In this document: positions 1 through 64,000 of the stretch, one piece after another | Layout of the letters: each line of letters opens with the position of its first letter | Numbering within the stretch: position 1 is the first letter of the stretch | Assembly (NCBI RefSeq): GCF_000973105.1 | Contig: NC_015844.1 | Location: forward strand, 4,522,501 to 4,586,500 | Origin: Zobellia galactanivorans | Lineage (GTDB): Bacteria > Bacteroidota > Bacteroidia > Flavobacteriales > Flavobacteriaceae | DNA length: 64,000 nucleotides | Direction of reading: 5' to 3' | Program-made: the position numbers and the translations under genes | Notes under the pieces: model-generated | Database searches by the model: none | Told to the model about the DNA's origin: nothing | The model's input: the letters and a program-made list of their open reading frames with translations, nothing else

Positions 1-1797
1 GAGGTATATCAGTATGCGCTCTTTGTCGGCTTGGGCGGTCTGTGGTATTTGTTTTTGGCCGTCGTTTGGCACCGTATCAACCCCACAGGGGAAGTTGAAG
101 AGGTGTTTACGGAAACTTATCTTTTGACGGCAAAATTCCTGCATATCCGGGGGCGTTTGATCGAATCAAATACCAAGCGAGATGACTTACTTTCCGAATT
201 ACAGAAAATACAGGTTCAGCTCACCGAGAACCACGATAGCTTACGGGAGATGCTTATCGTCTCGCGAAAAAGTTCCGGACAATCCATGTACAACGGAAAA
301 CGGTTATTGGTACTTACCCAGTTGGTCGAGATGCTAGAAACGGCCATTTCCAACCCCGTCAACTATGCGAAGATGGATGATATTTTTTCAAGGCATCGAG
401 GATACATGGAAATGTTTCAAAGGCTTATGTTCCGAATTTCCGACCAATTGGAAAAAATCGGCCATGCCGGTAGTGATAGGAGGAAGTTGCCGAACAATAG
501 GGAGTTGAAAGAGTGTGTTGGGAGAATCAAGGAAGAGATTACCAAATTAAGGTCCATACCGAAGAACGAAAACTTGGAAGGCTTTTTAATGCTTCAAAAC
601 CTTTTTGAATATCAGGAGAAGCAGGTGGAAATGCTGAGAAAGATCAAATGGCTGCTCGATGACCCCAAACCCGAGGAACTAGAGTTGATCGACGAAGAAT
701 ATGCCCGTAAATTTGTAGCCTTGCCCGATTATGACCCCAAGGTACTTGTTCAGAACTTTAGTTTTGCCTCGTCTATATTCAAGCATGCTTTGCGCTTGGC
801 GGTCACCGTAATGATCGGTTACGGGGTGGGTACGATTTTTGAGTTTCAGAACCCGTATTGGATCTTGTTGACCATCATCATTATCCTTAGGCCAAGTTAC
901 GGCCTTACCAAGGCCCGTTCAAAAGACAGGATCATAGGAACCCTTATCGGAGGGGCCATTGCATTTGTTATAGTTTCCCTTGTACAGAATACCTATGTTT
1001 TTGCCGTGTTGGGCATAGCCTCCTTGGTAGCTGCATTTTCTATGCTACAGCGGAATTATAAAACGGCGGCTACCTTTATCACCTTGAGCGTGATATTCAT
1101 TTACGGTATTTTAAGGCCCGATATTTTGACCGTCATCCAATTTCGGATCCTCGATACGGTAGTGGGCGCGGCATTGTCGTTTTTGGCCACCTTATGGCTT
1201 TGGCCTACATGGGGCTTTCTGAACATCGCTAAGAATTTTGAGGACTCTTTGCGGGCCCACAAGAACTTTTTAATTGAAATAGGCCGTTTTTACAGTGCGA
1301 AGGAAAAATTGCTTGCCCCGCTTCGCGTTACCCGAAAGAAAGCTTTTGTAGAAACCTCTAACCTGAGTTCTGCCTTTCAACAAATGGTCCAAGAACCTAG
1401 GTCAAAGCAAAGGAATATAGACGAGGTGTATGAGTTTGTGGCGCTTAGCCATGCTTTTTTAGCCTCCTTGGCCTCTTTAAGCTCTTACATACAGAACCAC
1501 AACACTACGGAAGCTTCCGAAGGTTTTAAATCGGCCATAGCCCAAATAGGGGAGAATATGGATCGGGCCATGCATAGCTTGGCCCATGAAGGTGAAAATA
1601 CTGATTTTTCAATCAAAAACCTTGAACGCTCTTTTGAGGACAATCGTTCTAGGTTCGATACGATTGCCTGGGATTTTGAAAATGCCGTAAAGACCGGTAA
1701 GGTGAGAAATTTGCAGGAAGCCTATCTCATACTCGAACAGTTGCGTTGGCTCTTTTCCCTTAGTGGTAAAATGTTGAAATTGAGTTCGAAGATCTAG
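1..1797 (+). CDS. FUSC/YccS-family inner membrane protein (5'-truncated by window)
   Basis: The reading frame is open from base 1, so the gene begins before the window; a TTG at 31 is internal. The visible 598 codons hold a long soluble, helix-rich segment (about residues 30-240), then a cluster of about five or six membrane segments around residues 255-405, with an RPSYG...R..DR..GT..GG stretch typical of the FUSC/YccS fusaric-acid-resistance-like family, then a soluble C-terminal tail. Full-length members have two such membrane blocks and about 700-750 residues, so the first block is mostly missing here. The role is probably efflux or an envelope function; the substrate is unknown. It lies just upstream of the regulated island, and its own promoter is not visible. 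Confidence 0.8.
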   Translation, partial: EVYQYALFVGLGGLWYLFLAVVWHRINPTGEVEEVFTETYLLTAKFLHIRGRLIESNTKRDDLLSELQKIQVQLTENHDSLREMLIVSRKSSGQSMYNGKRLLVLTQLVEMLETAISNPVNYAKMDDIFSRHRGYMEMFQRLMFRISDQLEKIGHAGSDRRKLPNNRELKECVGRIKEEITKLRSIPKNENLEGFLMLQNLFEYQEKQVEMLRKIKWLLDDPKPEELELIDEEYARKFVALPDYDPKVLVQNFSFASSIFKHALRLAVTVMIGYGVGTIFEFQNPYWILLTIIIILRPSYGLTKARSKDRIIGTLIGGAIAFVIVSLVQNTYVFAVLGIASLVAAFSMLQRNYKTAATFITLSVIFIYGILRPDILTVIQFRILDTVVGAALSFLATLWLWPTWGFLNIAKNFEDSLRAHKNFLIEIGRFYSAKEKLLAPLRVTRKKAFVETSNLSSAFQQMVQEPRSKQRNIDEVYEFVALSHAFLASLASLSSYIQNHNTTEASEGFKSAIAQIGENMDRAMHSLAHEGENTDFSIKNLERSFEDNRSRFDTIAWDFENAVKTGKVRNLQEAYLILEQLRWLFSLSGKMLKLSSKI

Positions 1798-1841
1798 TTT
1801 TTCAAATACTTCTTTATTTTTTTTGTTAAAATCCTACATCC

Positions 1842-1884
1842 TGACCTAGGTCATTCTTTTGGTTGTGCTTCCATTATACTTTAG
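1842..1884 (+). promoter_or_regulatory. Island motif site 1 plus -7 box, upstream of hsp20
   Basis: A perfect palindrome TGACCTAGGTCA lies at 1842-1853. A -7-like box TACTTTAG lies at 1877-1884 and starts 35 bp after the palindrome start. The site therefore sits near -41 relative to a start point near 1888, as for a class II Crp/Fnr-type activator. Confidence 0.75.
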
Positions 1885-1919
1885 CCGTACGTTAATTGTT
1901 TAACTAAAAAGTTGATATT

Positions 1920-2354
1920 ATGTCACTAATTAAATTTAACAAAAGACCCTGGGGAAATCTTGTAAGTAATGATTTTTTCAACAACGACGATTTTTTTAAT
2001 GGAGGTTCTTGGTTGGGAAAACTAGAAGAGCCGGCCATGAATGTTAAGGAAAACGAAGATAATTTTGAAATTGAACTTGCGGCACCTGGTTATGACAAGA
2101 AAGATTTCAATGTGAGTATCGATAATGGGTGCCTGAACATTTCAGCGGAAAATTCCAATGTCAAAAAAGAAGAGGAAGATAACTATAGCCGTAAGGAGTT
2201 TAGTTATACCTCTTTTCAAAAATCACTCCGATTGCCTGAAAGCGTAGCCGACGATAAAATAAAGGCGAGCTATAAAGATGGCCTTCTCAAATTCAAAATT
2301 GCCAAAAAAGAAGAAGCCAAAAAACACAGTCCGAAAACTGTAGAGATATCATAA
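1920..2354 (+). CDS. Small heat-shock protein, Hsp20/alpha-crystallin family
   Basis: A 144-residue ATP-independent holdase chaperone. The N-terminal arm is short and rich in Asn/Phe/Trp. The alpha-crystallin domain spans about residues 36-130 (starting near PAMNVKENEDNFEIELAAPG) and ends with the usual DGLLKFKIAKKE strand. The tail carries a VEI motif of the IxI type used for oligomer contacts. Length fits the family. It is a single-gene unit immediately downstream of motif site 1, which suggests control by the island regulator rather than by a heat-shock repressor; no CIRCE-type repeat was seen. Confidence 0.95.
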   Translation: MSLIKFNKRPWGNLVSNDFFNNDDFFNGGSWLGKLEEPAMNVKENEDNFEIELAAPGYDKKDFNVSIDNGCLNISAENSNVKKEEEDNYSRKEFSYTSFQKSLRLPESVADDKIKASYKDGLLKFKIAKKEEAKKHSPKTVEIS

Positions 2355-2444
2355 GAAACACTAATCGTTAGAACAGCCTTCTTATCAAAACCTGTATGCG
2401 TCCATGTAGGTAGGTTAGATATGAGGGCTTTCTTTTTGTTATAA

Positions 2445-2500
2445 TTCTTCTTCTTCTTCTTCTTCTTCTTCTTCTTCTTCTTCTTCTTCTTCTTCTTCTT
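2445..2500. repeat. (TTC)n trinucleotide microsatellite
   Basis: About 18.7 uninterrupted copies of TTC (56 bp) in the intergenic region between hsp20 and the next gene, roughly 90 bp upstream of motif site 2. On the minus strand it reads GAA repeats. It produces a spurious poly-lysine reading frame and is not judged coding. Confidence 0.95.
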
Positions 2501-2591
2501 GGGTTTGACGATAAACCCTCTGACCTGCCATATGTAAGGCGCCATTAACCTTTGCTCGGCGTTTGGTCCAAAAAAACTTCACTTTCTTTTA

Positions 2592-2634
2592 TGATATTGG
2601 TCAGGGAGAGACCGTATTTAATTACGGTAATTTG
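2592..2634 (+). promoter_or_regulatory. Island motif site 2 plus -7 box
   Basis: TGATATTGGTCA lies at 2592-2603. The expected -7 position (2627-2634) reads GTAATTTG: the TTTG half aligns exactly at the island spacing and the TA half does not. The target is the gene starting at 2668, probably with the following phospholipase-D-type gene. Confidence 0.6.
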
Positions 2635-2667
2635 TACAAATACAAATACCCTACTATATTTAACATT

Positions 2668-3258
2668 ATGGTCAAATACGTAATCGGACTTATTTTTTGC
2701 ATTGGTCTTATGGGCGATAGCCTTGTTCCCGATACGGTATTGCAATACGATATCCTAATGAAAAACAAGCTTATAGGGAGTTTAGAAGTAAGCCGAAAGA
2801 CCGTGGGCACCGTAACTACTTATCAGAGTTTTACCAGCATCAAAACCAAGCTATTGACACCGATAGCGGTAGACTATAAGTATGATGTAAGCTTTGACAA
2901 TGACCACCTTCAAAAGGCCAATGTCAATATTTTGGTCAACAATAGGCCCCACGCCGAGACAAGTACTTTGTGGAAAAATGATCAATATCGTATCCTAAAG
3001 AACAAAAAGGAAAGTAACTTGAAAGATTCTATCGACTATACCACTATATTGCTGTACTTTAAGGAGCCAAAGCATATCGATTATTGCTATTCGGAACAAG
3101 ATGGTACTATGAATACCATAGTGGCCCTAGGAAACCATAGCTACAAGAAAATCAATGCGAATGGCAAGGAAAACTTATACTTTTATAAAAAAGGTATTTT
3201 GCATCATGCTACTATTGATGGAGGTGTGGTTAATTTTGAAATGCGCATCAGTGAGTAG
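2668..3258 (+). CDS. Uncharacterised exported protein, DUF6134-like
   Basis: A 196-residue protein of unknown function. The frame extends upstream to 2563, but the start at 2668 (MVKYVIGLIFCIG) gives a proper hydrophobic signal segment and lies about 30 bp after the -7 box, whereas an earlier start would overlap the promoter. The mature part is rich in beta-strand and reads like flavobacterial DUF6134 proteins (YDI...NKLIGSLEVSRK near the N-terminus), an assignment from memory. It is 51 bp upstream of the cardiolipin-synthase-like gene and probably co-transcribed, so a periplasmic or lipid-related role is possible but unproven. Confidence 0.7.
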   Translation: MVKYVIGLIFCIGLMGDSLVPDTVLQYDILMKNKLIGSLEVSRKTVGTVTTYQSFTSIKTKLLTPIAVDYKYDVSFDNDHLQKANVNILVNNRPHAETSTLWKNDQYRILKNKKESNLKDSIDYTTILLYFKEPKHIDYCYSEQDGTMNTIVALGNHSYKKINANGKENLYFYKKGILHHATIDGGVVNFEMRISE

Positions 3259-3309
3259 GTCTTCAGGAAAAGATGATTTGTTTGCATTGGATAAAATAAC
3301 ATTTGGAAT

Positions 3310-4746
3310 ATGACCATCGCACTTATCGTTTACTTTTCGTTGGCCCTGTTCTTGGTAGGCAGGTTACTGCTCTATGGTATACGCCCCACAAAGACCCTTG
3401 CTTGGCTTTTGGCCATCTTTACCATACCGGTCGGCGGTATGTTGTTTTACTTCGTTCTGGGGCGTAACAGAAGAAAAAACAAGTTTTACCGCCTTAAAAA
3501 GACCGAAGAGATATCGGCATACCTAAAAACGGTCGAGGCCTATTGTGATGACATAGATCGAAATAATGGGGTGAACGTGCCCGAACCGATAAAAGGCCAC
3601 ATCAAATTGGTAAAGCTCATAGCCAAAAACTCCAGCTTTTTACCTAGTTTAGGTAATGAGCTGACTCCCCTAAAGGATGGACCGGCAACCTTTGACGCCA
3701 TTTTTCAGGCTATGGAAGGTGCCCAAAAGTTTATACATGTTCAATACTATATTTTTGAGGAAGGTGAACTGGCCGATCGATTTCTGGCCCTTTGGCAACG
3801 AAAAATAAAGGAAGGGGTTGAAATCCGTTTTCTATACGACGGTTTGGGAAGCAATACCTTAAGTAAGGCCTATGTCAACCAACTCAAGGAATCAGGGGTA
3901 GAAGTATTTAGTTTTTTGCCCATTCGGTTCAAAAGGCTGCTCTCGTCCATTAATTACCGAAACCATAGGAAGATTGTGGTGGTTGATGGGCATACCGCCT
4001 TTACGGGCGGTGTTAACGTATCGGACAAGTACATTAACGGTGACCCGGTGTTGGGTACTTGGCACGATATGCATTTGCGACTTAGGGGGCCTATAGTCAA
4101 TAGCCTTCAGGCGGTATTTGCCATGGACTGGAGTTTTGCCAGTGGCAAGGACGATATGCTGACATTGTCGTATTTTTCGAACATACCCAAGATTGGAAAA
4201 TCTATTGTACAGACCGTTTCGAGCGGCCCTGATTCCGATTTTCCGTCGGTGCATCAACTGTATTTTTCATTGATCAACAGCGCCAAAAAGTACATCTACA
4301 TCGTAAACCCCTATATTATTCCGGGGGAAGCCCTTATGGAAGCTTTACAGGTAGCCGCTTTGGGCGGGGTCGATGTCAGGATCTTGCTTTCATCCAACTC
4401 CGATAGTTTTTTGGTCAGATGGGGCGTACGCTCGTATTTTGAAAACTTTTTGGAAGCCGGGGTTAGAATTTACCAATATCCTGACGGTTTCTTGCACAGT
4501 AAACTCATGTTTACCGACGATGAACTGACGACCATAGGTACCGCCAACCTCGATGTGAGGAGTTTTGAACAAAATTACGAGGTCAATGTTTTGGCCTATG
4601 ATAAAGAACTGACAAAGCAGCTAAAACGTGATTTTTTAAATGATTGCAAAATTAGCCAAGAAATAAATTATAAGGAATTTACACGGCGACCCAAGTCCGA
4701 GCGTTTTAAAGAGGGACTCGCCAAAGTATTTAGTCCCGTCTTGTAA
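3310..4746 (+). CDS. cls: Cardiolipin synthase-like phospholipase D family protein
   Basis: A 478-residue protein. Two N-terminal membrane segments (about residues 3-20 and 30-52) are followed by two phospholipase D domains. HKD motif 1 is H219, K221, D226 in NHRKIVVVDG; HKD motif 2 is H396, K398, D403 in HSKLMFTDD, followed by the typical GTANLD. Known bacterial Cls enzymes of this layout join two phosphatidylglycerols, or PG and PE, into cardiolipin at the inner membrane. Start, length and motifs fit the family well. It is the second gene of a unit driven by motif site 2, next to a patatin-like lipase, which suggests regulated membrane lipid remodelling. Confidence 0.9.
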   Translation: MTIALIVYFSLALFLVGRLLLYGIRPTKTLAWLLAIFTIPVGGMLFYFVLGRNRRKNKFYRLKKTEEISAYLKTVEAYCDDIDRNNGVNVPEPIKGHIKLVKLIAKNSSFLPSLGNELTPLKDGPATFDAIFQAMEGAQKFIHVQYYIFEEGELADRFLALWQRKIKEGVEIRFLYDGLGSNTLSKAYVNQLKESGVEVFSFLPIRFKRLLSSINYRNHRKIVVVDGHTAFTGGVNVSDKYINGDPVLGTWHDMHLRLRGPIVNSLQAVFAMDWSFASGKDDMLTLSYFSNIPKIGKSIVQTVSSGPDSDFPSVHQLYFSLINSAKKYIYIVNPYIIPGEALMEALQVAALGGVDVRILLSSNSDSFLVRWGVRSYFENFLEAGVRIYQYPDGFLHSKLMFTDDELTTIGTANLDVRSFEQNYEVNVLAYDKELTKQLKRDFLNDCKISQEINYKEFTRRPKSERFKEGLAKVFSPVL

Positions 4747-4755
4747 TATGACCTA

Positions 4756-4798
4756 TGATTTGGATCATATTTAGATAGAGGTATAGTTCGTAAATTTC
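4756..4798 (+). promoter_or_regulatory. Island motif site 3 plus -7 box, upstream of patatin-like gene
   Basis: TGATTTGGATCA lies at 4756-4767, with TAAATTTC (seven of eight positions allowed by TAnnTTTG) at 4791-4798, again at exactly 35 bp. The predicted start of transcription is about 15 bp before the ATG at 4818. Confidence 0.7.
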
Positions 4799-4817
4799 CA
4801 CAATTAGCGCAAAACAA

Positions 4818-5594
4818 ATGAATATAGGTCTTGTACTTTCAGGAGGAGGAATTAGGGGAGTGGCGCATATTGGCGCTATAAAGGCTTTAGAGGAGCACGG
4901 GATATTCCCGACACATATATCGGGTACCAGTGCCGGAGCCATTGTGGGAGCACTCTATGCGGGAGGTGTCGGTTGGGCCGAAATATTACATTTTTTTAAA
5001 ACCATCCCCCTATTTCGTACACAGAAGTATGCCCGTAGCAAACCGGGCTTTTTAGATACGGAGAAGTACTATGATAATTTCAAGGAATTTTTTCCCAAGG
5101 ACGATTTTAGTGTATTAAAGAAACCGCTCTACGTAACGGGTACCGACATCATAAAGGGTACGCTCAAAATATTCCATAAGGGGCAACTCATTCGACCAGT
5201 ATTGGCCTCGGCTTCCTTTCCGGGAATGTTTACCCCTACAAAAATAGGTGACGCTTATTATATTGACGGGGGGGTTCTCAATAATTTCCCCATTGAACCG
5301 CTAAAGAATAAGTGCGATAAAATTATCGGGGTCTATGTCAATCCACTGAAAAAAATAAGAATGGAAGATCTAAAACATTCTTATACTGTCGTGGAGCGGG
5401 CCTATAAATTGAAGTCCGCTTCCGAATCCATGCTAAAATTCGCGGAATTTGACATGATTATCTCCCCTGAAGGTCTTTCCGCTTTCGGCACCTTCGATAT
5501 GAACAGTATCGATGCCATATTTGAATTGGGCTATCGGGCCGCTAAAAAAAATCTTGAAGAAAACGACGTAGCATTGCAGTTTACGGTTGAATAG
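4818..5594 (+). CDS. Patatin-like phospholipase family protein
   Basis: A 258-residue cytoplasmic or membrane-associated lipid acyl hydrolase of the patatin/RssA type. The oxyanion loop GGGIRG is at residues 9-14, the nucleophile S38 lies in GTSAG (36-40), and the partner aspartate D150 lies in DGG, giving the complete Ser-Asp dyad. There is no signal peptide, unlike the larger outer-membrane PlpD-type proteins. It is a single-gene unit behind motif site 3, between the Cls-like gene and the sensor kinase. The substrate is not predictable; phospholipid turnover is the usual inference. Confidence 0.9.
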   Translation: MNIGLVLSGGGIRGVAHIGAIKALEEHGIFPTHISGTSAGAIVGALYAGGVGWAEILHFFKTIPLFRTQKYARSKPGFLDTEKYYDNFKEFFPKDDFSVLKKPLYVTGTDIIKGTLKIFHKGQLIRPVLASASFPGMFTPTKIGDAYYIDGGVLNNFPIEPLKNKCDKIIGVYVNPLKKIRMEDLKHSYTVVERAYKLKSASESMLKFAEFDMIISPEGLSAFGTFDMNSIDAIFELGYRAAKKNLEENDVALQFTVE

Positions 5595-5628
5595 TATAGC
5601 AAATAGTGTCGGTTAAAGTAGAAATCAT

Positions 5629-5671
5629 GACAAAGGTCATGTTTCTATAAGGAAGACCATTATATATTTGT
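5629..5671 (+). promoter_or_regulatory. Island motif site 4 plus perfect -7 box, upstream of the sensor kinase operon
   Basis: TGACAAAGGTCA lies at 5629-5640 and a perfect TAnnTTTG box (TATATTTG) at 5664-5671, at the same 35-bp register. This implies autoregulation of the kinase/response-regulator operon. The leader to the ATG at 5835 would be about 160 nt, unusually long among these units. Confidence 0.75.
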
Positions 5672-5834
5672 TAAAATCATACATGGACGCTTTTTTCCTC
5701 TATAGTATTCGGAGCGTACTACGCCCCACTATTCGGAGTCGGTCTAGGTATGCATATTTATAGGCCCAATTTTGCAACGTGGCCCCGCCTTTTTTGTAAT
5801 TTAGTTTGAAAATAAGGCTTCTAGACTGTACCCA

Positions 5835-8800
5835 ATGGTAGAAAAACTAAAAGACAATGACCTTTTCAAAGGAATATTTGAATCTTCGGTAGAAGGTATT
5901 ATTGTGGTGGACTATAAGGGGCGCATTTTCAGGGCCAACCCTTCAGTAGAAAAAATGTTCGGCTACGGACCGGGTGAATTGGCCCATAAAACGGTAGAAG
6001 ACCTTGTGCCGGGCCAATATGGAAAATCCCATCAAAACCATAGAAAGAACTTTGCCAAAAAACCTACGTCCCGACCTATGGGAAAAGGAGGGAATCTATG
6101 GGCCCTGAGAAAAGACGGCTCACAGTTTCCTGTGGAAATCAGTTTGAGTCCGACCCAAATCAACGATGAAAACGTTGTGGTTGCCTTTGTCATAGATATA
6201 ACCGATCGTTTATTGGCCGAAAAAAAGGCCGCCGTCAGTGCCGAGAAAATGAACGAGGCACAAAGTTTGGCCCATATCGGTAGCTGGGTATGGAACCTGA
6301 GGACCAATGAAAGAAACTGGTCGGATGAATTTTATAGAATATGCGGCCTGCCTCCTGGTGATAAGCGGTTAAATGTTGATACGGTCCTACAATTCATTCA
6401 TCCAGACGACCGTCAAGCTACCATAGACGACATTGCATACGCCATTGAAAACAAAACTTCCTATTCCAACAATAAAAGAATGGTCAGAACCGATGGTAGC
6501 ATACGATATATCACGGCAAGGGGTAAGGCCTCATATGACAATGAGGGCAAGCCCTTGGAATGGTTCGGCACCATACAAGACGTCACGGAACAAAAGGCAA
6601 CCGAACAGCAACTCGAAGAAAACCTGACCAAGAACAAAGCTTTGCTAGAGGCTTTGCCCGATATGATGTTTATATTGGATTATGAAGGGGAATTTCTTGA
6701 CTACTATGTACCCGAACCCGAAAAATTGTTCGCTCCGGCGTCTAGTATAATAGGGGGGCATATAAAAGAACTCTTGCCGCCCCATATTTGCCAGGCGATT
6801 CGCGATGGAATCGATAAAACTATTAAAACTAACGAAATACAATTTGTAGAGTACAATTTTGACGGGGAGAAGGGAAGGCAATTTTACGAAGGCCGTATTG
6901 TCCCTATGGACAAAAACCGCCTTCTGACCATTATCCGTGATATTACGAACGAAAGGGCCATAGAGAATATTCTATATGTGCGCAATCAGGCTCTGGCGGC
7001 AACGGCCAACGGGATTATTATTTGTGATGCCCGAGAGCCCGACCATCCTATTATATATGCCAATGAGGCCTTTTGTAAGACCACGGGATATGATGAGGAC
7101 GATTTTATGGGGAAGAATTGTCGTTTCTTACAGCGTGAGGACAAGGATCAGTTCGAGATCAAATTAATGTCCGAGGCTATTAGAAATGGAGAGGATTGCC
7201 GTGTGGTGTTGCGTAATTATAGAAAAGATGGTTCCTTGTTTTGGAACGAGGTGAGTATTACGCCCATATACAATGAAGAAAAGGTGTTGACCCATTTTGT
7301 TGGGGTACATAACGATGTTACGGCCCATAAGGTAGAGGAGTTTTTTAAGATCGGGCAATCCCATGTTATGGATATGATCATTCAACATGAACCATTGGAA
7401 CACATTGCCTATAAAATTGTAGAGACCATTGAAACCGCCATTCCCAATTGCCATGGGTCAATTCTGTTATTGGATAAGGAAACGGGCAGTTTAAGGCAAT
7501 TGGCGGCACCAAACGTGCCGAAAAGCTTTACGGATGCCATTGAGGGAATGCAAATAGGAGCAGAAAACGGGTCTTGTGGTGCAGCGGCCTATTTAAAAAA
7601 AGAAATCATTGTTTCCGATACCTCTAGTGATCCGCTTTGGAGCGCATTTAGGGAATTGGCCGAGGAAGCCAACCTTAAGGCGTGTTGGTCCTTCCCTATA
7701 TTTTCGTCCAACCAAGAATTGCTGGGCACCTTTGCCATTTACTTCAATGTTTCGAGAATACCGCTCGATACCGAAAAGGAAATCATATATAATATCACCC
7801 AGGCCACAAGTGTGGCCATTGAGCAGCACAATATCAGCGCAGCGCTACGGAAGAGTAGGGAAGAACTGGCCGTCTATGCCGAAGCACTGGAAAACAAGGT
7901 GGCCGAACGTACCGTTGAATTAAAGGATATGGTGCGGAAGTTGGTGGAGTCGAATATGAATCTCGAAGATCAAATTCAGATTACCAAGACCGCCGAAAAC
8001 AGTGCTATTGCCAGTCAAGAGTTGTTGGTTACCATTTTTAGAAATTTTCCCAAGGGCTTTGTAGGGGTGGTCGATATGCATTTACGTGTAGTGTTCATAG
8101 AGGGCGAAGATCTCGATACACTCAATTTCAGGAAGGCTATACAAGTGGGGGATACCATTGACGAGTTAAACAATGTTCCTGCCGAACTAAAGAAAAAAGT
8201 GAAGCAAAACGTACTAAAGACCTTAAAAGGCGAACATCGCTCCTTTGAGGCGAAAGTACAAGGCAAATCGTATTTGGTCAATACCACCCCTTTGTTCAAT
8301 GAGGAGCAAGAGGTGGTTCAGGCCTTGATCGTCTATAATAACATTTCCGACCAAAAACGGGTAGAGGTCGAGATTCGCAATACGCTGCAAAAGGAAAAGG
8401 AACTCAACGAGTTGAAATCTAGATTCATTTCAATGGCTTCCCATGAGTTCAGAACTCCCTTAAGTGCCATTCTATCGGCAACCAACCTTATTGAAAGGCG
8501 AAATGGCGACGGTCAGGAAGAAAAGCGAACAAAGTATATTCAAACCATAAAGGGCAGTGTGAAAAATTTGGTAGACATACTGAACGATTTCCTATCTTTA
8601 AGTAAATTGGAAGAGGGCAAGGTAGTGGCCCAGCCCATCTTGTTCGATTTTGTTGAATTTATAGAGGTATTGGTAGAAGAGGTCCAAGGTGTGAAAAAGA
8701 ACGGACAGACCATAGATGTCATTAACAGCCGTTCGCGTATAGAAGTAGGGCTTGACACCAAATTACTAAGACATATTGTACATAATTTATTGTCTAACGC

Positions 8801-9113
8801 CATAAAGTATTCTGAAGAGCACAAGCCTATTACGTTAAAAATCGATACCAAGGACGATAAGCTTTTTATTGAGGTTGCGGATCGGGGTATCGGAATACCG
8901 GCAGAGGATCAAGATTACCTGTTCCAGCGTTTTTATCGGGCAAAAAATGCCACCAATTTTCAAGGTACAGGGTTAGGTTTGAACATTGTAAGGCAATACA
9001 CGCTTTTAATGAACGGAACTATCAGCTTTCGGAGCCAACTTGGCCAAGGCACCACTTTTATCGTAGAACTCCCCTTAAATCTTTTGACAAATGAAAAAAA
9101 TACTGCTTATTGA
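5835..9113 (+). CDS. Multi-sensor histidine kinase: PAS/LOV-GAF-PAS-HisKA-HATPase
   Basis: A 1092-residue soluble sensor kinase with no membrane segment. Visible order: PAS 1 (about 10-130), PAS 2 of PAS_3 type (about 140-260), PAS 3 (about 265-380), a LOV-like PAS 4 (about 385-500), GAF (about 515-665), coiled coil, PAS 5 (about 725-850), HisKA with phospho-acceptor H870 in SHEFRTP, then HATPase with N box (HNLLSNAIKYS), G1 (DRGIGIP) and G2 (GTGLGLNI). PAS 4 contains GKNCRFLQ with C429 at the photoadduct position and both flavin Asn positions (RNYRKDGSLFWN). The Gln normally in the FVGVQxD strand is His492. The kinase is therefore intact and likely senses light and/or redox with small ligands. 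It overlaps the downstream response regulator by 23 bp, so the two are a cognate pair. Confidence 0.93.
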   Translation: MVEKLKDNDLFKGIFESSVEGIIVVDYKGRIFRANPSVEKMFGYGPGELAHKTVEDLVPGQYGKSHQNHRKNFAKKPTSRPMGKGGNLWALRKDGSQFPVEISLSPTQINDENVVVAFVIDITDRLLAEKKAAVSAEKMNEAQSLAHIGSWVWNLRTNERNWSDEFYRICGLPPGDKRLNVDTVLQFIHPDDRQATIDDIAYAIENKTSYSNNKRMVRTDGSIRYITARGKASYDNEGKPLEWFGTIQDVTEQKATEQQLEENLTKNKALLEALPDMMFILDYEGEFLDYYVPEPEKLFAPASSIIGGHIKELLPPHICQAIRDGIDKTIKTNEIQFVEYNFDGEKGRQFYEGRIVPMDKNRLLTIIRDITNERAIENILYVRNQALAATANGIIICDAREPDHPIIYANEAFCKTTGYDEDDFMGKNCRFLQREDKDQFEIKLMSEAIRNGEDCRVVLRNYRKDGSLFWNEVSITPIYNEEKVLTHFVGVHNDVTAHKVEEFFKIGQSHVMDMIIQHEPLEHIAYKIVETIETAIPNCHGSILLLDKETGSLRQLAAPNVPKSFTDAIEGMQIGAENGSCGAAAYLKKEIIVSDTSSDPLWSAFRELAEEANLKACWSFPIFSSNQELLGTFAIYFNVSRIPLDTEKEIIYNITQATSVAIEQHNISAALRKSREELAVYAEALENKVAERTVELKDMVRKLVESNMNLEDQIQITKTAENSAIASQELLVTIFRNFPKGFVGVVDMHLRVVFIEGEDLDTLNFRKAIQVGDTIDELNNVPAELKKKVKQNVLKTLKGEHRSFEAKVQGKSYLVNTTPLFNEEQEVVQALIVYNNISDQKRVEVEIRNTLQKEKELNELKSRFISMASHEFRTPLSAILSATNLIERRNGDGQEEKRTKYIQTIKGSVKNLVDILNDFLSLSKLEEGKVVAQPILFDFVEFIEVLVEEVQGVKKNGQTIDVINSRSRIEVGLDTKLLRHIVHNLLSNAIKYSEEHKPITLKIDTKDDKLFIEVADRGIGIPAEDQDYLFQRFYRAKNATNFQGTGLGLNIVRQYTLLMNGTISFRSQLGQGTTFIVELPLNLLTNEKNTAY

Positions 9114-10158
9114 AGACAATTACGATGTACGTGAAATGACCGCGGAAATTCTGGAACTTGAAAATTACCGGGTAGCCACCGCCGAAAACGGCAAAATCGG
9201 TATTGAAAAGGCGAGGTCTTTCGCCCCCGACCTAATTCTTTGCGATATAATGATGCCCGAAATGGATGGTTATGGCGTTTTTGAACAACTGAGCCAAGAC
9301 CAAAAAACGGCCTGTATCCCCTTTATCTTTTTAACGGCCAAATCGGAAAAATCCGATTTGCGGAAGGGAATGGCCATGGGGGCCGACGATTACTTGACCA
9401 AACCTTTTGAGGCCATAGATTTGATCGAAGCCATAGAGGCACGGCTCAGGAAGAATTCCTTTTTGCGCAAAGAATTTTCAAGAAATGTACAAGGCATCAA
9501 TGATTTTATAAAGGAGGCTTCAAAATATCAAAACCTAAAAGATCTTTCGGCTGACCGTAGCTTGACCCAGTATAGGCCTAAAGAAGAGATTTTTTCGGAA
9601 GGGAGCATGGCCCATAATCTCTACTTTATACAAAGTGGGGAGGTTAAAACGTACAAGCACAATGAAAACGGTAAAGAGTATGTGACCGGCATGTTCAGTG
9701 CGGGCGATTTTATAGGGCAACTTTGTGTCTTGGGAAGTTCGGGTATGTATACGGAAACGGCCGTGGCCCTTAGTCACTGTGAAATATGTAGTATTCCCAA
9801 GAAAGATTTCACCCAACTGTTGTTCAACAATAAAGAGGTATCGCATAAGTTTATCGGTATGATCTCGAACAATGTTCTTCATATGCAAAACCAATTGATG
9901 GGCATGGCCTTCGATTCGGTACGTAAAAGGGCCGCTACCGCTTTGTTGGAACTGTACGATAAAGGGCTTATCAAAGATGATGATATGGGTATCAGTATCT
10001 CTAGGGAAGATTTTGCGGGCTTGATCGGTACGGCGACGGAGACGGCCATACGGGTACTATCGAGTTTTAAGGATAAAGGGTTGATCCAATTGGGCGAATC
10101 GCGTAGAATTATACTCTCGGATAAAAAACAATTGCAACAGGTGGCCGACTTTGGCTAG
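9091..10158 (+). CDS. Response regulator: REC fused to Crp/Fnr-type cNBD and HTH; candidate master regulator of the island
   Basis: A 355-residue protein. The receiver domain (about 1-122) has phospho-acceptor D52 in LCDIMMPEMDG and the conserved Lys in TKPF. A cyclic-nucleotide-type beta-roll spans about 150-265 and a Crp-type winged HTH covers the last 75 or so residues. The cNBD lacks the GE...R-S/T-A cAMP signature (GQLCVLGSSG...TETAVAL instead), so cAMP binding is unlikely and phosphorylation is the probable input. The recognition helix TATETAIRVL places E317 and R321 four residues apart, as E181/R185 of Crp and E209/R213 of Fnr, which read the TGA core. Thr replaces Crp R180, as Val does in Fnr. 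This matches the TGA-N6-TCA palindromes across the window. No Fnr-type N-terminal Cys cluster is present. Confidence 0.92.
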   Translation: MKKILLIEDNYDVREMTAEILELENYRVATAENGKIGIEKARSFAPDLILCDIMMPEMDGYGVFEQLSQDQKTACIPFIFLTAKSEKSDLRKGMAMGADDYLTKPFEAIDLIEAIEARLRKNSFLRKEFSRNVQGINDFIKEASKYQNLKDLSADRSLTQYRPKEEIFSEGSMAHNLYFIQSGEVKTYKHNENGKEYVTGMFSAGDFIGQLCVLGSSGMYTETAVALSHCEICSIPKKDFTQLLFNNKEVSHKFIGMISNNVLHMQNQLMGMAFDSVRKRAATALLELYDKGLIKDDDMGISISREDFAGLIGTATETAIRVLSSFKDKGLIQLGESRRIILSDKKQLQQVADFG

Positions 10159-10177
10159 TTGACCTGCTAGGTTAAGG

Positions 10178-10408
10178 CTATGACTTCCGCCCTAGGCGAC
10201 GTAGCCATTCAAGTCCCTTGCTCAGGGCAAAATCGATTAACGACCGTTTAATGTCAAAGCTTGCGGTTTGTATCATTTGCCTTGGCTCGAGGTGGTCTTT
10301 TGTGATTTTTAGGTCAAGTTTCAAGCTTTCCTTCGCAATTTCACGTTGGAGTCGTAAAATTTTCAGATCATGGTCTATTTCCGAAAACGAACTATATTTT
10401 TTTGTCAT
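10178..10408 (-). CDS. Small helical protein, DUF6327-like
   Basis: A 76-residue, highly charged helical protein (MTKKYSSFSEIDHDLKILRL at the start). It is likely cytoplasmic, with an amphipathic C-terminal helix (LEWLRRLGRKS). Its start overlaps the stop of the upstream holin-like gene by the ATGA arrangement at 10405-10408, so it is the last gene of the ytxH-holin operon. The DUF6327 name is from memory of flavobacterial proteins in the same three-gene setting. Function unknown. Confidence 0.75.
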   Translation of the reverse strand: MTKKYSSFSEIDHDLKILRLQREIAKESLKLDLKITKDHLEPRQMIQTASFDIKRSLIDFALSKGLEWLRRLGRKS

Positions 10409-10755
10409 GGCCGGTCGAAATAATGTTTTGAGAATTTTTGTAGCAATGGCCGCTGCAATACACTTCTGAAGAAATAAAAGATAAGGGCCACAACTATATA
10501 AAAAGCGCCCACGATCAAAAAGCCCGAATAGAAACTTCCCATAGCCTCATTAAGGGCGAGGGAGATACCCAAGGATACCATGGACAAGGCTAAAAATAGT
10601 ACAGCCCCTATGATTAAAGATTGGGCCAGGGTCGTAATGGAGCCCATGAGTACTTTAAAGAATTTGAGCTTGTAATATTCTTCGCTGGTTTCAAGATAAG
10701 ACCTCATATCCGCATCTACGTCAATGAGGTCTTTTTTTAATGTTTCAAATGCCAT
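10405..10755 (-). CDS. Holin-X-like / phage-holin-family membrane protein
   Basis: A 116-residue protein with two long hydrophobic segments (about residues 35-65 and 75-98), flanked by a charged N-terminal helix and a basic tail. It resembles the Holin_X (PF07332) superfamily found beside YtxH in many bacteria. Despite the name these are chromosomal envelope-stress proteins; nothing phage-like is nearby. It is 6 bp downstream of ytxH and overlaps the next gene by 4 bp. Confidence 0.8.
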   Translation of the reverse strand: MAFETLKKDLIDVDADMRSYLETSEEYYKLKFFKVLMGSITTLAQSLIIGAVLFLALSMVSLGISLALNEAMGSFYSGFLIVGAFYIVVALIFYFFRSVLQRPLLQKFSKHYFDRP

Positions 10756-10761
10756 ATCGCA

Positions 10762-11091
10762 CTATTTGTGTAGTTGGGCGTTTTTCTTCTTAAGGTCTTC
10801 CAGTTTACGTTCTAAAGTAGATATGATATCATCGGCCTTGTAACTCATATTGCTAATGGTCTCATCTAGTTTTTGTTCGAACTCTTCTTTCTTTTCGTTG
10901 GCCGTTTTGGTCAGTTCGTCTTTGGCATGTGCCATTCGTTCCGTTAGGTCGTGTTTGGCATCCAAAGCCTTGTCTTTGATTTTATGTCTTGTTTCAACTC
11001 CTTTGTCGGGGGCATAAAGTATTCCGATACCCGCACCGATTGCTGCTCCTGTCAATAGAGCAAGAAGAATGTTTCCACTATCGTTTGCCAT
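10762..11091 (-). CDS. YtxH domain-containing general-stress protein
   Basis: A 109-residue protein with one N-terminal membrane segment rich in Gly/Ala (ILLALLTGAAIGAGIGILYAP), followed by the family signature APDKG and a long charged coiled-coil tail (about residues 35-109). YtxH proteins are general-stress proteins in Bacillus; the molecular role is unknown. It is the first gene of a three-gene minus-strand operon reading away from the shared palindrome at 11158-11169. Confidence 0.9.
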   Translation of the reverse strand: MANDSGNILLALLTGAAIGAGIGILYAPDKGVETRHKIKDKALDAKHDLTERMAHAKDELTKTANEKKEEFEQKLDETISNMSYKADDIISTLERKLEDLKKKNAQLHK

Positions 11092-11126
11092 GATTTTTGT
11101 TTTTAATTAGTATGAATTGTGAATGG

Positions 11127-11200
11127 TAAAGTTAGTCAGGTAAAATTTTTGACCATATGACCTAGGTCAGGCATATAGAAAATATCTACTTGTACTTTAG
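11127..11200. promoter_or_regulatory. Island motif site 5: one palindrome between two divergent -7 boxes
   Basis: The perfect palindrome TGACCTAGGTCA lies at 11158-11169. To the right, TACTTTAG at 11193-11200 begins 35 bp from its start (gene at 11253). To the left, on the minus strand, TAACTTTA at 11134-11127 begins 35 bp from its other end (ytxH operon). A single symmetric site thus appears to serve both directions. Confidence 0.75.
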
Positions 11201-11252
11201 CGAAGGAGAATGCTCCGAGTTTATGACCATGCGGTCTCTAATTTAAAAGAAT

Positions 11253-11756
11253 ATGCACGTCCCGAAAACAGAACAAAAACAGGTTTTTCTAAAACCGTAC
11301 GACCAAATTTCAGATTTGGAAAAGGCCTTAAAAGTGGTCGGTCAGATGGATTTTGATAAAATTGTAATATCGGTAATCGGTAATCTACAAGATGATTATA
11401 CGGACAATTCCAAAGAATTGACGTTCAAAGAAACGCAATTACGACATTTTTTTAAGGAACTTCTAGGTGAAGATACCGCCTTCAACACCTTCTATAACCC
11501 CGAATTAGGGCGTTTGTTCGTTGCAGGTTTCTTGGTCTCGACCTTTCTTGACCCTGTGGGCAACCGCGCGATAGGGGTGCTTTCCGGAGGACCTTATGGT
11601 ATATTAAGGGGATTGGGAGTGAGCGAGGAACAAGCCTTGGCATGTGTTGAAAAGTTAAGTGAAGGTGCAACTCTGTTCGTGGCTAGGGGCCATCGTTTCG
11701 ATCTTGAAAAATTGGAATTGAAATTGGACACTTCGGTCGATATGGACAAACCCTAA
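11253..11756 (+). CDS. Uncharacterised protein with YflT/DUF1269-like glycine-rich pattern
   Basis: A 167-residue protein. The N-terminal half is a charged alpha/beta region with no recognised motif. A hydrophobic Gly-rich stretch (about 90-118, FVAGFLVSTFLDP...GVLSGGPYGIL) is followed by GVSEEQA...L..GATLFVAR. The order glycine-zipper, GVxEEEA, then xGxxLVxV recalls YflT/DUF1269 stress proteins, though I cannot confirm membership. It is a single-gene unit driven rightward from the bidirectional palindrome and divergent from the ytxH operon, consistent with a general-stress role. Confidence 0.75.
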   Translation: MHVPKTEQKQVFLKPYDQISDLEKALKVVGQMDFDKIVISVIGNLQDDYTDNSKELTFKETQLRHFFKELLGEDTAFNTFYNPELGRLFVAGFLVSTFLDPVGNRAIGVLSGGPYGILRGLGVSEEQALACVEKLSEGATLFVARGHRFDLEKLELKLDTSVDMDKP

Positions 11757-11776
11757 TACGCTTTATATGATGCGAC

Positions 11777-11819
11777 TGACCTAGGTCATAGTTTTCTAGC
11801 ACATATAGCCGCAATTTTA
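11777..11819 (+). promoter_or_regulatory. Island motif site 6, upstream of the sigma-like gene
   Basis: A perfect palindrome TGACCTAGGTCA lies at 11777-11788. The 35-bp register places the -7 box at 11812-11819, which reads CAATTTTA: the A and the central TTT fit TAnnTTTG and the ends do not. The ATG follows at 11848. Confidence 0.65.
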
Positions 11820-11847
11820 TGATGTATTCTAATCAAAAACACATAGC

Positions 11848-12618
11848 ATGGACACTCTTGAATATTATGAAAATAAAAAAGAATTTAACGTATTCGTAGC
11901 GAGTACCTTTTCTGACCTTACCCGCTTCAAAGAACAGAACGACCAAACCTCCTTCAATAAGCTGCTGCTAAAAGACCTGTATCAGGTAAAGCGCTACATT
12001 GGCAAAAGGTTGGCCGCGGCCCTGAGCAAGGGAAATCTTCCGAAGGGAAAGTACAAAGTAGATGATTTTGTAGATCAGCTATTTATAGAGGCTTATACGA
12101 ACTTTTTTGAGGTGGACAGCGAAGAACAGCTACATCCATGGTTGTTCAAAAAAGCCGATGAGCTTTTGGAAGAGACGATTGTAGATGAGGAGTTTGACGA
12201 CTACTTTCTGAAGAATATCGATGATTATTCCCGACCTGAATGGGATGCCATGGAGGAAAAGTTCAGTACCGATGGTGATGGTGATTTTGTCATGATCGAC
12301 GAACTCGATGATATATCTTATGCTAAGAACGACTACGTATTGAACCATGTCTTTATAGAAGACCATAATAAAGAGTTGATAGCGCAATTAGATAAGGAAT
12401 TGGGACGGGAAAATATTAGGAGGCATACCACCATGGTACTGCACAATCTTCCACTGCCCATGCGTACGGTATTTGAACTGGCCACGGAATTTCATTTCTC
12501 GGTAGATGAAATCGCCATGATCAGAAACCAAAGCTTGGAAGAAGTGAAGCAACTTTTGGAAAATGCCAGAAAGACCCTTGAAGTCAGTTTCTTTAATAGA
12601 TATGAAGTTAAGAAATAA
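11848..12618 (+). CDS. Divergent ECF-like sigma-70 family factor
   Basis: A 256-residue protein. Residues about 40-110 look like sigma region 2 (LLKDLYQVKRYIGKRL...VDDFVDQLFIEAYTNF). Residues about 200-250 look like region 4, with LPLPMRTVFELATEFHFSVDEIA as the two-helix HTH and the following helix carrying the usual VKQLLENARKTL. The two are joined by an unusually long acidic linker of about 85 residues (many Asp/Glu), so this is an atypical ECF-like factor. No anti-sigma gene is adjacent. Placement behind motif site 6 suggests a second regulatory layer under the REC-Crp regulator. Confidence 0.75.
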   Translation: MDTLEYYENKKEFNVFVASTFSDLTRFKEQNDQTSFNKLLLKDLYQVKRYIGKRLAAALSKGNLPKGKYKVDDFVDQLFIEAYTNFFEVDSEEQLHPWLFKKADELLEETIVDEEFDDYFLKNIDDYSRPEWDAMEEKFSTDGDGDFVMIDELDDISYAKNDYVLNHVFIEDHNKELIAQLDKELGRENIRRHTTMVLHNLPLPMRTVFELATEFHFSVDEIAMIRNQSLEEVKQLLENARKTLEVSFFNRYEVKK

Positions 12619-12704
12619 GTAGGCCGTCAACAATTGATATATGTTTAAGACCACCATGAGTTCATTGGTGCCATAAATATTAAAACTTTTAAAAGCATAG
12701 GAGT

Positions 12705-13112
12705 ATGAAAACACAAACACTGAATCCAAAAACCGAATTACTTTTAGGGGCAAGTTTAGAGGTGCTTCATTTTGAGAGTAGGGAATGGTTGAGCAATATA
12801 GCCTTTTATAAAGATGAGGCCCGTTTTTTTGCCGATTTGATAGAGAAGGGAAAGACCGAAGATGCCGCACAAACGGCATACAACCAAATTCTTGAAAATT
12901 TGGATGCGGTACATTCCGAATTGTTCGATTATTTGTCCGATGATATCGAAGAGCACGAAAGGTTGCTCTCTCGCTTGGAAATGGGAGAAAGCGGTCTGGC
13001 CGATGCGGATTACAGGGAGAAGCACCGTCAACTCAAAAAACGAATGGAAACCTTTACGGATAACTTTCGTGAGTTTAAAAAGATGGTTTTCGGTTATGTG
13101 AAAAATCTTTAA
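12705..13112 (+). CDS. Small coiled-coil protein, paralogue A of an island-specific family
   Basis: A 135-residue all-helical, charged protein with no signal peptide or known domain. The W-L-S-N-I-A-FYKDE-A core near residue 30 is shared with two other proteins of this window (21274-21660 and 26127-26558), which have WKSELAFWKDEL and WKSDLLFYKDDL. All three end in basic, aromatic helices and have similar length. A good ribosome-binding site (TAGGAG) precedes the ATG. It lies 86 bp after the sigma-like gene and may be co-transcribed; no clear motif site of its own was found. Function unknown. Confidence 0.8.
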   Translation: MKTQTLNPKTELLLGASLEVLHFESREWLSNIAFYKDEARFFADLIEKGKTEDAAQTAYNQILENLDAVHSELFDYLSDDIEEHERLLSRLEMGESGLADADYREKHRQLKKRMETFTDNFREFKKMVFGYVKNL

Positions 13113-13212
13113 GTTTCTAAGCTTACGGGTATAACGTTGTGGGGATGGGGTATCCGTAAGCAAAAGAAACACGTTTTATTTCAATAGTTTAGGGGTTTTT
13201 AGCCCCTAGTAA

Positions 13213-13255
13213 AACAGCTCTTGGTTTCAGTCATTGAAACTAAGGGCTGTTTTTA
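13213..13255. terminator. Strong bidirectional terminator hairpin
   Basis: An inverted repeat of about 17 bp (AACAGCTCTTGGTTTCA with TGAAACTAAGGGCTGTT, a few mismatches) with a 5-nt loop and a T tract. It lies between two convergent units. A smaller GGGG/CCCC hairpin sits just upstream near 13191-13207. Confidence 0.85.
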
Positions 13256-13326
13256 TATAATAAGCAGATGGATCCTTGATCGGTTCGGCCGAAGATGTGT
13301 AAAAAGAAGGGGGTGGCAACAAAATT

Positions 13327-14526
13327 TCAATCGCTCGATAGGGGAACCGGCCTATTGTCCGCTAGTTTTGGCTCTCCTTTTTGTAGGTAACGAAACCTGA
13401 AAAACGCGGCCACATACCCCACAAGCAATAAAATTAAAAGGTGGATGACCTCGTTGAGGTAAAAATGACTGTCGACCCCCATGATGGCAAGTTTTTTTAG
13501 CAAGACGAAAAAAGGTCTTAGGGGAATAAGGTTTGATATAAATTGAACGAACAATGGCATCTCATTTATAGACCAGGTTACCCCCGTAATTAAAAATACG
13601 GGATAAGAGGTAAAAGCAATGACCTCCATAGCCCCAGTTTCCGTATTAAAGAAAGAGGCAAAGAACCATCCGTATAAGAGGGTGGCCAAAAGAAAAATGA
13701 TGGAGCCTCCCATGAGGGCAAGGAAGTTTCCGTGGATGGGTAAATCAAAAAAAGGAAACACTACCAAAAGCACAAAGAAACTATAAGCTAGGAACAAGAG
13801 AAGGTAGATTCCGGTTTTTCCTGATATATAATTGATAAAGTTGTTGTTGCTATCCTTAAAACCAACTTTCATGAGTCCTTTTTCACGATCCGATGCCACG
13901 CTTTCCGACAGACCTATGAGTAGGGTTTGATGCAGTATGAGAAACAGTACGAAGGGCAATAAAAAATCGCCGTAATTATTGGTAGGGTTGTAGACCGAAT
14001 TGACTTGCGCCCTTACAGGATCGGCATTACTGCTGGCCAACTGTGGTAGGATCGTCTTTGATTCAAAGAATTTTTCCCGAGACTCTAGGGCGTAGTCCAA
14101 GGAGACCAAATTAACGGCTTTGTTGATGTCGTTAGAGGGTAAAAAACGGGTGTTGTTCAATACGAGTCCGATAGGGGCGGTTTCTTTTCTTTTTAGTTTT
14201 TTTTCAAAGCCGTACGGGATATAGACATAGCCTTGCACATCAAAGGCGGAAATACCCATATGGGCTTCCGGTAGACTGTAATACGCATGGTTCAAGTCTA
14301 CTTTTTGGGTCGCATTGAGCTTATTTAAAAATGTTCTGCTACTTTTTGTATGGTCCATATCGACCACACCGACGCTTACTTTTTCTTCGTCTTTTTTGAT
14401 GTAAGTGGTCCCTATCATAAAAAGATATAGAAAGGGGGCAACGAAAAGAACAAGGAGAATGCTTTTGTCGTTAACTACTAAAAGCGCTTCCTTTTGTATG
14501 AGTTTCCAGATGATTTTTAAGTTCAT
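13327..14526 (-). CDS. ABC-2 type exporter permease, second copy
   Basis: A 399-residue membrane protein. The chosen start at 14526 (MNLKIIWKLIQKEALLVVND) overlaps the stop of the preceding permease by ATGA; the longer frame from 14640 lies inside that gene. Layout: one N-terminal membrane helix (near residue 25-45), a periplasmic domain of about 150 residues, then five C-terminal helices, as in YbhR/YhhJ-type ABC-2 permeases (PF12698). It is the last gene of the tolC-hlyD-permease-permease operon and probably pairs with the upstream permease to form the channel of a type I-like efflux pump. No ATP-binding subunit is encoded in the operon. Confidence 0.88.
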   Translation of the reverse strand: MNLKIIWKLIQKEALLVVNDKSILLVLFVAPFLYLFMIGTTYIKKDEEKVSVGVVDMDHTKSSRTFLNKLNATQKVDLNHAYYSLPEAHMGISAFDVQGYVYIPYGFEKKLKRKETAPIGLVLNNTRFLPSNDINKAVNLVSLDYALESREKFFESKTILPQLASSNADPVRAQVNSVYNPTNNYGDFLLPFVLFLILHQTLLIGLSESVASDREKGLMKVGFKDSNNNFINYISGKTGIYLLLFLAYSFFVLLVVFPFFDLPIHGNFLALMGGSIIFLLATLLYGWFFASFFNTETGAMEVIAFTSYPVFLITGVTWSINEMPLFVQFISNLIPLRPFFVLLKKLAIMGVDSHFYLNEVIHLLILLLVGYVAAFFRFRYLQKGEPKLADNRPVPLSSD

Positions 14527-15710
14527 ATCGCCTCTATTTTTTTTACGGGAAAAATGAGCTTTCCATTCAAGGTCAATCCTCCTAAAATCAATATAAATCC
14601 AGCCAAGAGAAATACCAGCAACTTCCCTATTTCGGGCCATATAAAATGAACCGGAGTATCTAACTGGTAAATCTTAAGGAAGCCGGTCAGAAAATGGGTA
14701 AAGGGAATGATATCGGCATAAGCTCGGTTGATCCAAGGCATGGCCCATATGGGAAAGGTAAACCCACTAAAGACAAATGCCGGCGAATTATAGAAGATGG
14801 CAAGGTCAAGTGCTATAAGCTCATTTTTAAACAGTAAGGAGAGTCCAAACCCCAAAAAGATATTTACCGTAATCAGAAGAAAGAGTAGGGCCATTAGGCC
14901 ACCTATGTTTCCATAAACCGGTATTCCGAAAACGGGAAACAATACGGCCAGAACCATTCCACATAAACTAAGGCCATAGACCAGAAACGCTAAGTATTTT
15001 CCAAAGAGCATAGAAAGAAAGTTTCCTTTTGAAGCCGTAACCAGTCCTTGAAAAGTGTTGTTTTTCCATTCGTTATTAAAGGCCCTAGAGGCAGCAATGA
15101 ATACGATCATTTGCAATAGTACGATGCTTAGCCCCGGAATTAAGTAGTAACTATAATTGTATTGGGGATTTCCCAGAACCCGGGAGTTTACCTGAATGGG
15201 GAGAACGGTTCCCGATATTTTACTTGGGTCTATGCCCAAGGGTGCCATTCGCTTGATGGCAACGGAAGCACTTAGCAACTGGCTTATCTGAACCGCTGAT
15301 CGGTATACCAGGTTTCCAAAGACAATGTTGGTAGAGTTGCTGTATATTTTTACTTGTACCGGTATTTTTTTTAATACGTTTTTGTAAAAATCCTTAGGAA
15401 TGTAAAATACCGCCTCGACATCATTTTTTACAAAGGCCCTTTCAATGTCTTCATCAGAGGAAATGTAATGGGTAATCTTAAAAGTGGGCGAGGCCTCTAA
15501 AAACCTGATATAGGTACGGCTCATAGAACTGTTGTCGTTATCGTAAACAGCAATGGGCAATTCTCTTAGCGCTCCCTTATAGTATATGGCGCCAAGTATA
15601 AAAAATGCCAAAAGCGGCACGATAATAAATAGGTTCCGAACGGATTTTTGCTGTGCCAGTCGCAGCAATTCCCGCTTAAAAACACGATATATACCCCAGT
15701 TGCCTAACAT
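14523..15710 (-). CDS. ABC-2 type exporter permease, first copy
   Basis: A 395-residue membrane protein of YbhS/YhhJ type. One membrane helix lies near residues 25-42, then a large periplasmic loop with the DNDNSSMSRTYIRFLEASP stretch typical of the family, then five or six C-terminal helices (about 185-385). It is 4 bp downstream of the HlyD-like gene and overlaps the second permease by 4 bp, so translation is coupled. In E. coli such permeases work with YbhF-type ATPases and the YbhG adaptor to export drugs or lipids; the ATPase is absent here and must come from elsewhere in the genome if the pump works. Confidence 0.88.
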   Translation of the reverse strand: MLGNWGIYRVFKRELLRLAQQKSVRNLFIIVPLLAFFILGAIYYKGALRELPIAVYDNDNSSMSRTYIRFLEASPTFKITHYISSDEDIERAFVKNDVEAVFYIPKDFYKNVLKKIPVQVKIYSNSTNIVFGNLVYRSAVQISQLLSASVAIKRMAPLGIDPSKISGTVLPIQVNSRVLGNPQYNYSYYLIPGLSIVLLQMIVFIAASRAFNNEWKNNTFQGLVTASKGNFLSMLFGKYLAFLVYGLSLCGMVLAVLFPVFGIPVYGNIGGLMALLFLLITVNIFLGFGLSLLFKNELIALDLAIFYNSPAFVFSGFTFPIWAMPWINRAYADIIPFTHFLTGFLKIYQLDTPVHFIWPEIGKLLVFLLAGFILILGGLTLNGKLIFPVKKIEAI

Positions 15711-15714
15711 AATA

Positions 15715-16689
15715 TTATTTGTGAAAGTGTATGGACATGCCCGGTCTTAGTTCCAATATACGGTCTTGGGGCTTTAAGTGAATTTCAAAAGTTTTTAGGT
15801 CATATTCGCCCTTTGCCTTTACCGGAACCCAAGTGGCAAAATCGGCCATGGGAGCAATGTAACTGACTTTAAAATCTATTTCTTCATTGCTAAGTCCTGG
15901 CACTGTGGCCTTATAGACTTGGCCCATTTTAAAATCGGACAGGTCGTCTTCCCTTACATTGACGATCGCATAGACCTTTTCGGGAATTTGTATGGTCACG
16001 ATAGGATATCCGGCCGCCATGACTTCTCCTTCTTCCGCAATCTGATTACTGATAATTCCTCCGGCAGGGGCTACGATTTGTAGCTCGTCATAAAATGCCT
16101 CAACTTCGTTATATGCGCTTTTAGCACTTTCATAACTGCCGTAGGCCGCACTTATATCTTCTTTTCTCGCTCCTTTTTTGGCCATGTCCCAAACCGATTT
16201 GGCCGCATTCATCTGCTCTTTGGCCGCATCGTACTTGAATTGGAGTTCATCCATTTCCTGTTTTGAGATGATATTATCGGCATAAAGGGCTTGGTACCGC
16301 TTATAGGTTTTTTCGGCAAAATCAAATTGACTTTTAGCCATTTGATATTGGTTTTGAAGCGCATTTATCTCTTCTTGTCGCGCTCCGTATTCCGCTTTGT
16401 TGAAAAGGGATTTGGCAGCTTTGACCATGCCTTGGGCCTGGCCCTTCTTAGCGTTCAATATATCGGGTTCCAACTTGGCCAGTACATCTCCCTTTTCTAC
16501 GGTGCTTCCTTTTTCTACCAATAGGTTGAGTACCCTCCCGGAAATCACAGAGGACACATTTATTTCTGTGGTTTCCAACATGCCGGAATAGATGGTTTCT
16601 TCCTTGCTGTTCGCCTTAATGAAAAAGAAGGCAATGGCAAAGACGATGATCAGTATAGGTAGGGCCAAGGTTATATATGCTTTTTTCAT
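15715..16689 (-). CDS. HlyD-family periplasmic adaptor of the exporter
   Basis: A 324-residue membrane-fusion protein. One N-terminal membrane anchor (ALPILIIVFAIAFFFI), a biotinyl-lipoyl half (SGRVLNLLVEKGSTVEKGDVLAKL), a long alpha-helical hairpin (about 80-190), the second lipoyl half (IVAPAGGIISNQIAEEGEVM) and a beta-barrel end. Layout and length fit YbhG/YhiI-type adaptors that link ABC-2 permeases to TolC. It sits 7 bp after the TolC-like gene and 4 bp before the first permease. Confidence 0.9.
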   Translation of the reverse strand: MKKAYITLALPILIIVFAIAFFFIKANSKEETIYSGMLETTEINVSSVISGRVLNLLVEKGSTVEKGDVLAKLEPDILNAKKGQAQGMVKAAKSLFNKAEYGARQEEINALQNQYQMAKSQFDFAEKTYKRYQALYADNIISKQEMDELQFKYDAAKEQMNAAKSVWDMAKKGARKEDISAAYGSYESAKSAYNEVEAFYDELQIVAPAGGIISNQIAEEGEVMAAGYPIVTIQIPEKVYAIVNVREDDLSDFKMGQVYKATVPGLSNEEIDFKVSYIAPMADFATWVPVKAKGEYDLKTFEIHLKPQDRILELRPGMSIHFHK

Positions 16690-16696
16690 GATGTGC

Positions 16697-18175
16697 CTAT
16701 TTATTGATAAACGGTATTATTTTTTCGGGTTCTCCTATGGCGGTATAGAGATTGGCAATCGCTTGGTAGTACCCATTGAGGGCTACCAATTGCTCTATTT
16801 TGGATTGCTTGTACAACAGCGATGCATCGATTACATCTATGGATTTTCCCAGACCTTCTTCAAACCTTCTGGTGTTGATCCGTAAATTCTCTTTCGCCAA
16901 TTCTACCGTAGCTGTTAGGCTGTTGTATAGTTTTTGCTGGTTACGTGCGGTAACGTAGTTGGATTGTACCAATAAATGAATTTGCTTAAAGGCATAATCC
17001 TTGGCATTTTTGACTTCTTTTTCCAAGTGTTTGCTTGATTTCAATTGGTTGATGTCCTTAAACCCGTTAAAGAGATTGATTTGGGCCTGAACGCCGACCA
17101 TAAATTGGGGAGGGACTACAGGCAGTTCATCGCGGAACATATTGTACGTACCAAAAGCCGCTATGTTGGGCATAAACTTCGATTTTTCCAAAGCCAGTGC
17201 CTGTTTGGCCATTTCCTCTTTTTGGTCTATTAAGCCTAAAACAGGTTGTTTTGCATAGGCCGTGGTCAACAGCTCGTTGAAATCGAGATAGAGTTCTTTG
17301 TAAGAAATGCTATCCATTACCTTAAAGGGAATCGTATCCGCCAAGTTCATGGTAGTACGTAAGGCCATGGTGGCCAATTCTTCTTTGTTCAGGTCGTTGT
17401 TCAAATCCTTTTGGGCATCGGCTACCGCTACTTGGGCCCTTAGCAATACGTGTTTAGGGAGAATTTCCAGTTGGACCGAACGCTCTGCCTGCTCTTTATG
17501 CTTGAGCATTGCGTCATAAACCTCCTGTCGGGTCTTGACCACCTGTTGTAATAGCACTACGTTTAGATAGCGTTCGATAAGTTCGTTCGCGATTTCATCC
17601 TTTACCTGTTTTAGTTCAATATCGGCCGAACGCAACTCCGCCTTGGCGTATCTCTTGGCGGCAATGATTTTTCCACCGGTAAATAAGGGTTGTGTCGCCG
17701 TTAATGCCGCTGTAGGGAATTGCCGGTTGTCTATTTCCATATTCGGGTAGGGTGGGAATTGGCCCAATACACTTACCAATGTACTATAGGCACTTTCTGT
17801 GCTTAGCCCTGACAAACCTATTTGCTCGCCGTAAGCGGCTACAAATGCCGCACCGTATTTCCCCCCCAGATCATCTAGGGAAGTGGAAATCTGAGAGGTG
17901 TTGACCTGAATGTTTTCGTTGAGATAAGTATAACCGCCCAAGAGGTTCAAGGAAGGGAGAAAGTTGCCTTTGGCCGCTTTGTCGTTGTAGACTTTCTGCT
18001 GTACACGCTCGTTATATTGCTTGATTTTTTCATTGTTGGCATAACTGAGTTCCAATGCTTCTGAAATACTTATTTCTTGCTCTTGCGCCTGTATATATGA
18101 CGAGAGCATTATCAACAGCAGGAGCGTCATATTGGTGAATGACGCTTTACACCTTTTTCTAACCCGATCTTTCAT
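16697..18175 (-). CDS. TolC-family outer membrane efflux protein
   Basis: A 492-residue outer-membrane channel. I place the start at 18175 (MKDRVRKRCKASF), which gives a classical signal peptide ending near YIQAQ. The in-frame upstream extension to a TTG at 18208 would begin inside the predicted -7 box. The protein has two outer-efflux-protein repeats with long helices (about 30-230 and 270-480). It is the first gene of the four-gene efflux operon and has motif site 7 immediately upstream. It forms the trans-periplasmic duct for the HlyD/ABC-2 pump. Confidence 0.9.
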   Translation of the reverse strand: MKDRVRKRCKASFTNMTLLLLIMLSSYIQAQEQEISISEALELSYANNEKIKQYNERVQQKVYNDKAAKGNFLPSLNLLGGYTYLNENIQVNTSQISTSLDDLGGKYGAAFVAAYGEQIGLSGLSTESAYSTLVSVLGQFPPYPNMEIDNRQFPTAALTATQPLFTGGKIIAAKRYAKAELRSADIELKQVKDEIANELIERYLNVVLLQQVVKTRQEVYDAMLKHKEQAERSVQLEILPKHVLLRAQVAVADAQKDLNNDLNKEELATMALRTTMNLADTIPFKVMDSISYKELYLDFNELLTTAYAKQPVLGLIDQKEEMAKQALALEKSKFMPNIAAFGTYNMFRDELPVVPPQFMVGVQAQINLFNGFKDINQLKSSKHLEKEVKNAKDYAFKQIHLLVQSNYVTARNQQKLYNSLTATVELAKENLRINTRRFEEGLGKSIDVIDASLLYKQSKIEQLVALNGYYQAIANLYTAIGEPEKIIPFINK

Positions 18176-18205
18176 CTGTATATAAGAGTTTAACCTTATC
18201 AGGTG

Positions 18206-18248
18206 CAAAGGTGCCCTGTCTCGATACCAATTGGAATGACCTAAATCA
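18206..18248 (-). promoter_or_regulatory. Island motif site 7 plus -7 box for the efflux operon
   Basis: Plus-strand TGACCTAAATCA at 18237-18248 (TGATTTAGGTCA in gene direction). The box CACCTTTG on the minus strand (18213-18206) differs from TAnnTTTG only at the first base and begins 35 bp from the motif start. The same CACCTTTG occurs at site 8. Confidence 0.72.
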
Positions 18249-18275
18249 TACCAATGGAATAATTGGGATATTTTG

Positions 18276-19547
18276 TTAAATGTTGTGGGAAAGAATATAG
18301 ATTACGCTGACAAGAATGATGGCCCCAAAAGTATAGGCAACAAGTTTTCCGGTAGTTTTTGAGCCTTTGAGGATGCTGATTCCCAGTTTGACCAGCATGT
18401 TGCTTAAAACAGCGGCAATGATTACCAAAGAAGCCAAATTTAGCTTATCGGTATCGAGTGAAAATTTCGCCATGCTAATGGTAATGGCATCGGTATCGGC
18501 CAAGCCTGAAATAAGGGCAGAATAATACAATCCGCTTTCGCCAAAGAATTTATTACTATAGAAAACAGCGAATAGGATGACCACATAAATGGCGCCAAAA
18601 CCAATGGCGTTCAGTATATTGAGCGGGTTGCCCAATTTAATGTTGGTATCGGGTTTTTTGGTGTCCCTTTGGATGAGTACTAAGGATACGACCAGGCAGA
18701 TCAAGGTCAACAAGGTAAATGGAAGTGCCAAATAGGTCAAAAGGGCGCTGTTGAAGATATATACCAAAAAAGCCAATCTAGGAAACATAATGGCCGACGC
18801 AATAATGATTCCGGCAGCGTATTTTTTTGAGAGTTCGGGTGATTCTTCACTACGGGAGGCGTAACTCCATGCAACGGCAGTACTCGATATTAGACCGCCA
18901 AGGATGGCCGTTAGCAATATGCCCCTTTTAGAACCTACATATTTCACCAAAAAATAACCTATAAAGTTTAAAAAGGATACGATTACTACTATAGAACCGA
19001 TTTCAAACGGATTCAATAAGCCATTTGATCCGTAGCTTTTGTTAGGTAGGGAGGGCAATATCAAAAGGGCAATAATGGAAAACTTGATAAAGGCAAAAAG
19101 CTCTTCGGAAGTGATGTTGCTGATTACCGTTCGAAACCTTGTTTTTAGGGAAAGTAGCGTTACGAGAATCACCGATGTGGCCACTGCGTCCCTATAGTAT
19201 TCCGCCGATACCATGACCCCTAAGATAAAAGTGGCGATCAAGGCTAGATTGGTAGTCAGGCCCTTGCTATATTCTTCTTGTTTTTGATAAATATGGTTGA
19301 AAGCCAAGAACAATATAAAGGAGGCAAGGCCGACGATCAATAGCCAAACCGTAAATTTGTCGCTCAGGTTTTCTAGGGTGAAGCCCAGTATGGCGACAAT
19401 GGGAAAGGTACGGATGCCCGCAAAACCTTGATCCTTCAATTTGTTATACTCCCGTTCCAAGCCGATGATAAGGCCTATTCCCATACTGATGAGTACGCCG
19501 AGAATATAGCTGTCCATAAATTCGTTTATACCTTCAAAAGTCACCAT
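18276..19547 (-). CDS. MgtC/SapB family membrane protein with DUF4010 domain
   Basis: A 423-residue polytopic membrane protein with about 11-12 hydrophobic segments. The N-terminal 140 residues carry the MgtC/SapB signature (GIGLIIGLEREYN...FAGIRTFPIVAILG); the rest matches the DUF4010 layout (AILGGLISSTAVAWSYASRS, then GLADTDAITISMA). Homologues are linked to Mg2+ limitation or membrane-potential control; the exact activity is unknown. It is 29 bp downstream of ubiB and is the last gene of the three-gene unit driven by site 8. Confidence 0.88.
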   Translation of the reverse strand: MVTFEGINEFMDSYILGVLISMGIGLIIGLEREYNKLKDQGFAGIRTFPIVAILGFTLENLSDKFTVWLLIVGLASFILFLAFNHIYQKQEEYSKGLTTNLALIATFILGVMVSAEYYRDAVATSVILVTLLSLKTRFRTVISNITSEELFAFIKFSIIALLILPSLPNKSYGSNGLLNPFEIGSIVVIVSFLNFIGYFLVKYVGSKRGILLTAILGGLISSTAVAWSYASRSEESPELSKKYAAGIIIASAIMFPRLAFLVYIFNSALLTYLALPFTLLTLICLVVSLVLIQRDTKKPDTNIKLGNPLNILNAIGFGAIYVVILFAVFYSNKFFGESGLYYSALISGLADTDAITISMAKFSLDTDKLNLASLVIIAAVLSNMLVKLGISILKGSKTTGKLVAYTFGAIILVSVIYILSHNI

Positions 19548-19576
19548 AGGCTTTTAGATTAGTGGTCGTAGAACAT

Positions 19577-21259
19577 TTAGAATTGATCGTTCCTGAATAT
19601 GGATATCACAATATAAAACCCCAATAGGGCCGAAAGAACAAAGCCCATGGCTCCCAACAAGGGAATGCCGTTGATCAAGGGAGGCATTTGTGCCATGACC
19701 AGAATAGACGACCCGATGGAAAGGGCGGCTATAATGACGGCAAAGACCAAACGGTTCACCGATTTGCTGGTTGCGGTCTGGAATTCTTTTAAGCCCTTAT
19801 GTTCATGCACCACCACTAATTTACCATCTTTTATCTTTTTTAAAATGGAGTTGATATCATCGGGTAGGGTGTCTATGAGCTCATTAAGGTCTTGAAAGCG
19901 GCTTAGGTTCTTTTTAAAGAGCCTTTTTAGGTTAAACCTTCTGCCGATGATTTTCGCGGTATAGGGTTCTAGATTATCGGAAATGTTGAATGCGGGATCT
20001 AGCTTTCGGCCTACGCCCTCTATGATGATAAGTCCCCTTATCAACATGTAGAGATAGTGGGGCAAGACAATTTTGTTTTCGTACAGTACGGTTTTGAACT
20101 GGGTGAGGGTGCTTCCTATCTTTACGTTCTGTAGGGCGGTATCGCTGACCCCTGATACCAATTCATATATATCTTGCTCGAGCTTCTTTTGATCGGGAAT
20201 ATCGGTTTTTACGGCAATTTTCTCAAGGAGGATTCTAATTTTTTTGACGTCCTTCCTCAAGAAATACAGGAGTAGGTCTCCTAGGACTTCCTTGTCGTTC
20301 GGCATGATGCTACCCATCATACCAAAATCTAAAAAGGAGATTTGTCCGCTTGTAGGAAGCACAAAAATGTTTCCCGGATGTGGGTCGGCATGAAAGAATC
20401 CGTGCTCAAGAATTTGGGCCAGGTAGAGGTCGACCCCAACTTTGGCTACGGCCGAAGGGTCTATATTTGCGGCTTTGAGCCTATCGATTTCAGAGACTTT
20501 GATACCGTCGAGAAATTCCATGCAGATAAGGCTGTCGGTACAAAAGTGGCGATAGATTACGGGTACATGAATCAGCTCATTGTCCTCAAAATTCCTCGCG
20601 AACCTTTCTGTGTTTTCTATTTCCCGTAAAAATTGAAGCTCCTCGTGAATACTTTGTTCAAAGGAAGCGACGATACGTACGGGTTGTAAGGCTTGTGCAT
20701 GGGTACTGTATTTTTCAAGGGCTCGGGCTAGCTGCTTCATGATCAGCAGATCACTTTCTATGATTTCCTTTATAAGGGGGCGCTGAATCTTAAAGACCAC
20801 TTCTTCGCCGGTCAACAATTGTGCCCGGTGCACCTGGGCCAAAGATGCAGCGGCCAAGGGCTCGGGATCCACCGAGAGAAAATGGTCGGGGAGGGAAATG
20901 TTTAGTTCTTCTTCAAGTACCTTTTGTACATCAAAGTTTTTTAATTGGGGCGCATGGTCTTGTAATTTTTCAAGCTCCTTAATGAGTTCAGGAGGAAGCA
21001 TGTCTTCCCGATTGCTAAAGATCTGGCCTAGCTTGACATAGCTGGGCCCCAGTTCTTCGAGCACCATACGAATACGTTCGTAAGTAGAAAATGAAAGGTT
21101 TTTTTCGGTATCGGGGTGTTGGTTTAAGTAGGTTTTAGGGATAGCCTTTATAATACCGCTATTTGCCAAAACGTCCTCAAAACCATATTTGGCGAGGACG
21201 TTGAACAGTGTGGCGTACCTTTTTATTTCCTGTTGCTTCGGGAGTTTGAATGCTGCCAT
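19577..21259 (-). CDS. ubiB: UbiB/AarF/ABC1 atypical kinase
   Basis: A 560-residue protein. The ABC1 kinase-like fold carries the KLGQ motif (residues 76-79) and the following SNREDMLP segment, then the Ala-rich loop, an LLTGEEVVFKIQRP nucleotide-binding strand, HADPHPGN catalytic loop and LDFGMMG. Two C-terminal membrane helices follow (about 500-560). Family members are ATPases needed for isoprenoid quinone synthesis or transport at the inner membrane. In this menaquinone-using phylum it may support quinone metabolism under redox change. It is 14 bp downstream of the coiled-coil gene and 29 bp upstream of the MgtC-like gene. Confidence 0.92.
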   Translation of the reverse strand: MAAFKLPKQQEIKRYATLFNVLAKYGFEDVLANSGIIKAIPKTYLNQHPDTEKNLSFSTYERIRMVLEELGPSYVKLGQIFSNREDMLPPELIKELEKLQDHAPQLKNFDVQKVLEEELNISLPDHFLSVDPEPLAAASLAQVHRAQLLTGEEVVFKIQRPLIKEIIESDLLIMKQLARALEKYSTHAQALQPVRIVASFEQSIHEELQFLREIENTERFARNFEDNELIHVPVIYRHFCTDSLICMEFLDGIKVSEIDRLKAANIDPSAVAKVGVDLYLAQILEHGFFHADPHPGNIFVLPTSGQISFLDFGMMGSIMPNDKEVLGDLLLYFLRKDVKKIRILLEKIAVKTDIPDQKKLEQDIYELVSGVSDTALQNVKIGSTLTQFKTVLYENKIVLPHYLYMLIRGLIIIEGVGRKLDPAFNISDNLEPYTAKIIGRRFNLKRLFKKNLSRFQDLNELIDTLPDDINSILKKIKDGKLVVVHEHKGLKEFQTATSKSVNRLVFAVIIAALSIGSSILVMAQMPPLINGIPLLGAMGFVLSALLGFYIVISIFRNDQF

Positions 21260-21273
21260 ATGCTATGGATGTA

Positions 21274-21660
21274 TTACATATACTTCGTTAGAAAACGGAA
21301 GAACTCTTTTTTAAGGTCGGCGTAAATCTGTCTTTGGGTTTCCATTTTCTCGCGAAACTGTATGTGGTTCTTGACCATGGTGACATCCATCGACTCATGG
21401 TTATTGTCTCTTTGCTTTGAAATATTCATTTCGTGTTCCGCTATGGTTTCCTGCAAATCTTCAATAACACCTGAGTGTAAGATAAATTCATTTTGAAAAT
21501 GTTCTAGTTGTGCGAGTACTTCCTTATCGGTCCAACGGTTTACCAACTCCTTCAATCGGTTGTTAAAAGATTTTAGTTCATCTTTCCAAAAGGCCAGCTC
21601 AGATTTCCATTGTTGGTGTTCAAAATGTAAGTCGGAATTGTAAATTGTTGCTGTTTTCAT
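21274..21660 (-). CDS. Small coiled-coil protein, paralogue B of the island-specific family
   Basis: A 128-residue helical protein. I choose the ATG at 21660 (MKTATIYNSD); the longer frame to 21717 starts on top of the predicted -7 box of site 8. The core WKSELAFWKDELKSF near residue 18 matches paralogues A and C, and the C-terminus is a basic aromatic helix (KKEFFRFLTKYM). First gene of the unit coiled-coil, ubiB, mgtC-like. No known domain; function unknown. Confidence 0.8.
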   Translation of the reverse strand: MKTATIYNSDLHFEHQQWKSELAFWKDELKSFNNRLKELVNRWTDKEVLAQLEHFQNEFILHSGVIEDLQETIAEHEMNISKQRDNNHESMDVTMVKNHIQFREKMETQRQIYADLKKEFFRFLTKYM

Positions 21661-21714
21661 AATCGCTCTATAAATTAGGTTCGTAAGAATTTCACTTTGA
21701 ATAAATGCTATGAC

Positions 21715-21757
21715 CAAAGGTGTAATTATCTGGGCACAATTGGTATGACGAAAGTCA
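21715..21757 (-). promoter_or_regulatory. Island motif site 8 plus -7 box for the coiled-coil/ubiB/mgtC operon
   Basis: Plus-strand TGACGAAAGTCA at 21746-21757. The minus-strand box CACCTTTG (21722-21715) starts 35 bp from the motif and is identical to the box of site 7. Confidence 0.7.
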
Positions 21758-21836
21758 TACTTTCGACTTTTATCCAGACAAGCTATATTTGAAGCTTCGG
21801 TCTATCGGAAATCAAAGGTCGATGACACGGTTGGCC

Positions 21837-23834
21837 TTAGGGCTTATGTGTGTTTAGAAGCGACAATGGGCTGTCGTCATGGGTGCTGTTATCCTTGGTT
21901 TTATTTTCTATCCTTTTTCCCAAAAGTTTTTCCAGATCGTCTTTTTCCACAACCTCTTGCTTGAGTAGAAGCTGCGCCAGGTTTTCCAGTTCGTTTCGGT
22001 GCCTCAACAATAACGTCTTGGTTTTCTCATAAGCTGTTTGGATCAGGGCTTGCGCCTCATTGTCTATCAGTTCGGCCATAGCTTCGCTGTAAGGTTTGCC
22101 TAGCAGTTGATTGTTTTGACCCGAGGAGTCATAAAAACTCATAGGCCCAATCTTTTTGTCAAGTCCGTAATAAGAAACCATGGCATAGGCCTGCTTGGTG
22201 ACCTTTTCCAGGTCGTCTAGGGCGCCGGATGAGATTTCATCAAATACAATTTCCTCTGCCGCCCGCCCGCCTAAGGAGGCGCACATCTGATCGATGAACT
22301 GTGCCTTGGTAACAATTTGTCTTTCTTCGGGGAGGTACCAGGTAGAACCTAATGATTTGCCCCTCGGTATGATTGACACTTTTACCAAAGAATCAACATG
22401 CTTTAGATACCAGCTTACTACGGCATGACCGGCTTCATGATAGGCTACGGTTTCTTTTTCTTTTGGGGATATGATTTTACTTTTTCGTTCCATTCCGCCT
22501 ACGATACGGTCCCTTGCCTCGAGAAAATCGTGGTAGTGTACCGTTTTTTTCTTTTTCCGGGCGGCAATAAGGGCTGCCTCGTTACAGATATTGGCAATGT
22601 CGGCTCCTGAAAATCCGGGACTTAATTCGGCCAAGCTTACCACATCTACATCTTTGGCCAGTTTGAGTGGGCGAAGGTGGACCTTGAATATTTCCATGCG
22701 CTCCTCCTTGGTGGGGAGTTCGAGATAAATATGGCGGTCGAACCTTCCGGGGCGCAAGAGGGCTTTGTCCAGTACGTCGGGGCGGTTGGTAGCTGCCAAG
22801 ACAATGACCCCGGTATTGGGGCCGAACCCGTCCAATTCGGTCAGGAGTTGGTTCAGGGTGTTTTCGCGTTCGTCGTTAGACTGAAATCCGCCGCCTTTAC
22901 CACGTGAGCGACCCACGGCATCTATTTCGTCGATAAAAATAATGCTCGGGGTCTTTTCCTTCGCCCTTTTGAAGAGGTCGCGAACCCGAGAGGCTCCAAC
23001 GCCTACGAACATTTCAACGAACTCGGAACCGGACATGGAAAAGAAAGGTACTTGGGCCTCTCCCGCCACGGCTTTGGCTATCAGTGTTTTTCCCGTTCCC
23101 GGTGGGCCGACGAGCATAACTCCCTTGGGAATTTTAGCGCCTAATTCGGTATAGGTTTCAGGGTGTTTGAGAAAATCTACGACCTCCATAACCTCGGCCT
23201 TTGCTTCCTTGAGGCCGGCTACGTCATTAAAGGTGACGGTGCTCTTGGTTCCCTTTTCCACCAGTTTTGCCGTAGACTTTCCTATGTTGAGCATTGAACC
23301 ACCCATAGGACCTCCGCTTCCCATGCGCTTGAGTATAAAGAACCAGAATAGGATCAATAGGGCTATGGGAAAAATCCATGATAATAGGCTTATCCAGCTT
23401 GTCCTGTTTTGGTATTGAATGTCGATTTTGTCCTCAGGCGAAAAATCGGCTTGTGCCGTCTGTAGCTTACTCTCGAAATTCTCGACCGAGCCGATGGTTA
23501 TGCGGTATTTCGCACTTTCAACGGAGCTGAACCAACTAGGGGCTTGACCTGTGGAGCTTGGGTCTTTAACGGCTTGGTTTTTGGTAAAGATCTCTGCGAA
23601 CTCCCTGTTGACCACGGTGATTTTAGAAACCTTCTGCTGCGTTAAAAGCGAATCTTGAAGAAAGGTCCAACTGATTTCCTTAGCTCCTGAAATAGGGTTG
23701 GAGAAAAAGGTAAATGCCATTAAAAAGATAAAAAGTAGCAAGTAGACCCAATAGTATCCTAGTCCGCCTGAAGGCGGGTTTGGTTTTGGGGCTTTCTTCC
23801 CCTTGGGGGTATTTGTGTTCGATTGCTGTTTCAT
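21837..23834 (-). CDS. ftsH: ATP-dependent zinc metalloprotease FtsH
   Basis: A 665-residue inner-membrane AAA+ protease. Two membrane helices (about 28-46 and 148-168) flank a periplasmic domain. Walker A GPPGTGKT is at 243-250, Walker B IIFIDEID near 298-305, and the zinc site HEAGH at 466-470. It degrades misfolded or short-lived membrane proteins. It starts 1 nt after the stop of the AhpD/CMD-like gene, so both form a unit under site 9. Bacteroidota usually carry a housekeeping FtsH elsewhere, so this may be a stress-induced second copy (inference). Confidence 0.96.
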
Positions 23835-23835
23835 A

Positions 23836-24183
23836 TTATTCCATTACCACAAATTGGTTCAATGCTTCCAAAGCTTCACAGCCATATATAAGGGCAGGGC
23901 CTCCGCCCATCATTATCGCAACGCCTATGGTCTCTAGAATTTCTTCGGCACTGGCTCCCGATTTTAAGGCGTCGCTTACGTGAAAGGCAATACAACCGTC
24001 ACAGCGGACGGTAATGGCGATGCCCAGGGCAATGAGTTCTTTGGTCTTTGAGGAAAGTACGCCCTCGGCGGTACTGGCCTTGTGAAGGCTATTAAAGCCA
24101 CCGATGGTGTCGGGAATGTTGACACCTAATTCTTTTATTGATCGGGTAAGGTCGTTATACCGTTTTGAATAGTCTTTGATCAT
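23836..24183 (-). CDS. Carboxymuconolactone decarboxylase / AhpD-like protein
   Basis: A 115-residue all-helical protein of the CMD superfamily. The redox motif C61-D-G-C64 with H68 (RCDGCIAFH) is that of AhpD-like peroxidatic disulfide reductases. The YGCEALEALNQF end is typical of the short CMD family. A thiol-redox role is likely. It is the first gene of a two-gene unit with ftsH, translationally close (1-nt gap). Confidence 0.9.
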   Translation of the reverse strand: MIKDYSKRYNDLTRSIKELGVNIPDTIGGFNSLHKASTAEGVLSSKTKELIALGIAITVRCDGCIAFHVSDALKSGASAEEILETIGVAIMMGGGPALIYGCEALEALNQFVVME

Positions 24184-24243
24184 GGCGCTATGTTTTTCAG
24201 TTTAAACTATTGGAGTGATTTGATCGTGTACTTAAAACAAGCT

Positions 24244-24286
24244 CAAAACTATTTTAAAGGATTATGGTAAACTATGATTTAAATCA
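24244..24286 (-). promoter_or_regulatory. Island motif site 9 plus perfect -7 box for cmd-ftsH
   Basis: A perfect palindrome TGATTTAAATCA lies at 24275-24286. The minus-strand box TAGTTTTG (24251-24244) is a full TAnnTTTG match at the 35-bp register. The leader to the ATG is about 55 nt. Confidence 0.72.
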
Positions 24287-24417
24287 GGGAAGAAGGGGAA
24301 TTTATGCGTTTGGAAGGGGAAAACAACGCTAGGCATGGCCATGATAGGCCAGAAGCCTATACAAGATAAGGCCCGGTATCACATTTTTTTGCGGGCTTTA
24401 TAAAACTATGAAGCAAC

Positions 24418-24460
24418 TGACCCAAGTCATTTCCGGCCAAACAAGCAGCACATACCTTTG
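24418..24460 (+). promoter_or_regulatory. Island motif site 10 plus perfect -7 box for the WG-repeat gene
   Basis: TGACCCAAGTCA lies at 24418-24429 and TACCTTTG, a full TAnnTTTG match, at 24453-24460. The ATG is at 24486. Confidence 0.75.
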
Positions 24461-24485
24461 GGTGAACACAAAAAAATAATGAAAG

Positions 24486-25139
24486 ATGAAACACTTACTT
24501 ATTATCACATGTTTATTGTTGATACCTTATTTAGGTATTTCACAGACGGTAGAACAAATCAATAAACCCACAGTGGCCGAACTCGACCAAATCACGCCTT
24601 TTAGTGATGGTTTGGCGGCGGTTAGAAAGGGAGACCAATGGGGATTTATTGATGAAGAAGGACAATTGGTTATTGGTTTTAGGAATGACCTGGTTTGGAA
24701 TAAAAATCCACAAACCGATAATCCGGGGGTTGAAGGTATTGGCTATCCCCAGTTCAAGAACGGACGCTGTGTGGTGAGGGAAGTAAAAGAGGATGGTATT
24801 GCCCGATACGGCTTTATAGATAAAAAGGGAAACATGGCCATACCGGCTGAATTTTTGAACGTCAGTCCCTTCAGTGAAGGCCATGCCGTGGGTATTTACG
24901 AAAGTAAATCGCTAAGAGGGAAAAATACCTTTCAATTAAAGATTTACGATTATGACTTTACCGAGGTCGTGGTCAATGAAGTAGGTGAAATGATATGGCC
25001 CATACAAGAACGGCAGAATATCGTAATGTCTGGAAAATTATATAAGCTACCGGAATTACAGGCCAAGATGATTTCGGACCATCTCTTGGCCGTAAAGGAC
25101 AAGGCGAACAAATGGAAAATTGTAAAGCCCAAATTTTAG
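24486..25139 (+). CDS. Exported WG-repeat protein
   Basis: A 217-residue protein with a signal peptide (MKHLLIITCLLLIPYLGISQ) and at least two WG-type repeats (WGFIDEEGQLVI near residue 55, YGFIDKKGNMAIP near 108) plus weaker ones. WG repeats (PF14903) form beta structures with no established activity. It is a single-gene unit between the cmd-ftsH and usp units, controlled by site 10, so a periplasmic stress role is possible. No catalytic motif was seen. Confidence 0.85.
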   Translation: MKHLLIITCLLLIPYLGISQTVEQINKPTVAELDQITPFSDGLAAVRKGDQWGFIDEEGQLVIGFRNDLVWNKNPQTDNPGVEGIGYPQFKNGRCVVREVKEDGIARYGFIDKKGNMAIPAEFLNVSPFSEGHAVGIYESKSLRGKNTFQLKIYDYDFTEVVVNEVGEMIWPIQERQNIVMSGKLYKLPELQAKMISDHLLAVKDKANKWKIVKPKF

Positions 25140-25199
25140 AACTGCCAAAATTAGGGATAAGCCTGAATAGTTAGACCCTTTGTTTAAAATAACGGCATA

Positions 25200-25242
25200 T
25201 GATACAGGTCATGGGTTTTCTTGAGACCTCAGGGTATTTTTG
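25200..25242 (+). promoter_or_regulatory. Island motif site 11 plus perfect -7 box for the usp operon
   Basis: TGATACAGGTCA lies at 25200-25211 and TATTTTTG, a full TAnnTTTG match, at 25235-25242. Confidence 0.73.
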
Positions 25243-25283
25243 GTTTAATAGGATTATAAAACCTTATTCAAAGACAAATTAAT

Positions 25284-26069
25284 ATGGACAGAATATCGAC
25301 AATACTAGTACCGTTCGATTTTACGGAGGCATCAAAAAAGGCATTGGAATATGCCATAGGCTTTGTAGGTCGGCTTGATGATATTAAAATTGTATTGGCT
25401 TATGTTTCAGGAAGCTGTAATCTCGAGTTATTGCCAGAGAATTTTGAGAAATTGGAGAAAAAATATAGGGGAAAGCTGAAGAACAAACTTGAATGGAAAA
25501 TACAAAACGGAAGTCTCGTCCAGACTTTGTTGGATATTAAGAAAACCGAGCGGATAGACCTCATTATAATGGGAACATCGGGTATTGAAGGCCATGGGGA
25601 AAAGCAGCATACCAATACCGAAGAACTTGTATTGGATAGTAAATGTCCGGTTTTGGTGGTTCCGCATAGCTATAAAGAGTACAATCTGGCGCAGATAGCC
25701 TTGGTTTTGGGCAAGGAAAAGATCGATGACGCCAAGGTGTTGGGAAGTCTTTTGAGGATAGCCCGAAAGTGCAATGCCAAAGTGCATGTGCTGACCGTTG
25801 AAAACGAGCCTGGCATCTATGGCTATAGCAAAGAGGAAGAGCAGAACGAGAAAGCCATAGAGTATTATCTTGAAACCTTTTATAAAGAACGTGTTTTCAT
25901 TAAAAATGATGATGTTTTAGAAGGAATTTCCAATTATGCCATAAAGCATGATATAGACCTTGTCGCCATCCTTCCCCGAAACCATGCGAAACATGGCGCT
26001 CCTTCCCAAGGACAGTTGACGCAATCGTTGATTCAAAATTCCAAGGTGCCCATTCTTGTATTGGAGTAG
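25284..26069 (+). CDS. Tandem universal stress protein (UspA family)
   Basis: A 261-residue protein with two UspA domains. Domain 1 (1-135) starts STILVPFDFTEASKKALEYA and has the IIMGTSGIEG loop; domain 2 (about 140-261) ends with QSLIQNSKVPILVLE. Domain 1's GTSGxxG is a degenerate form of the ATP-binding G-2xG-9xG loop, and domain 2 has ILPRNHAKHG at the same place, so nucleotide binding may be weak. Usp proteins are hallmark members of the low-oxygen regulons of Mycobacterium (DosR) and Pseudomonas (ANR). It is followed after 57 bp by coiled-coil paralogue C. Confidence 0.93.
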   Translation: MDRISTILVPFDFTEASKKALEYAIGFVGRLDDIKIVLAYVSGSCNLELLPENFEKLEKKYRGKLKNKLEWKIQNGSLVQTLLDIKKTERIDLIIMGTSGIEGHGEKQHTNTEELVLDSKCPVLVVPHSYKEYNLAQIALVLGKEKIDDAKVLGSLLRIARKCNAKVHVLTVENEPGIYGYSKEEEQNEKAIEYYLETFYKERVFIKNDDVLEGISNYAIKHDIDLVAILPRNHAKHGAPSQGQLTQSLIQNSKVPILVLE

Positions 26070-26126
26070 TCCTGATTCATATTGAAGAAAAGAAAAAATC
26101 ATTGTTTTCTATAAAATAGTTACTAC

Positions 26127-26558
26127 ATGGATAATTTTAGAACTAGGCCCAAGGGCGATTTTATCGAGAAAGGCAATTGGCAAGAACTGTATGTCTTGAC
26201 CGAGCATTGGAAGTCTGACCTTTTGTTCTATAAGGACGACCTTAAGTTCTTGCGACATCTTGAGGATAAATATTTTTTATGGATAAAGGCCGAAGCTGAT
26301 TTGGAAAACATCCGTAGAGTAGGGGAAAGTATCTTGAAAGACACAAGGGATTGTGACCAACTCCTAGAGCGGGTAGATACCCATCTATCGCATCTTTCCA
26401 ACATTATTGGCAATTCCGAAAGCCAAGACGAAAAGGCCTTTAGGGAGGAACACGCCGAGCTCGAGGAAGACATGGCTGAATTTGTCAAGAATGTCAGGGA
26501 AAATAGAAGGCGACTTTTTAAAGTGGTCGAATACGATGTTGAAATGGATAAGTTATAG
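26127..26558 (+). CDS. Small coiled-coil protein, paralogue C of the island-specific family
   Basis: A 143-residue helical, highly charged protein. The signature WKSDLLFYKDDLKFL near residue 28 matches paralogues A and B, and a basic helix (RENRRRLFKVVEYD) ends it. It probably shares the site 11 transcript with usp and is followed at once by a terminator. Function unknown; recurrence beside stress genes suggests a common role. Confidence 0.8.
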   Translation: MDNFRTRPKGDFIEKGNWQELYVLTEHWKSDLLFYKDDLKFLRHLEDKYFLWIKAEADLENIRRVGESILKDTRDCDQLLERVDTHLSHLSNIIGNSESQDEKAFREEHAELEEDMAEFVKNVRENRRRLFKVVEYDVEMDKL

Positions 26559-26561
26559 CTA

Positions 26562-26602
26562 AAAAAAAGACCGTGAACCCCTTAAGTCCACGGTCTTTTT
26601 TT
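26562..26602. terminator. Intrinsic terminator between the convergent usp and glycolytic units
   Basis: The stem AAAAGACCGTG / CACGGTCTTTT with a loop of about 13 nt, flanked by an A tract and a T tract, can act on both strands. Confidence 0.9.
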
Positions 26603-26619
26603 ATCTACTAACAAGTGTT

Positions 26620-27693
26620 TTACTCAAGTGACATGGCCGCATAGTAGCCTGCTCCGAGCAATGCCGTATTGTCGTTGAGAATAACGTTTACGGGAACCAT
26701 TTGCAAAAGGGAGTTTAAACGTCCCGATTGCATAAAATTATCGTTGAATGCTTCCCGGTTCATTCCCTTTATTATTTTGGGCATGATGCCCCCACCAATA
26801 AAAATCCCTCCGGTAGCCTTGAATTTTAAGGCTAGTTGAGAAGTCTCTATGGCCAAAAAGCGGACAAAAAGATCAAGGGTTTCCATACAGACCGGATCTG
26901 TCCCTTCTATAGCGGTCTTGGTAATTACGGCCGCAGGGTCTTCCTTGGCCATTTTCGCCTTAAAGGCATCGGATTCCTTTTCACCACTGACATTGCGAAT
27001 GAGCTGATAGGTATCGCGAATGCCTTGTCCCGATAATAGGCGTTCCCAGCTTACATGGCCATATTTCTGCTGAAAGTACTTCCAAATCTCATAATCGAAA
27101 TCATTTCTCGGGCTAAAATCGCAATGACCGCCCTCGGAGGCAAAGGGGTGGTAGGCCTTGCCGTCCCAATACAGACCGGCTTCCCCTAAGCCTGTGCCCG
27201 GGGATATAATCACGGCATTACCCTCTATTTGCGAGCCGTATTTTAAGGGGTCAAGGTCTTTTTCCCCTAAGGCCGCCAAACCATAAGCATTGGCCTGCAT
27301 ATCGTTTATTAGAAAAACGGATCTAAGGTGAAGTTCACGGGTCAGTTCTTGGGCATCGATGCCCCAGGGGAAATTAGTACCGTACACCTTGCCATTGGTT
27401 ATGGGCCCCGCTACACCAAAACACATACTATCGATTGGGGTTATTTCCTTTACTTCAAACTCATGTATGATCTCGAGTAAGGAATTGTAGTCTTTGGTTT
27501 TGTACGAGTTTTGTTTTAAGGGGGAAAGATGGCCGTCTTTGTATTCAAAAAGGGCGAGATTGGTTTTTGTGCCCCCTATGTCCCCGGCCAATACAATGCC
27601 GTTTTTATGGCCTAGGTTCTTTCGGGACCCTATGGCCAATGGTATTAGGGAATTTCGGAGTATTGGAAAAGAGCGTCCTTCTATCATTTTCAT
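26620..27693 (-). CDS. glk: Glucokinase (Glk family)
   Basis: A 357-residue glucokinase phosphorylating glucose with ATP. The phosphate-1 motif GDIGGTKTN is at 38-46, and FLINDMQANAYG carries the catalytic Asp. GTGLGEAGLY and EGGHCDFSPR are the adenosine/glucose contact regions of the E. coli Glk-type (non-ROK) family. An N-terminal extension of about 30 residues precedes the fold. Last gene of the six-gene glycolytic operon. It would act on glucose released by the GH15 glucoamylase at 45844-48216. Confidence 0.92.
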   Translation of the reverse strand: MKMIEGRSFPILRNSLIPLAIGSRKNLGHKNGIVLAGDIGGTKTNLALFEYKDGHLSPLKQNSYKTKDYNSLLEIIHEFEVKEITPIDSMCFGVAGPITNGKVYGTNFPWGIDAQELTRELHLRSVFLINDMQANAYGLAALGEKDLDPLKYGSQIEGNAVIISPGTGLGEAGLYWDGKAYHPFASEGGHCDFSPRNDFDYEIWKYFQQKYGHVSWERLLSGQGIRDTYQLIRNVSGEKESDAFKAKMAKEDPAAVITKTAIEGTDPVCMETLDLFVRFLAIETSQLALKFKATGGIFIGGGIMPKIIKGMNREAFNDNFMQSGRLNSLLQMVPVNVILNDNTALLGAGYYAAMSLE

Positions 27694-27710
27694 AAGGGTC
27701 TATTTTTATT

Positions 27711-28757
27711 TTAAGCTATCGTAATTGATGGGTCTAAATAAATATCCTGAATAAGGTTTAGTAACTTGATTCCTTCCTTCATCGGTCTTTGAAAGGCCTT
27801 TCTACCGGAAATCAGTCCCATACCACCCGCTCTTTTATTGATTACGGCCGTACGTACGGCTGTGGCAAAATCGTCTTTGCCCGAAGCCCCTCCGGAGTTA
27901 ATGAGTCCCGACCGGCCCATATAGCAATTGGCCACTTGGTAACGGGTCAGGTCTATGGGGTGATCGCTAGTGAGTGTACTGTAGACAAGGTCGCTGGTTT
28001 TTCCAAAGTCTTTTAGGGCAAGAAAACCGCCATTGTTACTCGCTTGTTTTTGTTTGATGATATCGGCTTCCAGGGTTACCCCAAGGTGGTTGGCCTGTCC
28101 GGTCAAATCGGCACTAAGGGCATAGTCCTTGCCCTTTTTAAAAGCATCATTGCGCAGGTAGCACCAAAGAACCGTGGCCATGCCCAATTCATGGGCACGT
28201 TTAAAGGCTTTGCCGGTTTCCTGTATTTGCCTGTCAGATTCTGGAGAGCCGAAATAAATAGTGGCCCCAACGGCTACGGCGCCCATGTTCCAGGCTTGTT
28301 CTACTTGGGCAAAATAGATTTGATCAAAAGTGTTGGGGTAGGATAGGAGCTCATTATGGTTCAATTTGACCAAAAAAGGAATTTTATGGGCGTATTTCCT
28401 TGAGACGGCACCGAGCACACCGAGGGTTGAGGCAACGGCGTTGCACCCTCCTTCAATAGCGAGTTTTACAATGTTCTCGGGATCAAAATAGTCGGGATTG
28501 GGCGCAAAGCTGGCCCCTGCGGAATGTTCTACGCCCTGGTCGACCGGTAAGAGCGAAAGGTAGCCCGTACCGGCCAGCCTACCGTGATCAAATAACTGTT
28601 GTATGCTTCCTAAAACCCGGTTAGACCTATCTGTCGGTGCCATAATGCGATCGGTGAAATCAGGTCCGGGCAGGTTCAGTTTATCGTTGGGAATGGTCGT
28701 ACATGTATGATCTAACAAAGACGCCGTTTCTTCTTTCAAATAGTATTCAAGTTCCAT
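27711..28757 (-). CDS. fbaB: Class I fructose-bisphosphate aldolase (FbaB/DhnA type)
   Basis: A 348-residue Schiff-base aldolase of the archaeal/E. coli FbaB type rather than the metal-dependent class II type. Markers are [20 protein letters not shown] near residues 66-85, [13 protein letters not shown], and the phosphate-binding end [13 protein letters not shown]. It cleaves fructose 1,6-bisphosphate to triose phosphates. It sits 21 bp after pfkB and 17 bp before glk. Bacteroidota commonly use a class II aldolase for housekeeping, so this looks like an alternative enzyme (inference). Confidence 0.93.
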
Positions 28758-28778
28758 TTTGGGTGCTTTATTTGTATT

Positions 28779-29720
28779 TTAAATAGGTTTTTGTCCTTTT
28801 ATCCAATCATAAAGCCGGTCTGCATCTTCCTTATGACAGAGTTGGGTACCGTGGTGCATGGTAGCGGCAGTTCCGCAGGCTACGCCGTATCTGACCATAT
28901 CGCTCAAGGGTTTGCCCCATATCAAGCTCATGACCATTCCGGCAACCATACTATCTCCGGCACCAATGGTACTTTTTTGATGAACCACGGGAGCAGGTAT
29001 CTGTTCCATTGTATTTTTTGTGGCCAATAAAGCGCCTTTTGGCCCTAAGGAAACGACAAGAACTTCGCAATCATGACGCTCTAAAAACTGTTGGGCCAAG
29101 GGCTTCAAGTCTAAATCGGTTATAGAAGCCACCCCACATAGGGCCCCTAGTTCGGCCAAATTGGGCTTCAACATATAAACTTTTGACTTAGCGGCTTCCA
29201 TAAGCGCTTCGCCCGAAGTGTCAAGAATAAACCGGACTCCTTTTTTTTCGGCCATGCGACCTACTTTTAAATAGAAGTCCTCTGGTACATGGGGAGGAAG
29301 TTTTCCACTGGCCACCAAATAGTCTCCTTCATGGAGTCGTTGTTCGAGTTGCGTTAAGGCAGATTTCCATTCTACTTCCTTTACGGGCGGACCCGGCATC
29401 CCAAATCGATATTGCTGGTTCGTAGTGGTATCGGTTACCGCAAGGTTTTCACGGGTCCATCCCTCAATGGGAATTACCGATTGTTCTATGTTTTGTTCGG
29501 TTAAGAGCTTTTTTAAAAATTCTCCCGTTGGCCCACCTGCAAAGTAGCTACAAAGTGATGTTCCCCCTAATTTTCGAATGGCCCGTGATACGTTTATGCC
29601 TCCGCCACCGGCATCATAACTGGGTTCGGCACAGCGTAATTTCGTGTTAGGGCTCATGCCTGCCACGGTAGTGCTTTTGTCAATCGCAGGGTTTACGGTA
29701 AGTGTGATTATTTGTGCCAT
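28779..29720 (-). CDS. pfkB: 6-phosphofructokinase II-like PfkB-family kinase
   Basis: A 313-residue ribokinase-fold sugar kinase. The start at 29720 (MAQIITLTVNPAIDKSTT) is where family proteins begin; the longer frame runs back into gpmA. Motifs GGGGINVSRAI, ANLAELGALCG-like substrate region and GAGDSMVAG with the catalytic Asp read very like E. coli Pfk-2. This suggests ATP-dependent fructose-6-phosphate phosphorylation; a 1-phosphofructokinase or tagatose role cannot be excluded from sequence alone. It lies in a glycolytic operon, which favours Pfk. Confidence 0.88.
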   Translation of the reverse strand: MAQIITLTVNPAIDKSTTVAGMSPNTKLRCAEPSYDAGGGGINVSRAIRKLGGTSLCSYFAGGPTGEFLKKLLTEQNIEQSVIPIEGWTRENLAVTDTTTNQQYRFGMPGPPVKEVEWKSALTQLEQRLHEGDYLVASGKLPPHVPEDFYLKVGRMAEKKGVRFILDTSGEALMEAAKSKVYMLKPNLAELGALCGVASITDLDLKPLAQQFLERHDCEVLVVSLGPKGALLATKNTMEQIPAPVVHQKSTIGAGDSMVAGMVMSLIWGKPLSDMVRYGVACGTAATMHHGTQLCHKEDADRLYDWIKGQKPI

Positions 29721-29751
29721 CTTAGGAATTTTTAATACAGATTCGTTCGTT

Positions 29752-30441
29752 TTATCGTAATGGGTAGTGCTCGGTAATATTGAGTTTATCGTCAAAGGCG
29801 TACATATGGGGTACACCCGTGGCCACTTCTACTTTGGCGATCTCATCGGATGAAATATGTTCTAAATATTCGATAAGGGCCCGTAATGAATTTCCGTGAG
29901 CGGCAATCAATATGGTTTTGCCCTTGGCCAATTCAGGTGCAATGGCCTCAAAAAAGTAATTGACCACTCGTTTTGAAGTATCCTTAAGCGATTCGCCCAA
30001 GGGTAAAACAGAGGTGTCCAAGGCCTTATAATTAGAATCGAATTCAGGATTCCTTTTATCGGTGTTGGAAAGGCTGGGAGGGGGCGTATCGTAACCTCTA
30101 CGAACGCTTAAAAAGAAGGCTTCACCTACCTCTTTTAGCACTTCGTCCTTGTTCTTTCCCTGCCAATCGCCATAATGTCTTTCGTTCAACTTCCAGCTAT
30201 AGCGGGTGTCTACGTGCATCATCTCTGCCGTTTCCAATATGATCCAGGCCGTGCGGATGGCTCTTTTTAGATAGGAGGAGAAACAAAGGTCTATCTCAAT
30301 AAGGTTGGATTTTATCAGTTCCCCGGCTTTTCTGGCCTCTTCCATACCTTCCGGTGCCAAGTCAATGTCCGTCCATCCCGTAAAAACATTTTTTACGTTC
30401 CAAAGACTTTTTCCGTGCCTGACCAATATTAATTTTCCCAT
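29752..30441 (-). CDS. gpmA: 2,3-bisphosphoglycerate-dependent phosphoglycerate mutase
   Basis: A 229-residue mutase interconverting 3- and 2-phosphoglycerate. The phospho-histidine motif LVRHGKS has H9, the FTGWTDIDLAPEG segment follows, LNERHYGDWQGKNK is the substrate loop, and AAHGNSLRAL holds the second His. Length fits GpmA. It is 7 bp downstream of ldhA and 31 bp upstream of pfkB. Confidence 0.94.
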   Translation of the reverse strand: MGKLILVRHGKSLWNVKNVFTGWTDIDLAPEGMEEARKAGELIKSNLIEIDLCFSSYLKRAIRTAWIILETAEMMHVDTRYSWKLNERHYGDWQGKNKDEVLKEVGEAFFLSVRRGYDTPPPSLSNTDKRNPEFDSNYKALDTSVLPLGESLKDTSKRVVNYFFEAIAPELAKGKTILIAAHGNSLRALIEYLEHISSDEIAKVEVATGVPHMYAFDDKLNITEHYPLR

Positions 30442-30448
30442 GATAGGC

Positions 30449-31438
30449 TTATTTTATTTCGTTTTTACAAGCATTTCCTTTTTCCATACATTCCAAATTG
30501 TCAAAGGTGATTTGTGAAATGTTTTCAAGGGCGGTATCGGTCAAAAAGGCTTGGTGACTGCTGATCAATACATTTCTAAGGGTCATTAAACGGGCCATGG
30601 CATCATCTTGAAGGATATCATCGGAATGGTCCTCAAAATAGAGTCCTTTTTCCTCTTCATAGACATCCATCCCGAAATAGCCTATTTGCCCAGATTTGAG
30701 TCCGTTTATGACATCTTGGGTATTTACTAAGCCTCCCCGTCCGGCATTGATCAACATTACCCCTTTTTTCATTTTCGAAATCCTATCCGCATCAATAAGA
30801 TGATGGGTCTTTTCGTTTAGGGGGGCATGAAGGGTAATAATATCGGATTGTTGGCACAAGGCATCCAGATCGGTATAAGTGGCATCGTATTTTTCTACCA
30901 AGGATTTATCTTCAACAATGTCATAAAGCAATAGTTTACAGCCAAACCCATGTAAAATCTTGGCCACTACGCGTCCAATTTTTCCCGTGCCTATGATGCC
31001 TACCGTTTTTCCGTTCATATCAAAGCCGACGAGCCCGTTCAATGAAAAATTCATTTCCATTATCCGGTAATGGGTTCTGACCAATTTACGGTTGAGGGCC
31101 AGCATGATGCCTACCGTAAACTCGGCAATGGCGTAGGGCGAATATTCGGGCACCCGTGCCATGCGGATACCCAACTTTTTTGCATGGGGCACATCTATAT
31201 TATTAAAACCGGCCGAACGTAGGGCTACATATTGAACACCAAGTTCGTGCAAGCGGTCTAAGATGGGGGCAGAAGCATTGTCTTCGGTGAAGATACATAT
31301 GGCATCACAGCCTTTGGCCAAATCTACCGTATCCAAGCTCAGGTAAGTATCGAGCATTTTTAGGCTATGCTTGCCGTTATTGGCATTTTGCAGATAGTCC
31401 CTTTCCCAATTATGTACATTGAATATTGCTATTTTCAT
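30449..31438 (-). CDS. ldhA: NAD-dependent D-lactate dehydrogenase (LdhA type)
   Basis: A 329-residue D-2-hydroxyacid dehydrogenase, the same length as E. coli LdhA. The NAD fold begins with GIIGTGKIG (about 148-156), and the catalytic triad is R234 (NAGRGGLVN), E263 (VYEEE) and H295 (SSHQAF). It reduces pyruvate to D-lactate and regenerates NAD+, a fermentation step. Second gene of the operon, 47 bp after ppsA. Confidence 0.93.
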   Translation of the reverse strand: MKIAIFNVHNWERDYLQNANNGKHSLKMLDTYLSLDTVDLAKGCDAICIFTEDNASAPILDRLHELGVQYVALRSAGFNNIDVPHAKKLGIRMARVPEYSPYAIAEFTVGIMLALNRKLVRTHYRIMEMNFSLNGLVGFDMNGKTVGIIGTGKIGRVVAKILHGFGCKLLLYDIVEDKSLVEKYDATYTDLDALCQQSDIITLHAPLNEKTHHLIDADRISKMKKGVMLINAGRGGLVNTQDVINGLKSGQIGYFGMDVYEEEKGLYFEDHSDDILQDDAMARLMTLRNVLISSHQAFLTDTALENISQITFDNLECMEKGNACKNEIK

Positions 31439-31485
31439 TTTTAAGTTCTAGTATAATTCAAAACTAATGGATATTGACCTTGACA

Positions 31486-33894
31486 TTAATTACTGCTTTG
31501 GGCCATACCATATCCGATTTTGTTTTTCTCAGCTTTAGTGATGTTTTTGATACCGGCGATCAATGCATCGGGATTAAAGGATATGGAGTTGATGCCTTTT
31601 TCCACAAGAAATTGGGCAAATTCGGGGTAGTCACTTGGCGCCTGGCCACAAAGTCCTATTTTAGTATGGGTCTTACGGGCCGATTCGATGACCATGGCAA
31701 TCATCTTTTTCACCCCGATATCGTTGATATCAAAAATGTCGCTCAACAATTCGGAGTCTCTATCCACACCCAAGGTCAACTGTGTCAAATCGTTGGAGCC
31801 GATTGAAAATCCGTCGAAGTATTCGGCAAATTGCTCTGCCAAGATGATGTTGTTGGGTATTTCGGTCATCATATACAGTTGAAGTCCGTTTTCCCCTCGT
31901 TTCAAACCGTTTTTTTCTAAAACCGATACGACTTTAGCAGCTTCTTTTAGGGTACGACAGAAGGGAATCATAACTTTTACGTTGGTAAGGCCCATAGTTT
32001 CACGTACCCTTTTCAATGCCATGCACTCTAATGCAAAGGCGTCTTGGTATTTGGGGTTATAGTACCTCGATGCTCCCCTGAACCCTAACATTGGGTTAGA
32101 TTCTACGGGTTCAAATTCGGTTCCGCCTATTAAGTTGGCATATTCGTTGGTTTTAAAATCACTGGTACGAACGATAACGTCTTTGGGGTAGAAGGCTGCT
32201 GCAATTGTGGCAATGCCTTCGGCAAGTTTGTGCACAAAATAATCGGACTTATCAGGGTAGTGGTGCGTTAACTTCTGAATCTTCTCTTTAACGGCAGGGT
32301 CTTTCAACCTATCAAAATGTTTTAAGGCCATGGGGTGGATTTGAATAGAGTTGTTGATAACGAACTCTAAGCGCATTAAGCCCACTCCAGCAGAAGGGTA
32401 AAATGAATATTTGAAGGCTTGTTCGGGATCGGCCAAAATAAGCATAGCTTGGGTTTTCGGATTTCCAAGGGCGGCAATATCCACTTCGTTTTCATTCCAT
32501 TCCAAGAGTCCGTCATAAACAATACCGGTATCGCCCTCGGCACAAGAAATCGTGATGTCTTGTCCGTCTTTAATGACCTTGGTGGCATTGTTGCTACCAA
32601 CTATTGCTGCGGCACCTACTTCCCGTGCCACGATGGCCGCATGACTGGTTCGCCCGCCTTGGTCCGTGATAATACCTGCTGCTTTTTTTAGAATGGGGTC
32701 CCAATCGGGATTGGTACGTTCGGTAACGAGGATTTCTCCTTTTTGTAGTTTGTCGGATTCTTCAGGACTGTGTAATATACGGGCCTTACCGGAAGAGATT
32801 TTATTGCCGAGGCCCATTCCGCGGGTAATTTCCTTTCCCTTGTTCAGTAAGGTATAGGTATTGATTTTGAGTTTGTTCTTTTTGGCACTCTGTACGGTCT
32901 CTGGCCTGGCCTGTACGATAAAAAGTTCATTGGTGAGTCCGTCCTTCGCCCATTCAATATCCATAGGGCGTTGGTAATGGTCCTCAATAATCAATGACCA
33001 CTGTGCCAGTTTTACCACTTCGGCATCGGTAAGTACGTACTGTTCTTGTTTTTCCACCGGAGTATCAAGGTTCACGGTACCGCTTCCCGATTTATCGTAG
33101 ACCATGGTTTTTTCCTTACTGCCCAAACGTCTAGAGACAATAGGTTGTTCAACGCCATTTTTTAGACTGGGCTTAAAAACAAAATAATCATCGGGGTTTA
33201 TGCTGCCCTGTACGATATTCTCGCCCAATCCATATATGCTGGAGACCATTACTACTTGGTCAAAACCCGTATCGGGGTCTAGGGTGAAGTTTACCCCGGA
33301 AGCGGCCAAATCTGAGCGGACCATCATTTGTACACCAATGGAGAGGGCTACCTTGGTATGGTCAAAACCGTTGTCTTCCCTGTATTTGATGGCCCGGTCG
33401 GTAAATAACGAGGCATAACATCTTTTACAGGCATCTATAAGCTCATCTTTCCCCTTTACGTTTAAATAACTTTCTTGTTGGCCCGCAAAACTGGCGTTGG
33501 GTAAATCTTCGGCCGTAGCGCTACTGCGTACCGCCAGTGAAATATCTCCTTTATACTTTTTTGCTAAGGAATTGTATCCTTCTTTAATGGCTTCCTTTAT
33601 ATCTTCAGGAAGCTCGGTGCCCAGTATAGCCTTTCTCACCGAGGCCCCAATTTCCTTTAAGTTCGAAAAATCTTTAGTATTCAATTTTGCCAAAAGGCCA
33701 AAAATTTCGTCCTGTATATGTACTTCTTGTAAAAAATGCCAGTATGCTTCCGCTGTGGTAGCAAAGCCATCAGGTACCTGTACGCCTTTAGAGGTCAGCT
33801 TTTGGAACATTTCACCTAAGGATGCATTTTTTCCACCTACGGTAGGAACATCGTTAATGTCAATTTCGTTAAAGTGACGTATGTAATTTTTCAT
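31486..33894 (-). CDS. ppsA: Phosphoenolpyruvate synthase
   Basis: An 802-residue PEP synthase. The ATP-grasp-like domain (about 15-335) has AVRSSATAEDLPNASFAGQQ. The swivelling phospho-His domain carries H418 in GGRTSHAAIVARE. The PEP/pyruvate TIM barrel (about 480-795) has GFRGASRYY and the LCGQAPSD catalytic Cys region. The usual reaction is pyruvate + ATP to PEP + AMP + Pi; the reverse direction is known in some anaerobic glycolyses. No pyruvate kinase lies in the operon, which leaves the flux direction open. It is the first gene of the six-gene unit and divergent from the N-ATPase operon, with motif site 12 upstream. Confidence 0.95.
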   Translation of the reverse strand: MKNYIRHFNEIDINDVPTVGGKNASLGEMFQKLTSKGVQVPDGFATTAEAYWHFLQEVHIQDEIFGLLAKLNTKDFSNLKEIGASVRKAILGTELPEDIKEAIKEGYNSLAKKYKGDISLAVRSSATAEDLPNASFAGQQESYLNVKGKDELIDACKRCYASLFTDRAIKYREDNGFDHTKVALSIGVQMMVRSDLAASGVNFTLDPDTGFDQVVMVSSIYGLGENIVQGSINPDDYFVFKPSLKNGVEQPIVSRRLGSKEKTMVYDKSGSGTVNLDTPVEKQEQYVLTDAEVVKLAQWSLIIEDHYQRPMDIEWAKDGLTNELFIVQARPETVQSAKKNKLKINTYTLLNKGKEITRGMGLGNKISSGKARILHSPEESDKLQKGEILVTERTNPDWDPILKKAAGIITDQGGRTSHAAIVAREVGAAAIVGSNNATKVIKDGQDITISCAEGDTGIVYDGLLEWNENEVDIAALGNPKTQAMLILADPEQAFKYSFYPSAGVGLMRLEFVINNSIQIHPMALKHFDRLKDPAVKEKIQKLTHHYPDKSDYFVHKLAEGIATIAAAFYPKDVIVRTSDFKTNEYANLIGGTEFEPVESNPMLGFRGASRYYNPKYQDAFALECMALKRVRETMGLTNVKVMIPFCRTLKEAAKVVSVLEKNGLKRGENGLQLYMMTEIPNNIILAEQFAEYFDGFSIGSNDLTQLTLGVDRDSELLSDIFDINDIGVKKMIAMVIESARKTHTKIGLCGQAPSDYPEFAQFLVEKGINSISFNPDALIAGIKNITKAEKNKIGYGMAQSSN

Positions 33895-33938
33895 GGCTAT
33901 GTGTTTATAAGGTCGTTCCCGACCAAGATTTCAGAATA

Positions 33939-33981
33939 CGAATCTCCGATGATTCCCTGCCAATGGAAATGACCTAGGTCA
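33939..33981 (-). promoter_or_regulatory. Island motif site 12, ppsA operon side of the divergent promoter
   Basis: A perfect palindrome TGACCTAGGTCA lies at 33970-33981. At the 35-bp register the minus strand reads GAGATTCG (33946-33939), a weak match (A, TT, G) to TAnnTTTG. The centre is 31 bp from the centre of site 13. Confidence 0.62.
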
Positions 33982-34000
33982 TACCCCATTTTTTCTTCCA

Positions 34001-35547
<1,547 letters not shown>

Positions 35548-35563
35548 AACGAAACAAAAAACC

Positions 35564-35953
35564 ATGGAGCTACATATTTTACTTCCGTTTAAGATATTCC
35601 TGAAAATTTCAGGGGTGCGGCGTATCGTAGTAGATACCAATGCCGGTTCCTACGGTTTTTTGCCCCATAGGCTCGATTGCGTTGCCGCGCTGGTTCCGGG
35701 AATATTGATATATGAGACGGAGGATGGACAAGAACACTATGTAGCGGTGGATGAAGGTATACTCACGAAAAGGGACGCCTATGTAGGGATATCGGTACGA
35801 AATGCCATTGCGGGGGCTGATCTAGGAAAATTAAGGGATGCCGTAGAGCGAGAATTTATCGATCTAGATGAAAAGGAAAGAGACGTGCGGAAGGCGGTGG
35901 CCAAACTGGAAAGTGAATTTATTCAAGGGATTAAAAAACTTCGTCAATCATGA
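35564..35953 (+). CDS. atpC: N-type ATPase, F1 epsilon subunit
   Basis: A 129-residue epsilon subunit. The N-terminal beta-sandwich contains GSYGFLPHRLDCVAAL..G; the C-terminal half is a charged helical hairpin. Epsilon follows beta directly, as in N-ATPase operons. The C-terminus overlaps the start of atpQ by ATGA, indicating coupled translation. Confidence 0.92.
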   Translation: MELHILLPFKIFLKISGVRRIVVDTNAGSYGFLPHRLDCVAALVPGILIYETEDGQEHYVAVDEGILTKRDAYVGISVRNAIAGADLGKLRDAVEREFIDLDEKERDVRKAVAKLESEFIQGIKKLRQS

Positions 35954-36282
35954 GTGGGAAAACCGTGAATAAGAAAAGGGGAAAGGGCTTTTTAGAACAA
36001 GTGGATAGTAAGGAAAAACAAATGTTACACGCCCGAAATGAAGAGAAAAGGAGTGAGTGGAGGGGCTTTGGCACTTTTGGGATGGTGGGGTGGTCCGTTG
36101 CCGTACCGACCGTATTGGGAGCTGTGTTAGGACTATGGTTGGACAAGAGATACCCACAGACTTTTTCATGGACGCTGACCTTGTTACTTGCCGGTCTGTT
36201 TGTCGGTTGTGCCCTTGCCTGGCAGTGGATAGACAAAGAGAATAAATCAATGCACGAACATAAAAATAAAAAAGATGAATGA
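35950..36282 (+). CDS. atpQ: N-type ATPase, AtpQ (AtpI-like) membrane subunit
   Basis: A 110-residue protein with a basic, polar N-terminus (about 1-40) and two membrane helices (about 43-65 and 72-92). This is the AtpI/'ATPase gene 1' layout and occupies the Q position of the N-ATPase operon. AtpI proteins assist c-ring assembly or Mg2+ supply; that role is carried over by analogy. It overlaps atpC and atpR at its two ends. Confidence 0.85.
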   Translation: MSGKTVNKKRGKGFLEQVDSKEKQMLHARNEEKRSEWRGFGTFGMVGWSVAVPTVLGAVLGLWLDKRYPQTFSWTLTLLLAGLFVGCALAWQWIDKENKSMHEHKNKKDE

Positions 36283-36577
36283 TTTAGTAATGACCTTATC
36301 CGTGCTCTTTGGTGGAGCTTGCCTTGGATTCCTGTTTTTTGGAGGTCTCTGGTTTACATCAAAAAAGATGCTATCGTCTAAAAAGCCGGTATTGTGGTAT
36401 TTGGGAAGTTTGTTCATAAGGGTGGGCCTTATCCTTTTGGGATTCTATTATATGGGCCAAAACAATTTTAAGTATATGTTGATTTGTCTTTTGGGCTTTG
36501 TTGCCGCCCGTTTTATGGTCATTCGGATGACCAAGACCAAAGCGATGAAACCCGTACCTGTAGAAAAGGAATATTGA
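36275..36577 (+). CDS. atpR: N-type ATPase, AtpR membrane subunit
   Basis: A 100-residue protein with three membrane helices (about 6-28, 38-60 and 66-84) and conserved Arg in the second and third (SLFIRVGLILLG, AARFMVIRM). AtpR (PF12966) occurs only in N-ATPase operons; an interaction with the acidic residue of the c subunit was proposed. It overlaps atpQ by 8 bp and abuts atpB with 1 nt between. Confidence 0.88.
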   Translation: MNDLVMTLSVLFGGACLGFLFFGGLWFTSKKMLSSKKPVLWYLGSLFIRVGLILLGFYYMGQNNFKYMLICLLGFVAARFMVIRMTKTKAMKPVPVEKEY

Positions 36578-36578
36578 T

Positions 36579-37307
36579 ATGGAACTGAGTCCTGACGAAA
36601 CGATTTTTTGGCAAAATGGCTTTATCACCATTAACCTAACCTTGGTCACCACTTGGGTGTTAATGTTCGTACTGGTGGTGGCATCTGTTTTGGTAACCCG
36701 AAAACTGCGTAGCGATTTAAAGATATCGCGGTGGCAATGCATTTTGGAAATGCTCGTAACCGGAATGAACCAACAGATAAAGGAAGTGGGACTAAAGAAG
36801 TCGGAAAAGTTTTTGGGCTTTATTGGAACCCTGTTCATTTTCATTGCCTTTGCCAATTTGTGTATTATTTTCCCAGGCTATGAACCGCCCACCAGTTCTC
36901 TGTCTACCACGGTGGCTTTGGCGCTCTGTGTTTTTCTGGCGACACCCCTTTTCGGTATTGCGGAAAACGGGGTCTTGGGCTATTTGAAAACCTTTATAGA
37001 GCCTACGTTCATAATGCTTCCCTTTAACATTATTAGTGAAGTGTCTCGTACCTTGGCATTGGCGGTTCGCCTCTTCGGTAATATAATGAGCGGGGGACTT
37101 ATTGTAAGCATCCTCTTGAGTATAGCGCCCTTGTTCTTTCCGGTGTTAATGACGGTTTTAGGGCTTATAACAGGGGTTATACAGGCCTATATATTTAGCA
37201 TTTTGGCAACGGTTTATATTGCTGCCGCAACCGAGGAATCGGACAAAAAGAAGGCTCGGGTCAAGAAAATGAAACACAAATCTATAAGGGTAACGAACTC
37301 AAAATGA
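36579..37307 (+). CDS. atpB: N-type ATPase, Fo subunit a
   Basis: A 242-residue subunit with about five membrane helices. The essential stator arginine is R164 in LALAVRLFGNIMSGG, aligned with E. coli aR210. The C-terminus is basic (KKKARVKKMKHKS). It follows atpR after 1 nt. Confidence 0.93.
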   Translation: MELSPDETIFWQNGFITINLTLVTTWVLMFVLVVASVLVTRKLRSDLKISRWQCILEMLVTGMNQQIKEVGLKKSEKFLGFIGTLFIFIAFANLCIIFPGYEPPTSSLSTTVALALCVFLATPLFGIAENGVLGYLKTFIEPTFIMLPFNIISEVSRTLALAVRLFGNIMSGGLIVSILLSIAPLFFPVLMTVLGLITGVIQAYIFSILATVYIAAATEESDKKKARVKKMKHKSIRVTNSK

Positions 37308-37369
37308 CAAGGAAGGGTATTCCTTTTTTAAATTAATTCAAAACTGGTTTAACAATAAAATTTAACACT

Positions 37370-37639
37370 ATGGATAATACTACGATAATCGCTATGGTCT
37401 CAATTATTACCGCAGGTATAACAACGGGAATCGGTTGTATGATACCGGCACTGGGGCAGGGTAAGTCTATTTCAACGGCATTGACTTCAATGGCCCAACA
37501 ACCCGACGCAAGTCAGACGGTGACGCGAACGCTTTTTGTGGGGCTGGCCATGCTTGAATCTTTGGCCATCTATTGTTTTGTGATTTCAATGATCTTGATT
37601 TTCGCCAATCCTTTCTGGAACCATTTCATCGCTAAATAA
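37370..37639 (+). CDS. atpE: N-type ATPase, Fo subunit c with partial Na+ ligand set
   Basis: An 89-residue hairpin of two helices. Compared by hand with the Ilyobacter tartaricus Na+ c subunit (Q32, V63, E65, S66, T67, Y70), this protein has Q30, M61, E63, S64, L65 and Y68. Gln, Glu, Ser and Tyr are kept, while the Thr that holds the water ligand is Leu. There is only one carboxylate in the membrane. Na+ coupling is therefore plausible but not assured, since at least one N-type c ring (Burkholderia pseudomallei) has been reported to be H+ specific. It follows a 62-bp gap after atpB. Confidence 0.92.
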   Translation: MDNTTIIAMVSIITAGITTGIGCMIPALGQGKSISTALTSMAQQPDASQTVTRTLFVGLAMLESLAIYCFVISMILIFANPFWNHFIAK

Positions 37640-37646
37640 ATAAAAC

Positions 37647-38393
37647 ATGAAAATCGACTGGTTTACCGTAATAGCCCAAATCATCAATTTCTTGGTGTTG
37701 ATGTGGTTATTGAAACGTTTTCTCTATAGGCCCATTTTAGCTTCCATAGATGAACGGGAAACGAATATAAAGAAGCAACTCTTGGATGCTGAATCGCAAA
37801 AAAGGGAAGCGGCCAAGGCAAGGGACGAATTCAACCACAAAAATGAGATTTTTGATAAGGAGAAGGATGAGTTAATGCGAAAGGCAGCTATGGAAGCCAA
37901 GGCCGAAGGGGATAGGCTAAGGGAAAATGCGAGAAATGAAGCCAATGAACTGAAGGAGCGCTTGGAAAAGGCTTTTGCCGAAGACCAAACCATCAAAAAC
38001 AATGGTATGGCGAAAAGGATAAAGGGCAAAGTGCTCGATATTACCCGAAAAACCCTGAAAGACCTGTCGTCCGCTAGTCTGGAAGGGCAAACCCTTGAGG
38101 TCTTTTTAAATAAAATAAAGGGCTTGCAAGCCGATGAAAAAATAAAACTTTCAAAAGCCCTTGAGGGAGGCAAACCCATATTGGTACACAGTACTTTTCC
38201 GCTATCGGAAAAACAACGGGAAGCCATACGAACCGCGGTAAAAGGCTTGTTGAAAACAGAAGCTGTTCTTGAGTTTAAAACCCGACCGGAATTGATCAAC
38301 GGAATTGAAATGTTGTCGAATGGTTATAGGTTGTCTTGGAGTATAAGGGACTATTTAAAACCTTTTGAAGAAGCTGTGGAAATAGAAAGCTAG
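37647..38393 (+). CDS. atpF: N-type ATPase, stator subunit b with delta-like C-terminus
   Basis: A 248-residue subunit, much longer than ordinary b (about 160). Residues 5-27 are the membrane anchor, about 30-130 the charged coiled coil, and about 150-248 hold a segment that reads like the C-terminal domain of delta/OSCP (PLSEKQREAIRTAVKG, then PELINGIEMLSNGYRLSWSI, then RDYLKPFEE). There is no separate delta gene, so b may carry the delta function. Confidence 0.9.
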   Translation: MKIDWFTVIAQIINFLVLMWLLKRFLYRPILASIDERETNIKKQLLDAESQKREAAKARDEFNHKNEIFDKEKDELMRKAAMEAKAEGDRLRENARNEANELKERLEKAFAEDQTIKNNGMAKRIKGKVLDITRKTLKDLSSASLEGQTLEVFLNKIKGLQADEKIKLSKALEGGKPILVHSTFPLSEKQREAIRTAVKGLLKTEAVLEFKTRPELINGIEMLSNGYRLSWSIRDYLKPFEEAVEIES

Positions 38394-38415
38394 ATAGAAT
38401 GGAAATCGAAATGAA

Positions 38416-39945
38416 ATGGGAGCAACGGATTATAATGGTTTAGTAGACGATACGTTTAATGAACTTGCCAAACAAACGGAACATCACGAGTTCAAGCTAT
38501 CGCCAAAAGAAATAGGGCGTGTTACCAGCGTTTCCGCCGGTGTGGTAAAAGTATCGGGCTTGCCTAATGCGGGATATGAGGAGTTGTTGAAATTCCCGGG
38601 AGACTGGTACGGTATTGCCTTTAATATCGATGAAGATGAAATCGGCGCCATTCTCTTAGGAGAGGATTCCGATTTAAATACCGGTGACCTTGTTGAACGT
38701 ACGAATCGCGTAATGGACGTTCCTGTGGGCAAGGCCCTCCTTGGAAGGGTCATTGGGCCATTGGGCCAGGCTATGGATGAAAAAGGGGCGATTTCCTATG
38801 AAAAAAGACTACCTATCGAAAGGAGTGCGACACCTATTATGGACCGTGCCGGGGTCAGCATGCCCTTACAAACGGGAATTAAGGTAATAGATGCCCTTAT
38901 TCCCATAGGGCGGGGGCAAAGGGAATTGATTTTGGGTGATCGGCAAACCGGGAAGACGGCCATTGCTTTAGATACCATAGTCAATCAAAAAGATAAAGAT
39001 GTCATTTGTGTCTATTGCGCCATTGGGCAACGGGCATCATCGATTGCCAAGGTTATTGCCGATTTAAAGGAAAATGGAGCCATGGGGTATACCATCGTTA
39101 TGGTAACCGAGGGGAATAATTCACCAGGGCTTCAATATATTGCTCCCTATGCGGCTACGAGTATAGCCGAATATTTTATGGAGATGGGGAAGGATGTGCT
39201 TATCGTTTATGATGATTTAACGAACCACGCTAGGGCGTATCGTGAGCTTTCCCTATTGTTGAAAAGACCTCCGGGACGCGAGGCCTTTCCCGGCGATATA
39301 TTTTATATCCATTCCCGACTGTTGGAGCGTTCTACTCATTTAAGCGAAGAACTCGGAGGTGGTTCGTTGACCGCCCTTCCTATAATCGAAACCGAGGCAC
39401 AGAACATTTCGGCCTATATACCTACCAATTTGATTTCAATAACCGATGGACAGATTTATCTATCGCCCAAACAATTTGAATTGGGTATTCTACCTGCGGT
39501 TGAGGTGGGTAAATCGGTTTCTCGAGTGGGGGGAAAGGCCCAGCTACCGGCCTATAGGGCCATTACGGGCGACTTAAAACTTGGGTTTTCCCAGTTTGAG
39601 GAATTGGAGACCTTTGCCCGTTTTGGTTCCCACTTAGATGAAGAAACAAAAAAGGTGATCGAACACGGTAAGCGTATTCGGGAAGTTCTCAAACAGAATG
39701 AACTAGAACCCTTATCCGTAGCGGAACAAATAGGTGTACTTCTGGCCCTCACCCAAGGCCTTTTTGATACGATTCCTATTGCAGATATGTATGAGGCCGA
39801 AAAGGCGGTCATAAAAAGCATAGACGCCTTGCCTGAGTCCGTTCAAAAAAGCTTTTACTCTAATGATGTTGTAGACGAGACTGGGCGGGAAAGCATATTA
39901 GCGGCAGCCAAAAGGGCACTTAGCGCCTTTCAAGCGGAAGGGTAA
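38416..39945 (+). CDS. atpA: N-type ATPase, F1 alpha subunit
   Basis: A 509-residue subunit, with P-loop GDRQTGKT at 174-181 and the arginine-finger region [11 protein letters not shown]. The length and C-terminal helices are standard. It follows atpF after 22 bp and precedes atpG by 18 bp. Confidence 0.95.
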
Positions 39946-39963
39946 GCACCAAAAATAAGAGGC

Positions 39964-40869
39964 ATGGATTCATTGGAAAGTTTAACGAGACAGATTACCG
40001 GGGCCAAGGAGCTTAACTCCATAGTGCGTACTATGAAGGCTATGGCCGCCGCTAATATCGGCCAGTATGAAAGGGCCATGGAATCTTTAGGGGATTATTG
40101 GGCCAACGTTTCTTGGGGACTTGTAGCATATTTAAAATACATCGGATTGGAAAGCCCTATTGTAAAGCAGGGCGAAAACCCTAAAAAAGGCCCGAAATCT
40201 ATTTGCGCTATTGTTTTTGGATCGGATCAAGGTTTTGTCGGGCAGTTTAACGATGCCCTTTCGGAATACGTGCAAGAGTCCTTATCCGCTCACGAGGGGA
40301 AAATGGAAATCTGGACCGTAGGGGTGCGCGTACCTCTATTGTTGAAGGATAGGGGCATGACCGTAACCAAGGAATTCAATCTACCCAACTCCATTCACGC
40401 CATTACCGCCCTTATCGGGTCTATTTTGCTGCAGATAGAGGAAAACCATGAGAATGGAAGCATAGATGAGTACTACCTTTTTCATAACCATTTGGAAAAG
40501 GAAGGTTCTTACCGACAGGAAAAATCACGTCTATTTCCCCTAGATGTAAAATGGCAACAAGAAAACGGACGCTTAAAATGGCCTTCCCCAAAACAACCCG
40601 AAGTGATTGGCGACAGTGCTAGGCTTATAGGGAGTTTAATTCGTGAATATCTCTTTGTTAGCCTATATAAAACCTGTACGGAATCATTGGCCTGTGAAAA
40701 TTTAAGCAGGTTGAATGCCATGCAACGCGCAGAAAAGAACATTGAAGAATTGCTCGATGATATAGGCCACACCTATCATCGTTTAAGGCAAAGTTCAATA
40801 GACGAAGAACTTTTTGATGTGGTCTCCGGTTTTACGGCCCTGAAGAAAGACAGGAAGTTGGGGGGCTAA
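39964..40869 (+). CDS. atpG: N-type ATPase, F1 gamma subunit
   Basis: A 301-residue central-stalk subunit. The N-terminal helix SLTRQITGAKELNSIVRTMKAMAAANI and the C-terminal helix NAMQRAEKNIEELLDDIGHTYHRLRQ flank a diverged middle domain (FGSDQGFVGQFND is the recognisable central strand). Divergence from housekeeping gamma is typical of N-ATPases. Last gene of the operon. Confidence 0.92.
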   Translation: MDSLESLTRQITGAKELNSIVRTMKAMAAANIGQYERAMESLGDYWANVSWGLVAYLKYIGLESPIVKQGENPKKGPKSICAIVFGSDQGFVGQFNDALSEYVQESLSAHEGKMEIWTVGVRVPLLLKDRGMTVTKEFNLPNSIHAITALIGSILLQIEENHENGSIDEYYLFHNHLEKEGSYRQEKSRLFPLDVKWQQENGRLKWPSPKQPEVIGDSARLIGSLIREYLFVSLYKTCTESLACENLSRLNAMQRAEKNIEELLDDIGHTYHRLRQSSIDEELFDVVSGFTALKKDRKLGG

Positions 40870-40975
40870 CACCAAGCGTATCGACCAAGGGTGCTATGGC
40901 ACGCTAAAGGCCGGTTTATACCTGTTTCCAGATTTGGATAGGTGTTCCGTGTTCATTAACCCCATCATAGTTTTT

Positions 40976-41428
40976 TTAGGTCTCGCGACGCCTACCGGTA
41001 ATCTCAAGGATTTTGATTATATATATGATAGGATTGCCCCTAGAATAGGATTTACTTGAAAACTCATTGATAAATTCAACATTTTTATGCTCCTGCCTAT
41101 GGATAATCCCTTTTATGCCTTCTACAAAGGTATGAAGTTTCTCTTTGGCCTTTTCGCCATTAAGCTCTTCAAATTCGCCAAGGACAAGGGCGGATTCCCA
41201 ATTCACCATGGATTGGATTTCTTCCACTACCAGGGAAACGGATGAATTTTTTCTCAATGCATTCACTTTATGACCTTCCGTGGTGTAGCTTATGAGAGTA
41301 TTGTCCTCAGGGTCGAAATAGTACGTTATGGGTACTACATAGGGTTTTCCGTCTGAGATATACGCCAGATGGCCGGTGTAATTTTTTCTAAGGATACTGG
41401 TACTTTCACTAACTGAGATTTCATTCAT
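40976..41428 (-). CDS. FMN-binding split-barrel protein (pyridoxamine 5'-phosphate oxidase-like)
   Basis: A 150-residue protein of the Pyridox_ox_2 type. The N-terminal part has YTGHLAYISDGKPYVVPITY, then YTTEGHKVNALRKNSSVSLVVEE and WESALVLGEFEEL, as in the flavin split-barrel family. The biological substrate is not known; members act as flavin- or F420-type reductases, or as heme or nitroimidazole reductases. The gene is divergent from nothing nearby; motif site 14 lies about 170 bp upstream. Confidence 0.85.
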   Translation of the reverse strand: MNEISVSESTSILRKNYTGHLAYISDGKPYVVPITYYFDPEDNTLISYTTEGHKVNALRKNSSVSLVVEEIQSMVNWESALVLGEFEELNGEKAKEKLHTFVEGIKGIIHRQEHKNVEFINEFSSKSYSRGNPIIYIIKILEITGRRRET

Positions 41429-41593
41429 AAATGGGGTGTTTTATAAGTATTAAGGTTTGAATGATGGGGCTTCTATTTTATTGGAAGGGAACTTCATGTT
41501 TAAGTTAAGCTAATTATTTAATTCAGCCATTTGTTTTTCAATTATTTAGCTAGGTCTTATCCGTTTGTATGCGGGCAAATCGGTTAACAGGGG

Positions 41594-41636
41594 TGAAGGT
41601 ATTACAGTATTAAAAAACGCCATATGATTTATGTCA
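41594..41636 (-). promoter_or_regulatory. Island motif site 14 (weaker), probably for the split-barrel gene
   Basis: TGATTTATGTCA lies at 41625-41636. The minus-strand box at 41601-41594 is TACCTTCA, two mismatches to TAnnTTTG at the 35-bp register. The leader to the ATG at 41428 would be long (about 165 nt). Nothing matches on the plus strand. The remainder of the 279-bp gap 41429-41707 shows no gene. Confidence 0.5.
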
Positions 41637-41707
41637 TATCATCATGGGGCGATCAAAAGAGTATAGCTTCTATACGTCTTTACTAGGTGTTTACTGTAAT
41701 TACGCAA

Positions 41708-42688
41708 TTATTCTTTTTGATTCTTTTCCTGTTGCTTTTCCTGCTTTTTGAAATAGCCACGGGTCAAAAAATTATGTTTTAAGGCTTCCATGTTTTCGTT
41801 GAATTTGACCAGCCCCTCATCTACGTTCTTTACGGAGTTTTGAAGCTGGTGTACCAAGGTGGTATCCGTTGCCAAATAGTTTATGGCCCCTTTGCCTTTG
41901 TTTATCCGGTCTACTATGGTGTTGAGGTTTTTTGCGGTTCCCTCAATTTCTACGGATGCGTTTTCAAGGTTATCCAATACATTTCGGATTTTTGCCCCGG
42001 AAAGCGAGTCGCCCAAGAGAGTTCCGGCAACACTTTCCTTTGAATTGAAATGTTGTACAAGTTCATTTAGTTTATGCATGGTCGTGCGGGCATCGTTACT
42101 GGTCTGTTTTAGGTTGATCAAGGTCTGTTTTAAGTCACCTCCCATAAGCGTGTCATTGAGTAAACGGCCCAAGGTTCCGTCTCCGTTATTGATAGAGCGG
42201 GTAATATGAAGGAGCTGCTCGGTCAATAGGGCGGCATTTTCATTGGTTACGCTTAAGGTATTCATCATATCCGCAGTGGCCACTCCACTAAACGAATTGA
42301 TTTCATCCCCAGATTCAACATAGGGTGCTTCGCCTACGCCAGGAACGATGTTAATGATCATACTGCCCACTAGGCCATCTGAGCCGATATTGGCTATAGC
42401 GTTTTTTTTGATGTGTTTTTGCATTTTGGCATCGATGAGCATATCTACCTCGATTGTGGTATCGTTGATCATTTCAATATACTTTACCGTACCGATGCTG
42501 ATACCGGCATAACGAACATTGTTGCCATTCTGTAGCCCCCGTATGTTCTTAAAGCTAACCTTTAGGGTAAAGCTATTGCCGAACATGTTTTGTTGGTTTC
42601 CGATGAAATAGATGACCAGAACCAGTAGTGCCGTACCTATGAGAACAAAAATCCCTAACCTAAATTTCTCCGATGCTGATTTTTCCAT
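41708..42688 (-). CDS. mlaD: MlaD-like MCE-domain lipid-transport protein
   Basis: A 326-residue protein with one N-terminal membrane anchor (about 10-30) followed by the MCE domain (about 38-118, with SFKNIRGLQNGNNVRYAGISIG) and a long helical tail rich in Asn/Thr/Leu that would form the central needle/channel. It belongs to the inner-membrane Mla-type phospholipid transporter and is the last gene of mlaE-mlaF-mlaD. The C-terminus is very Gln/Lys-rich (KKQEKQQEKNQKE). Confidence 0.92.
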   Translation of the reverse strand: MEKSASEKFRLGIFVLIGTALLVLVIYFIGNQQNMFGNSFTLKVSFKNIRGLQNGNNVRYAGISIGTVKYIEMINDTTIEVDMLIDAKMQKHIKKNAIANIGSDGLVGSMIINIVPGVGEAPYVESGDEINSFSGVATADMMNTLSVTNENAALLTEQLLHITRSINNGDGTLGRLLNDTLMGGDLKQTLINLKQTSNDARTTMHKLNELVQHFNSKESVAGTLLGDSLSGAKIRNVLDNLENASVEIEGTAKNLNTIVDRINKGKGAINYLATDTTLVHQLQNSVKNVDEGLVKFNENMEALKHNFLTRGYFKKQEKQQEKNQKE

Positions 42689-42691
42689 AAT

Positions 42692-43480
42692 CTATTTTTT
42701 AAAGAAGGCCTCTATTTTGGGGTCCTTAGATTGTGAGAGTTGGGCGTAGCTACCTTCGGCGTAGTTGATACCATCGACCAATAGGATCATTCGGTCCGAG
42801 ATGACCCTGGCACAATCGACATCGTGTGTTATGATCAATGAAGAGGTGCCATATTTTAACTGTATGTTGCGCATTAATTCAATGATTTCCTTGGAAGTGA
42901 TCGGGTCTAAGCCGCTTGTAGGCTCATCGTAAAGAATGATTTTTGGGCGTAAGATCAATGTTCGGGCCAAGGCTACCCTTCTTTTCATTCCTCCCGACAG
43001 TTCTTCTGGCATCAGGTCGATGGTATGTGCCAGCCCCACATTTTCCAAGGCTTCGACTACCAAGGCCTGGGTATCTGTCTGTTTTCCGAATTTCTCCTTG
43101 TGCCGTCGTAAAGGGAACTCCAAATTCTCACGTACCGTCATTGAATCGTACAATGCGCTTCCCTGAAATAGGAAACCGATATCGGAGCGGAGTTCATCGA
43201 GGGTTTCGCGATCTAGGTTTTTAATTTCCTTCCCCATAACCGAAATATACCCCGTATCGGGTTGTATAAGCCCCACCAAACACTTTATCATCACCGATTT
43301 TCCCGAGCCCGATTTCCCCATGACCACTAGGTTCTCCCCCTTATGCAATTTCATATGGAAGCCATTGAGCACCTTATGGCCCGAAAAACTCTTATAGAGA
43401 TCTTTGATTTCCATGATCACCTCCTTTGTAGGGGCTTTAGGACGATTCTTTACGGGTATGTTTTTCTCTTCATCCATCAT
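42692..43480 (-). CDS. mlaF: MlaF-like ABC transporter ATP-binding protein
   Basis: A 262-residue ATPase. Walker A GKSGSGKS at 55-62, signature LSGGMKRRVALAR, and Walker B IILYDEPTSGLDP. It powers the lipid transporter with MlaE and MlaD. It overlaps mlaE by 4 bp and precedes mlaD by 3 bp. The N-terminus carries about 20 extra polar residues. Confidence 0.93.
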   Translation of the reverse strand: MMDEEKNIPVKNRPKAPTKEVIMEIKDLYKSFSGHKVLNGFHMKLHKGENLVVMGKSGSGKSVMIKCLVGLIQPDTGYISVMGKEIKNLDRETLDELRSDIGFLFQGSALYDSMTVRENLEFPLRRHKEKFGKQTDTQALVVEALENVGLAHTIDLMPEELSGGMKRRVALARTLILRPKIILYDEPTSGLDPITSKEIIELMRNIQLKYGTSSLIITHDVDCARVISDRMILLVDGINYAEGSYAQLSQSKDPKIEAFFKK

Positions 43481-44253
43481 ACGTCATAAAAAATATTCGA
43501 GATAAAAACGGCCACAAAATCAATAACGAACAAGAGCAAGGAAGCCATTACTACGGCCGTATTGGCTGCAATACCGACACCTGCCGTTCCCTTTTTACTG
43601 TAAAAGCCCTTGTAGCAACCTACGATTCCAATGGCAAAACCAAAAAAGAAGGTCTTGATGGTAGCGGGTATAATATCGGTATAGGTCAGTACATCAAAAA
43701 CAGTATTGAAATAGAGCTGAAAGGAAACGTTTCCTTCTATATTTTCAACCAAGGCCGATCCGAAAAGGGCAACGGCATCACTCACGACCACAAGTAGGGG
43801 GAGCATCATTATGGATGCCATAACGCGTGTGACCACCAAAAATTTAAAAGGGTTGGTTCCCGATACTTCCATGGCGTCAATCTGTTCGGTAACCCGCATC
43901 GATCCCAGTTCCGCACCTATACCCGAAGATATCCTTCCGGCACAGACCAAGGCGGTGATTACGGGCCCGAGTTCGCGTACGATCGAGATTCCTACCATAT
44001 TGGGCATCCAAGAAACGGCACCGAACTGTATCATGGTCGGTCGTGATTGTAGGTCCATGACCAGGCCTATAATAAAACCGGTGACCAATACCAAGGTGAG
44101 GGATCGATAGCCAATTTGATAACACTGTCTCAAAAACTCATTGAATTCATACGGTGGCCGCAAGGCTTCCTTGAAAAAACGAGCCGCGAAATAGGAGAGC
44201 TCCCCGATCTCGATCAGCCATTGCCTTATCTTTTTTGGAGTCTTGAAGTTCAA
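43477..44253 (-). CDS. mlaE: MlaE-like ABC transporter permease
   Basis: A 258-residue permease with five or six membrane helices and the family pattern GFIIGLVMDLQSRPTMIQFG...LGPVITALVCAGRISSGIGAELGSMRVTEQIDAMEVSGTNP split over two adjacent segments. First gene of the Mla unit, about 30 bp downstream of the start predicted from site 15. Function: retrograde or anterograde phospholipid transfer between envelope membranes. Confidence 0.93.
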   Translation of the reverse strand: MNFKTPKKIRQWLIEIGELSYFAARFFKEALRPPYEFNEFLRQCYQIGYRSLTLVLVTGFIIGLVMDLQSRPTMIQFGAVSWMPNMVGISIVRELGPVITALVCAGRISSGIGAELGSMRVTEQIDAMEVSGTNPFKFLVVTRVMASIMMLPLLVVVSDAVALFGSALVENIEGNVSFQLYFNTVFDVLTYTDIIPATIKTFFFGFAIGIVGCYKGFYSKKGTAGVGIAANTAVVMASLLLFVIDFVAVFISNIFYDV

Positions 44254-44286
44254 ATCTATTTTCTGAATTGGTTACGTGCGTAACCT

Positions 44287-44329
44287 CAAATGTAAAGGTC
44301 TTACGAGGGGTTTTGAATGATTTGGGTCA
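44287..44329 (-). promoter_or_regulatory. Island motif site 15 plus perfect -7 box for mlaEFD
   Basis: Plus-strand TGATTTGGGTCA lies at 44318-44329. The minus-strand box TACATTTG (44294-44287) is a full TAnnTTTG match at the 35-bp register. Confidence 0.73.
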
Positions 44330-44362
44330 TGCCAAGAAAAAAAAGCATATTGGTCAAAATGC

Positions 44363-44405
44363 TGATGTGGGTCATTCTTGTTGGCATAGCCAAGGTTTAA
44401 TTTTG
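44363..44405 (+). promoter_or_regulatory. Island motif site 16 plus perfect -7 box for the ClC gene
   Basis: TGATGTGGGTCA lies at 44363-44374 and TAATTTTG, a full TAnnTTTG match, at 44398-44405. It is divergent from site 15, with 45 bp between centres. Confidence 0.73.
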
Positions 44406-44436
44406 TGCGATCCCGTTTTTCTATGGGGGAGTTTAT

Positions 44437-45777
44437 ATGAAATCAATGGGCAATAGAAACGGAACAAGTAGTAAAGATCGGTCGGTAAACCTTGACATAA
44501 GGAATTATAAGCTTTTGTTGAATGCCCTTTTGATAGGTGTGATCACCGGCCTTTTGAGTTCGATTTTTAGGTTGGTGCTTGCGCGATTATCAACTTTTAG
44601 GACAACATTTCAAATAGGACAGGCCGATCAGCTATGGCAAGATTGGTTTTGGCCTATGCTTTTTACTTTTTTCGGTATCTGGTTTTCCATATTCTTGGTA
44701 AAAAAATACGCACCTGAAGCCGCGGGCAGTGGTATTCAGGAAATAGAAGGCGCCCTTGATGGTGTACGAGCTGTGAGATGGCGCAAGGTGTTACCGATAA
44801 AGTTTTTTGCCTCAATATTCTCCTTGAGTAGCGGCTTGCTCTTAGGCCGTGAAGGACCGACCGTTCAAATAGGGGCCAACGTAGGCAAAATGGTGGAAGA
44901 TGTTTTTAAACAATCTGTGGAGGAAGATAACCCTTTGATCAGTACAGGGGCCGCATCTGGTTTGGCAAGTGCCTTTAATGCCCCTTTTTCGGGAATTATT
45001 TTTGTCATAGAGGAAATGAACGGGCATTTTAAGTTCAATTTTTATTCGCTTGCGGCACTTATGATCGGTGCCGGTTCTGCCGATATGGTGGTCAGGTTCT
45101 TGGTAGGAAGCGGGCCGATACTAAAAACCACGATTTTTACTTTTGAAGACTTATCGGGACTATGGCTGTTCGTGGTATTCGGACTCATACTCAGCTTCAT
45201 TGGAATTGCCTTTAATAAACTGTTGATCGAAGCTTTGGATTTCTTTAAAAAAATAAGGATAAACCCTATGGTCATTGCTTTGGGTATCGCCTTTGTCATT
45301 ACTGCCGTAGGACTGTATTCCGAAGATATGATTGGTTCGGGATATAGCACCATTGCGAATGCTTACAACGATTCCTTTACCTTAAAATTTCTACTGGCCT
45401 TATTTGTGGTGCGGTTTTTCCTTTCGATTATGAGTTATGGGTCAGGGGTGCCGGGAGGGATTTTCACGCCCCTTATAACGCTAGGGGTAATTTCGGGAAT
45501 GCTTTTTGGCGGGATGGCCCAATATTTTTTTCCGGATGTGGTTCAAGACCCGGCCATCTTTGGTGTTGCGGGTATGGCCGGTATCTTTGCCTCGACCATT
45601 AGGGCCCCGCTTACGGGATTGGCCCTTTCGGTTGAGATGACGGCAAACTATGAGTTGATTTTACCTCTGATTTTTACTGCGGTTACGGCTTCGGTCTGTA
45701 CGACAATGCTTGGTAATGCTCCGATATACTCCATTTTGCTAAAACGAATTTTAAACAAGGGGGAGACGGCCGTTTAG
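44437..45777 (+). CDS. ClC-family H+/Cl- antiporter
   Basis: A 446-residue protein with the ClC topology. Selectivity motifs are GSGIQEIEGA (98-107), GREGPTVQIG (137-146) and GVPGGIFTP. The gating glutamate is E139 in GREGP. The internal proton glutamate of CLC-ec1 (E203) is matched by E193 in FVIEEM, which marks an antiporter rather than a channel. A GGGGA-type ribosome site precedes the ATG. E. coli ClC proteins aid extreme acid resistance; here acid from lactate fermentation is a plausible reason for co-regulation. Confidence 0.93.
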   Translation: MKSMGNRNGTSSKDRSVNLDIRNYKLLLNALLIGVITGLLSSIFRLVLARLSTFRTTFQIGQADQLWQDWFWPMLFTFFGIWFSIFLVKKYAPEAAGSGIQEIEGALDGVRAVRWRKVLPIKFFASIFSLSSGLLLGREGPTVQIGANVGKMVEDVFKQSVEEDNPLISTGAASGLASAFNAPFSGIIFVIEEMNGHFKFNFYSLAALMIGAGSADMVVRFLVGSGPILKTTIFTFEDLSGLWLFVVFGLILSFIGIAFNKLLIEALDFFKKIRINPMVIALGIAFVITAVGLYSEDMIGSGYSTIANAYNDSFTLKFLLALFVVRFFLSIMSYGSGVPGGIFTPLITLGVISGMLFGGMAQYFFPDVVQDPAIFGVAGMAGIFASTIRAPLTGLALSVEMTANYELILPLIFTAVTASVCTTMLGNAPIYSILLKRILNKGETAV

Positions 45778-45843
45778 AACTGATGATTCAGGTTTAGCGC
45801 AATACTTTCTGTTAAATTAGGTTGAAAAGCCCTTCCATAAAAC

Positions 45844-48216
45844 TCATTCGTTTTCAATACGCACCGAAAAATTTTTGCATTCCCATTTCTTCGCTTCTTT
45901 CCAATAAAATGTGAACTCCAAGGATGTGGCCTCTTTGTGGCAGGGCTGAATGTCGGTGATAAATAGTCCGATATTAAGGTGCTTTGCCTGCGTTTGATAG
46001 GTGGTTTTCCAATGGTCGTCCGTCCAATGAAGGGTACAATCGGCCAAGGTCTCGATCCGTAATGTTTTTCCCTTGGGTAAGACACGGGTTCCGTTATCAA
46101 ATCGCCACACTTGGTAATCCGATACGGTGTTTTTGCGCAAATACCTTTCACAGGTTTGTTCGGGCATATCAAATACCTTTTTATGGTCTATAGAAATACA
46201 GAGTTTGATGTATTCGGCATGGGCCCATGTCAGGGGCATTGCCGACCCTGTATGCCTACCGCGATATAGTCCCTTTTCGGGTATATCGTCTTTGTCCCAT
46301 ATCTGTTCGGGCAGTAAGCCGTTATTGGCAAAGGCATCCATAGCGTTTAGGAGTTTCCGGGCCGATTCGATATGGCCCGCGGCGATTTCATAATGGGCCC
46401 TTTCTCCTGTCAATAGGGGCCATGCCCGACCCTTTCCCGTACCGTCATAAGGGTCGCCGTTTTCATGTTCCCCATAGCCGTCATTATTGTAACGGTACCA
46501 ACAGCTGCCATTGGGGGTGTCGACTTTTAGTTCGGCATCGATTACTTTTAGGGTATTTAAGATTCTTTGGTCATCGGGTGCACGAAGGCCGAACCTGACC
46601 AAGGCCAATGCGTCTACGCTGATCAGTTCGTTAATGGGCGTTTTGCCATGGTCAAAATGATGATTTTTTAAATTGATCGTTCTGTCCCCCAATTCGGCAG
46701 CGGGAATATCGGCAAAGGGATTGATACGGATGTAATAGCCGTCTACCCCATGTTTTTGTGCTAAGGGCGTACCGGTAACATAGGTTCGGTATTCGATAGT
46801 ATCGTTCCAAGTATCGGCTGTCTCGCGACAATAGGCGGCTAAGGTTTCTTCCCCGTTTATCTCGGCCAGTTCTGCCCCGGCCAATAAGGCGGCAATTTCT
46901 GTGGCCATGGTAAAGGGCGAAAAGCCACTTTCTTCTTCCCATCGGTCTTGGTCGGTATAAGGGCCGTTTATCAATAGGAAGGTAAGGGCCTTTTTGGCCA
47001 AGGGCCAATATCGTTTCATACGATTTTTTCCTATGGTGTTGCGCAAATAACCTTTGAGCATTTCCAAAATAGGCAAGGCAATTTGGTCCATTTGAATACC
47101 GGTCCAGTTCGGTTCCCCTTGAAGCCACATATTCTGCGGCCAACTCCCATCGGCATTTTGGGTAGACATCAGATAGTTTACAATACGCGATATGTCCGCC
47201 TTGGTTTCAAGGGCGTTGAACCCACCGGCACTTTCCACGAGGTCACGGGGCCATACAACGTGGTAACCGCTTTTGTCGGAGTCTCCCTTTGTGTTTCCCC
47301 AAGGAATGGAAAGGCTCGCTATAATGCCGCCGGGAAAGTTTTTGGCCTCGTGCATACGTAGGGTAGCGGCGCTTGTCTTAAAATTTTTGGCAGATATTTT
47401 GGGCAAGGTATTTTGCCAGGTTTGCCACTCTTGTACATATCGTCTTTTTGCCGAGTTAAAACCGTTTAGGATACTCGACCTGGCATGGTTGGCCGCCTCT
47501 AAATGGGTGCGGCCAAAACTTATGGCCAAAACAAAGTCATTTTCGCTTAGGTCTATTTCGCCGGTAAGGGCGATATTCCCACGCGAAGCACGCTCATATT
47601 GCCATTTTAACTTACCGTGTTGGTGTAAATCTGTCCATCCGTCCGAAGTACCTACAAAGCCGACGGACCGATGCAGCCATTTGGTGGAACAGGCCATGGC
47701 TACGGCTATGTCGCCATTTTTGGCAAATAGCATTTCAACCCCCTTATACTCGCCAAGCCAGCCCGAGTTGTTGCCCCCTTCATTGTTTAAATGGGGTGCG
47801 AGCAATGCGAATAATTGTAATGGGGGTTCGGGATGGTTTGCTTCGAACCTTATACGTTGCAGAATAGTATTGCGAAAAGGATCGGCAATGATTTCCTTGG
47901 TAATCTTAAATTTCCCGGAGGGATCGCTATTGACGATATGATAGGCGGGAATACCTTCTTCGATTGTTTTTGTAAAGTGTTCCGTATCTCTTTTTTCCTC
48001 AGAAAAAAATCCATGTCCATCCGTAACGATGAGTCCCATATCACGTATACAGGCAATATCTTCACGTGGGTAGTAGGCTTCGTTCAGAATACCGTGGCTA
48101 AGGGTGAAAGTTACGTCGGAAGCCGAATTTAGGGCCTTTCCGATTCCTGATTTTGTACTAGAGCTCCATCTGGCCTCAATTCCTGGAGCACCTGGTGCTT
48201 CTCCGTTTTTAGACAT
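45844..48216 (-). CDS. GH15 glucoamylase/glucodextranase-type enzyme, intracellular
   Basis: A 790-residue protein. I choose the start at 48216 (MSKNGEAPGAPGIEARW); the longer frame to 48300 would begin about 6 nt after the predicted transcription start. Layout: N-terminal glucodextranase-N-like beta domain (about 1-270), GH15 (alpha/alpha)6 barrel (about 285-680) and a short beta tail. The substrate-site VVWPRDL is near 321, the general acid lies in WEEESGF (426-432), and the general base lies near EQIWDKDD. There is no signal peptide, so it should act in the cytosol on glycogen or maltodextrin, releasing glucose for glk. Confidence 0.9.
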   Translation of the reverse strand: MSKNGEAPGAPGIEARWSSSTKSGIGKALNSASDVTFTLSHGILNEAYYPREDIACIRDMGLIVTDGHGFFSEEKRDTEHFTKTIEEGIPAYHIVNSDPSGKFKITKEIIADPFRNTILQRIRFEANHPEPPLQLFALLAPHLNNEGGNNSGWLGEYKGVEMLFAKNGDIAVAMACSTKWLHRSVGFVGTSDGWTDLHQHGKLKWQYERASRGNIALTGEIDLSENDFVLAISFGRTHLEAANHARSSILNGFNSAKRRYVQEWQTWQNTLPKISAKNFKTSAATLRMHEAKNFPGGIIASLSIPWGNTKGDSDKSGYHVVWPRDLVESAGGFNALETKADISRIVNYLMSTQNADGSWPQNMWLQGEPNWTGIQMDQIALPILEMLKGYLRNTIGKNRMKRYWPLAKKALTFLLINGPYTDQDRWEEESGFSPFTMATEIAALLAGAELAEINGEETLAAYCRETADTWNDTIEYRTYVTGTPLAQKHGVDGYYIRINPFADIPAAELGDRTINLKNHHFDHGKTPINELISVDALALVRFGLRAPDDQRILNTLKVIDAELKVDTPNGSCWYRYNNDGYGEHENGDPYDGTGKGRAWPLLTGERAHYEIAAGHIESARKLLNAMDAFANNGLLPEQIWDKDDIPEKGLYRGRHTGSAMPLTWAHAEYIKLCISIDHKKVFDMPEQTCERYLRKNTVSDYQVWRFDNGTRVLPKGKTLRIETLADCTLHWTDDHWKTTYQTQAKHLNIGLFITDIQPCHKEATSLEFTFYWKEAKKWECKNFSVRIENE

Positions 48217-48308
48217 ATTTTGATAGGATGTATTGAGGTTTTTTATTTGCTTGTGGGCCTTCCTGTCTATCACCAAACCCTGGATAAATAGGAGCCTCAA
48301 TTTTAGGC

Positions 48309-48351
48309 GAAAGTTACTTCTTGTTAGGGTGGTGGAACATGATTTGGATCA
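48309..48351 (-). promoter_or_regulatory. Island motif site 17 plus -7 box for the GH15 gene
   Basis: Plus-strand TGATTTGGATCA lies at 48340-48351. The minus-strand box TAACTTTC (48316-48309) has one mismatch to TAnnTTTG at the 35-bp register. This is the last site found; none occurs further right. The rest of the gap to 48494 shows nothing. Confidence 0.7.
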
Positions 48352-48494
48352 GTTCCTTTTGAAGCTGGCCGGAAGCAATGGTCCCGCATCGAATAAGTGG
48401 AGGCCTTGATAATTGAGAGTTAAGGAAAAGAGAGCTCGCTCCTTAGTGGTATTGGGCATTGAGGGGTGAAGTAGGGAAAGGGCCGAGGGTAGGT

Positions 48495-48986
48495 TTACTG
48501 AGGAAGCAAACGTACATAACGGATAAAGCCCCTACCTTTTATCTTCGATTTTAGGTTTTCGCTAGTAAGTTCAAATTCCACATCGTTTTTATAATACTCT
48601 TGGTCTTCAACGGCAGATTCAAAACGGATTTTGTAGCCCGCATCTATCTTGTCTAGGGGAATTCCCAATACGGTCATTTTACGCTGTCCACCCGTTACGG
48701 TTTCACCTACAATAGCATCGATGTCTGGTCTTTTTTTACCGTAAAGTTGTTTCCACCATTCCTCGAGGTCGCGGTACCATTCGTTATCGTCGCCTTGTAC
48801 ATACAGGGTTTCTACGTATTCTTCCTTGCTGTTGAGCAAGGATACTACGATATAGGCCCCTTCTCCCGTATAATTAGTCAGTTGGATCAAACATTTGTAA
48901 CCGATTCTTTCCTGGGGAAAGGTAAAGCTGGTCAATCCCACTAGGCATAGGGTAATAGAGACAAGGGGCAGATATCGTTTTTTCAT
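48495..48986 (-). CDS. Exported DUF2271-like protein
   Basis: A 163-residue protein with a signal peptide (KKRYLPLVSITLCLVGLTSF). The mature part begins GYKCLIQLTNYTGEGAYIVV, and YVQGDDNEWYRDLEEWWK matches the DUF2271 pattern as I remember it. DUF2271 proteins commonly accompany PepSY/ApbE or iron/heme genes; the function is unknown. It lies 319 bp from the DUF6607-like gene and on the same strand, with no obvious promoter. Confidence 0.7.
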   Translation of the reverse strand: MKKRYLPLVSITLCLVGLTSFTFPQERIGYKCLIQLTNYTGEGAYIVVSLLNSKEEYVETLYVQGDDNEWYRDLEEWWKQLYGKKRPDIDAIVGETVTGGQRKMTVLGIPLDKIDAGYKIRFESAVEDQEYYKNDVEFELTSENLKSKIKGRGFIRYVRLLPQ

Positions 48987-49305
48987 GTTTTTTATGTTGT
49001 AGGAATCAGATACTTATTACAATAATCAGTTGGTGTTGTATGGGTTTTCAGGGCCTAAGTGATAAGCAATGTCCATAATTTCGTTTTAGCGATTATATGC
49101 CCCCGTGTTTCAAACGATATGCTAAACAGGAAGGTGTTTGACCCAAGGAGGAGCCGCAATGAAAGGGGGTATCTTCCTTTGCGACCATGTCAGATTCTAG
49201 GGCAGAAAATTCCTTATGAGCGCAATCGAAGAACATCGTTTTCCAGATAGCTTACCAATGGAAAAATAAGGGGTATAAACCGCATACAGTCCTTTTGTTT
49301 TACAT
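48987..49305. other. Intergenic stretch with no gene found
   Basis: 319 bp between two minus-strand genes. No convincing reading frame, island motif, terminator or RNA structure was seen; a 63-codon frame on the plus strand has no supporting signals. Confidence 0.6.
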
Positions 49306-50211
49306 CTATTTTACAAATGATTCGATTACTTTTTCTATACGCTTCTTTTTTACCATCTCCTCATCAAAGAGATACTTGTAGAGCACTTTGTTGTCTACTT
49401 TTTCGGCGAGGTGTAAATCTGTTTTACGAGCAAAAACCTCGTCCCACTTCGTACGTACCATGGCCCATTTTTTAGCATTGGACTTCCACCACTCGGCGCT
49501 AGGGGCACAGCGCGAATCATCTACCTTTACATAGGTGTTATAGCCTTTTTCTTTGGCGATGATGACATCTTCTTGACCTTTTTGTCGTAAAATTTTGGTG
49601 TTGTCTTGGTCATGTACCCAACCGTAGTCGGTTATTTCCTGCCTATTGCCTCGTAAGGTCAAATTGTAATCGCCTCGGGTGGTGTATTCCCTACGGGGAA
49701 GGGGGGCGGGGGTTGTGTTTTCCCAGTAACTTTTTCCATCTACATGCACCCATGTGGCGGAGCCTTCGTACCTGGGACTATCATCTACTTGATACACTTT
49801 TTGTGTCCATTGTCCCGTTACCTCTTCTTCTGTTTTTTGTTGGTAGACCCATTCATTATCGGCATTGTACAGATAGAGGTCCCTGTTTTCAAATAACCAA
49901 TCTTGACGCCAGTGCTTAATGATCATAGGGTCGGCGGGATTTCCTACCTGTAGGATATGCTGTATGGATATTTTATCGGACTCATCGCTTACGAGCTGCG
50001 CCCACTCAAGGCCCTTGTCGATTTTGGTTTTTGAAGGCTTGTACAGGGAGTCGTTACTATAGTTGAAGGTTTCGGCAAAATTGAAGGTTACCTCGTAACA
50101 GCCACACATTTTTTTTATGGCTTCGGCATCTTGTTCTTTTTTGTCTTTTTGGGCACTTCCTTGAAAGCTTATAGCGGTACAGGCAAGGGCTAGAAAAAGG
50201 GATTTTTTCAT
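49306..50211 (-). CDS. Exported DUF6607-like protein, heme/iron locus
   Basis: A 301-residue protein; the ATG at 50211 gives MKKSLFLALACTAISFQGSA as a signal peptide (an ATG 9 nt upstream is also in frame). The mature protein is rich in Trp/Tyr and has KMCGCYEVTFNFAETF near its start and many beta-strand segments. It looks like DUF6607 proteins that flank TonB receptors and HmuY-like proteins in Flavobacteriia, an assignment from memory. It is divergent from the TonB receptor and shares the intergenic region with the Fur-like repeats. Function unknown. Confidence 0.75.
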   Translation of the reverse strand: MKKSLFLALACTAISFQGSAQKDKKEQDAEAIKKMCGCYEVTFNFAETFNYSNDSLYKPSKTKIDKGLEWAQLVSDESDKISIQHILQVGNPADPMIIKHWRQDWLFENRDLYLYNADNEWVYQQKTEEEVTGQWTQKVYQVDDSPRYEGSATWVHVDGKSYWENTTPAPLPRREYTTRGDYNLTLRGNRQEITDYGWVHDQDNTKILRQKGQEDVIIAKEKGYNTYVKVDDSRCAPSAEWWKSNAKKWAMVRTKWDEVFARKTDLHLAEKVDNKVLYKYLFDEEMVKKKRIEKVIESFVK

Positions 50212-50265
50212 GATGATCATAATTTATTTTGGTCAAATGTTTGAGCCGCAAAATTATAAAATTTA

Positions 50266-50321
50266 TTTAGACTGATTAAAAATAATACATATATTTGCTC
50301 GCTATTAAGAATCAATCTAAA
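50266..50321. promoter_or_regulatory. Divergent promoter with two Fur-like repeats and a perfect -7 box
   Basis: TTTAGACTGATTAAAA (50266-50281) and, inverted, TTAAGAATCAATCTAAA (50305-50321) share the core TTTAGAnTGATT in opposite orientation. A full TAnnTTTG box (TATATTTG) sits between them at 50290-50297. The arrangement suits repression by an iron-responsive Fur-type protein; the motif assignment is tentative. Confidence 0.5.
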
Positions 50322-50329
50322 CAATATAC

Positions 50330-52456
50330 ATGTCCCTTCGCGTATCGCTTACCGTGTTATCGACCCTTTTCTGTGTTACCATAAATGCCCAAGAACAGCG
50401 CGATTCTACAGGTACGACCGAGTTGGAAGAGGTTGTGGTAACCGGACAGTACAATAGGCAGAGTGTCGATAAATCCGTATTTCAAGTAAAGGTTGTCCCT
50501 CGTCGGGTTATCGATAATCTAGCGGCGAACAATTTGGCCGATGTACTGAACCAAACCTTGAACATCAATATTGTTCCGAATCCTTCAAGTGGAAAAAGTG
50601 GGGTTCAGTTATTTGGATTGGACTCACAGTATTTCAAGATTTTGATAGACAATGTGCCCCTGATCAATGATGAAGGTCTAGGGAATAATACCGACCTGAC
50701 ACAATTGAACTTAGATGATGTGGAACAGGTGGAAATTGTAGAGGGCTCTATGGGGGTACAATACGGATCGAATGCCGTATCGGGTATAATCAATATAATT
50801 ACGAAAAAATCTTCCGCCTATAAATGGCAGATCAACCCCTATGTTCAAGAAGAGACTATTGGTAGTGAATATGGATTTGCCAATAAGGGACGCCATATCC
50901 AATCCTTGAAAGTAGGGCATAACATTTCGAAAAAGTGGTATATGAACGGCACCTATACCCGCAACGATTTCGCCGGTCACTTCGGAGATCGAAAGGGTCA
51001 GGATTACGAACGGAACGATGGTCATAGGGGACATGAGTGGTTGCCCAAATTGCAGAACAATGCCAAAGCCCTTGTGCGTTATAATGGTGATGGGCTTAAG
51101 GCTTTTTACAGGTTCGAGTATTTCGACGAGGAAGTTGCGCTATATGACTCACTGGTGCGTACCAATCTAAATTCGGCCACTCAAACTACGAACCCTACCG
51201 CATCCGATGAAATCTTCTTATCAAAACGCTTCAACCACCACTTCAACCTCTCGGGAAACCTTATCGAGACCATAAATTATGATGCTTCATTCTCATATCA
51301 GCAACAAAAACGCGATATTGAAACCTATAATTATAGGATCAGGGCAAATGAAAAGTTTGACCAAGAGTCTTTTGAATATGAGTCCCGTAAAGGGTTTTAT
51401 TCTCGGGGAACCCTCAATAACCTGTTTCGAAATAAGTGGTCTAATTACCAGTTCGGATACGAGGTGAACGCTATTGATGGTTACTCTTCTTCGCTGGCAG
51501 GCGATTTTGAGACAGACCATATCAAACGACGATTGGAATCGTACGATATATTTGCCTCGGCCGAGTACATCGTAAGCAAAAAGTTTTCCGTACGGCCTGG
51601 GGTACGCTCCCTTTTTTCTTCAAAGTTCGACCCTCAGACTGCCCTCTCTTTAAGCTTGCGCTATTTTTTTGAGAACGGTTATCAATTGCGGGCGGTACTA
51701 GGCACTTCACCTAGGAGTCCGAATTACGATGAATTGTTCTCCTATTTCGTAGATATCAACCATGACCTTAGAGGGAATGAAGACCTGGATCCCGAGCGGG
51801 GTTACTCTGCCTTTTTACATTTAAATAAGGAGTTTTGGGCGGAAGACAGCGCATGGTCTTTAAAAAGAAAACTATCCGCTTGGTACCTTTCCGTAGATGA
51901 TCGAATAGAGTTGACGATAGTCAATACCAATCCCTTGGCTTTTCAGTATAACAATATTGACGGTTATAAAACATGGGGTCTCTCTTATGCGAATACGTTA
52001 TCTTATAATAAGCTGCAACTGAGTGGTGGCATCTCTTTCTCCGGGCAATCCAAAAGCTTGGAAAGTCAGGAAGATTTCAATGATGACTACCTCTATTCCG
52101 TACAGTTGAATGGAAACCTATCGTACCGTCTTCCGAAGTGGAATACCGTTTTTTCGGCATACTACAAGTTCACGGGGAAGCAATATCAGTTTTTACAAGA
52201 TCAGAATGAAGAGGGGGAGGTCATCTTTATCAAGGGGGAACAAGATCAATACGGTTGGCTAGATGCCACCGTAAAAAAATCCTTCTACGACAACAGACTT
52301 CAGCTAACCCTTGGCGCTCGAAACCTCATGGACATAACCCGGGTGAACACCGTTTCGGCTGGGGGAGGGACCGTCCATTCGAACGCTACAAGTAGCGTTT
52401 TGCTCGGTTACGGAAGGTCATACTTTTTAAAACTATCGTACAATCTTAATCTCTAA
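50330..52456 (+). CDS. TonB-dependent outer membrane receptor, probably heme or hemoprotein
   Basis: A 708-residue receptor. The signal peptide ends near INAQ, a TonB-box-like region (LEEVVVTGQ) precedes a plug domain (about 40-160), and an aromatic-rich barrel of 22 strands follows, ending in an aromatic/leucine strand (YFLKLSYNLNL). No carboxypeptidase-like N-terminal domain is present, unlike the SusC protein further on. Pairing with a HmuY-like lipoprotein 11 bp downstream points to heme uptake. Confidence 0.9.
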   Translation: MSLRVSLTVLSTLFCVTINAQEQRDSTGTTELEEVVVTGQYNRQSVDKSVFQVKVVPRRVIDNLAANNLADVLNQTLNINIVPNPSSGKSGVQLFGLDSQYFKILIDNVPLINDEGLGNNTDLTQLNLDDVEQVEIVEGSMGVQYGSNAVSGIINIITKKSSAYKWQINPYVQEETIGSEYGFANKGRHIQSLKVGHNISKKWYMNGTYTRNDFAGHFGDRKGQDYERNDGHRGHEWLPKLQNNAKALVRYNGDGLKAFYRFEYFDEEVALYDSLVRTNLNSATQTTNPTASDEIFLSKRFNHHFNLSGNLIETINYDASFSYQQQKRDIETYNYRIRANEKFDQESFEYESRKGFYSRGTLNNLFRNKWSNYQFGYEVNAIDGYSSSLAGDFETDHIKRRLESYDIFASAEYIVSKKFSVRPGVRSLFSSKFDPQTALSLSLRYFFENGYQLRAVLGTSPRSPNYDELFSYFVDINHDLRGNEDLDPERGYSAFLHLNKEFWAEDSAWSLKRKLSAWYLSVDDRIELTIVNTNPLAFQYNNIDGYKTWGLSYANTLSYNKLQLSGGISFSGQSKSLESQEDFNDDYLYSVQLNGNLSYRLPKWNTVFSAYYKFTGKQYQFLQDQNEEGEVIFIKGEQDQYGWLDATVKKSFYDNRLQLTLGARNLMDITRVNTVSAGGGTVHSNATSSVLLGYGRSYFLKLSYNLNL

Positions 52457-52467
52457 TTACTATACTT

Positions 52468-53892
52468 ATGAAAATTACCATCAAACCTATTTTAACCCTT
52501 TTGCTTCTTGTGTTGGTCTCGGCCTGTAGTTCTGATGACGCTACTGTTGTACAGGAAGATTTTGTTGTCGCTTTTGAAAATCCGTCAGTGAGTTTCGGGG
52601 CCTCGGAAGACGAAAAAAATATCGATCTGGTGTTTTCAACGGCGGCGCCGGAAAACGGTTCTGTAGAAATTTCGTTTACGGGTACCAATGCCACCTATGG
52701 CGATACCGAAGATTTTGTAACGGTACCGGCCGCTGTGAACGGGGTTGTTACCCTAGATATCGCAAGTGGGGCAGAGCGTGCTTCCTTTGTTTTTAAGAAG
52801 TTAAAAGATGCGGTTGAAGGCACCGAAAAATCGATAACCCTAGAGATAAGCGCTGTTCATCTTTCCGATGGCCTGTCGAATGGAACCACAAGTATGCAAG
52901 TGGCCTTCGAGGAAACTGCGGCCCTTGGAGGTCAAATGGCACCTGAGGTAGGAGGCCCCAATGAGCCGAATCAGGTCTACATTGACCTTAGTGCCCAAAA
53001 CCAAAGCAGTATAAGTCGCGAAGCCTGGGACTTGGCATTTTATAATGGGGATGCGTTTAGGGTAGCCATTAACGGCTCCCTTTACATGGCTGTGGCCGAG
53101 CTTGATGATATAGATATCGATGCCGTTACGGCGGAGCAGGTAGCCGGGCTTCAGGCCAGTGTGGCCGTTGGGACCTTTGATGCGGCCAATACGGCATATG
53201 TAGATGCGCCCAGTGGTGATATCAAGGGAACGGCCATTAAAGAAGTACCCGAAGTCGATGCGGCGAACAAAGTGTATTTGCTCAACATGGGATCAAAAAT
53301 AGGTACGGAAGAACCGGAAACCGGTGGGGTGAATACTTCAGGTGATTCCCGTGGATGGATGAAAATCAGGGTGCTGAGAAACGGTAATGACTATACCTTA
53401 CAATATGCCCGTCTTGAGGACACCACGCATAAGGAAATAAGTGTTTCCAAGGATGCGGCATTCAATTTTCAATTTGTCAGTCTTATATCCGATACGCTCG
53501 TTAGTGTTGAACCCGAAAAGGATAAATGGGATCTCAATTTTACGGTTTTTACCAATGAGATTGAAGGGTATGGGTCTTATGGCTATGCCGATTTTGTTGC
53601 TACCAATAGCAAAGGCGAGGTTTCGGCCTATAAGGTAGATGCCGAAAGTAAGTCTTACGAGGAATTTACGATATCCGACATTGATACGGAAGCCTTGGAC
53701 ACCGACCAAAGAGCTATTGGAAGCAGTTGGCGAAATGGAGGCGGACCAGGTACCCTGCCTTCCTTAAAAGAAGATGTATTCTTTATCGTAAAGGATGGCG
53801 ATGGCAATTACTATAAATTGAAATTTACGGCTTTGGTAAATGAAAGTGGTGTTAGGGGATACCCCGCTTTTGAGTACACACTTCTTCAATAG
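52468..53892 (+). CDS. HmuY-like lipoprotein
   Basis: A 474-residue surface or outer-membrane lipoprotein. The lipobox is LVSAC with lipidated C20. Residues about 25-155 form an Ig-like/Calx-beta-type repeat (ENGSVEISFTGTNATYG...). Residues about 160-474 resemble HmuY (REAWDLAFYNGDAFRVAING, WDLNFTVFT, GYPAFEYTLL). Porphyromonas HmuY binds heme and hands it to HmuR; the upstream TonB receptor would be its partner. The extra N-terminal domain makes it longer than typical HmuY. Confidence 0.85.
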   Translation: MKITIKPILTLLLLVLVSACSSDDATVVQEDFVVAFENPSVSFGASEDEKNIDLVFSTAAPENGSVEISFTGTNATYGDTEDFVTVPAAVNGVVTLDIASGAERASFVFKKLKDAVEGTEKSITLEISAVHLSDGLSNGTTSMQVAFEETAALGGQMAPEVGGPNEPNQVYIDLSAQNQSSISREAWDLAFYNGDAFRVAINGSLYMAVAELDDIDIDAVTAEQVAGLQASVAVGTFDAANTAYVDAPSGDIKGTAIKEVPEVDAANKVYLLNMGSKIGTEEPETGGVNTSGDSRGWMKIRVLRNGNDYTLQYARLEDTTHKEISVSKDAAFNFQFVSLISDTLVSVEPEKDKWDLNFTVFTNEIEGYGSYGYADFVATNSKGEVSAYKVDAESKSYEEFTISDIDTEALDTDQRAIGSSWRNGGGPGTLPSLKEDVFFIVKDGDGNYYKLKFTALVNESGVRGYPAFEYTLLQ

Positions 53893-53923
53893 CCCTTGAC
53901 CTAAAGTCTGTTTGAAAACATTG

Positions 53924-53955
53924 AAACCGGACATGGACAGGTGTCCGGTTTTTTT
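53924..53955 (+). terminator. Intrinsic terminator after the HmuY-like gene
   Basis: The stem AAACCGGACA / TGTCCGGTTT is followed by a run of T. Confidence 0.9.
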
Positions 53956-54038
53956 AACTTAAAAAAGTGTAAAACAGCTGCAAACAAAGTGACTCAAACT
54001 AAACGAAATAGTTTTTATGAATCAATAAATAGGATAAA

Positions 54039-54377
54039 ATGGAACTACTATATCAAAATGGTTATGGAGCGATGTATAAAATGAACAATAGAACAACGGG
54101 GGTACGCGAACTGCAAATGATTGTAGATACCGTAGGCGTGTTTATGTCTAGGGACGACCTAGACCACCTTTTGGGCATTGTTCGTAAATCTAACGAGCCC
54201 TGTACCTGTGCCGATTGTGGTGGGAATCATTGCAATAAGATTTGGTGCTCCAGTCCTTTGGTCGATATCTGCTTAAAAGTCGACGAAGCTATTATTGACC
54301 ATATGGAAGACCTGATCCAAGGGGCCCAGTTTATGTTGGATATGGATGCTACCTTAGAGAAATACCGATTAAAATAA
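54039..54377 (+). CDS. Small Cys-rich protein of unknown function
   Basis: A 112-residue protein with no signal peptide. Six cysteines cluster at C55, C57, C60, C65, C70 and C78, including CTCADCGGNHC, flanked by helical ends. It could bind a metal or Fe-S cluster or form disulfides; no family is recognised. It sits alone between two terminators. Confidence 0.75.
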   Translation: MELLYQNGYGAMYKMNNRTTGVRELQMIVDTVGVFMSRDDLDHLLGIVRKSNEPCTCADCGGNHCNKIWCSSPLVDICLKVDEAIIDHMEDLIQGAQFMLDMDATLEKYRLK

Positions 54378-54389
54378 AGCTTATACCAC

Positions 54390-54421
54390 AAAAAAAAGCA
54401 GTGCTTGACACTGCTTTTTTA
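54390..54421. terminator. Bidirectional terminator
   Basis: AAAAAAGCAGTG / CACTGCTTTTTT with a 5-nt loop lies between the convergent Cys-rich gene and the GH120 gene. Confidence 0.92.
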
Positions 54422-54440
54422 TTGGAAAAGGGTGAAACCA

Positions 54441-56324
54441 TTAATACTTGATTCCCGGTGTGGGCTGCATGGCTGTTTCTATATGTAGGGTATTTGTTCC
54501 CTTTGAAAGACTTTCCAAGGGACCTACTTTAGGGTGGGCTCCTATTCTTCTACTTCCATTGAAATCCGTGTTTACTGTAATAGGGGTTGCCGACTTGTCG
54601 GCTATACTCTGTTCGGCATGCGGAATCTGTCCTATAAGATCGGGATCGACAAATGGGGCGTTGATGTTTTCATAAGAACGGTCAAACCTAAATTTGAAAC
54701 TAAGGCCTTTTTTGCTTTCTTTTATCCGATAGGTAAAGTCAAACGGACTTTCGGCCGAGTGCTTATGGTCTTTGTTCGGGCGTATTCCACCGACATAAAG
54801 GTTATAGGCTACTTCATTACCGTTATGCGGGGTGATTTCAAGATCGAAACTTCCGTTTTTGCCGACGAAAATATTATTGTAGAATTTGTTGTTTTCAATC
54901 TCGACCTTAAGTCCGTCATTTACCTTTTTTAAGGTATGTGGTACTACGGTGTAAGCATTTCTTGCGCCCGAACCCCCATTTCCGAATTCTTGTATGGCGA
55001 AGTGAAAGTTGGTATCGATAAACAGGTTATGGGCAAATATCGAGCCTCCGGAGAATACCTGAACGGCCTTGCTCGGCAAATCGATTATAACATTATTGTC
55101 AACAAGGGTCGGCCCGATATTTGCCTCTAAAAATAATGGAGTAGTGGCCCTTTCCCCACCGATCAAGAAATTCCGGGTAATTCGGGTTCCTTGGTTGGCA
55201 AAGTCTATCCAAATGCAATACGATTGCGAAGAACTGTCTTGCTTTGAGGTGATATTCCTGATAAGATTATTTTCAATATGTACATCGGTACAGTTCCAAA
55301 TCTTTATACCTGCAGGTTCATAGCCCCCAAATTCATTTCTGTAATTGATATCTTCTATTCTATTGCCGATGATGGTCGATCTAGAGAGGCCCTTTTGACC
55401 GGCAATTCCGTATTCACCACACTTGGTAATGATATTGTTCTTTATCAGATGGTTGCCAAAGGTTTCTATGTTTTCAAAAGAATCAAAATCGTCAAACGAT
55501 TCCCCCATCATTATTCCTGCTGTTTTAGAATAACTTACTTCACAGTTTTCAATGATCCAACCTTGTCCCATTTTAGAACCTATAGCTCCTTTTTGTGTAA
55601 GTGGATTCGGATCGGTCTCACCTACATTGGGTGCCTGCCAGTTGGGCGCGGCATGTAAAAACCTGAGTCCGTCTAAGCTAATGTAGTCTATGTTGAGGCG
55701 GGAAGGGAAGAAGATGAGTTCGCGTACATTGATTTCCGTTTGCTCCTTATTGGGGTCGTAGCCCTCGAAATTGGCATAGATAATTGTCGTCTCTTCGGTT
55801 GAAGTAGTGTACCACGTATAAGTCTTGGTCTGGCATTCCTCTAAACTTTGTACTTCGTGAAAAGCCCCATTGTTCAAGTAAACATCGCCCCTATGGTGCC
55901 ACTGGCCGTAATTTTGAAAATCACCGTCAACCGTTAGCGTATAGGGATTATACCCCTTGAAAAAAGAAATGGGCACTTCAAGTTTCCACAGTCCGTTTGC
56001 TTGTTTTTCCCAAGTATCGAATTCTTCAGAGCCCTTAATGTAAACCTGTGCTTTATCGGCGGCCCTATAGGTAATCCTATTTGACGGGGAGCTCCCTCCG
56101 CGTGCAGGGTCGATATACTCCCTATAGGTGCCTTCGTGGATCATAATGGTATTTCCGGGAACGGCTACGCTAGCGGCCTTTGAAATGGTCAAAAAAGGAC
56201 TTTTCTTGGTTCCGTTATTTTGATCACTTCCGTGTTTGGCTACATGTATTTCCTGCCCATGGGCTATGTCTACATTGGTTAGTAAAGCGACAATGGCTAA
56301 GAGGAAAAATGAGGATGGTTTCAT
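54441..56324 (-). CDS. GH120 beta-xylosidase-like parallel beta-helix protein
   Basis: A 627-residue exported enzyme. The signal peptide ends near IAHGQ. The mature protein begins IHVAKHGSDQNNGTKKSPFL, then IHEGTYREYIDP and the right-handed beta-helix (about residues 210-480). By recollection this closely tracks GH120 XylC of Thermoanaerobacterium saccharolyticum. The nucleophile corresponds to D374 (IWIDFANQGTR) and the acid/base to E400 (LFLEANIGP). Predicted activity: release of xylose from xylo-oligosaccharides in the periplasm. Divergent from the SusC gene and facing a shared intergenic region. Confidence 0.88.
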   Translation of the reverse strand: MKPSSFFLLAIVALLTNVDIAHGQEIHVAKHGSDQNNGTKKSPFLTISKAASVAVPGNTIMIHEGTYREYIDPARGGSSPSNRITYRAADKAQVYIKGSEEFDTWEKQANGLWKLEVPISFFKGYNPYTLTVDGDFQNYGQWHHRGDVYLNNGAFHEVQSLEECQTKTYTWYTTSTEETTIIYANFEGYDPNKEQTEINVRELIFFPSRLNIDYISLDGLRFLHAAPNWQAPNVGETDPNPLTQKGAIGSKMGQGWIIENCEVSYSKTAGIMMGESFDDFDSFENIETFGNHLIKNNIITKCGEYGIAGQKGLSRSTIIGNRIEDINYRNEFGGYEPAGIKIWNCTDVHIENNLIRNITSKQDSSSQSYCIWIDFANQGTRITRNFLIGGERATTPLFLEANIGPTLVDNNVIIDLPSKAVQVFSGGSIFAHNLFIDTNFHFAIQEFGNGGSGARNAYTVVPHTLKKVNDGLKVEIENNKFYNNIFVGKNGSFDLEITPHNGNEVAYNLYVGGIRPNKDHKHSAESPFDFTYRIKESKKGLSFKFRFDRSYENINAPFVDPDLIGQIPHAEQSIADKSATPITVNTDFNGSRRIGAHPKVGPLESLSKGTNTLHIETAMQPTPGIKY

Positions 56325-56710
56325 ATGGCTCTGGTTTAATCAATTATAGGATTATCGCCTCATTTAGATGTAGATAAGTCAGTCTATTGAGGGTTAAATT
56401 GTTTATATGTAAATATTTATAGCAAAATAATGTCAATTCATTAAGTCGAGCAATGAAAAGGACGTTTTTCTACGAAAGCGTTTTCGCTTGTTCCTTTAAA
56501 ATCTTGGATTCAGTTTTAATTAATTGGTTTAGAGTGGTTTAAAATTATTTTTCCGTGTATTTAAAAAAAATGAATTTCATCGTCTTCGTTGCTTCCATTT
56601 GTTAAAAAATCATAAAACAACAAGGCTTGACTCTACATTTGGTTGGAATGAAATTATCGATGACGGGTAATCTTCCATTCCATAAAAGAAACTAATTAAT
56701 CTGAAAATTT
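56325..56710. promoter_or_regulatory. Divergent GH120/susC control region with LacI-type operator candidate
   Basis: 386 bp with no gene. CGAAAGCGTTTTCG at 56473-56486 is a 14-bp near-perfect palindrome with a central CG, like LacI-family operators. A TAnnTTTG box (TACATTTG) lies at 56634-56641, before susC, with no clear -33 element. No regulator gene is inside the window. Confidence 0.5.
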
Positions 56711-59700
56711 ATGAGCAGGAGGTTGATTCAGAATGTATTGGCACTTTTTATTTTTATAACAAGTTCGAACTACGTTCTAGGGCAGACAGTTACAGGCAGT
56801 GTTAAGGATAAAAGTGGCCCTCTGCCTGGGGCAAGTGTTGTAGTGAAGGGAACAACTATGGGAACACAGACCGACTTTGACGGTAATTATACGGTCGAAG
56901 ATGTTACAGCAGATGCGGTCTTGGTCTTTAGTTACATTGGGTACAGAACCCAAGAGGTCTTGATCGGCGGGCAAACCAATATAGATGTCGTTTTGGAAGA
57001 CGATGCGCAATCGTTGGACGAGGTCGTTGTGGTAGGATACGGTACACAGAAAAAATCGAATCTTACCGGTGCGGTCAGTATTGTCAAGACCGAGGAAATT
57101 GAAAAGGCCCATGTTGCCAACGCCAGTAATGCCATTGTAGGTCGTACACCTGGTGTTGTGGCCAAACAGGCCAGCGGGGAACCTGGAAAGGATGGTTCGA
57201 ATATTTATATACGAGGGGTTGCTACCTATCAAGGAAACACTACGCCAGGTATCATTATTGACGGTATCGAACGTAATATGTCCGATTTCTCGCAGTTAGA
57301 TCCCAATGAAATCGAATCGGTAAACGTGTTGAAAGATGCGGCTTCCGCGGCTATTTTCGGTATGCGTGGGGCCAATGGGGTTATCGTCATCAAAACGAAG
57401 CGGGGTAAGGTAGGTAAACTATCGGCCAAATTTTCTTCTAATTTCGGCTTTCAAAGTCCTACCCAATTACCCGAATTCACCAATTCATACGAGTATGCGA
57501 CCTTGGCCAATGAAAGGGAGAAGCTTATGAATCCCACCAGTACTACGCCACGGTTTACCGACGAAGAAATCCAAAAGTTTAAAGATGGTTCCGACCCTGA
57601 CCGCTATCCGAATACAGATTGGTACAATCTAATTCTTGAGAACGATTTTGCCTTGCAACAACAGCACAACCTTTCTATGAGCGGAGGTGGCGAAATGGTA
57701 AAGTATTTTACCTCCTTGGGCTATTTGGATCAGGGTGGACTTTACGATGCCTTGAACTTTGACCGCTACAACCTACGGACCAATGTTGATATCGACTTTA
57801 GCAAGAACACTACATTTTCCGTAGATATCTCGGGCCGCATGGAAGAAACGAAAGAGTCGAACACTTCGAGTCAAGCGGTATTTGCCGAATCTCTTCGGAA
57901 TGCTTCGATAATGCCGGCTGTTTTTTCGAACGGGAATTTGGCCTCGCCCTTTGGGGGGCACAACAATACCTATGCGGCCATAAAGGATGGTGGTTATGCC
58001 AATACCGAAAACAACAGTATTCTTACTAGGTTGCAGCTCGAACAGCAACTTCCATGGATACCGGGTTTATCGGTTAAGGGAGTGGTTTCCTTGGATAAGA
58101 ATTATTACAAACGGGAGACTTGGAGCAGTGACCCCCAGACCTATAGCATAGAAGCTAATGGGGAATATATAAAATCGCCACGGCAAAAACCCCAATTGAA
58201 CTTGACCCAAAATGAGTCGGAGTTTCTCGAGACCCAATTGGCTTTTAATTATAACCGGATTTTCGGAGATCACAGTATTTCAGGTCTGGCCATGTTCTTT
58301 CAAAAGGAAACGAATGTCAGCTATTCGAACATCAGGGCATTTGATTTTTCCTCGGAAGTCTTACAGCAAATAAATGCAGCGGCACAGAATGTATCTACGG
58401 GTAATACCGATCAATTTGGACGTCAGAGTTATATCGGGCGATTAAATTATTCCTATAAGCAACGATACTTGTTCGAGGCTAATGTTCGTCGTGACGGTAC
58501 CGAGAATTTTGCGCCTGATTATCGATGGGGAACATTCTCTTCCTTTTCCGGGGCTTGGATCCTTTCCGAAGAAAATTTCTTTGAGAATGTAAAGGGCATA
58601 GATTTCCTTAAGATAAGGGGGTCATACGGTACACTGGGTAATGACCAGATAAACACCGACCGATTTCCATACTATAACAAATACAACCTATACACGGCTA
58701 AAAACTGGTTGAACAGTAAACTGAATTATGGAGATTACATTTTTGATGGATCCTATGTTAAGGGTTATGAACCTGGGGCACTCGGTAATGAAAGTATTAC
58801 CTGGGAAACCTCCACTAAGTCCAATATTGGGCTAGATGCAAAGTTATTTAGGGATATCGATTTTACCTTCGACTATTTCACGGAAAAACGTTCCGACATT
58901 TTGACCCAACGTTCGGCTTCGGTTCCGCTTCACTTTGGGGCCACCTTGCCCCTTGAAAATATCGGGGAGGTAGAGAACAAAGGCTTTGAGGTCGCTTTAG
59001 GCTATACCAAGCGATTGGAAGAACTGACCTTCTATTTAAACGGGAACTTCACCTATGCCAAGAATAAGATCATCAACATGGATGAAGCCGAGGGTACTTC
59101 TGAATTTCTAAGAAGGGAAGGCCGCCCCATAGATGCCTATTACGGTTACAAGGCGCTTGGAATTTTCAAGACGCAGGCCGAAATTGATGGCTTTGCAGCA
59201 CAGGAACTCCAAGGGGAAGGTTACCAGACAAAACCGGGAGACGTAAAATACGCCGATGTCAATGGTGATGGAAAGGTTGATGCGGGTGATAGAACTTATT
59301 TAGGGGAAGGAAACGTACCCAATATCATTTATGGGTTTTCAGGAGGCCTCGATTATAAGAATTTCGATTTTTCCTTTATGTTCCAAGGTGCTGCAGATGT
59401 TCAGTATCAATTACAATCGCAAATTGTATGGCCCTTCTTTAACGATGGGGGCGTACCGCAATTCTGGGCCGATAATCATTGGTCGGCGAGCAATCCGAAC
59501 GCACAGTACTCGAATATAGATGTCAATAACCACAATTTCCCGACCGATGCTACGAGTAGTCTTTATGTATATGACGCCTCTTATCTTAGGTTGAAGAATA
59601 TAGAATTGGGCTTTTCCTTTCCCCAAGAAGTGGTTTCGCAATTGAACCTCACGAATGTTCGCATTTATCTGGGAGGGCAAAATTTACTGACCTTTTCCGA

Positions 59701-59794
59701 TGTTCCCCAAGTAGATCCCGAAACGATCAACAGTATGGGGCAGACCTATCCGAACATTAAGTCGTACAACTTCGGTATCAAAATAGATTTTTAA
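56711..59794 (+). CDS. susC: SusC-like TonB-dependent transporter
   Basis: A 1027-residue outer-membrane transporter. A signal peptide (about 1-24) is followed by a carboxypeptidase-D-like domain (about 25-100, VTGSVKDKSGPLPGASVVVKG), a TonB box SLDEVVVVGYGTQ, a plug (about 115-230) and a large barrel ending in NFGIKIDF. This is the SusC layout. It imports an oligosaccharide with the SusD partner encoded 18 bp downstream. Context with GH120 and GH43 suggests xylo-oligosaccharides. Confidence 0.96.
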   Translation: MSRRLIQNVLALFIFITSSNYVLGQTVTGSVKDKSGPLPGASVVVKGTTMGTQTDFDGNYTVEDVTADAVLVFSYIGYRTQEVLIGGQTNIDVVLEDDAQSLDEVVVVGYGTQKKSNLTGAVSIVKTEEIEKAHVANASNAIVGRTPGVVAKQASGEPGKDGSNIYIRGVATYQGNTTPGIIIDGIERNMSDFSQLDPNEIESVNVLKDAASAAIFGMRGANGVIVIKTKRGKVGKLSAKFSSNFGFQSPTQLPEFTNSYEYATLANEREKLMNPTSTTPRFTDEEIQKFKDGSDPDRYPNTDWYNLILENDFALQQQHNLSMSGGGEMVKYFTSLGYLDQGGLYDALNFDRYNLRTNVDIDFSKNTTFSVDISGRMEETKESNTSSQAVFAESLRNASIMPAVFSNGNLASPFGGHNNTYAAIKDGGYANTENNSILTRLQLEQQLPWIPGLSVKGVVSLDKNYYKRETWSSDPQTYSIEANGEYIKSPRQKPQLNLTQNESEFLETQLAFNYNRIFGDHSISGLAMFFQKETNVSYSNIRAFDFSSEVLQQINAAAQNVSTGNTDQFGRQSYIGRLNYSYKQRYLFEANVRRDGTENFAPDYRWGTFSSFSGAWILSEENFFENVKGIDFLKIRGSYGTLGNDQINTDRFPYYNKYNLYTAKNWLNSKLNYGDYIFDGSYVKGYEPGALGNESITWETSTKSNIGLDAKLFRDIDFTFDYFTEKRSDILTQRSASVPLHFGATLPLENIGEVENKGFEVALGYTKRLEELTFYLNGNFTYAKNKIINMDEAEGTSEFLRREGRPIDAYYGYKALGIFKTQAEIDGFAAQELQGEGYQTKPGDVKYADVNGDGKVDAGDRTYLGEGNVPNIIYGFSGGLDYKNFDFSFMFQGAADVQYQLQSQIVWPFFNDGGVPQFWADNHWSASNPNAQYSNIDVNNHNFPTDATSSLYVYDASYLRLKNIELGFSFPQEVVSQLNLTNVRIYLGGQNLLTFSDVPQVDPETINSMGQTYPNIKSYNFGIKIDF

Positions 59795-59812
59795 TCAAGA
59801 AAACAATACAAA

Positions 59813-61486
59813 ATGAAAAAGTTATTCATTTTATCCATAGTAATTTCAGGCATGTTCACGGCATGCGATGATTCCCTTTTAGACGTAAAACCATCTACGT
59901 TTATCTCAAATGAATCGATTTGGGAAGAAGAGGGACTCATAGAACAGAATTTGGCCAATATATATGGTACCACGCTGACCCCGTTTACAAGAAAGGGCGA
60001 TTTGTACGATATACCGGCTTTTAGTCACATCGATTTGGCTACGGATGATGGAAATGGGAAAATCGATGCGGCCATTCAGTTATTCAATACTGGTGGGATA
60101 ACGCCTTCCAACGCCCCTTATGCCAACGAGTTCTGGTCTGAAAACTACAAGTTGATCCGTAGGGCCAATGTGTTTTTAGAGGGTGTCGCAAAGGTATCGG
60201 ATGATGTTATTGCTGCCGACAAAGTGGCTACCTATATAGCCGAGGTACGGTTTTTAAGGGCCTTTGCCTATTTTGAATTGGTCAAGACCTTCGGCGGCGT
60301 ACCGCTTATAGACCGAGTACAGGGGATAAGTGATGACGATATTCTATTGCCTAGAAATTCTATCGAAGAGGTCTATACCTTTATTTTTTCCGAATGTGAT
60401 TTTGCGGCCGATAATTTGGAAACCGATGTGATTTCAGGACATGCCTCAAAGGGAGCTGCCCTAGCCTTGAAGTCAAAGGCCATGCTCTATTATGCGAGTC
60501 CATTGAACAACCCCGGTAACGATATCGCGCGTTGGAGCGATGCCGCCGATGCCGCAAAGGATGTTATGGATTTAGGTAAATACGGACTCTTTCCTGATTA
60601 TAGAGGGCTCTTTTTAGCGGCCAATGAAGGAAATGAGGAGTCTATTTTTGAACGCCAGTTTCAATTTCCCGAATCGGTGCATACCATTGATGTTACGTGG
60701 GGAATGTGGTTTCGATCAGTGCCCGGTGCCGGTACATGGGGCGGTTTTAGTCCGACCCAAGATATTGTCGATGCCTATGAAATGACGAATGGCCTTCCTA
60801 TTAACGATTCCAGTTCAGGGTATGACCCGAACGATCCGTATAAGAATAGGGACAGCCGTCTCGATGCGACCATAGTCTATAACGGTTCGAGTTGGAGAGG
60901 CGTAGAGAACGTAGGGTTCTATACAGATTATAGCGAAGACCCCCAATTGGCGGGAAATGCACACACCAATAAGGCGGTAAACTGCGGTTATGGGTTGAAG
61001 AAGTTCGATGAAGAGGCCCCCATTGGTACGGCTCTGTCCAACGGTTCTTATGCGCAAGAGAACAACTATATGCTTTTTAGGTATGCCGAGGTATTGTTGA
61101 ACTACGCCGAAGCACAAAATGAGGCGGTGGGGCCGGATCAAGGAGTGTACGACGCCATCAACCAAGTCAGGAACCGTGCCGGTCAACCCAATTTGCCGGA
61201 AGGACTTTCAAAAGATGAAATGAGATCCCGGATTTGGAATGAAAGAAGGGTAGAATTGGTGTATGAGGAACACCGGTTTTTTGATGTACGTAGATGGAAA
61301 AAGGGCATGGAGGTCTTCAATAAGCCCATCCATGAGGCCCTTGCGGTTAGGCAGTCTGACGGAAGTTTTGTCTATACCTATCCGGAAAAGGAAGACCGTA
61401 CCTATAGGGAGCATTTTGATTTTCTTCCTATTCCCATCGGTGAAATTGAAAAGAATCCAAACTTGGTTCAAAACCCAGGTTATTAA
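59813..61486 (+). CDS. susD: SusD-like starch-binding-type outer membrane lipoprotein
   Basis: A 557-residue lipoprotein with lipobox FTAC and lipidated C18. The TPR-like SusD fold is indicated by AEVRFLRAFAYFELVKTFGGVPLID and NQVRNRAGQPNLPEGLSKDEM, then IWNERRVELVYEEHRFFDVRRW. It binds glycan and forms a lid over SusC. It lies in one operon with susC. Confidence 0.95.
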   Translation: MKKLFILSIVISGMFTACDDSLLDVKPSTFISNESIWEEEGLIEQNLANIYGTTLTPFTRKGDLYDIPAFSHIDLATDDGNGKIDAAIQLFNTGGITPSNAPYANEFWSENYKLIRRANVFLEGVAKVSDDVIAADKVATYIAEVRFLRAFAYFELVKTFGGVPLIDRVQGISDDDILLPRNSIEEVYTFIFSECDFAADNLETDVISGHASKGAALALKSKAMLYYASPLNNPGNDIARWSDAADAAKDVMDLGKYGLFPDYRGLFLAANEGNEESIFERQFQFPESVHTIDVTWGMWFRSVPGAGTWGGFSPTQDIVDAYEMTNGLPINDSSSGYDPNDPYKNRDSRLDATIVYNGSSWRGVENVGFYTDYSEDPQLAGNAHTNKAVNCGYGLKKFDEEAPIGTALSNGSYAQENNYMLFRYAEVLLNYAEAQNEAVGPDQGVYDAINQVRNRAGQPNLPEGLSKDEMRSRIWNERRVELVYEEHRFFDVRRWKKGMEVFNKPIHEALAVRQSDGSFVYTYPEKEDRTYREHFDFLPIPIGEIEKNPNLVQNPGY

Positions 61487-61529
61487 TGAACGATATATTT
61501 TAAGTAAGACTTTGTTGTTTAGTTAGTTT

Positions 61530-61570
61530 CAAAAGGTAATAGCACAATGTCACTGTGCTTTACCTTTTGA
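61530..61570 (+). terminator. Hairpin after susD
   Basis: An imperfect stem of about 15 bp (CAAAAGGTA and AGCACA pairing with TGTGCT and TACCTTTTG) with a 7-nt loop and a T-rich tail. It may terminate or attenuate susCD transcription before the MFS gene. Confidence 0.75.
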
Positions 61571-61684
61571 TTTGTATTTTTCAAAAACTAAGGCCTTAAT
61601 AAAGGTATTAGAAGGAGTCGTAATCTTATGAAAACAAACTGTTTTCAAATAAAAAATTTAGAAGGTATAAGCTTTCTATAGCGT

Positions 61685-63235
61685 ATGGATAGAGTAGTTC
61701 GTCGAAAGACGTTTTTTGTGGCCCTCGTTGTTTCCATTGGTGGTTTTCTCTTTGGTTTTGATGCCGGTATTATATCGGGTGTTATTTCCTATGTTACGCC
61801 AGAATTTGGTTTGAACGATGCACAAACGGGATGGGCGGTAAGTTCCCCTTCTTTTGCGGCCATGTTTTCCATGCTGTTTGCCGGTAGGCTGAGTGATATG
61901 TTGGGGAGAAAGAAAATTCTCTTGGTCGTAGCTTTCCTGTATGCACTTTCTGCCCTTTTGTCGGCATATGCCAGCTCTTACGAAATGCTATATATAACCC
62001 GAATGATAGGGGGTGTGGCCTTTGGGGCGGCCCTCGTATTGGCTCCTACTTATATTGCCGAAATATCCAATGCGGAGAATAGGGGCAAACTGGTTTCCAT
62101 GCAGCAGTTGAATATAGTACTCGGCTTTTTTGCGGCTTTTCTGTGCAATAACATTTTAAACGGTCTCAATGGTCCCGGTAGTCTTTATTTGAACGATCAA
62201 ACGGTCTGGCGATGGATGCTCGGGGTCGAGTTGTTTCCTGCCCTTCTTTATTTGATTTTGATGTTTTTCGTTCCACGGAGTCCCCGTTGGTTGTACCAAA
62301 AAAACTTCAAGGAAGAAGCCAAAGCGGTCTTGATAAGTCTTCACGGCATCGAAAAGGCCGAGGCCGAAGAGGAAAGTATAGAAAGAAATATTGAGGCACA
62401 GAGCAAGAATAAAGAGGTATCGATTATGACCTTGTTGAAGCCCTCATTGCGGTTTGTGCTGGTCGTAGGCCTTATTCTGGGCGTAATCCAGCAGGTTACA
62501 GGTATAAATGCGGTGTATTTTTATGCGACGAGTATTTTCAAACAAACCGGTATAGGAACCGATGCCGCCTTTACTTCGGGGGTTCTTTTAAGTTTTACTA
62601 CCGTAGTGTTTACCGTATTGGCCCTCTTCCTTATCGATAGACTGGGCAGAAGACCCTTGCTGTTATCCGGTTTGGTAGGAATAGGCATTAGTATGCTCTT
62701 GTGTGCGTACGCCTTTAACAATGCCACATATGAACTCAAGACCGAAACTAGTGGCAACCTAAATATGCTAGATCAAGACAAGCTGTTTCAGGTGAGCAAC
62801 ATCAAATTTGAAAATGACGTAGATTTTAAAAATGCCATGAAATCTACTTTCGGAATACGGGAATTCACCAAGAATGAAGGGGCGATTATGGAAGCGGCTA
62901 CAACCATGAACCCTAATTTGGTACTGATCGGAATTCTAGGGTTTATAGCGTGTTTCGCTTTTTCCTTAGGCCCGGTAATGTGGGTGATGCTTTCTGAAAT
63001 GTATCCCAATAAGTACAGGGGCTTGGTCATTGGTGTCATTGGTTTTGTCAATAGTCTTGCAAGTTGGTTGGTACAACAGTTTTTCCCTTGGGAATTATCC
63101 AACCTAGGCAATGCCATGAGTTTTTTCATTTTCGGCGTACTGGCCATAATCGGTTTTGCCGTACTGTACAGAATACTGCCGGAAACCAAGGGGAAGTCTT
63201 TAGAAGAACTTGAAAAAGAATTAATCAGAGAATGA
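61685..63235 (+). CDS. MFS sugar porter, xylose/xyloside symporter candidate
   Basis: A 516-residue inner-membrane transporter of the sugar-porter family with 12 helices. Markers are GRLSDMLGRKK between helices 2 and 3, VPRSPRWL after helix 6, FLIDRLGRRPLLL between helices 8 and 9, and the end PETKGKSLEELEKEL. A non-helical insert of about 80 residues occurs between helices 9 and 10 (about 355-415), as in some bacteroidal family members. It is in a xylan locus and its stop overlaps the GH43 start by ATGA, so xylose or short xylosides are likely substrates. Confidence 0.92.
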   Translation: MDRVVRRKTFFVALVVSIGGFLFGFDAGIISGVISYVTPEFGLNDAQTGWAVSSPSFAAMFSMLFAGRLSDMLGRKKILLVVAFLYALSALLSAYASSYEMLYITRMIGGVAFGAALVLAPTYIAEISNAENRGKLVSMQQLNIVLGFFAAFLCNNILNGLNGPGSLYLNDQTVWRWMLGVELFPALLYLILMFFVPRSPRWLYQKNFKEEAKAVLISLHGIEKAEAEEESIERNIEAQSKNKEVSIMTLLKPSLRFVLVVGLILGVIQQVTGINAVYFYATSIFKQTGIGTDAAFTSGVLLSFTTVVFTVLALFLIDRLGRRPLLLSGLVGIGISMLLCAYAFNNATYELKTETSGNLNMLDQDKLFQVSNIKFENDVDFKNAMKSTFGIREFTKNEGAIMEAATTMNPNLVLIGILGFIACFAFSLGPVMWVMLSEMYPNKYRGLVIGVIGFVNSLASWLVQQFFPWELSNLGNAMSFFIFGVLAIIGFAVLYRILPETKGKSLEELEKELIRE

Positions 63236-64000
63236 GTACGATACAAAATCCGATATTGACAGGCTTTAACCCTGATCCCTCAATATGTAGGGTAGGAGAC
63301 GATTACTATATTGCCACATCTACCTTTGAGTGGTTCCCTGGGGTACAGATCCACCATTCCAGGGATTTGAAAAACTGGAAATTGATAGCGCGCCCCCTAA
63401 ACCGTATATCACAATTGGATATGCGGGGAAATCCCGATTCGTGCGGGGTTTGGGCTCCATGTCTTTCTTATGACAAGGGTACCTTTTATTTGGTATACTC
63501 CAACGTTAGGTCTTTTGACGGGGTATGGAAGGACACACCGAACTATTTGGTGACCACAAACGATATTACGGGAGATTGGAGCGAACCGATCTATCTGTCC
63601 TCAAGAGGGTTTGACGGCTCCCTTTTTCATGATACGAATGGTAAAAAATGGTTTCTGAACATGCTGGTTGATCACCGCAATGGCCGTTTTTTCGGAGGGA
63701 TTGAAATGCAGGCCTATGATGCGGAACAAAAGAAACTCGTAGGCGAGGTACATTACCTCACGCCTGGCACGGCATTGGGACTGTCCGAAGGCCCCCACCT
63801 ATATCAAAAAGACGAATTCTATTATATTGTTTTGGCTGAAGGAGGAACGGAGTATGGCCATGCCATGACCGTTGGAAGAAGTAAGGATATCTTCGGACCC
63901 TATGAGTTTCACCCCAATAACCCATTGGTCTCGGCGGCTAGCGACAAAACAAATCCTTTACAAAAATCAGGACACGGCGATTTGGTACAGACCCAGAAGG
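63232..64000 (+). CDS. GH43 beta-xylosidase, SXA-like (3'-truncated by window)
   Basis: The first 256 codons of a five-bladed beta-propeller glycosidase, starting at the ATG overlapping the MFS stop. The three GH43 catalytic residues are D15 (NPDPS), D128 (FDGSLF) and E186 (SEGPHLY), matching the D14/D127/E186 of Selenomonas SXA nearly position for position. There is no signal peptide, so it likely acts in the cytosol on imported xylosides. The C-terminal domain lies outside the window. Confidence 0.93.
   Translation, partial: MSTIQNPILTGFNPDPSICRVGDDYYIATSTFEWFPGVQIHHSRDLKNWKLIARPLNRISQLDMRGNPDSCGVWAPCLSYDKGTFYLVYSNVRSFDGVWKDTPNYLVTTNDITGDWSEPIYLSSRGFDGSLFHDTNGKKWFLNMLVDHRNGRFFGGIEMQAYDAEQKKLVGEVHYLTPGTALGLSEGPHLYQKDEFYYIVLAEGGTEYGHAMTVGRSKDIFGPYEFHPNNPLVSAASDKTNPLQKSGHGDLVQTQK

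Follow-up and report, generated by a model that had tools for sequence, protein, structure and literature searches.

A 46-kb island of Zobellia galactanivorans with a shared promoter architecture, probably the regulon of a sensor kinase and a REC-Crp regulator

Results

The 46-kb island at 1842-48351 of the window (the whole stretch of DNA that was analysed, 64 kb from Zobellia galactanivorans) is probably a nearly gap-free regulon of a kinase/REC-Crp pair, organized much like FixL-FixJ-FixK, activated by low oxygen and extending to a second island and scattered genes. The decisive fact added to the sites of the original prediction is a fixed spacing of 23 bp (N23) between a TGA-N6-TCA palindrome and the Bacteroidota -7 box TANNTTTG. 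The sites, their spacing and conservation, the domain make-up of the proteins and the co-occurrence of sites and regulator can all be read from the sequence.

All 17 palindromes that had been listed were found, with the one placed at 5629 starting at 5628, and the five perfect ones proved to be as named, TGACCTAGGTCA at 1842, 11158, 11777 and 33970 and TGATTTAAATCA at 24275. The window holds 30 copies of TGA-N6-TCA, compared to a mean of 13.8 and a maximum of 24 in 100 dinucleotide shuffles; 24 of these lie in 1842-48351, the 17 listed earlier and seven unlisted. A tighter form, TGAY-N4-RTCA, fits 17/17 of the listed sites and 0/7 of the unlisted ones. Complete genome-wide totals are 1309 for TGA-N6-TCA and 294 for the tighter form in 5.52 Mb (52 + 126 + 116). 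The 17 tight sites in 46.5 kb stand against 2.3 expected from the rate outside the window (Poisson 6e-10, a value that is too kind because the stretch had been picked for its sites). An equal density of sites throughout the genome, which would have spoken against the prediction, is contradicted by this roughly 7-fold local enrichment. Sixteen of the 17 sites fall outside listed open reading frames; site 2592 lies within a frame whose called start is a TTG at 2563; the likely start, however, is the in-frame ATG at 2668, downstream of the site.

With both orientations scored at the 17 listed sites, N23 gave 14 matches to the -7 box (>=5/6) among 34 site-orientations, compared to a mean of 0.25 at 60 other spacings (binomial 1.6e-21). 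Since this spacing was first spotted by eye in the same 17 sites, independent testing comes from relatives and from sites elsewhere in the genome; the 75 YR sites outside the window yielded 12 matches at N23, compared to an average of 1.6 across all spacings. A composite matrix (palindrome-N23-box) trained on relatives only gave, at a score of 18, 17 matches at N23 in the window, while ten decoy spacings gave 0-2 apiece. On the density, spacing and decoy-spacing tests, chance occurrence of the palindromes is rejected. In the matrix scan, a composite promoter faces 17 of the 18 inferred units in 1842-48351 (Table 1), bearing out the claim that sites precede nearly every transcription unit from hsp20 to GH15 in what is a sharply bounded block; poor -7 boxes at N23 stand before two units, those of DUF6134 and PEP synthase. 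In a mapped transcriptome of another flavobacterium, TANNTTTG lies at -12 to -5 (PMC9723704). On that mapping, the palindrome would span -47 to -36 and the 23-bp spacing would centre it at -41.5, where class II Crp/Fnr activators sit, as in a class II activator-dependent promoter.

Table 1. Palindromic operators of the island with the units they face, the regulator genes and domains, and two paralogues of the regulator
Feature	Position	Strand	-7 box at N23	Remarks
Operator TGACCTAGGTCA	1842..1853	+	TACTTTAG (1877-1884)	faces hsp20 (1920-2354)
Operator TGATATTGGTCA	2592..2603	+	GTAATTTG (weak)	faces DUF6134-PLD unit; only unit without matrix-scan composite
Operator TGATTTGGATCA	4756..4767	+	TAAATTTC	faces patatin gene (4818-5594)
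Operator TGACAAAGGTCA	5628..5639	+	TATATTTG (5663-5670)	faces kinase-REC-Crp operon
Sensor histidine kinase, 1092 aa	5835..9113	+		first gene of regulator operon; Pfam and PDB matches
FixL/DosP-like N-terminal PAS, aa 1-132	5835..6230	+		phmmer: FixL 1.6e-7, DosP 2.8e-6
LOV domain, aa 378-505	6966..7349	+		PDB LOV matches, best 5.6e-34
REC-Crp regulator, 355 aa	9091..10158	+		Pfam; overlaps kinase gene by 23 bp
Operator TGACCTAGGTCA, bidirectional	11158..11169	.	TAACTTTA; TACTTTAG	TAACTTTA towards YtxH (10762-11091, -); TACTTTAG towards orf167 (11253-11756, +)
Operator TGACCTAGGTCA	11777..11788	+	CAATTTTA	faces orf256 (11848-12618) and orf135
Operator TGATTTAGGTCA	18237..18248	-	CACCTTTG	faces TolC-HlyD-ABC2 export unit (13327-18208)
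Operator TGACTTTCGTCA	21746..21757	-	CACCTTTG	faces orf147-ABC1/UbiB-MgtC/DUF4010 (18276-21717)
Operator TGATTTAAATCA	24275..24286	-	TAGTTTTG	faces CMD-FtsH (21837-24183)
Operator TGACCCAAGTCA	24418..24429	+	TACCTTTG	faces WG-repeat gene (24486-25139)
Operator TGATACAGGTCA	25200..25211	+	TATTTTTG	faces universal stress protein (USP) gene (25284-26069) and orf143
Operator TGACCTAGGTCA	33970..33981	-	GAGATTCG (poor)	faces PEP synthase unit (26620-33894)
Operator TGACTTAGGTCA	34001..34012	+	TACTTTTA	faces N-type ATPase operon (34069-40869)
Operator TGACATAAATCA	41625..41636	-	TACCTTCA	faces PNPOx-like gene (40976-41428)
Operator TGACCCAAATCA	44318..44329	-	TACATTTG	faces MlaE-MlaF-MlaD (41708-44253)
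Operator TGATGTGGGTCA	44363..44374	+	TAATTTTG	faces CLC channel (44437-45777)
Operator TGATCCAAATCA	48340..48351	-	TAACTTTC	faces GH15 glucoamylase/glucodextranase (45844-48300), last unit of the island
L122, FNR-like (Zobellia genome)	2647467-2648153			N-terminal CENC, helix GTATESCIR
L123 (Zobellia genome)	1934488-1934700 (HTH)			helix EEQVIR, Cys-rich N-terminus

Besides PEP synthase, the unit behind site 33970 encodes a 2-hydroxyacid (D-lactate-type) dehydrogenase, a His phosphatase, PfkB, an aldolase and glucokinase, and the N-type ATPase was identified by its alternate F1 beta subunit (TIGR03305, 828 bits, over the cut-off) and AtpR (PF12966). The product of orf256 has a weak sigma region 4-like match.

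Matrix matches outside the window numbered 16 in 1.2 Mb sampled. The sample comprised stretches around listed palindromes, a further twelve at regular intervals and some lying next to known matches, a choice that would, if it biases the outside density at all, inflate it. Six of the 16 matches form a second island near 4.00 Mb that contains USPs, thioredoxin and cytochrome c, a P-type ATPase, MscS and a beta-CASP nuclease. The proposal of one contiguous 46-kb regulon therefore holds as regards the bounded block itself, but not as regards confinement to it, which the second island and the scattered promoters refute.

The REC-Crp protein combines a receiver (PF00072, 1.6e-29), which has the acidic pocket, phospho-Asp, Thr and Lys of two-component response regulators (D9, D52, T82, K104), with a cNMP-type domain (PF00027, 2.5e-22) and HTH_Crp (PF13545, 1.7e-13), placing it in the Crp/Fnr superfamily. 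Its E317-xxx-R321 helix, located as predicted (10039-10053), is kept in 61/61 aligned orthologues (61 of 80 REC-Crp loci), and together with TGA-N6-TCA operators would represent the helix/operator pairing of Crp/Fnr proteins. An Ala two positions past the recognition Glu occurs in 17/17 close rows vs 0/45 other rows, making it a feature of the Zobellia type only. The N-terminal Cys cluster of FNR/ANR is absent from REC-Crp, which has its receiver at that place, and its output domain is Crp-type, not NarL-type as in DosR. Judged by eye from its residues, the cNMP pocket is unlikely to be a cAMP sensor. As the original prediction had it, the operon carries a site of its own with a -7 box, and this operator suggests autoregulation of the kinase and REC-Crp genes.

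The kinase comprises, in order, the FixL-like PAS, further PAS domains, LOV, GAF, HisKA (H870) and HATPase. H66 (6030-6032) of the first PAS aligns with the proximal His of FixL, the heme ligand there, and would make the domain FixL-type; this histidine is kept in 66/70 partner kinases having such a PAS among 79 examined (9/79 had no PAS-A match, and L033, with one Tyr and one His in two PAS copies, was scored as having His). At the position aligned with the FixL distal Arg, however, the Zobellia kinase has Gly, whereas several relatives keep the G-x-G-R motif, and the histidine is missing in four close relatives (L004, L007, L010 and L014), so that oxygen sensing is not certain. The LOV domain has the motif GKNCRFLQ, with Cys429 (7119-7121) as the predicted photoactive cysteine, and an end motif, FVGVHNDVT, in which His replaces the usual Gln. 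NCRFLQ is found in 9/80 kinases, including that of Zobellia, and the sensor part of the kinase is variable among relatives.

Around REC-Crp genes across Bacteroidota, N23 accounted for 26 matches at 32 sites in 4 loci and 80 at 101 sites in 12 loci, and ranked first or second among the spacings even at loci of 42-52% identity. The genes behind such promoters in relatives encode USP (31 loci), kinase (16), hsp20 (10), YtxH (9), cbb3 oxidase (8) and HemN (6). A HemN gene is also present in the Zobellia genome. In 77/80 loci, no more than about 320 bp separate the end of the best kinase match from the REC-Crp gene that follows. A tandem upstream dimer was not seen in the logo of Zobellia-group loci but is present in distant relatives, 22 bp upstream in many lineages. 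Among 90 genomes of the family (own genome included; E 1e-50 cut-offs), TGACCTAGGTCA was present in 7/8 with a close REC-Crp (54% identity or more, the lowest seen being 54-55%), 2/34 with a distant one only and 0/48 with none; setting aside the two Zobellia genomes, the counts were 5/6 vs 2/82 (Fisher 3e-6). One genome with only a distant REC-Crp (G029) has three copies of TGACCTAGGTCA, two with an N23 box. Comparison with relatives, the check that accompanied the prediction, thus supports it in that N23 recurs and TGACCTAGGTCA tracks close REC-Crp, but not in exclusivity, as the architecture is shared with other loci.

These are the loci of an FNR-like paralogue, L122, one of two further Crp/Fnr proteins with E-xxx-R helices in the Zobellia genome, the other being L123. 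In REC-Crp-less genomes, ten L122 loci carry 27 N23 composites, and in Zobellia such promoters precede the L122 gene, cbb3 oxidase, a heavy-metal P-type ATPase and a USP. Architecture alone therefore cannot name the regulator, and N23 as proof of REC-Crp by itself is refuted. One of these paralogues, having the same helix type, might then be the main activator of the island, with REC-Crp a target or minor partner. The cores of the operators argue against L122 in this role: they are A/T-only in 23/24 cases at L122 loci in REC-Crp-less genomes and 3/3 at the Zobellia L122 locus, unlike most in the island and close REC-Crp loci (2/17 of the listed Zobellia sites, 20/90 in close REC-Crp loci), a difference with Fisher values of 9e-8 (13 window composites) and 3e-11 (relatives), in which the base composition of the genomes is uncontrolled. 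Core composition separates the close type only and fails as a general mark of REC-Crp, since distant-type loci have A/T-only cores in 16/25. Moreover, TGACCTAGGTCA occurs in 0/32 genomes that have L122 but lack REC-Crp, and is present in two that have REC-Crp but lack L122 (G050, G056), both at E 1e-50. We consider control by L122 or L123 unlikely. The proposal that REC-Crp is the activator accordingly keeps the activator position, the E-xxx-R helix and the co-occurrence over 90 genomes on its side, with the two paralogues and the shared N23 as reservations.

REC-Crp may also control the island in response to something other than oxygen, be it blue light via LOV, redox, or a small molecule at another PAS or GAF. 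The LOV cysteine motif, the variability of the sensor part with its four histidine-less relatives, and the missing distal Arg are all consistent with this. However, the FixL-like histidine is kept in nearly all partner kinases having the PAS (66/70), and promoters in relatives precede cbb3 oxidase, HemN and USP, which are typical low-oxygen genes; we regard a non-oxygen input as unlikely, if less so than control by a paralogue. Given how common TGA-N6-TCA is (1309 in the genome), the palindromes might be no more than chance occurrences or generic Crp/Fnr sites, and the island no single regulon, but the 7-fold local enrichment in the tight form, the fixed N23, the 17/18 units and recurrence at orthologous promoters make this highly improbable.

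Discussion

In the favoured reading, a low-oxygen regulon of the kinase/REC-Crp pair, we infer binding, phosphotransfer, activation and the signals, oxygen and light. The kinase would sense low oxygen via its FixL-like N-terminal PAS, with the LOV domain probably modifying its output in Zobellia and half of the close relatives, and would phosphorylate the receiver of REC-Crp. A REC-Crp dimer would then act as a class II activator, binding [A/C]TGAY-N4-RTCA-T with the centre of the site at -41.5 and recruiting sigma-A polymerase to TANNTTTG, and would switch on its own operon as well. Predicted targets comprise proteostasis and membrane-stress genes (hsp20, FtsH, USP, phospholipase D-like and patatin genes, Mla, CLC) and metabolic ones (glucan and sugar use, probable D-lactate formation, N-type ATPase), and the second island and a few scattered genes would belong to the same regulon.

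Bacteroidota are major degraders of algal polysaccharide, and Zobellia galactanivorans is seaweed-associated. It is possible, though on balance doubtful, that one kinase joins two signals, oxygen through its FixL-like PAS and blue light through LOV, and that a FixJ-FixK-like fusion switches a wall-to-wall persistence island as a night-time hypoxia programme on photosynthetic algae, within a Bacteroidota-wide grammar (palindrome, N23, TANNTTTG) whose inner bases part Zobellia-type REC-Crp targets from those of the FNR-like paralogue. A literature search on low-oxygen control in Bacteroidota found, in titles and the beginnings of abstracts, no account of this REC-Crp regulator, and such control appears little described there as far as these go; the portions of the literature searched likewise yielded no report of oxygen-dependent expression of island genes. 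A precise promoter code allows testable regulons to be read from genomes throughout the phylum, and raises the question of how regulators with almost identical recognition helices keep their targets apart.

The closest parallel is the rhizobial FixL-FixJ-FixK cascade, which shares a FixL-like PAS kinase, a receiver and a Crp/Fnr-type domain reading TGA...TCA, as well as, in distant relatives, the site at cbb3 oxidase and HemN promoters. It differs in that Zobellia would have the FixJ and FixK functions fused in the single REC-Crp protein, so that the cascade has probably been shortened to two proteins, and in its targets, a stress/fermentation island, and the extra LOV of the kinase; the NCBIfam FixK and FixL models match partially, both below their cut-offs. 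The low-oxygen-activated (lxa) locus of Burkholderia cenocepacia is an unbroken run of about 50 low-oxygen genes, among them genes for USP, Hsp20 and metabolism. The Zobellia island is likewise a contiguous block with USP, Hsp20 and metabolic genes, but in another phylum and with a defined promoter architecture at 17/18 units, REC-Crp and a FixL-like/LOV kinase. DosR of mycobacteria and ANR of Pseudomonas share USP, Hsp20 and dormancy-type genes, together with a heme-sensor kinase (DosS/T, for DosR) or an FNR-type site (ANR); DosR, however, is NarL-type and reads another motif, and ANR relies on an iron-sulphur cluster and lacks a receiver. The island was predicted to resemble these regulons yet to be contiguous and undescribed: the likeness in gene content stands, whereas long contiguous low-oxygen islands such as lxa are known elsewhere. 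Within Zobellia, L122 shares the helix type and -41.5 position of REC-Crp but has no receiver, a CxxC N-terminus and A/T-only cores, and adjoins cbb3 genes. Finally, LOV histidine kinases and the engineered YtvA-FixL chimera (PDB 4gcz) likewise have LOV feeding a FixL-type kinase, whereas the Zobellia kinase is a natural protein in which a FixL-like PAS and a LOV domain occur together.

Promoter architecture of the island

All 17 TGA-N6-TCA sites named in the original prediction were borne out in the window sequence. The loose motif is common, with 1309 occurrences in the genome, which was searched as one contig of 5,521,712 bases (window, bases 4522501-4586500). Genome-wide there are 294 copies of the tight form, TGAY-N4-RTCA, and the 17 that fall within the 46.5-kb block amount to 7 times the rate outside. 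Four of the six genomic copies of TGACCTAGGTCA also lie in this block.

Reading downstream of each site, a -7 box was observed at one constant distance 3' of the palindromes. The box was defined by the Bacteroidota consensus, confirmed by published text on Flavobacterium psychrophilum, and matches (at least 5/6 to TANNTTTG) were counted at all spacings from 0 to 60 in both directions. The 17 sites gave 14 matches at a spacing of 23 bp (N23) versus a mean of 0.25 at other spacings, and the remaining 13 TGA-N6-TCA occurrences in the window gave no box match at N23. Outside the window, 12 matches at N23 were found for 75 tight sites (all-spacing mean, 1.6), one for 137 palindromes not of the tight form (mean, 2.3), and one for 116 reversed-pattern controls (mean, 1.9). 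The available text on F. psychrophilum locates the box at -12 to -5 (PMC9723704). A box at this position places the palindrome at -47 to -36, with its centre at -41.5. Class II activators typically bind at such a position.

A matrix trained on 100 palindrome-N23-box composites from relatives, with the window excluded, returned 17 window matches at N23 with a score of 18 or more, versus 0-2 at each of ten other spacings. With transcription units inferred from strand and gaps, not transcripts, 17 of the 18 units from hsp20 to GH15 are faced by a composite scoring at least 17, DUF6134-PLD being the sole exception. The patatin unit lies on the threshold (18.0), and the score of the PEP synthase unit is carried by its palindrome, the -7 box being poor. 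In the flanks of the block within the window, there was no match at score 14 or more on either side.

Coordinates of features in the window (W) and elsewhere in the genome (G)
Feature	Position	Strand	Observation
Partner kinase	W 5835-9113	+	Predicted operator at 5628
LOV domain, predicted	W 6966-7349		Later PAS of the kinase; GKNCRFLQ
REC-Crp	W 9091-10158	+	Receiver and Crp-type HTH
256-aa protein	W 11848-12618		Perfect operator upstream; C-terminus weakly sigma region 4-like, below family cut-offs; from sequence, a possible downstream regulator
Other-strand match	W 18237		Faces no gene
Operator pair	W 33970, 34001		31 bp apart, between N-type ATPase operon and PEP synthase unit; the operator directed at PEP synthase is without a good -7 box
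Second, weaker match	W 44363		Score 17.2; points to MlaE
L123 HTH	G 1934488-1934700		E-xxx-R helix EEQVIR; Cys-rich N-terminus
L137, stretch around L122	G 2638000-2657999		cbb3 oxidase, heavy-metal P-type ATPase, USP; A/T-core composites at N23
Second island	G 4.000-4.014 Mb		Six matches

Composites outside the window and in relatives

Within 1.197 Mb sampled from the same genome outside the window, 16 matches scored 18 or more, versus 0-4 at decoy spacings. Six form a second island, with genes for universal stress proteins (USPs), a P-type ATPase, MscS, a beta-CASP nuclease and an export system, and a thioredoxin adjoining a cytochrome c/Tll0287 protein. Four are at the locus of L122, an FNR-like protein, and the rest precede DHBP synthase, USP and alginate-export-like genes, a small ORF that is followed by a molybdopterin oxidoreductase gene, and two genes that matched no Pfam family.

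REC-Crp is 96% identical to that of Zobellia uliginosa, the nearest named relative found, and the N23 spacing is kept in the loci around its orthologues (80 named loci). For orthologues at 42-52% identity there is a second peak at N45, corresponding to tandem palindromes, one centred at -63.5 and the other 22 bp away at -41.5, which precede the -7 box in distant loci (L018, L020, L024, L027, L030 and others); none appear in the sequence logo of the Zobellia-type loci. The genes behind 208 composites with a downstream ORF included USP (31 loci), kinase (16), hsp20 (10), YtxH (9) and orf167 (8), as well as cbb3 oxidase (8), HemN (6) and Cu-type ATPase (5). The names of the last three clusters are our own reading of translated sequences; the cbb3 and P-type ATPase homologues of Z. 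galactanivorans itself were checked with Pfam. Three genomes (G010, G034, G050) carry close and distant REC-Crp paralogues ~23-25 kb apart on the same contig, a spacing that suggests a duplicated regulator inside one island.

Which regulator reads the sites

Five Z. galactanivorans proteins contain a Crp-type HTH above the Pfam cut-off. Beyond REC-Crp, the E-xxx-R helix is present in L122, where it is nearly identical to that of REC-Crp, and in L123, and is missing from L124 and L125. A single draw of 90 genomes of the family, Z. galactanivorans included, served to separate REC-Crp from L122. TGACCTAGGTCA is present in nine, all with REC-Crp: seven of the eight with a close orthologue (~55% identity or more), two of 34 with distant REC-Crp only, and none of the 48 without any (7/8 versus 2/82; Fisher, 4e-8). 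With the two Zobellia genomes removed, the close group stands at 5/6 (Fisher, 3e-6). Two genomes with REC-Crp and without L122 have TGACCTAGGTCA, and it occurs in 0 of 32 with L122 and without REC-Crp. The reversed-pattern control matched in 8 of 90 genomes, one among the eight close-REC-Crp genomes.

A simple answer is countered by 27 N23 composites at the L122 loci of ten REC-Crp-less genomes, by three TGACCTAGGTCA sites (two with an N23 box) in G029, a genome with distant REC-Crp only, and by L123 as a further E-xxx-R protein. The inner four bases are A/T-only in 23 of 24 sites at L122 loci of REC-Crp-less genomes, 3/3 at the Z. galactanivorans L122 locus, 16/25 in distant-type REC-Crp loci, 20/90 in close loci and 2 of the 17 island sites. 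An Ala two residues past the recognition Glu is found in the window protein and 16/16 close orthologues, and in 0 of 45 other aligned proteins, making it a candidate explanation for the different core. The simplest reading is that two overlapping regulons share one grammar with two cores, and both regulators may read A/T-core sites, for example those at 24275 and 41625.

The partner kinase and a proposed circuit

The best kinase match ends within ~320 bp upstream of REC-Crp in 77 of 80 loci (exceptions, L037, L073 and L080). The first PAS of the window kinase has matches to FixL, DosP and the multi-sensor kinase entry 10jx, and by sequence its H66 aligns with the FixL histidine. Of 79 partner kinases examined, 70 have this PAS, and 66 of those keep the histidine. 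The position of the FixL distal arginine is Gly in the window kinase and arginine in many relatives. A LOV domain is found in 9 of 80 kinases, all from the Zobellia-type group (8/16 of its named loci). The LOV end residue, usually Gln, is His in the window kinase and in Z. uliginosa DSM 2061 (L001), and Gln in the remaining seven relatives whose kinase has the LOV cysteine.

A search of part of the literature for such a regulator, or for low-oxygen control, in Bacteroidota yielded no account of this regulator, judged by titles and the openings of abstracts. In F. psychrophilum, cbb3 is reported to be induced under oxygen limitation, and the words crp and fnr are absent from the available text (PMC9723704). 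A study of the CRP/FNR family in an anammox community mentions MalR-like proteins in flavobacterial genomes, its available text lacking the words receiver and histidine kinase (PMC8510549), and that of a Zobellia expression paper lacks the word oxygen (PMC5613140).

The sites, their spacing and conservation, the co-occurrence and the domains are direct observations; binding, phosphotransfer, signal and activation are what we infer in our best reading, that the window pair would constitute a FixL-FixJ-FixK-like circuit. Its regulator would be autoregulated and act from -41.5, with a persistence and fermentation island as the output. In contrast with FixL-FixJ-FixK, FixJ and FixK would here be fused in one protein.
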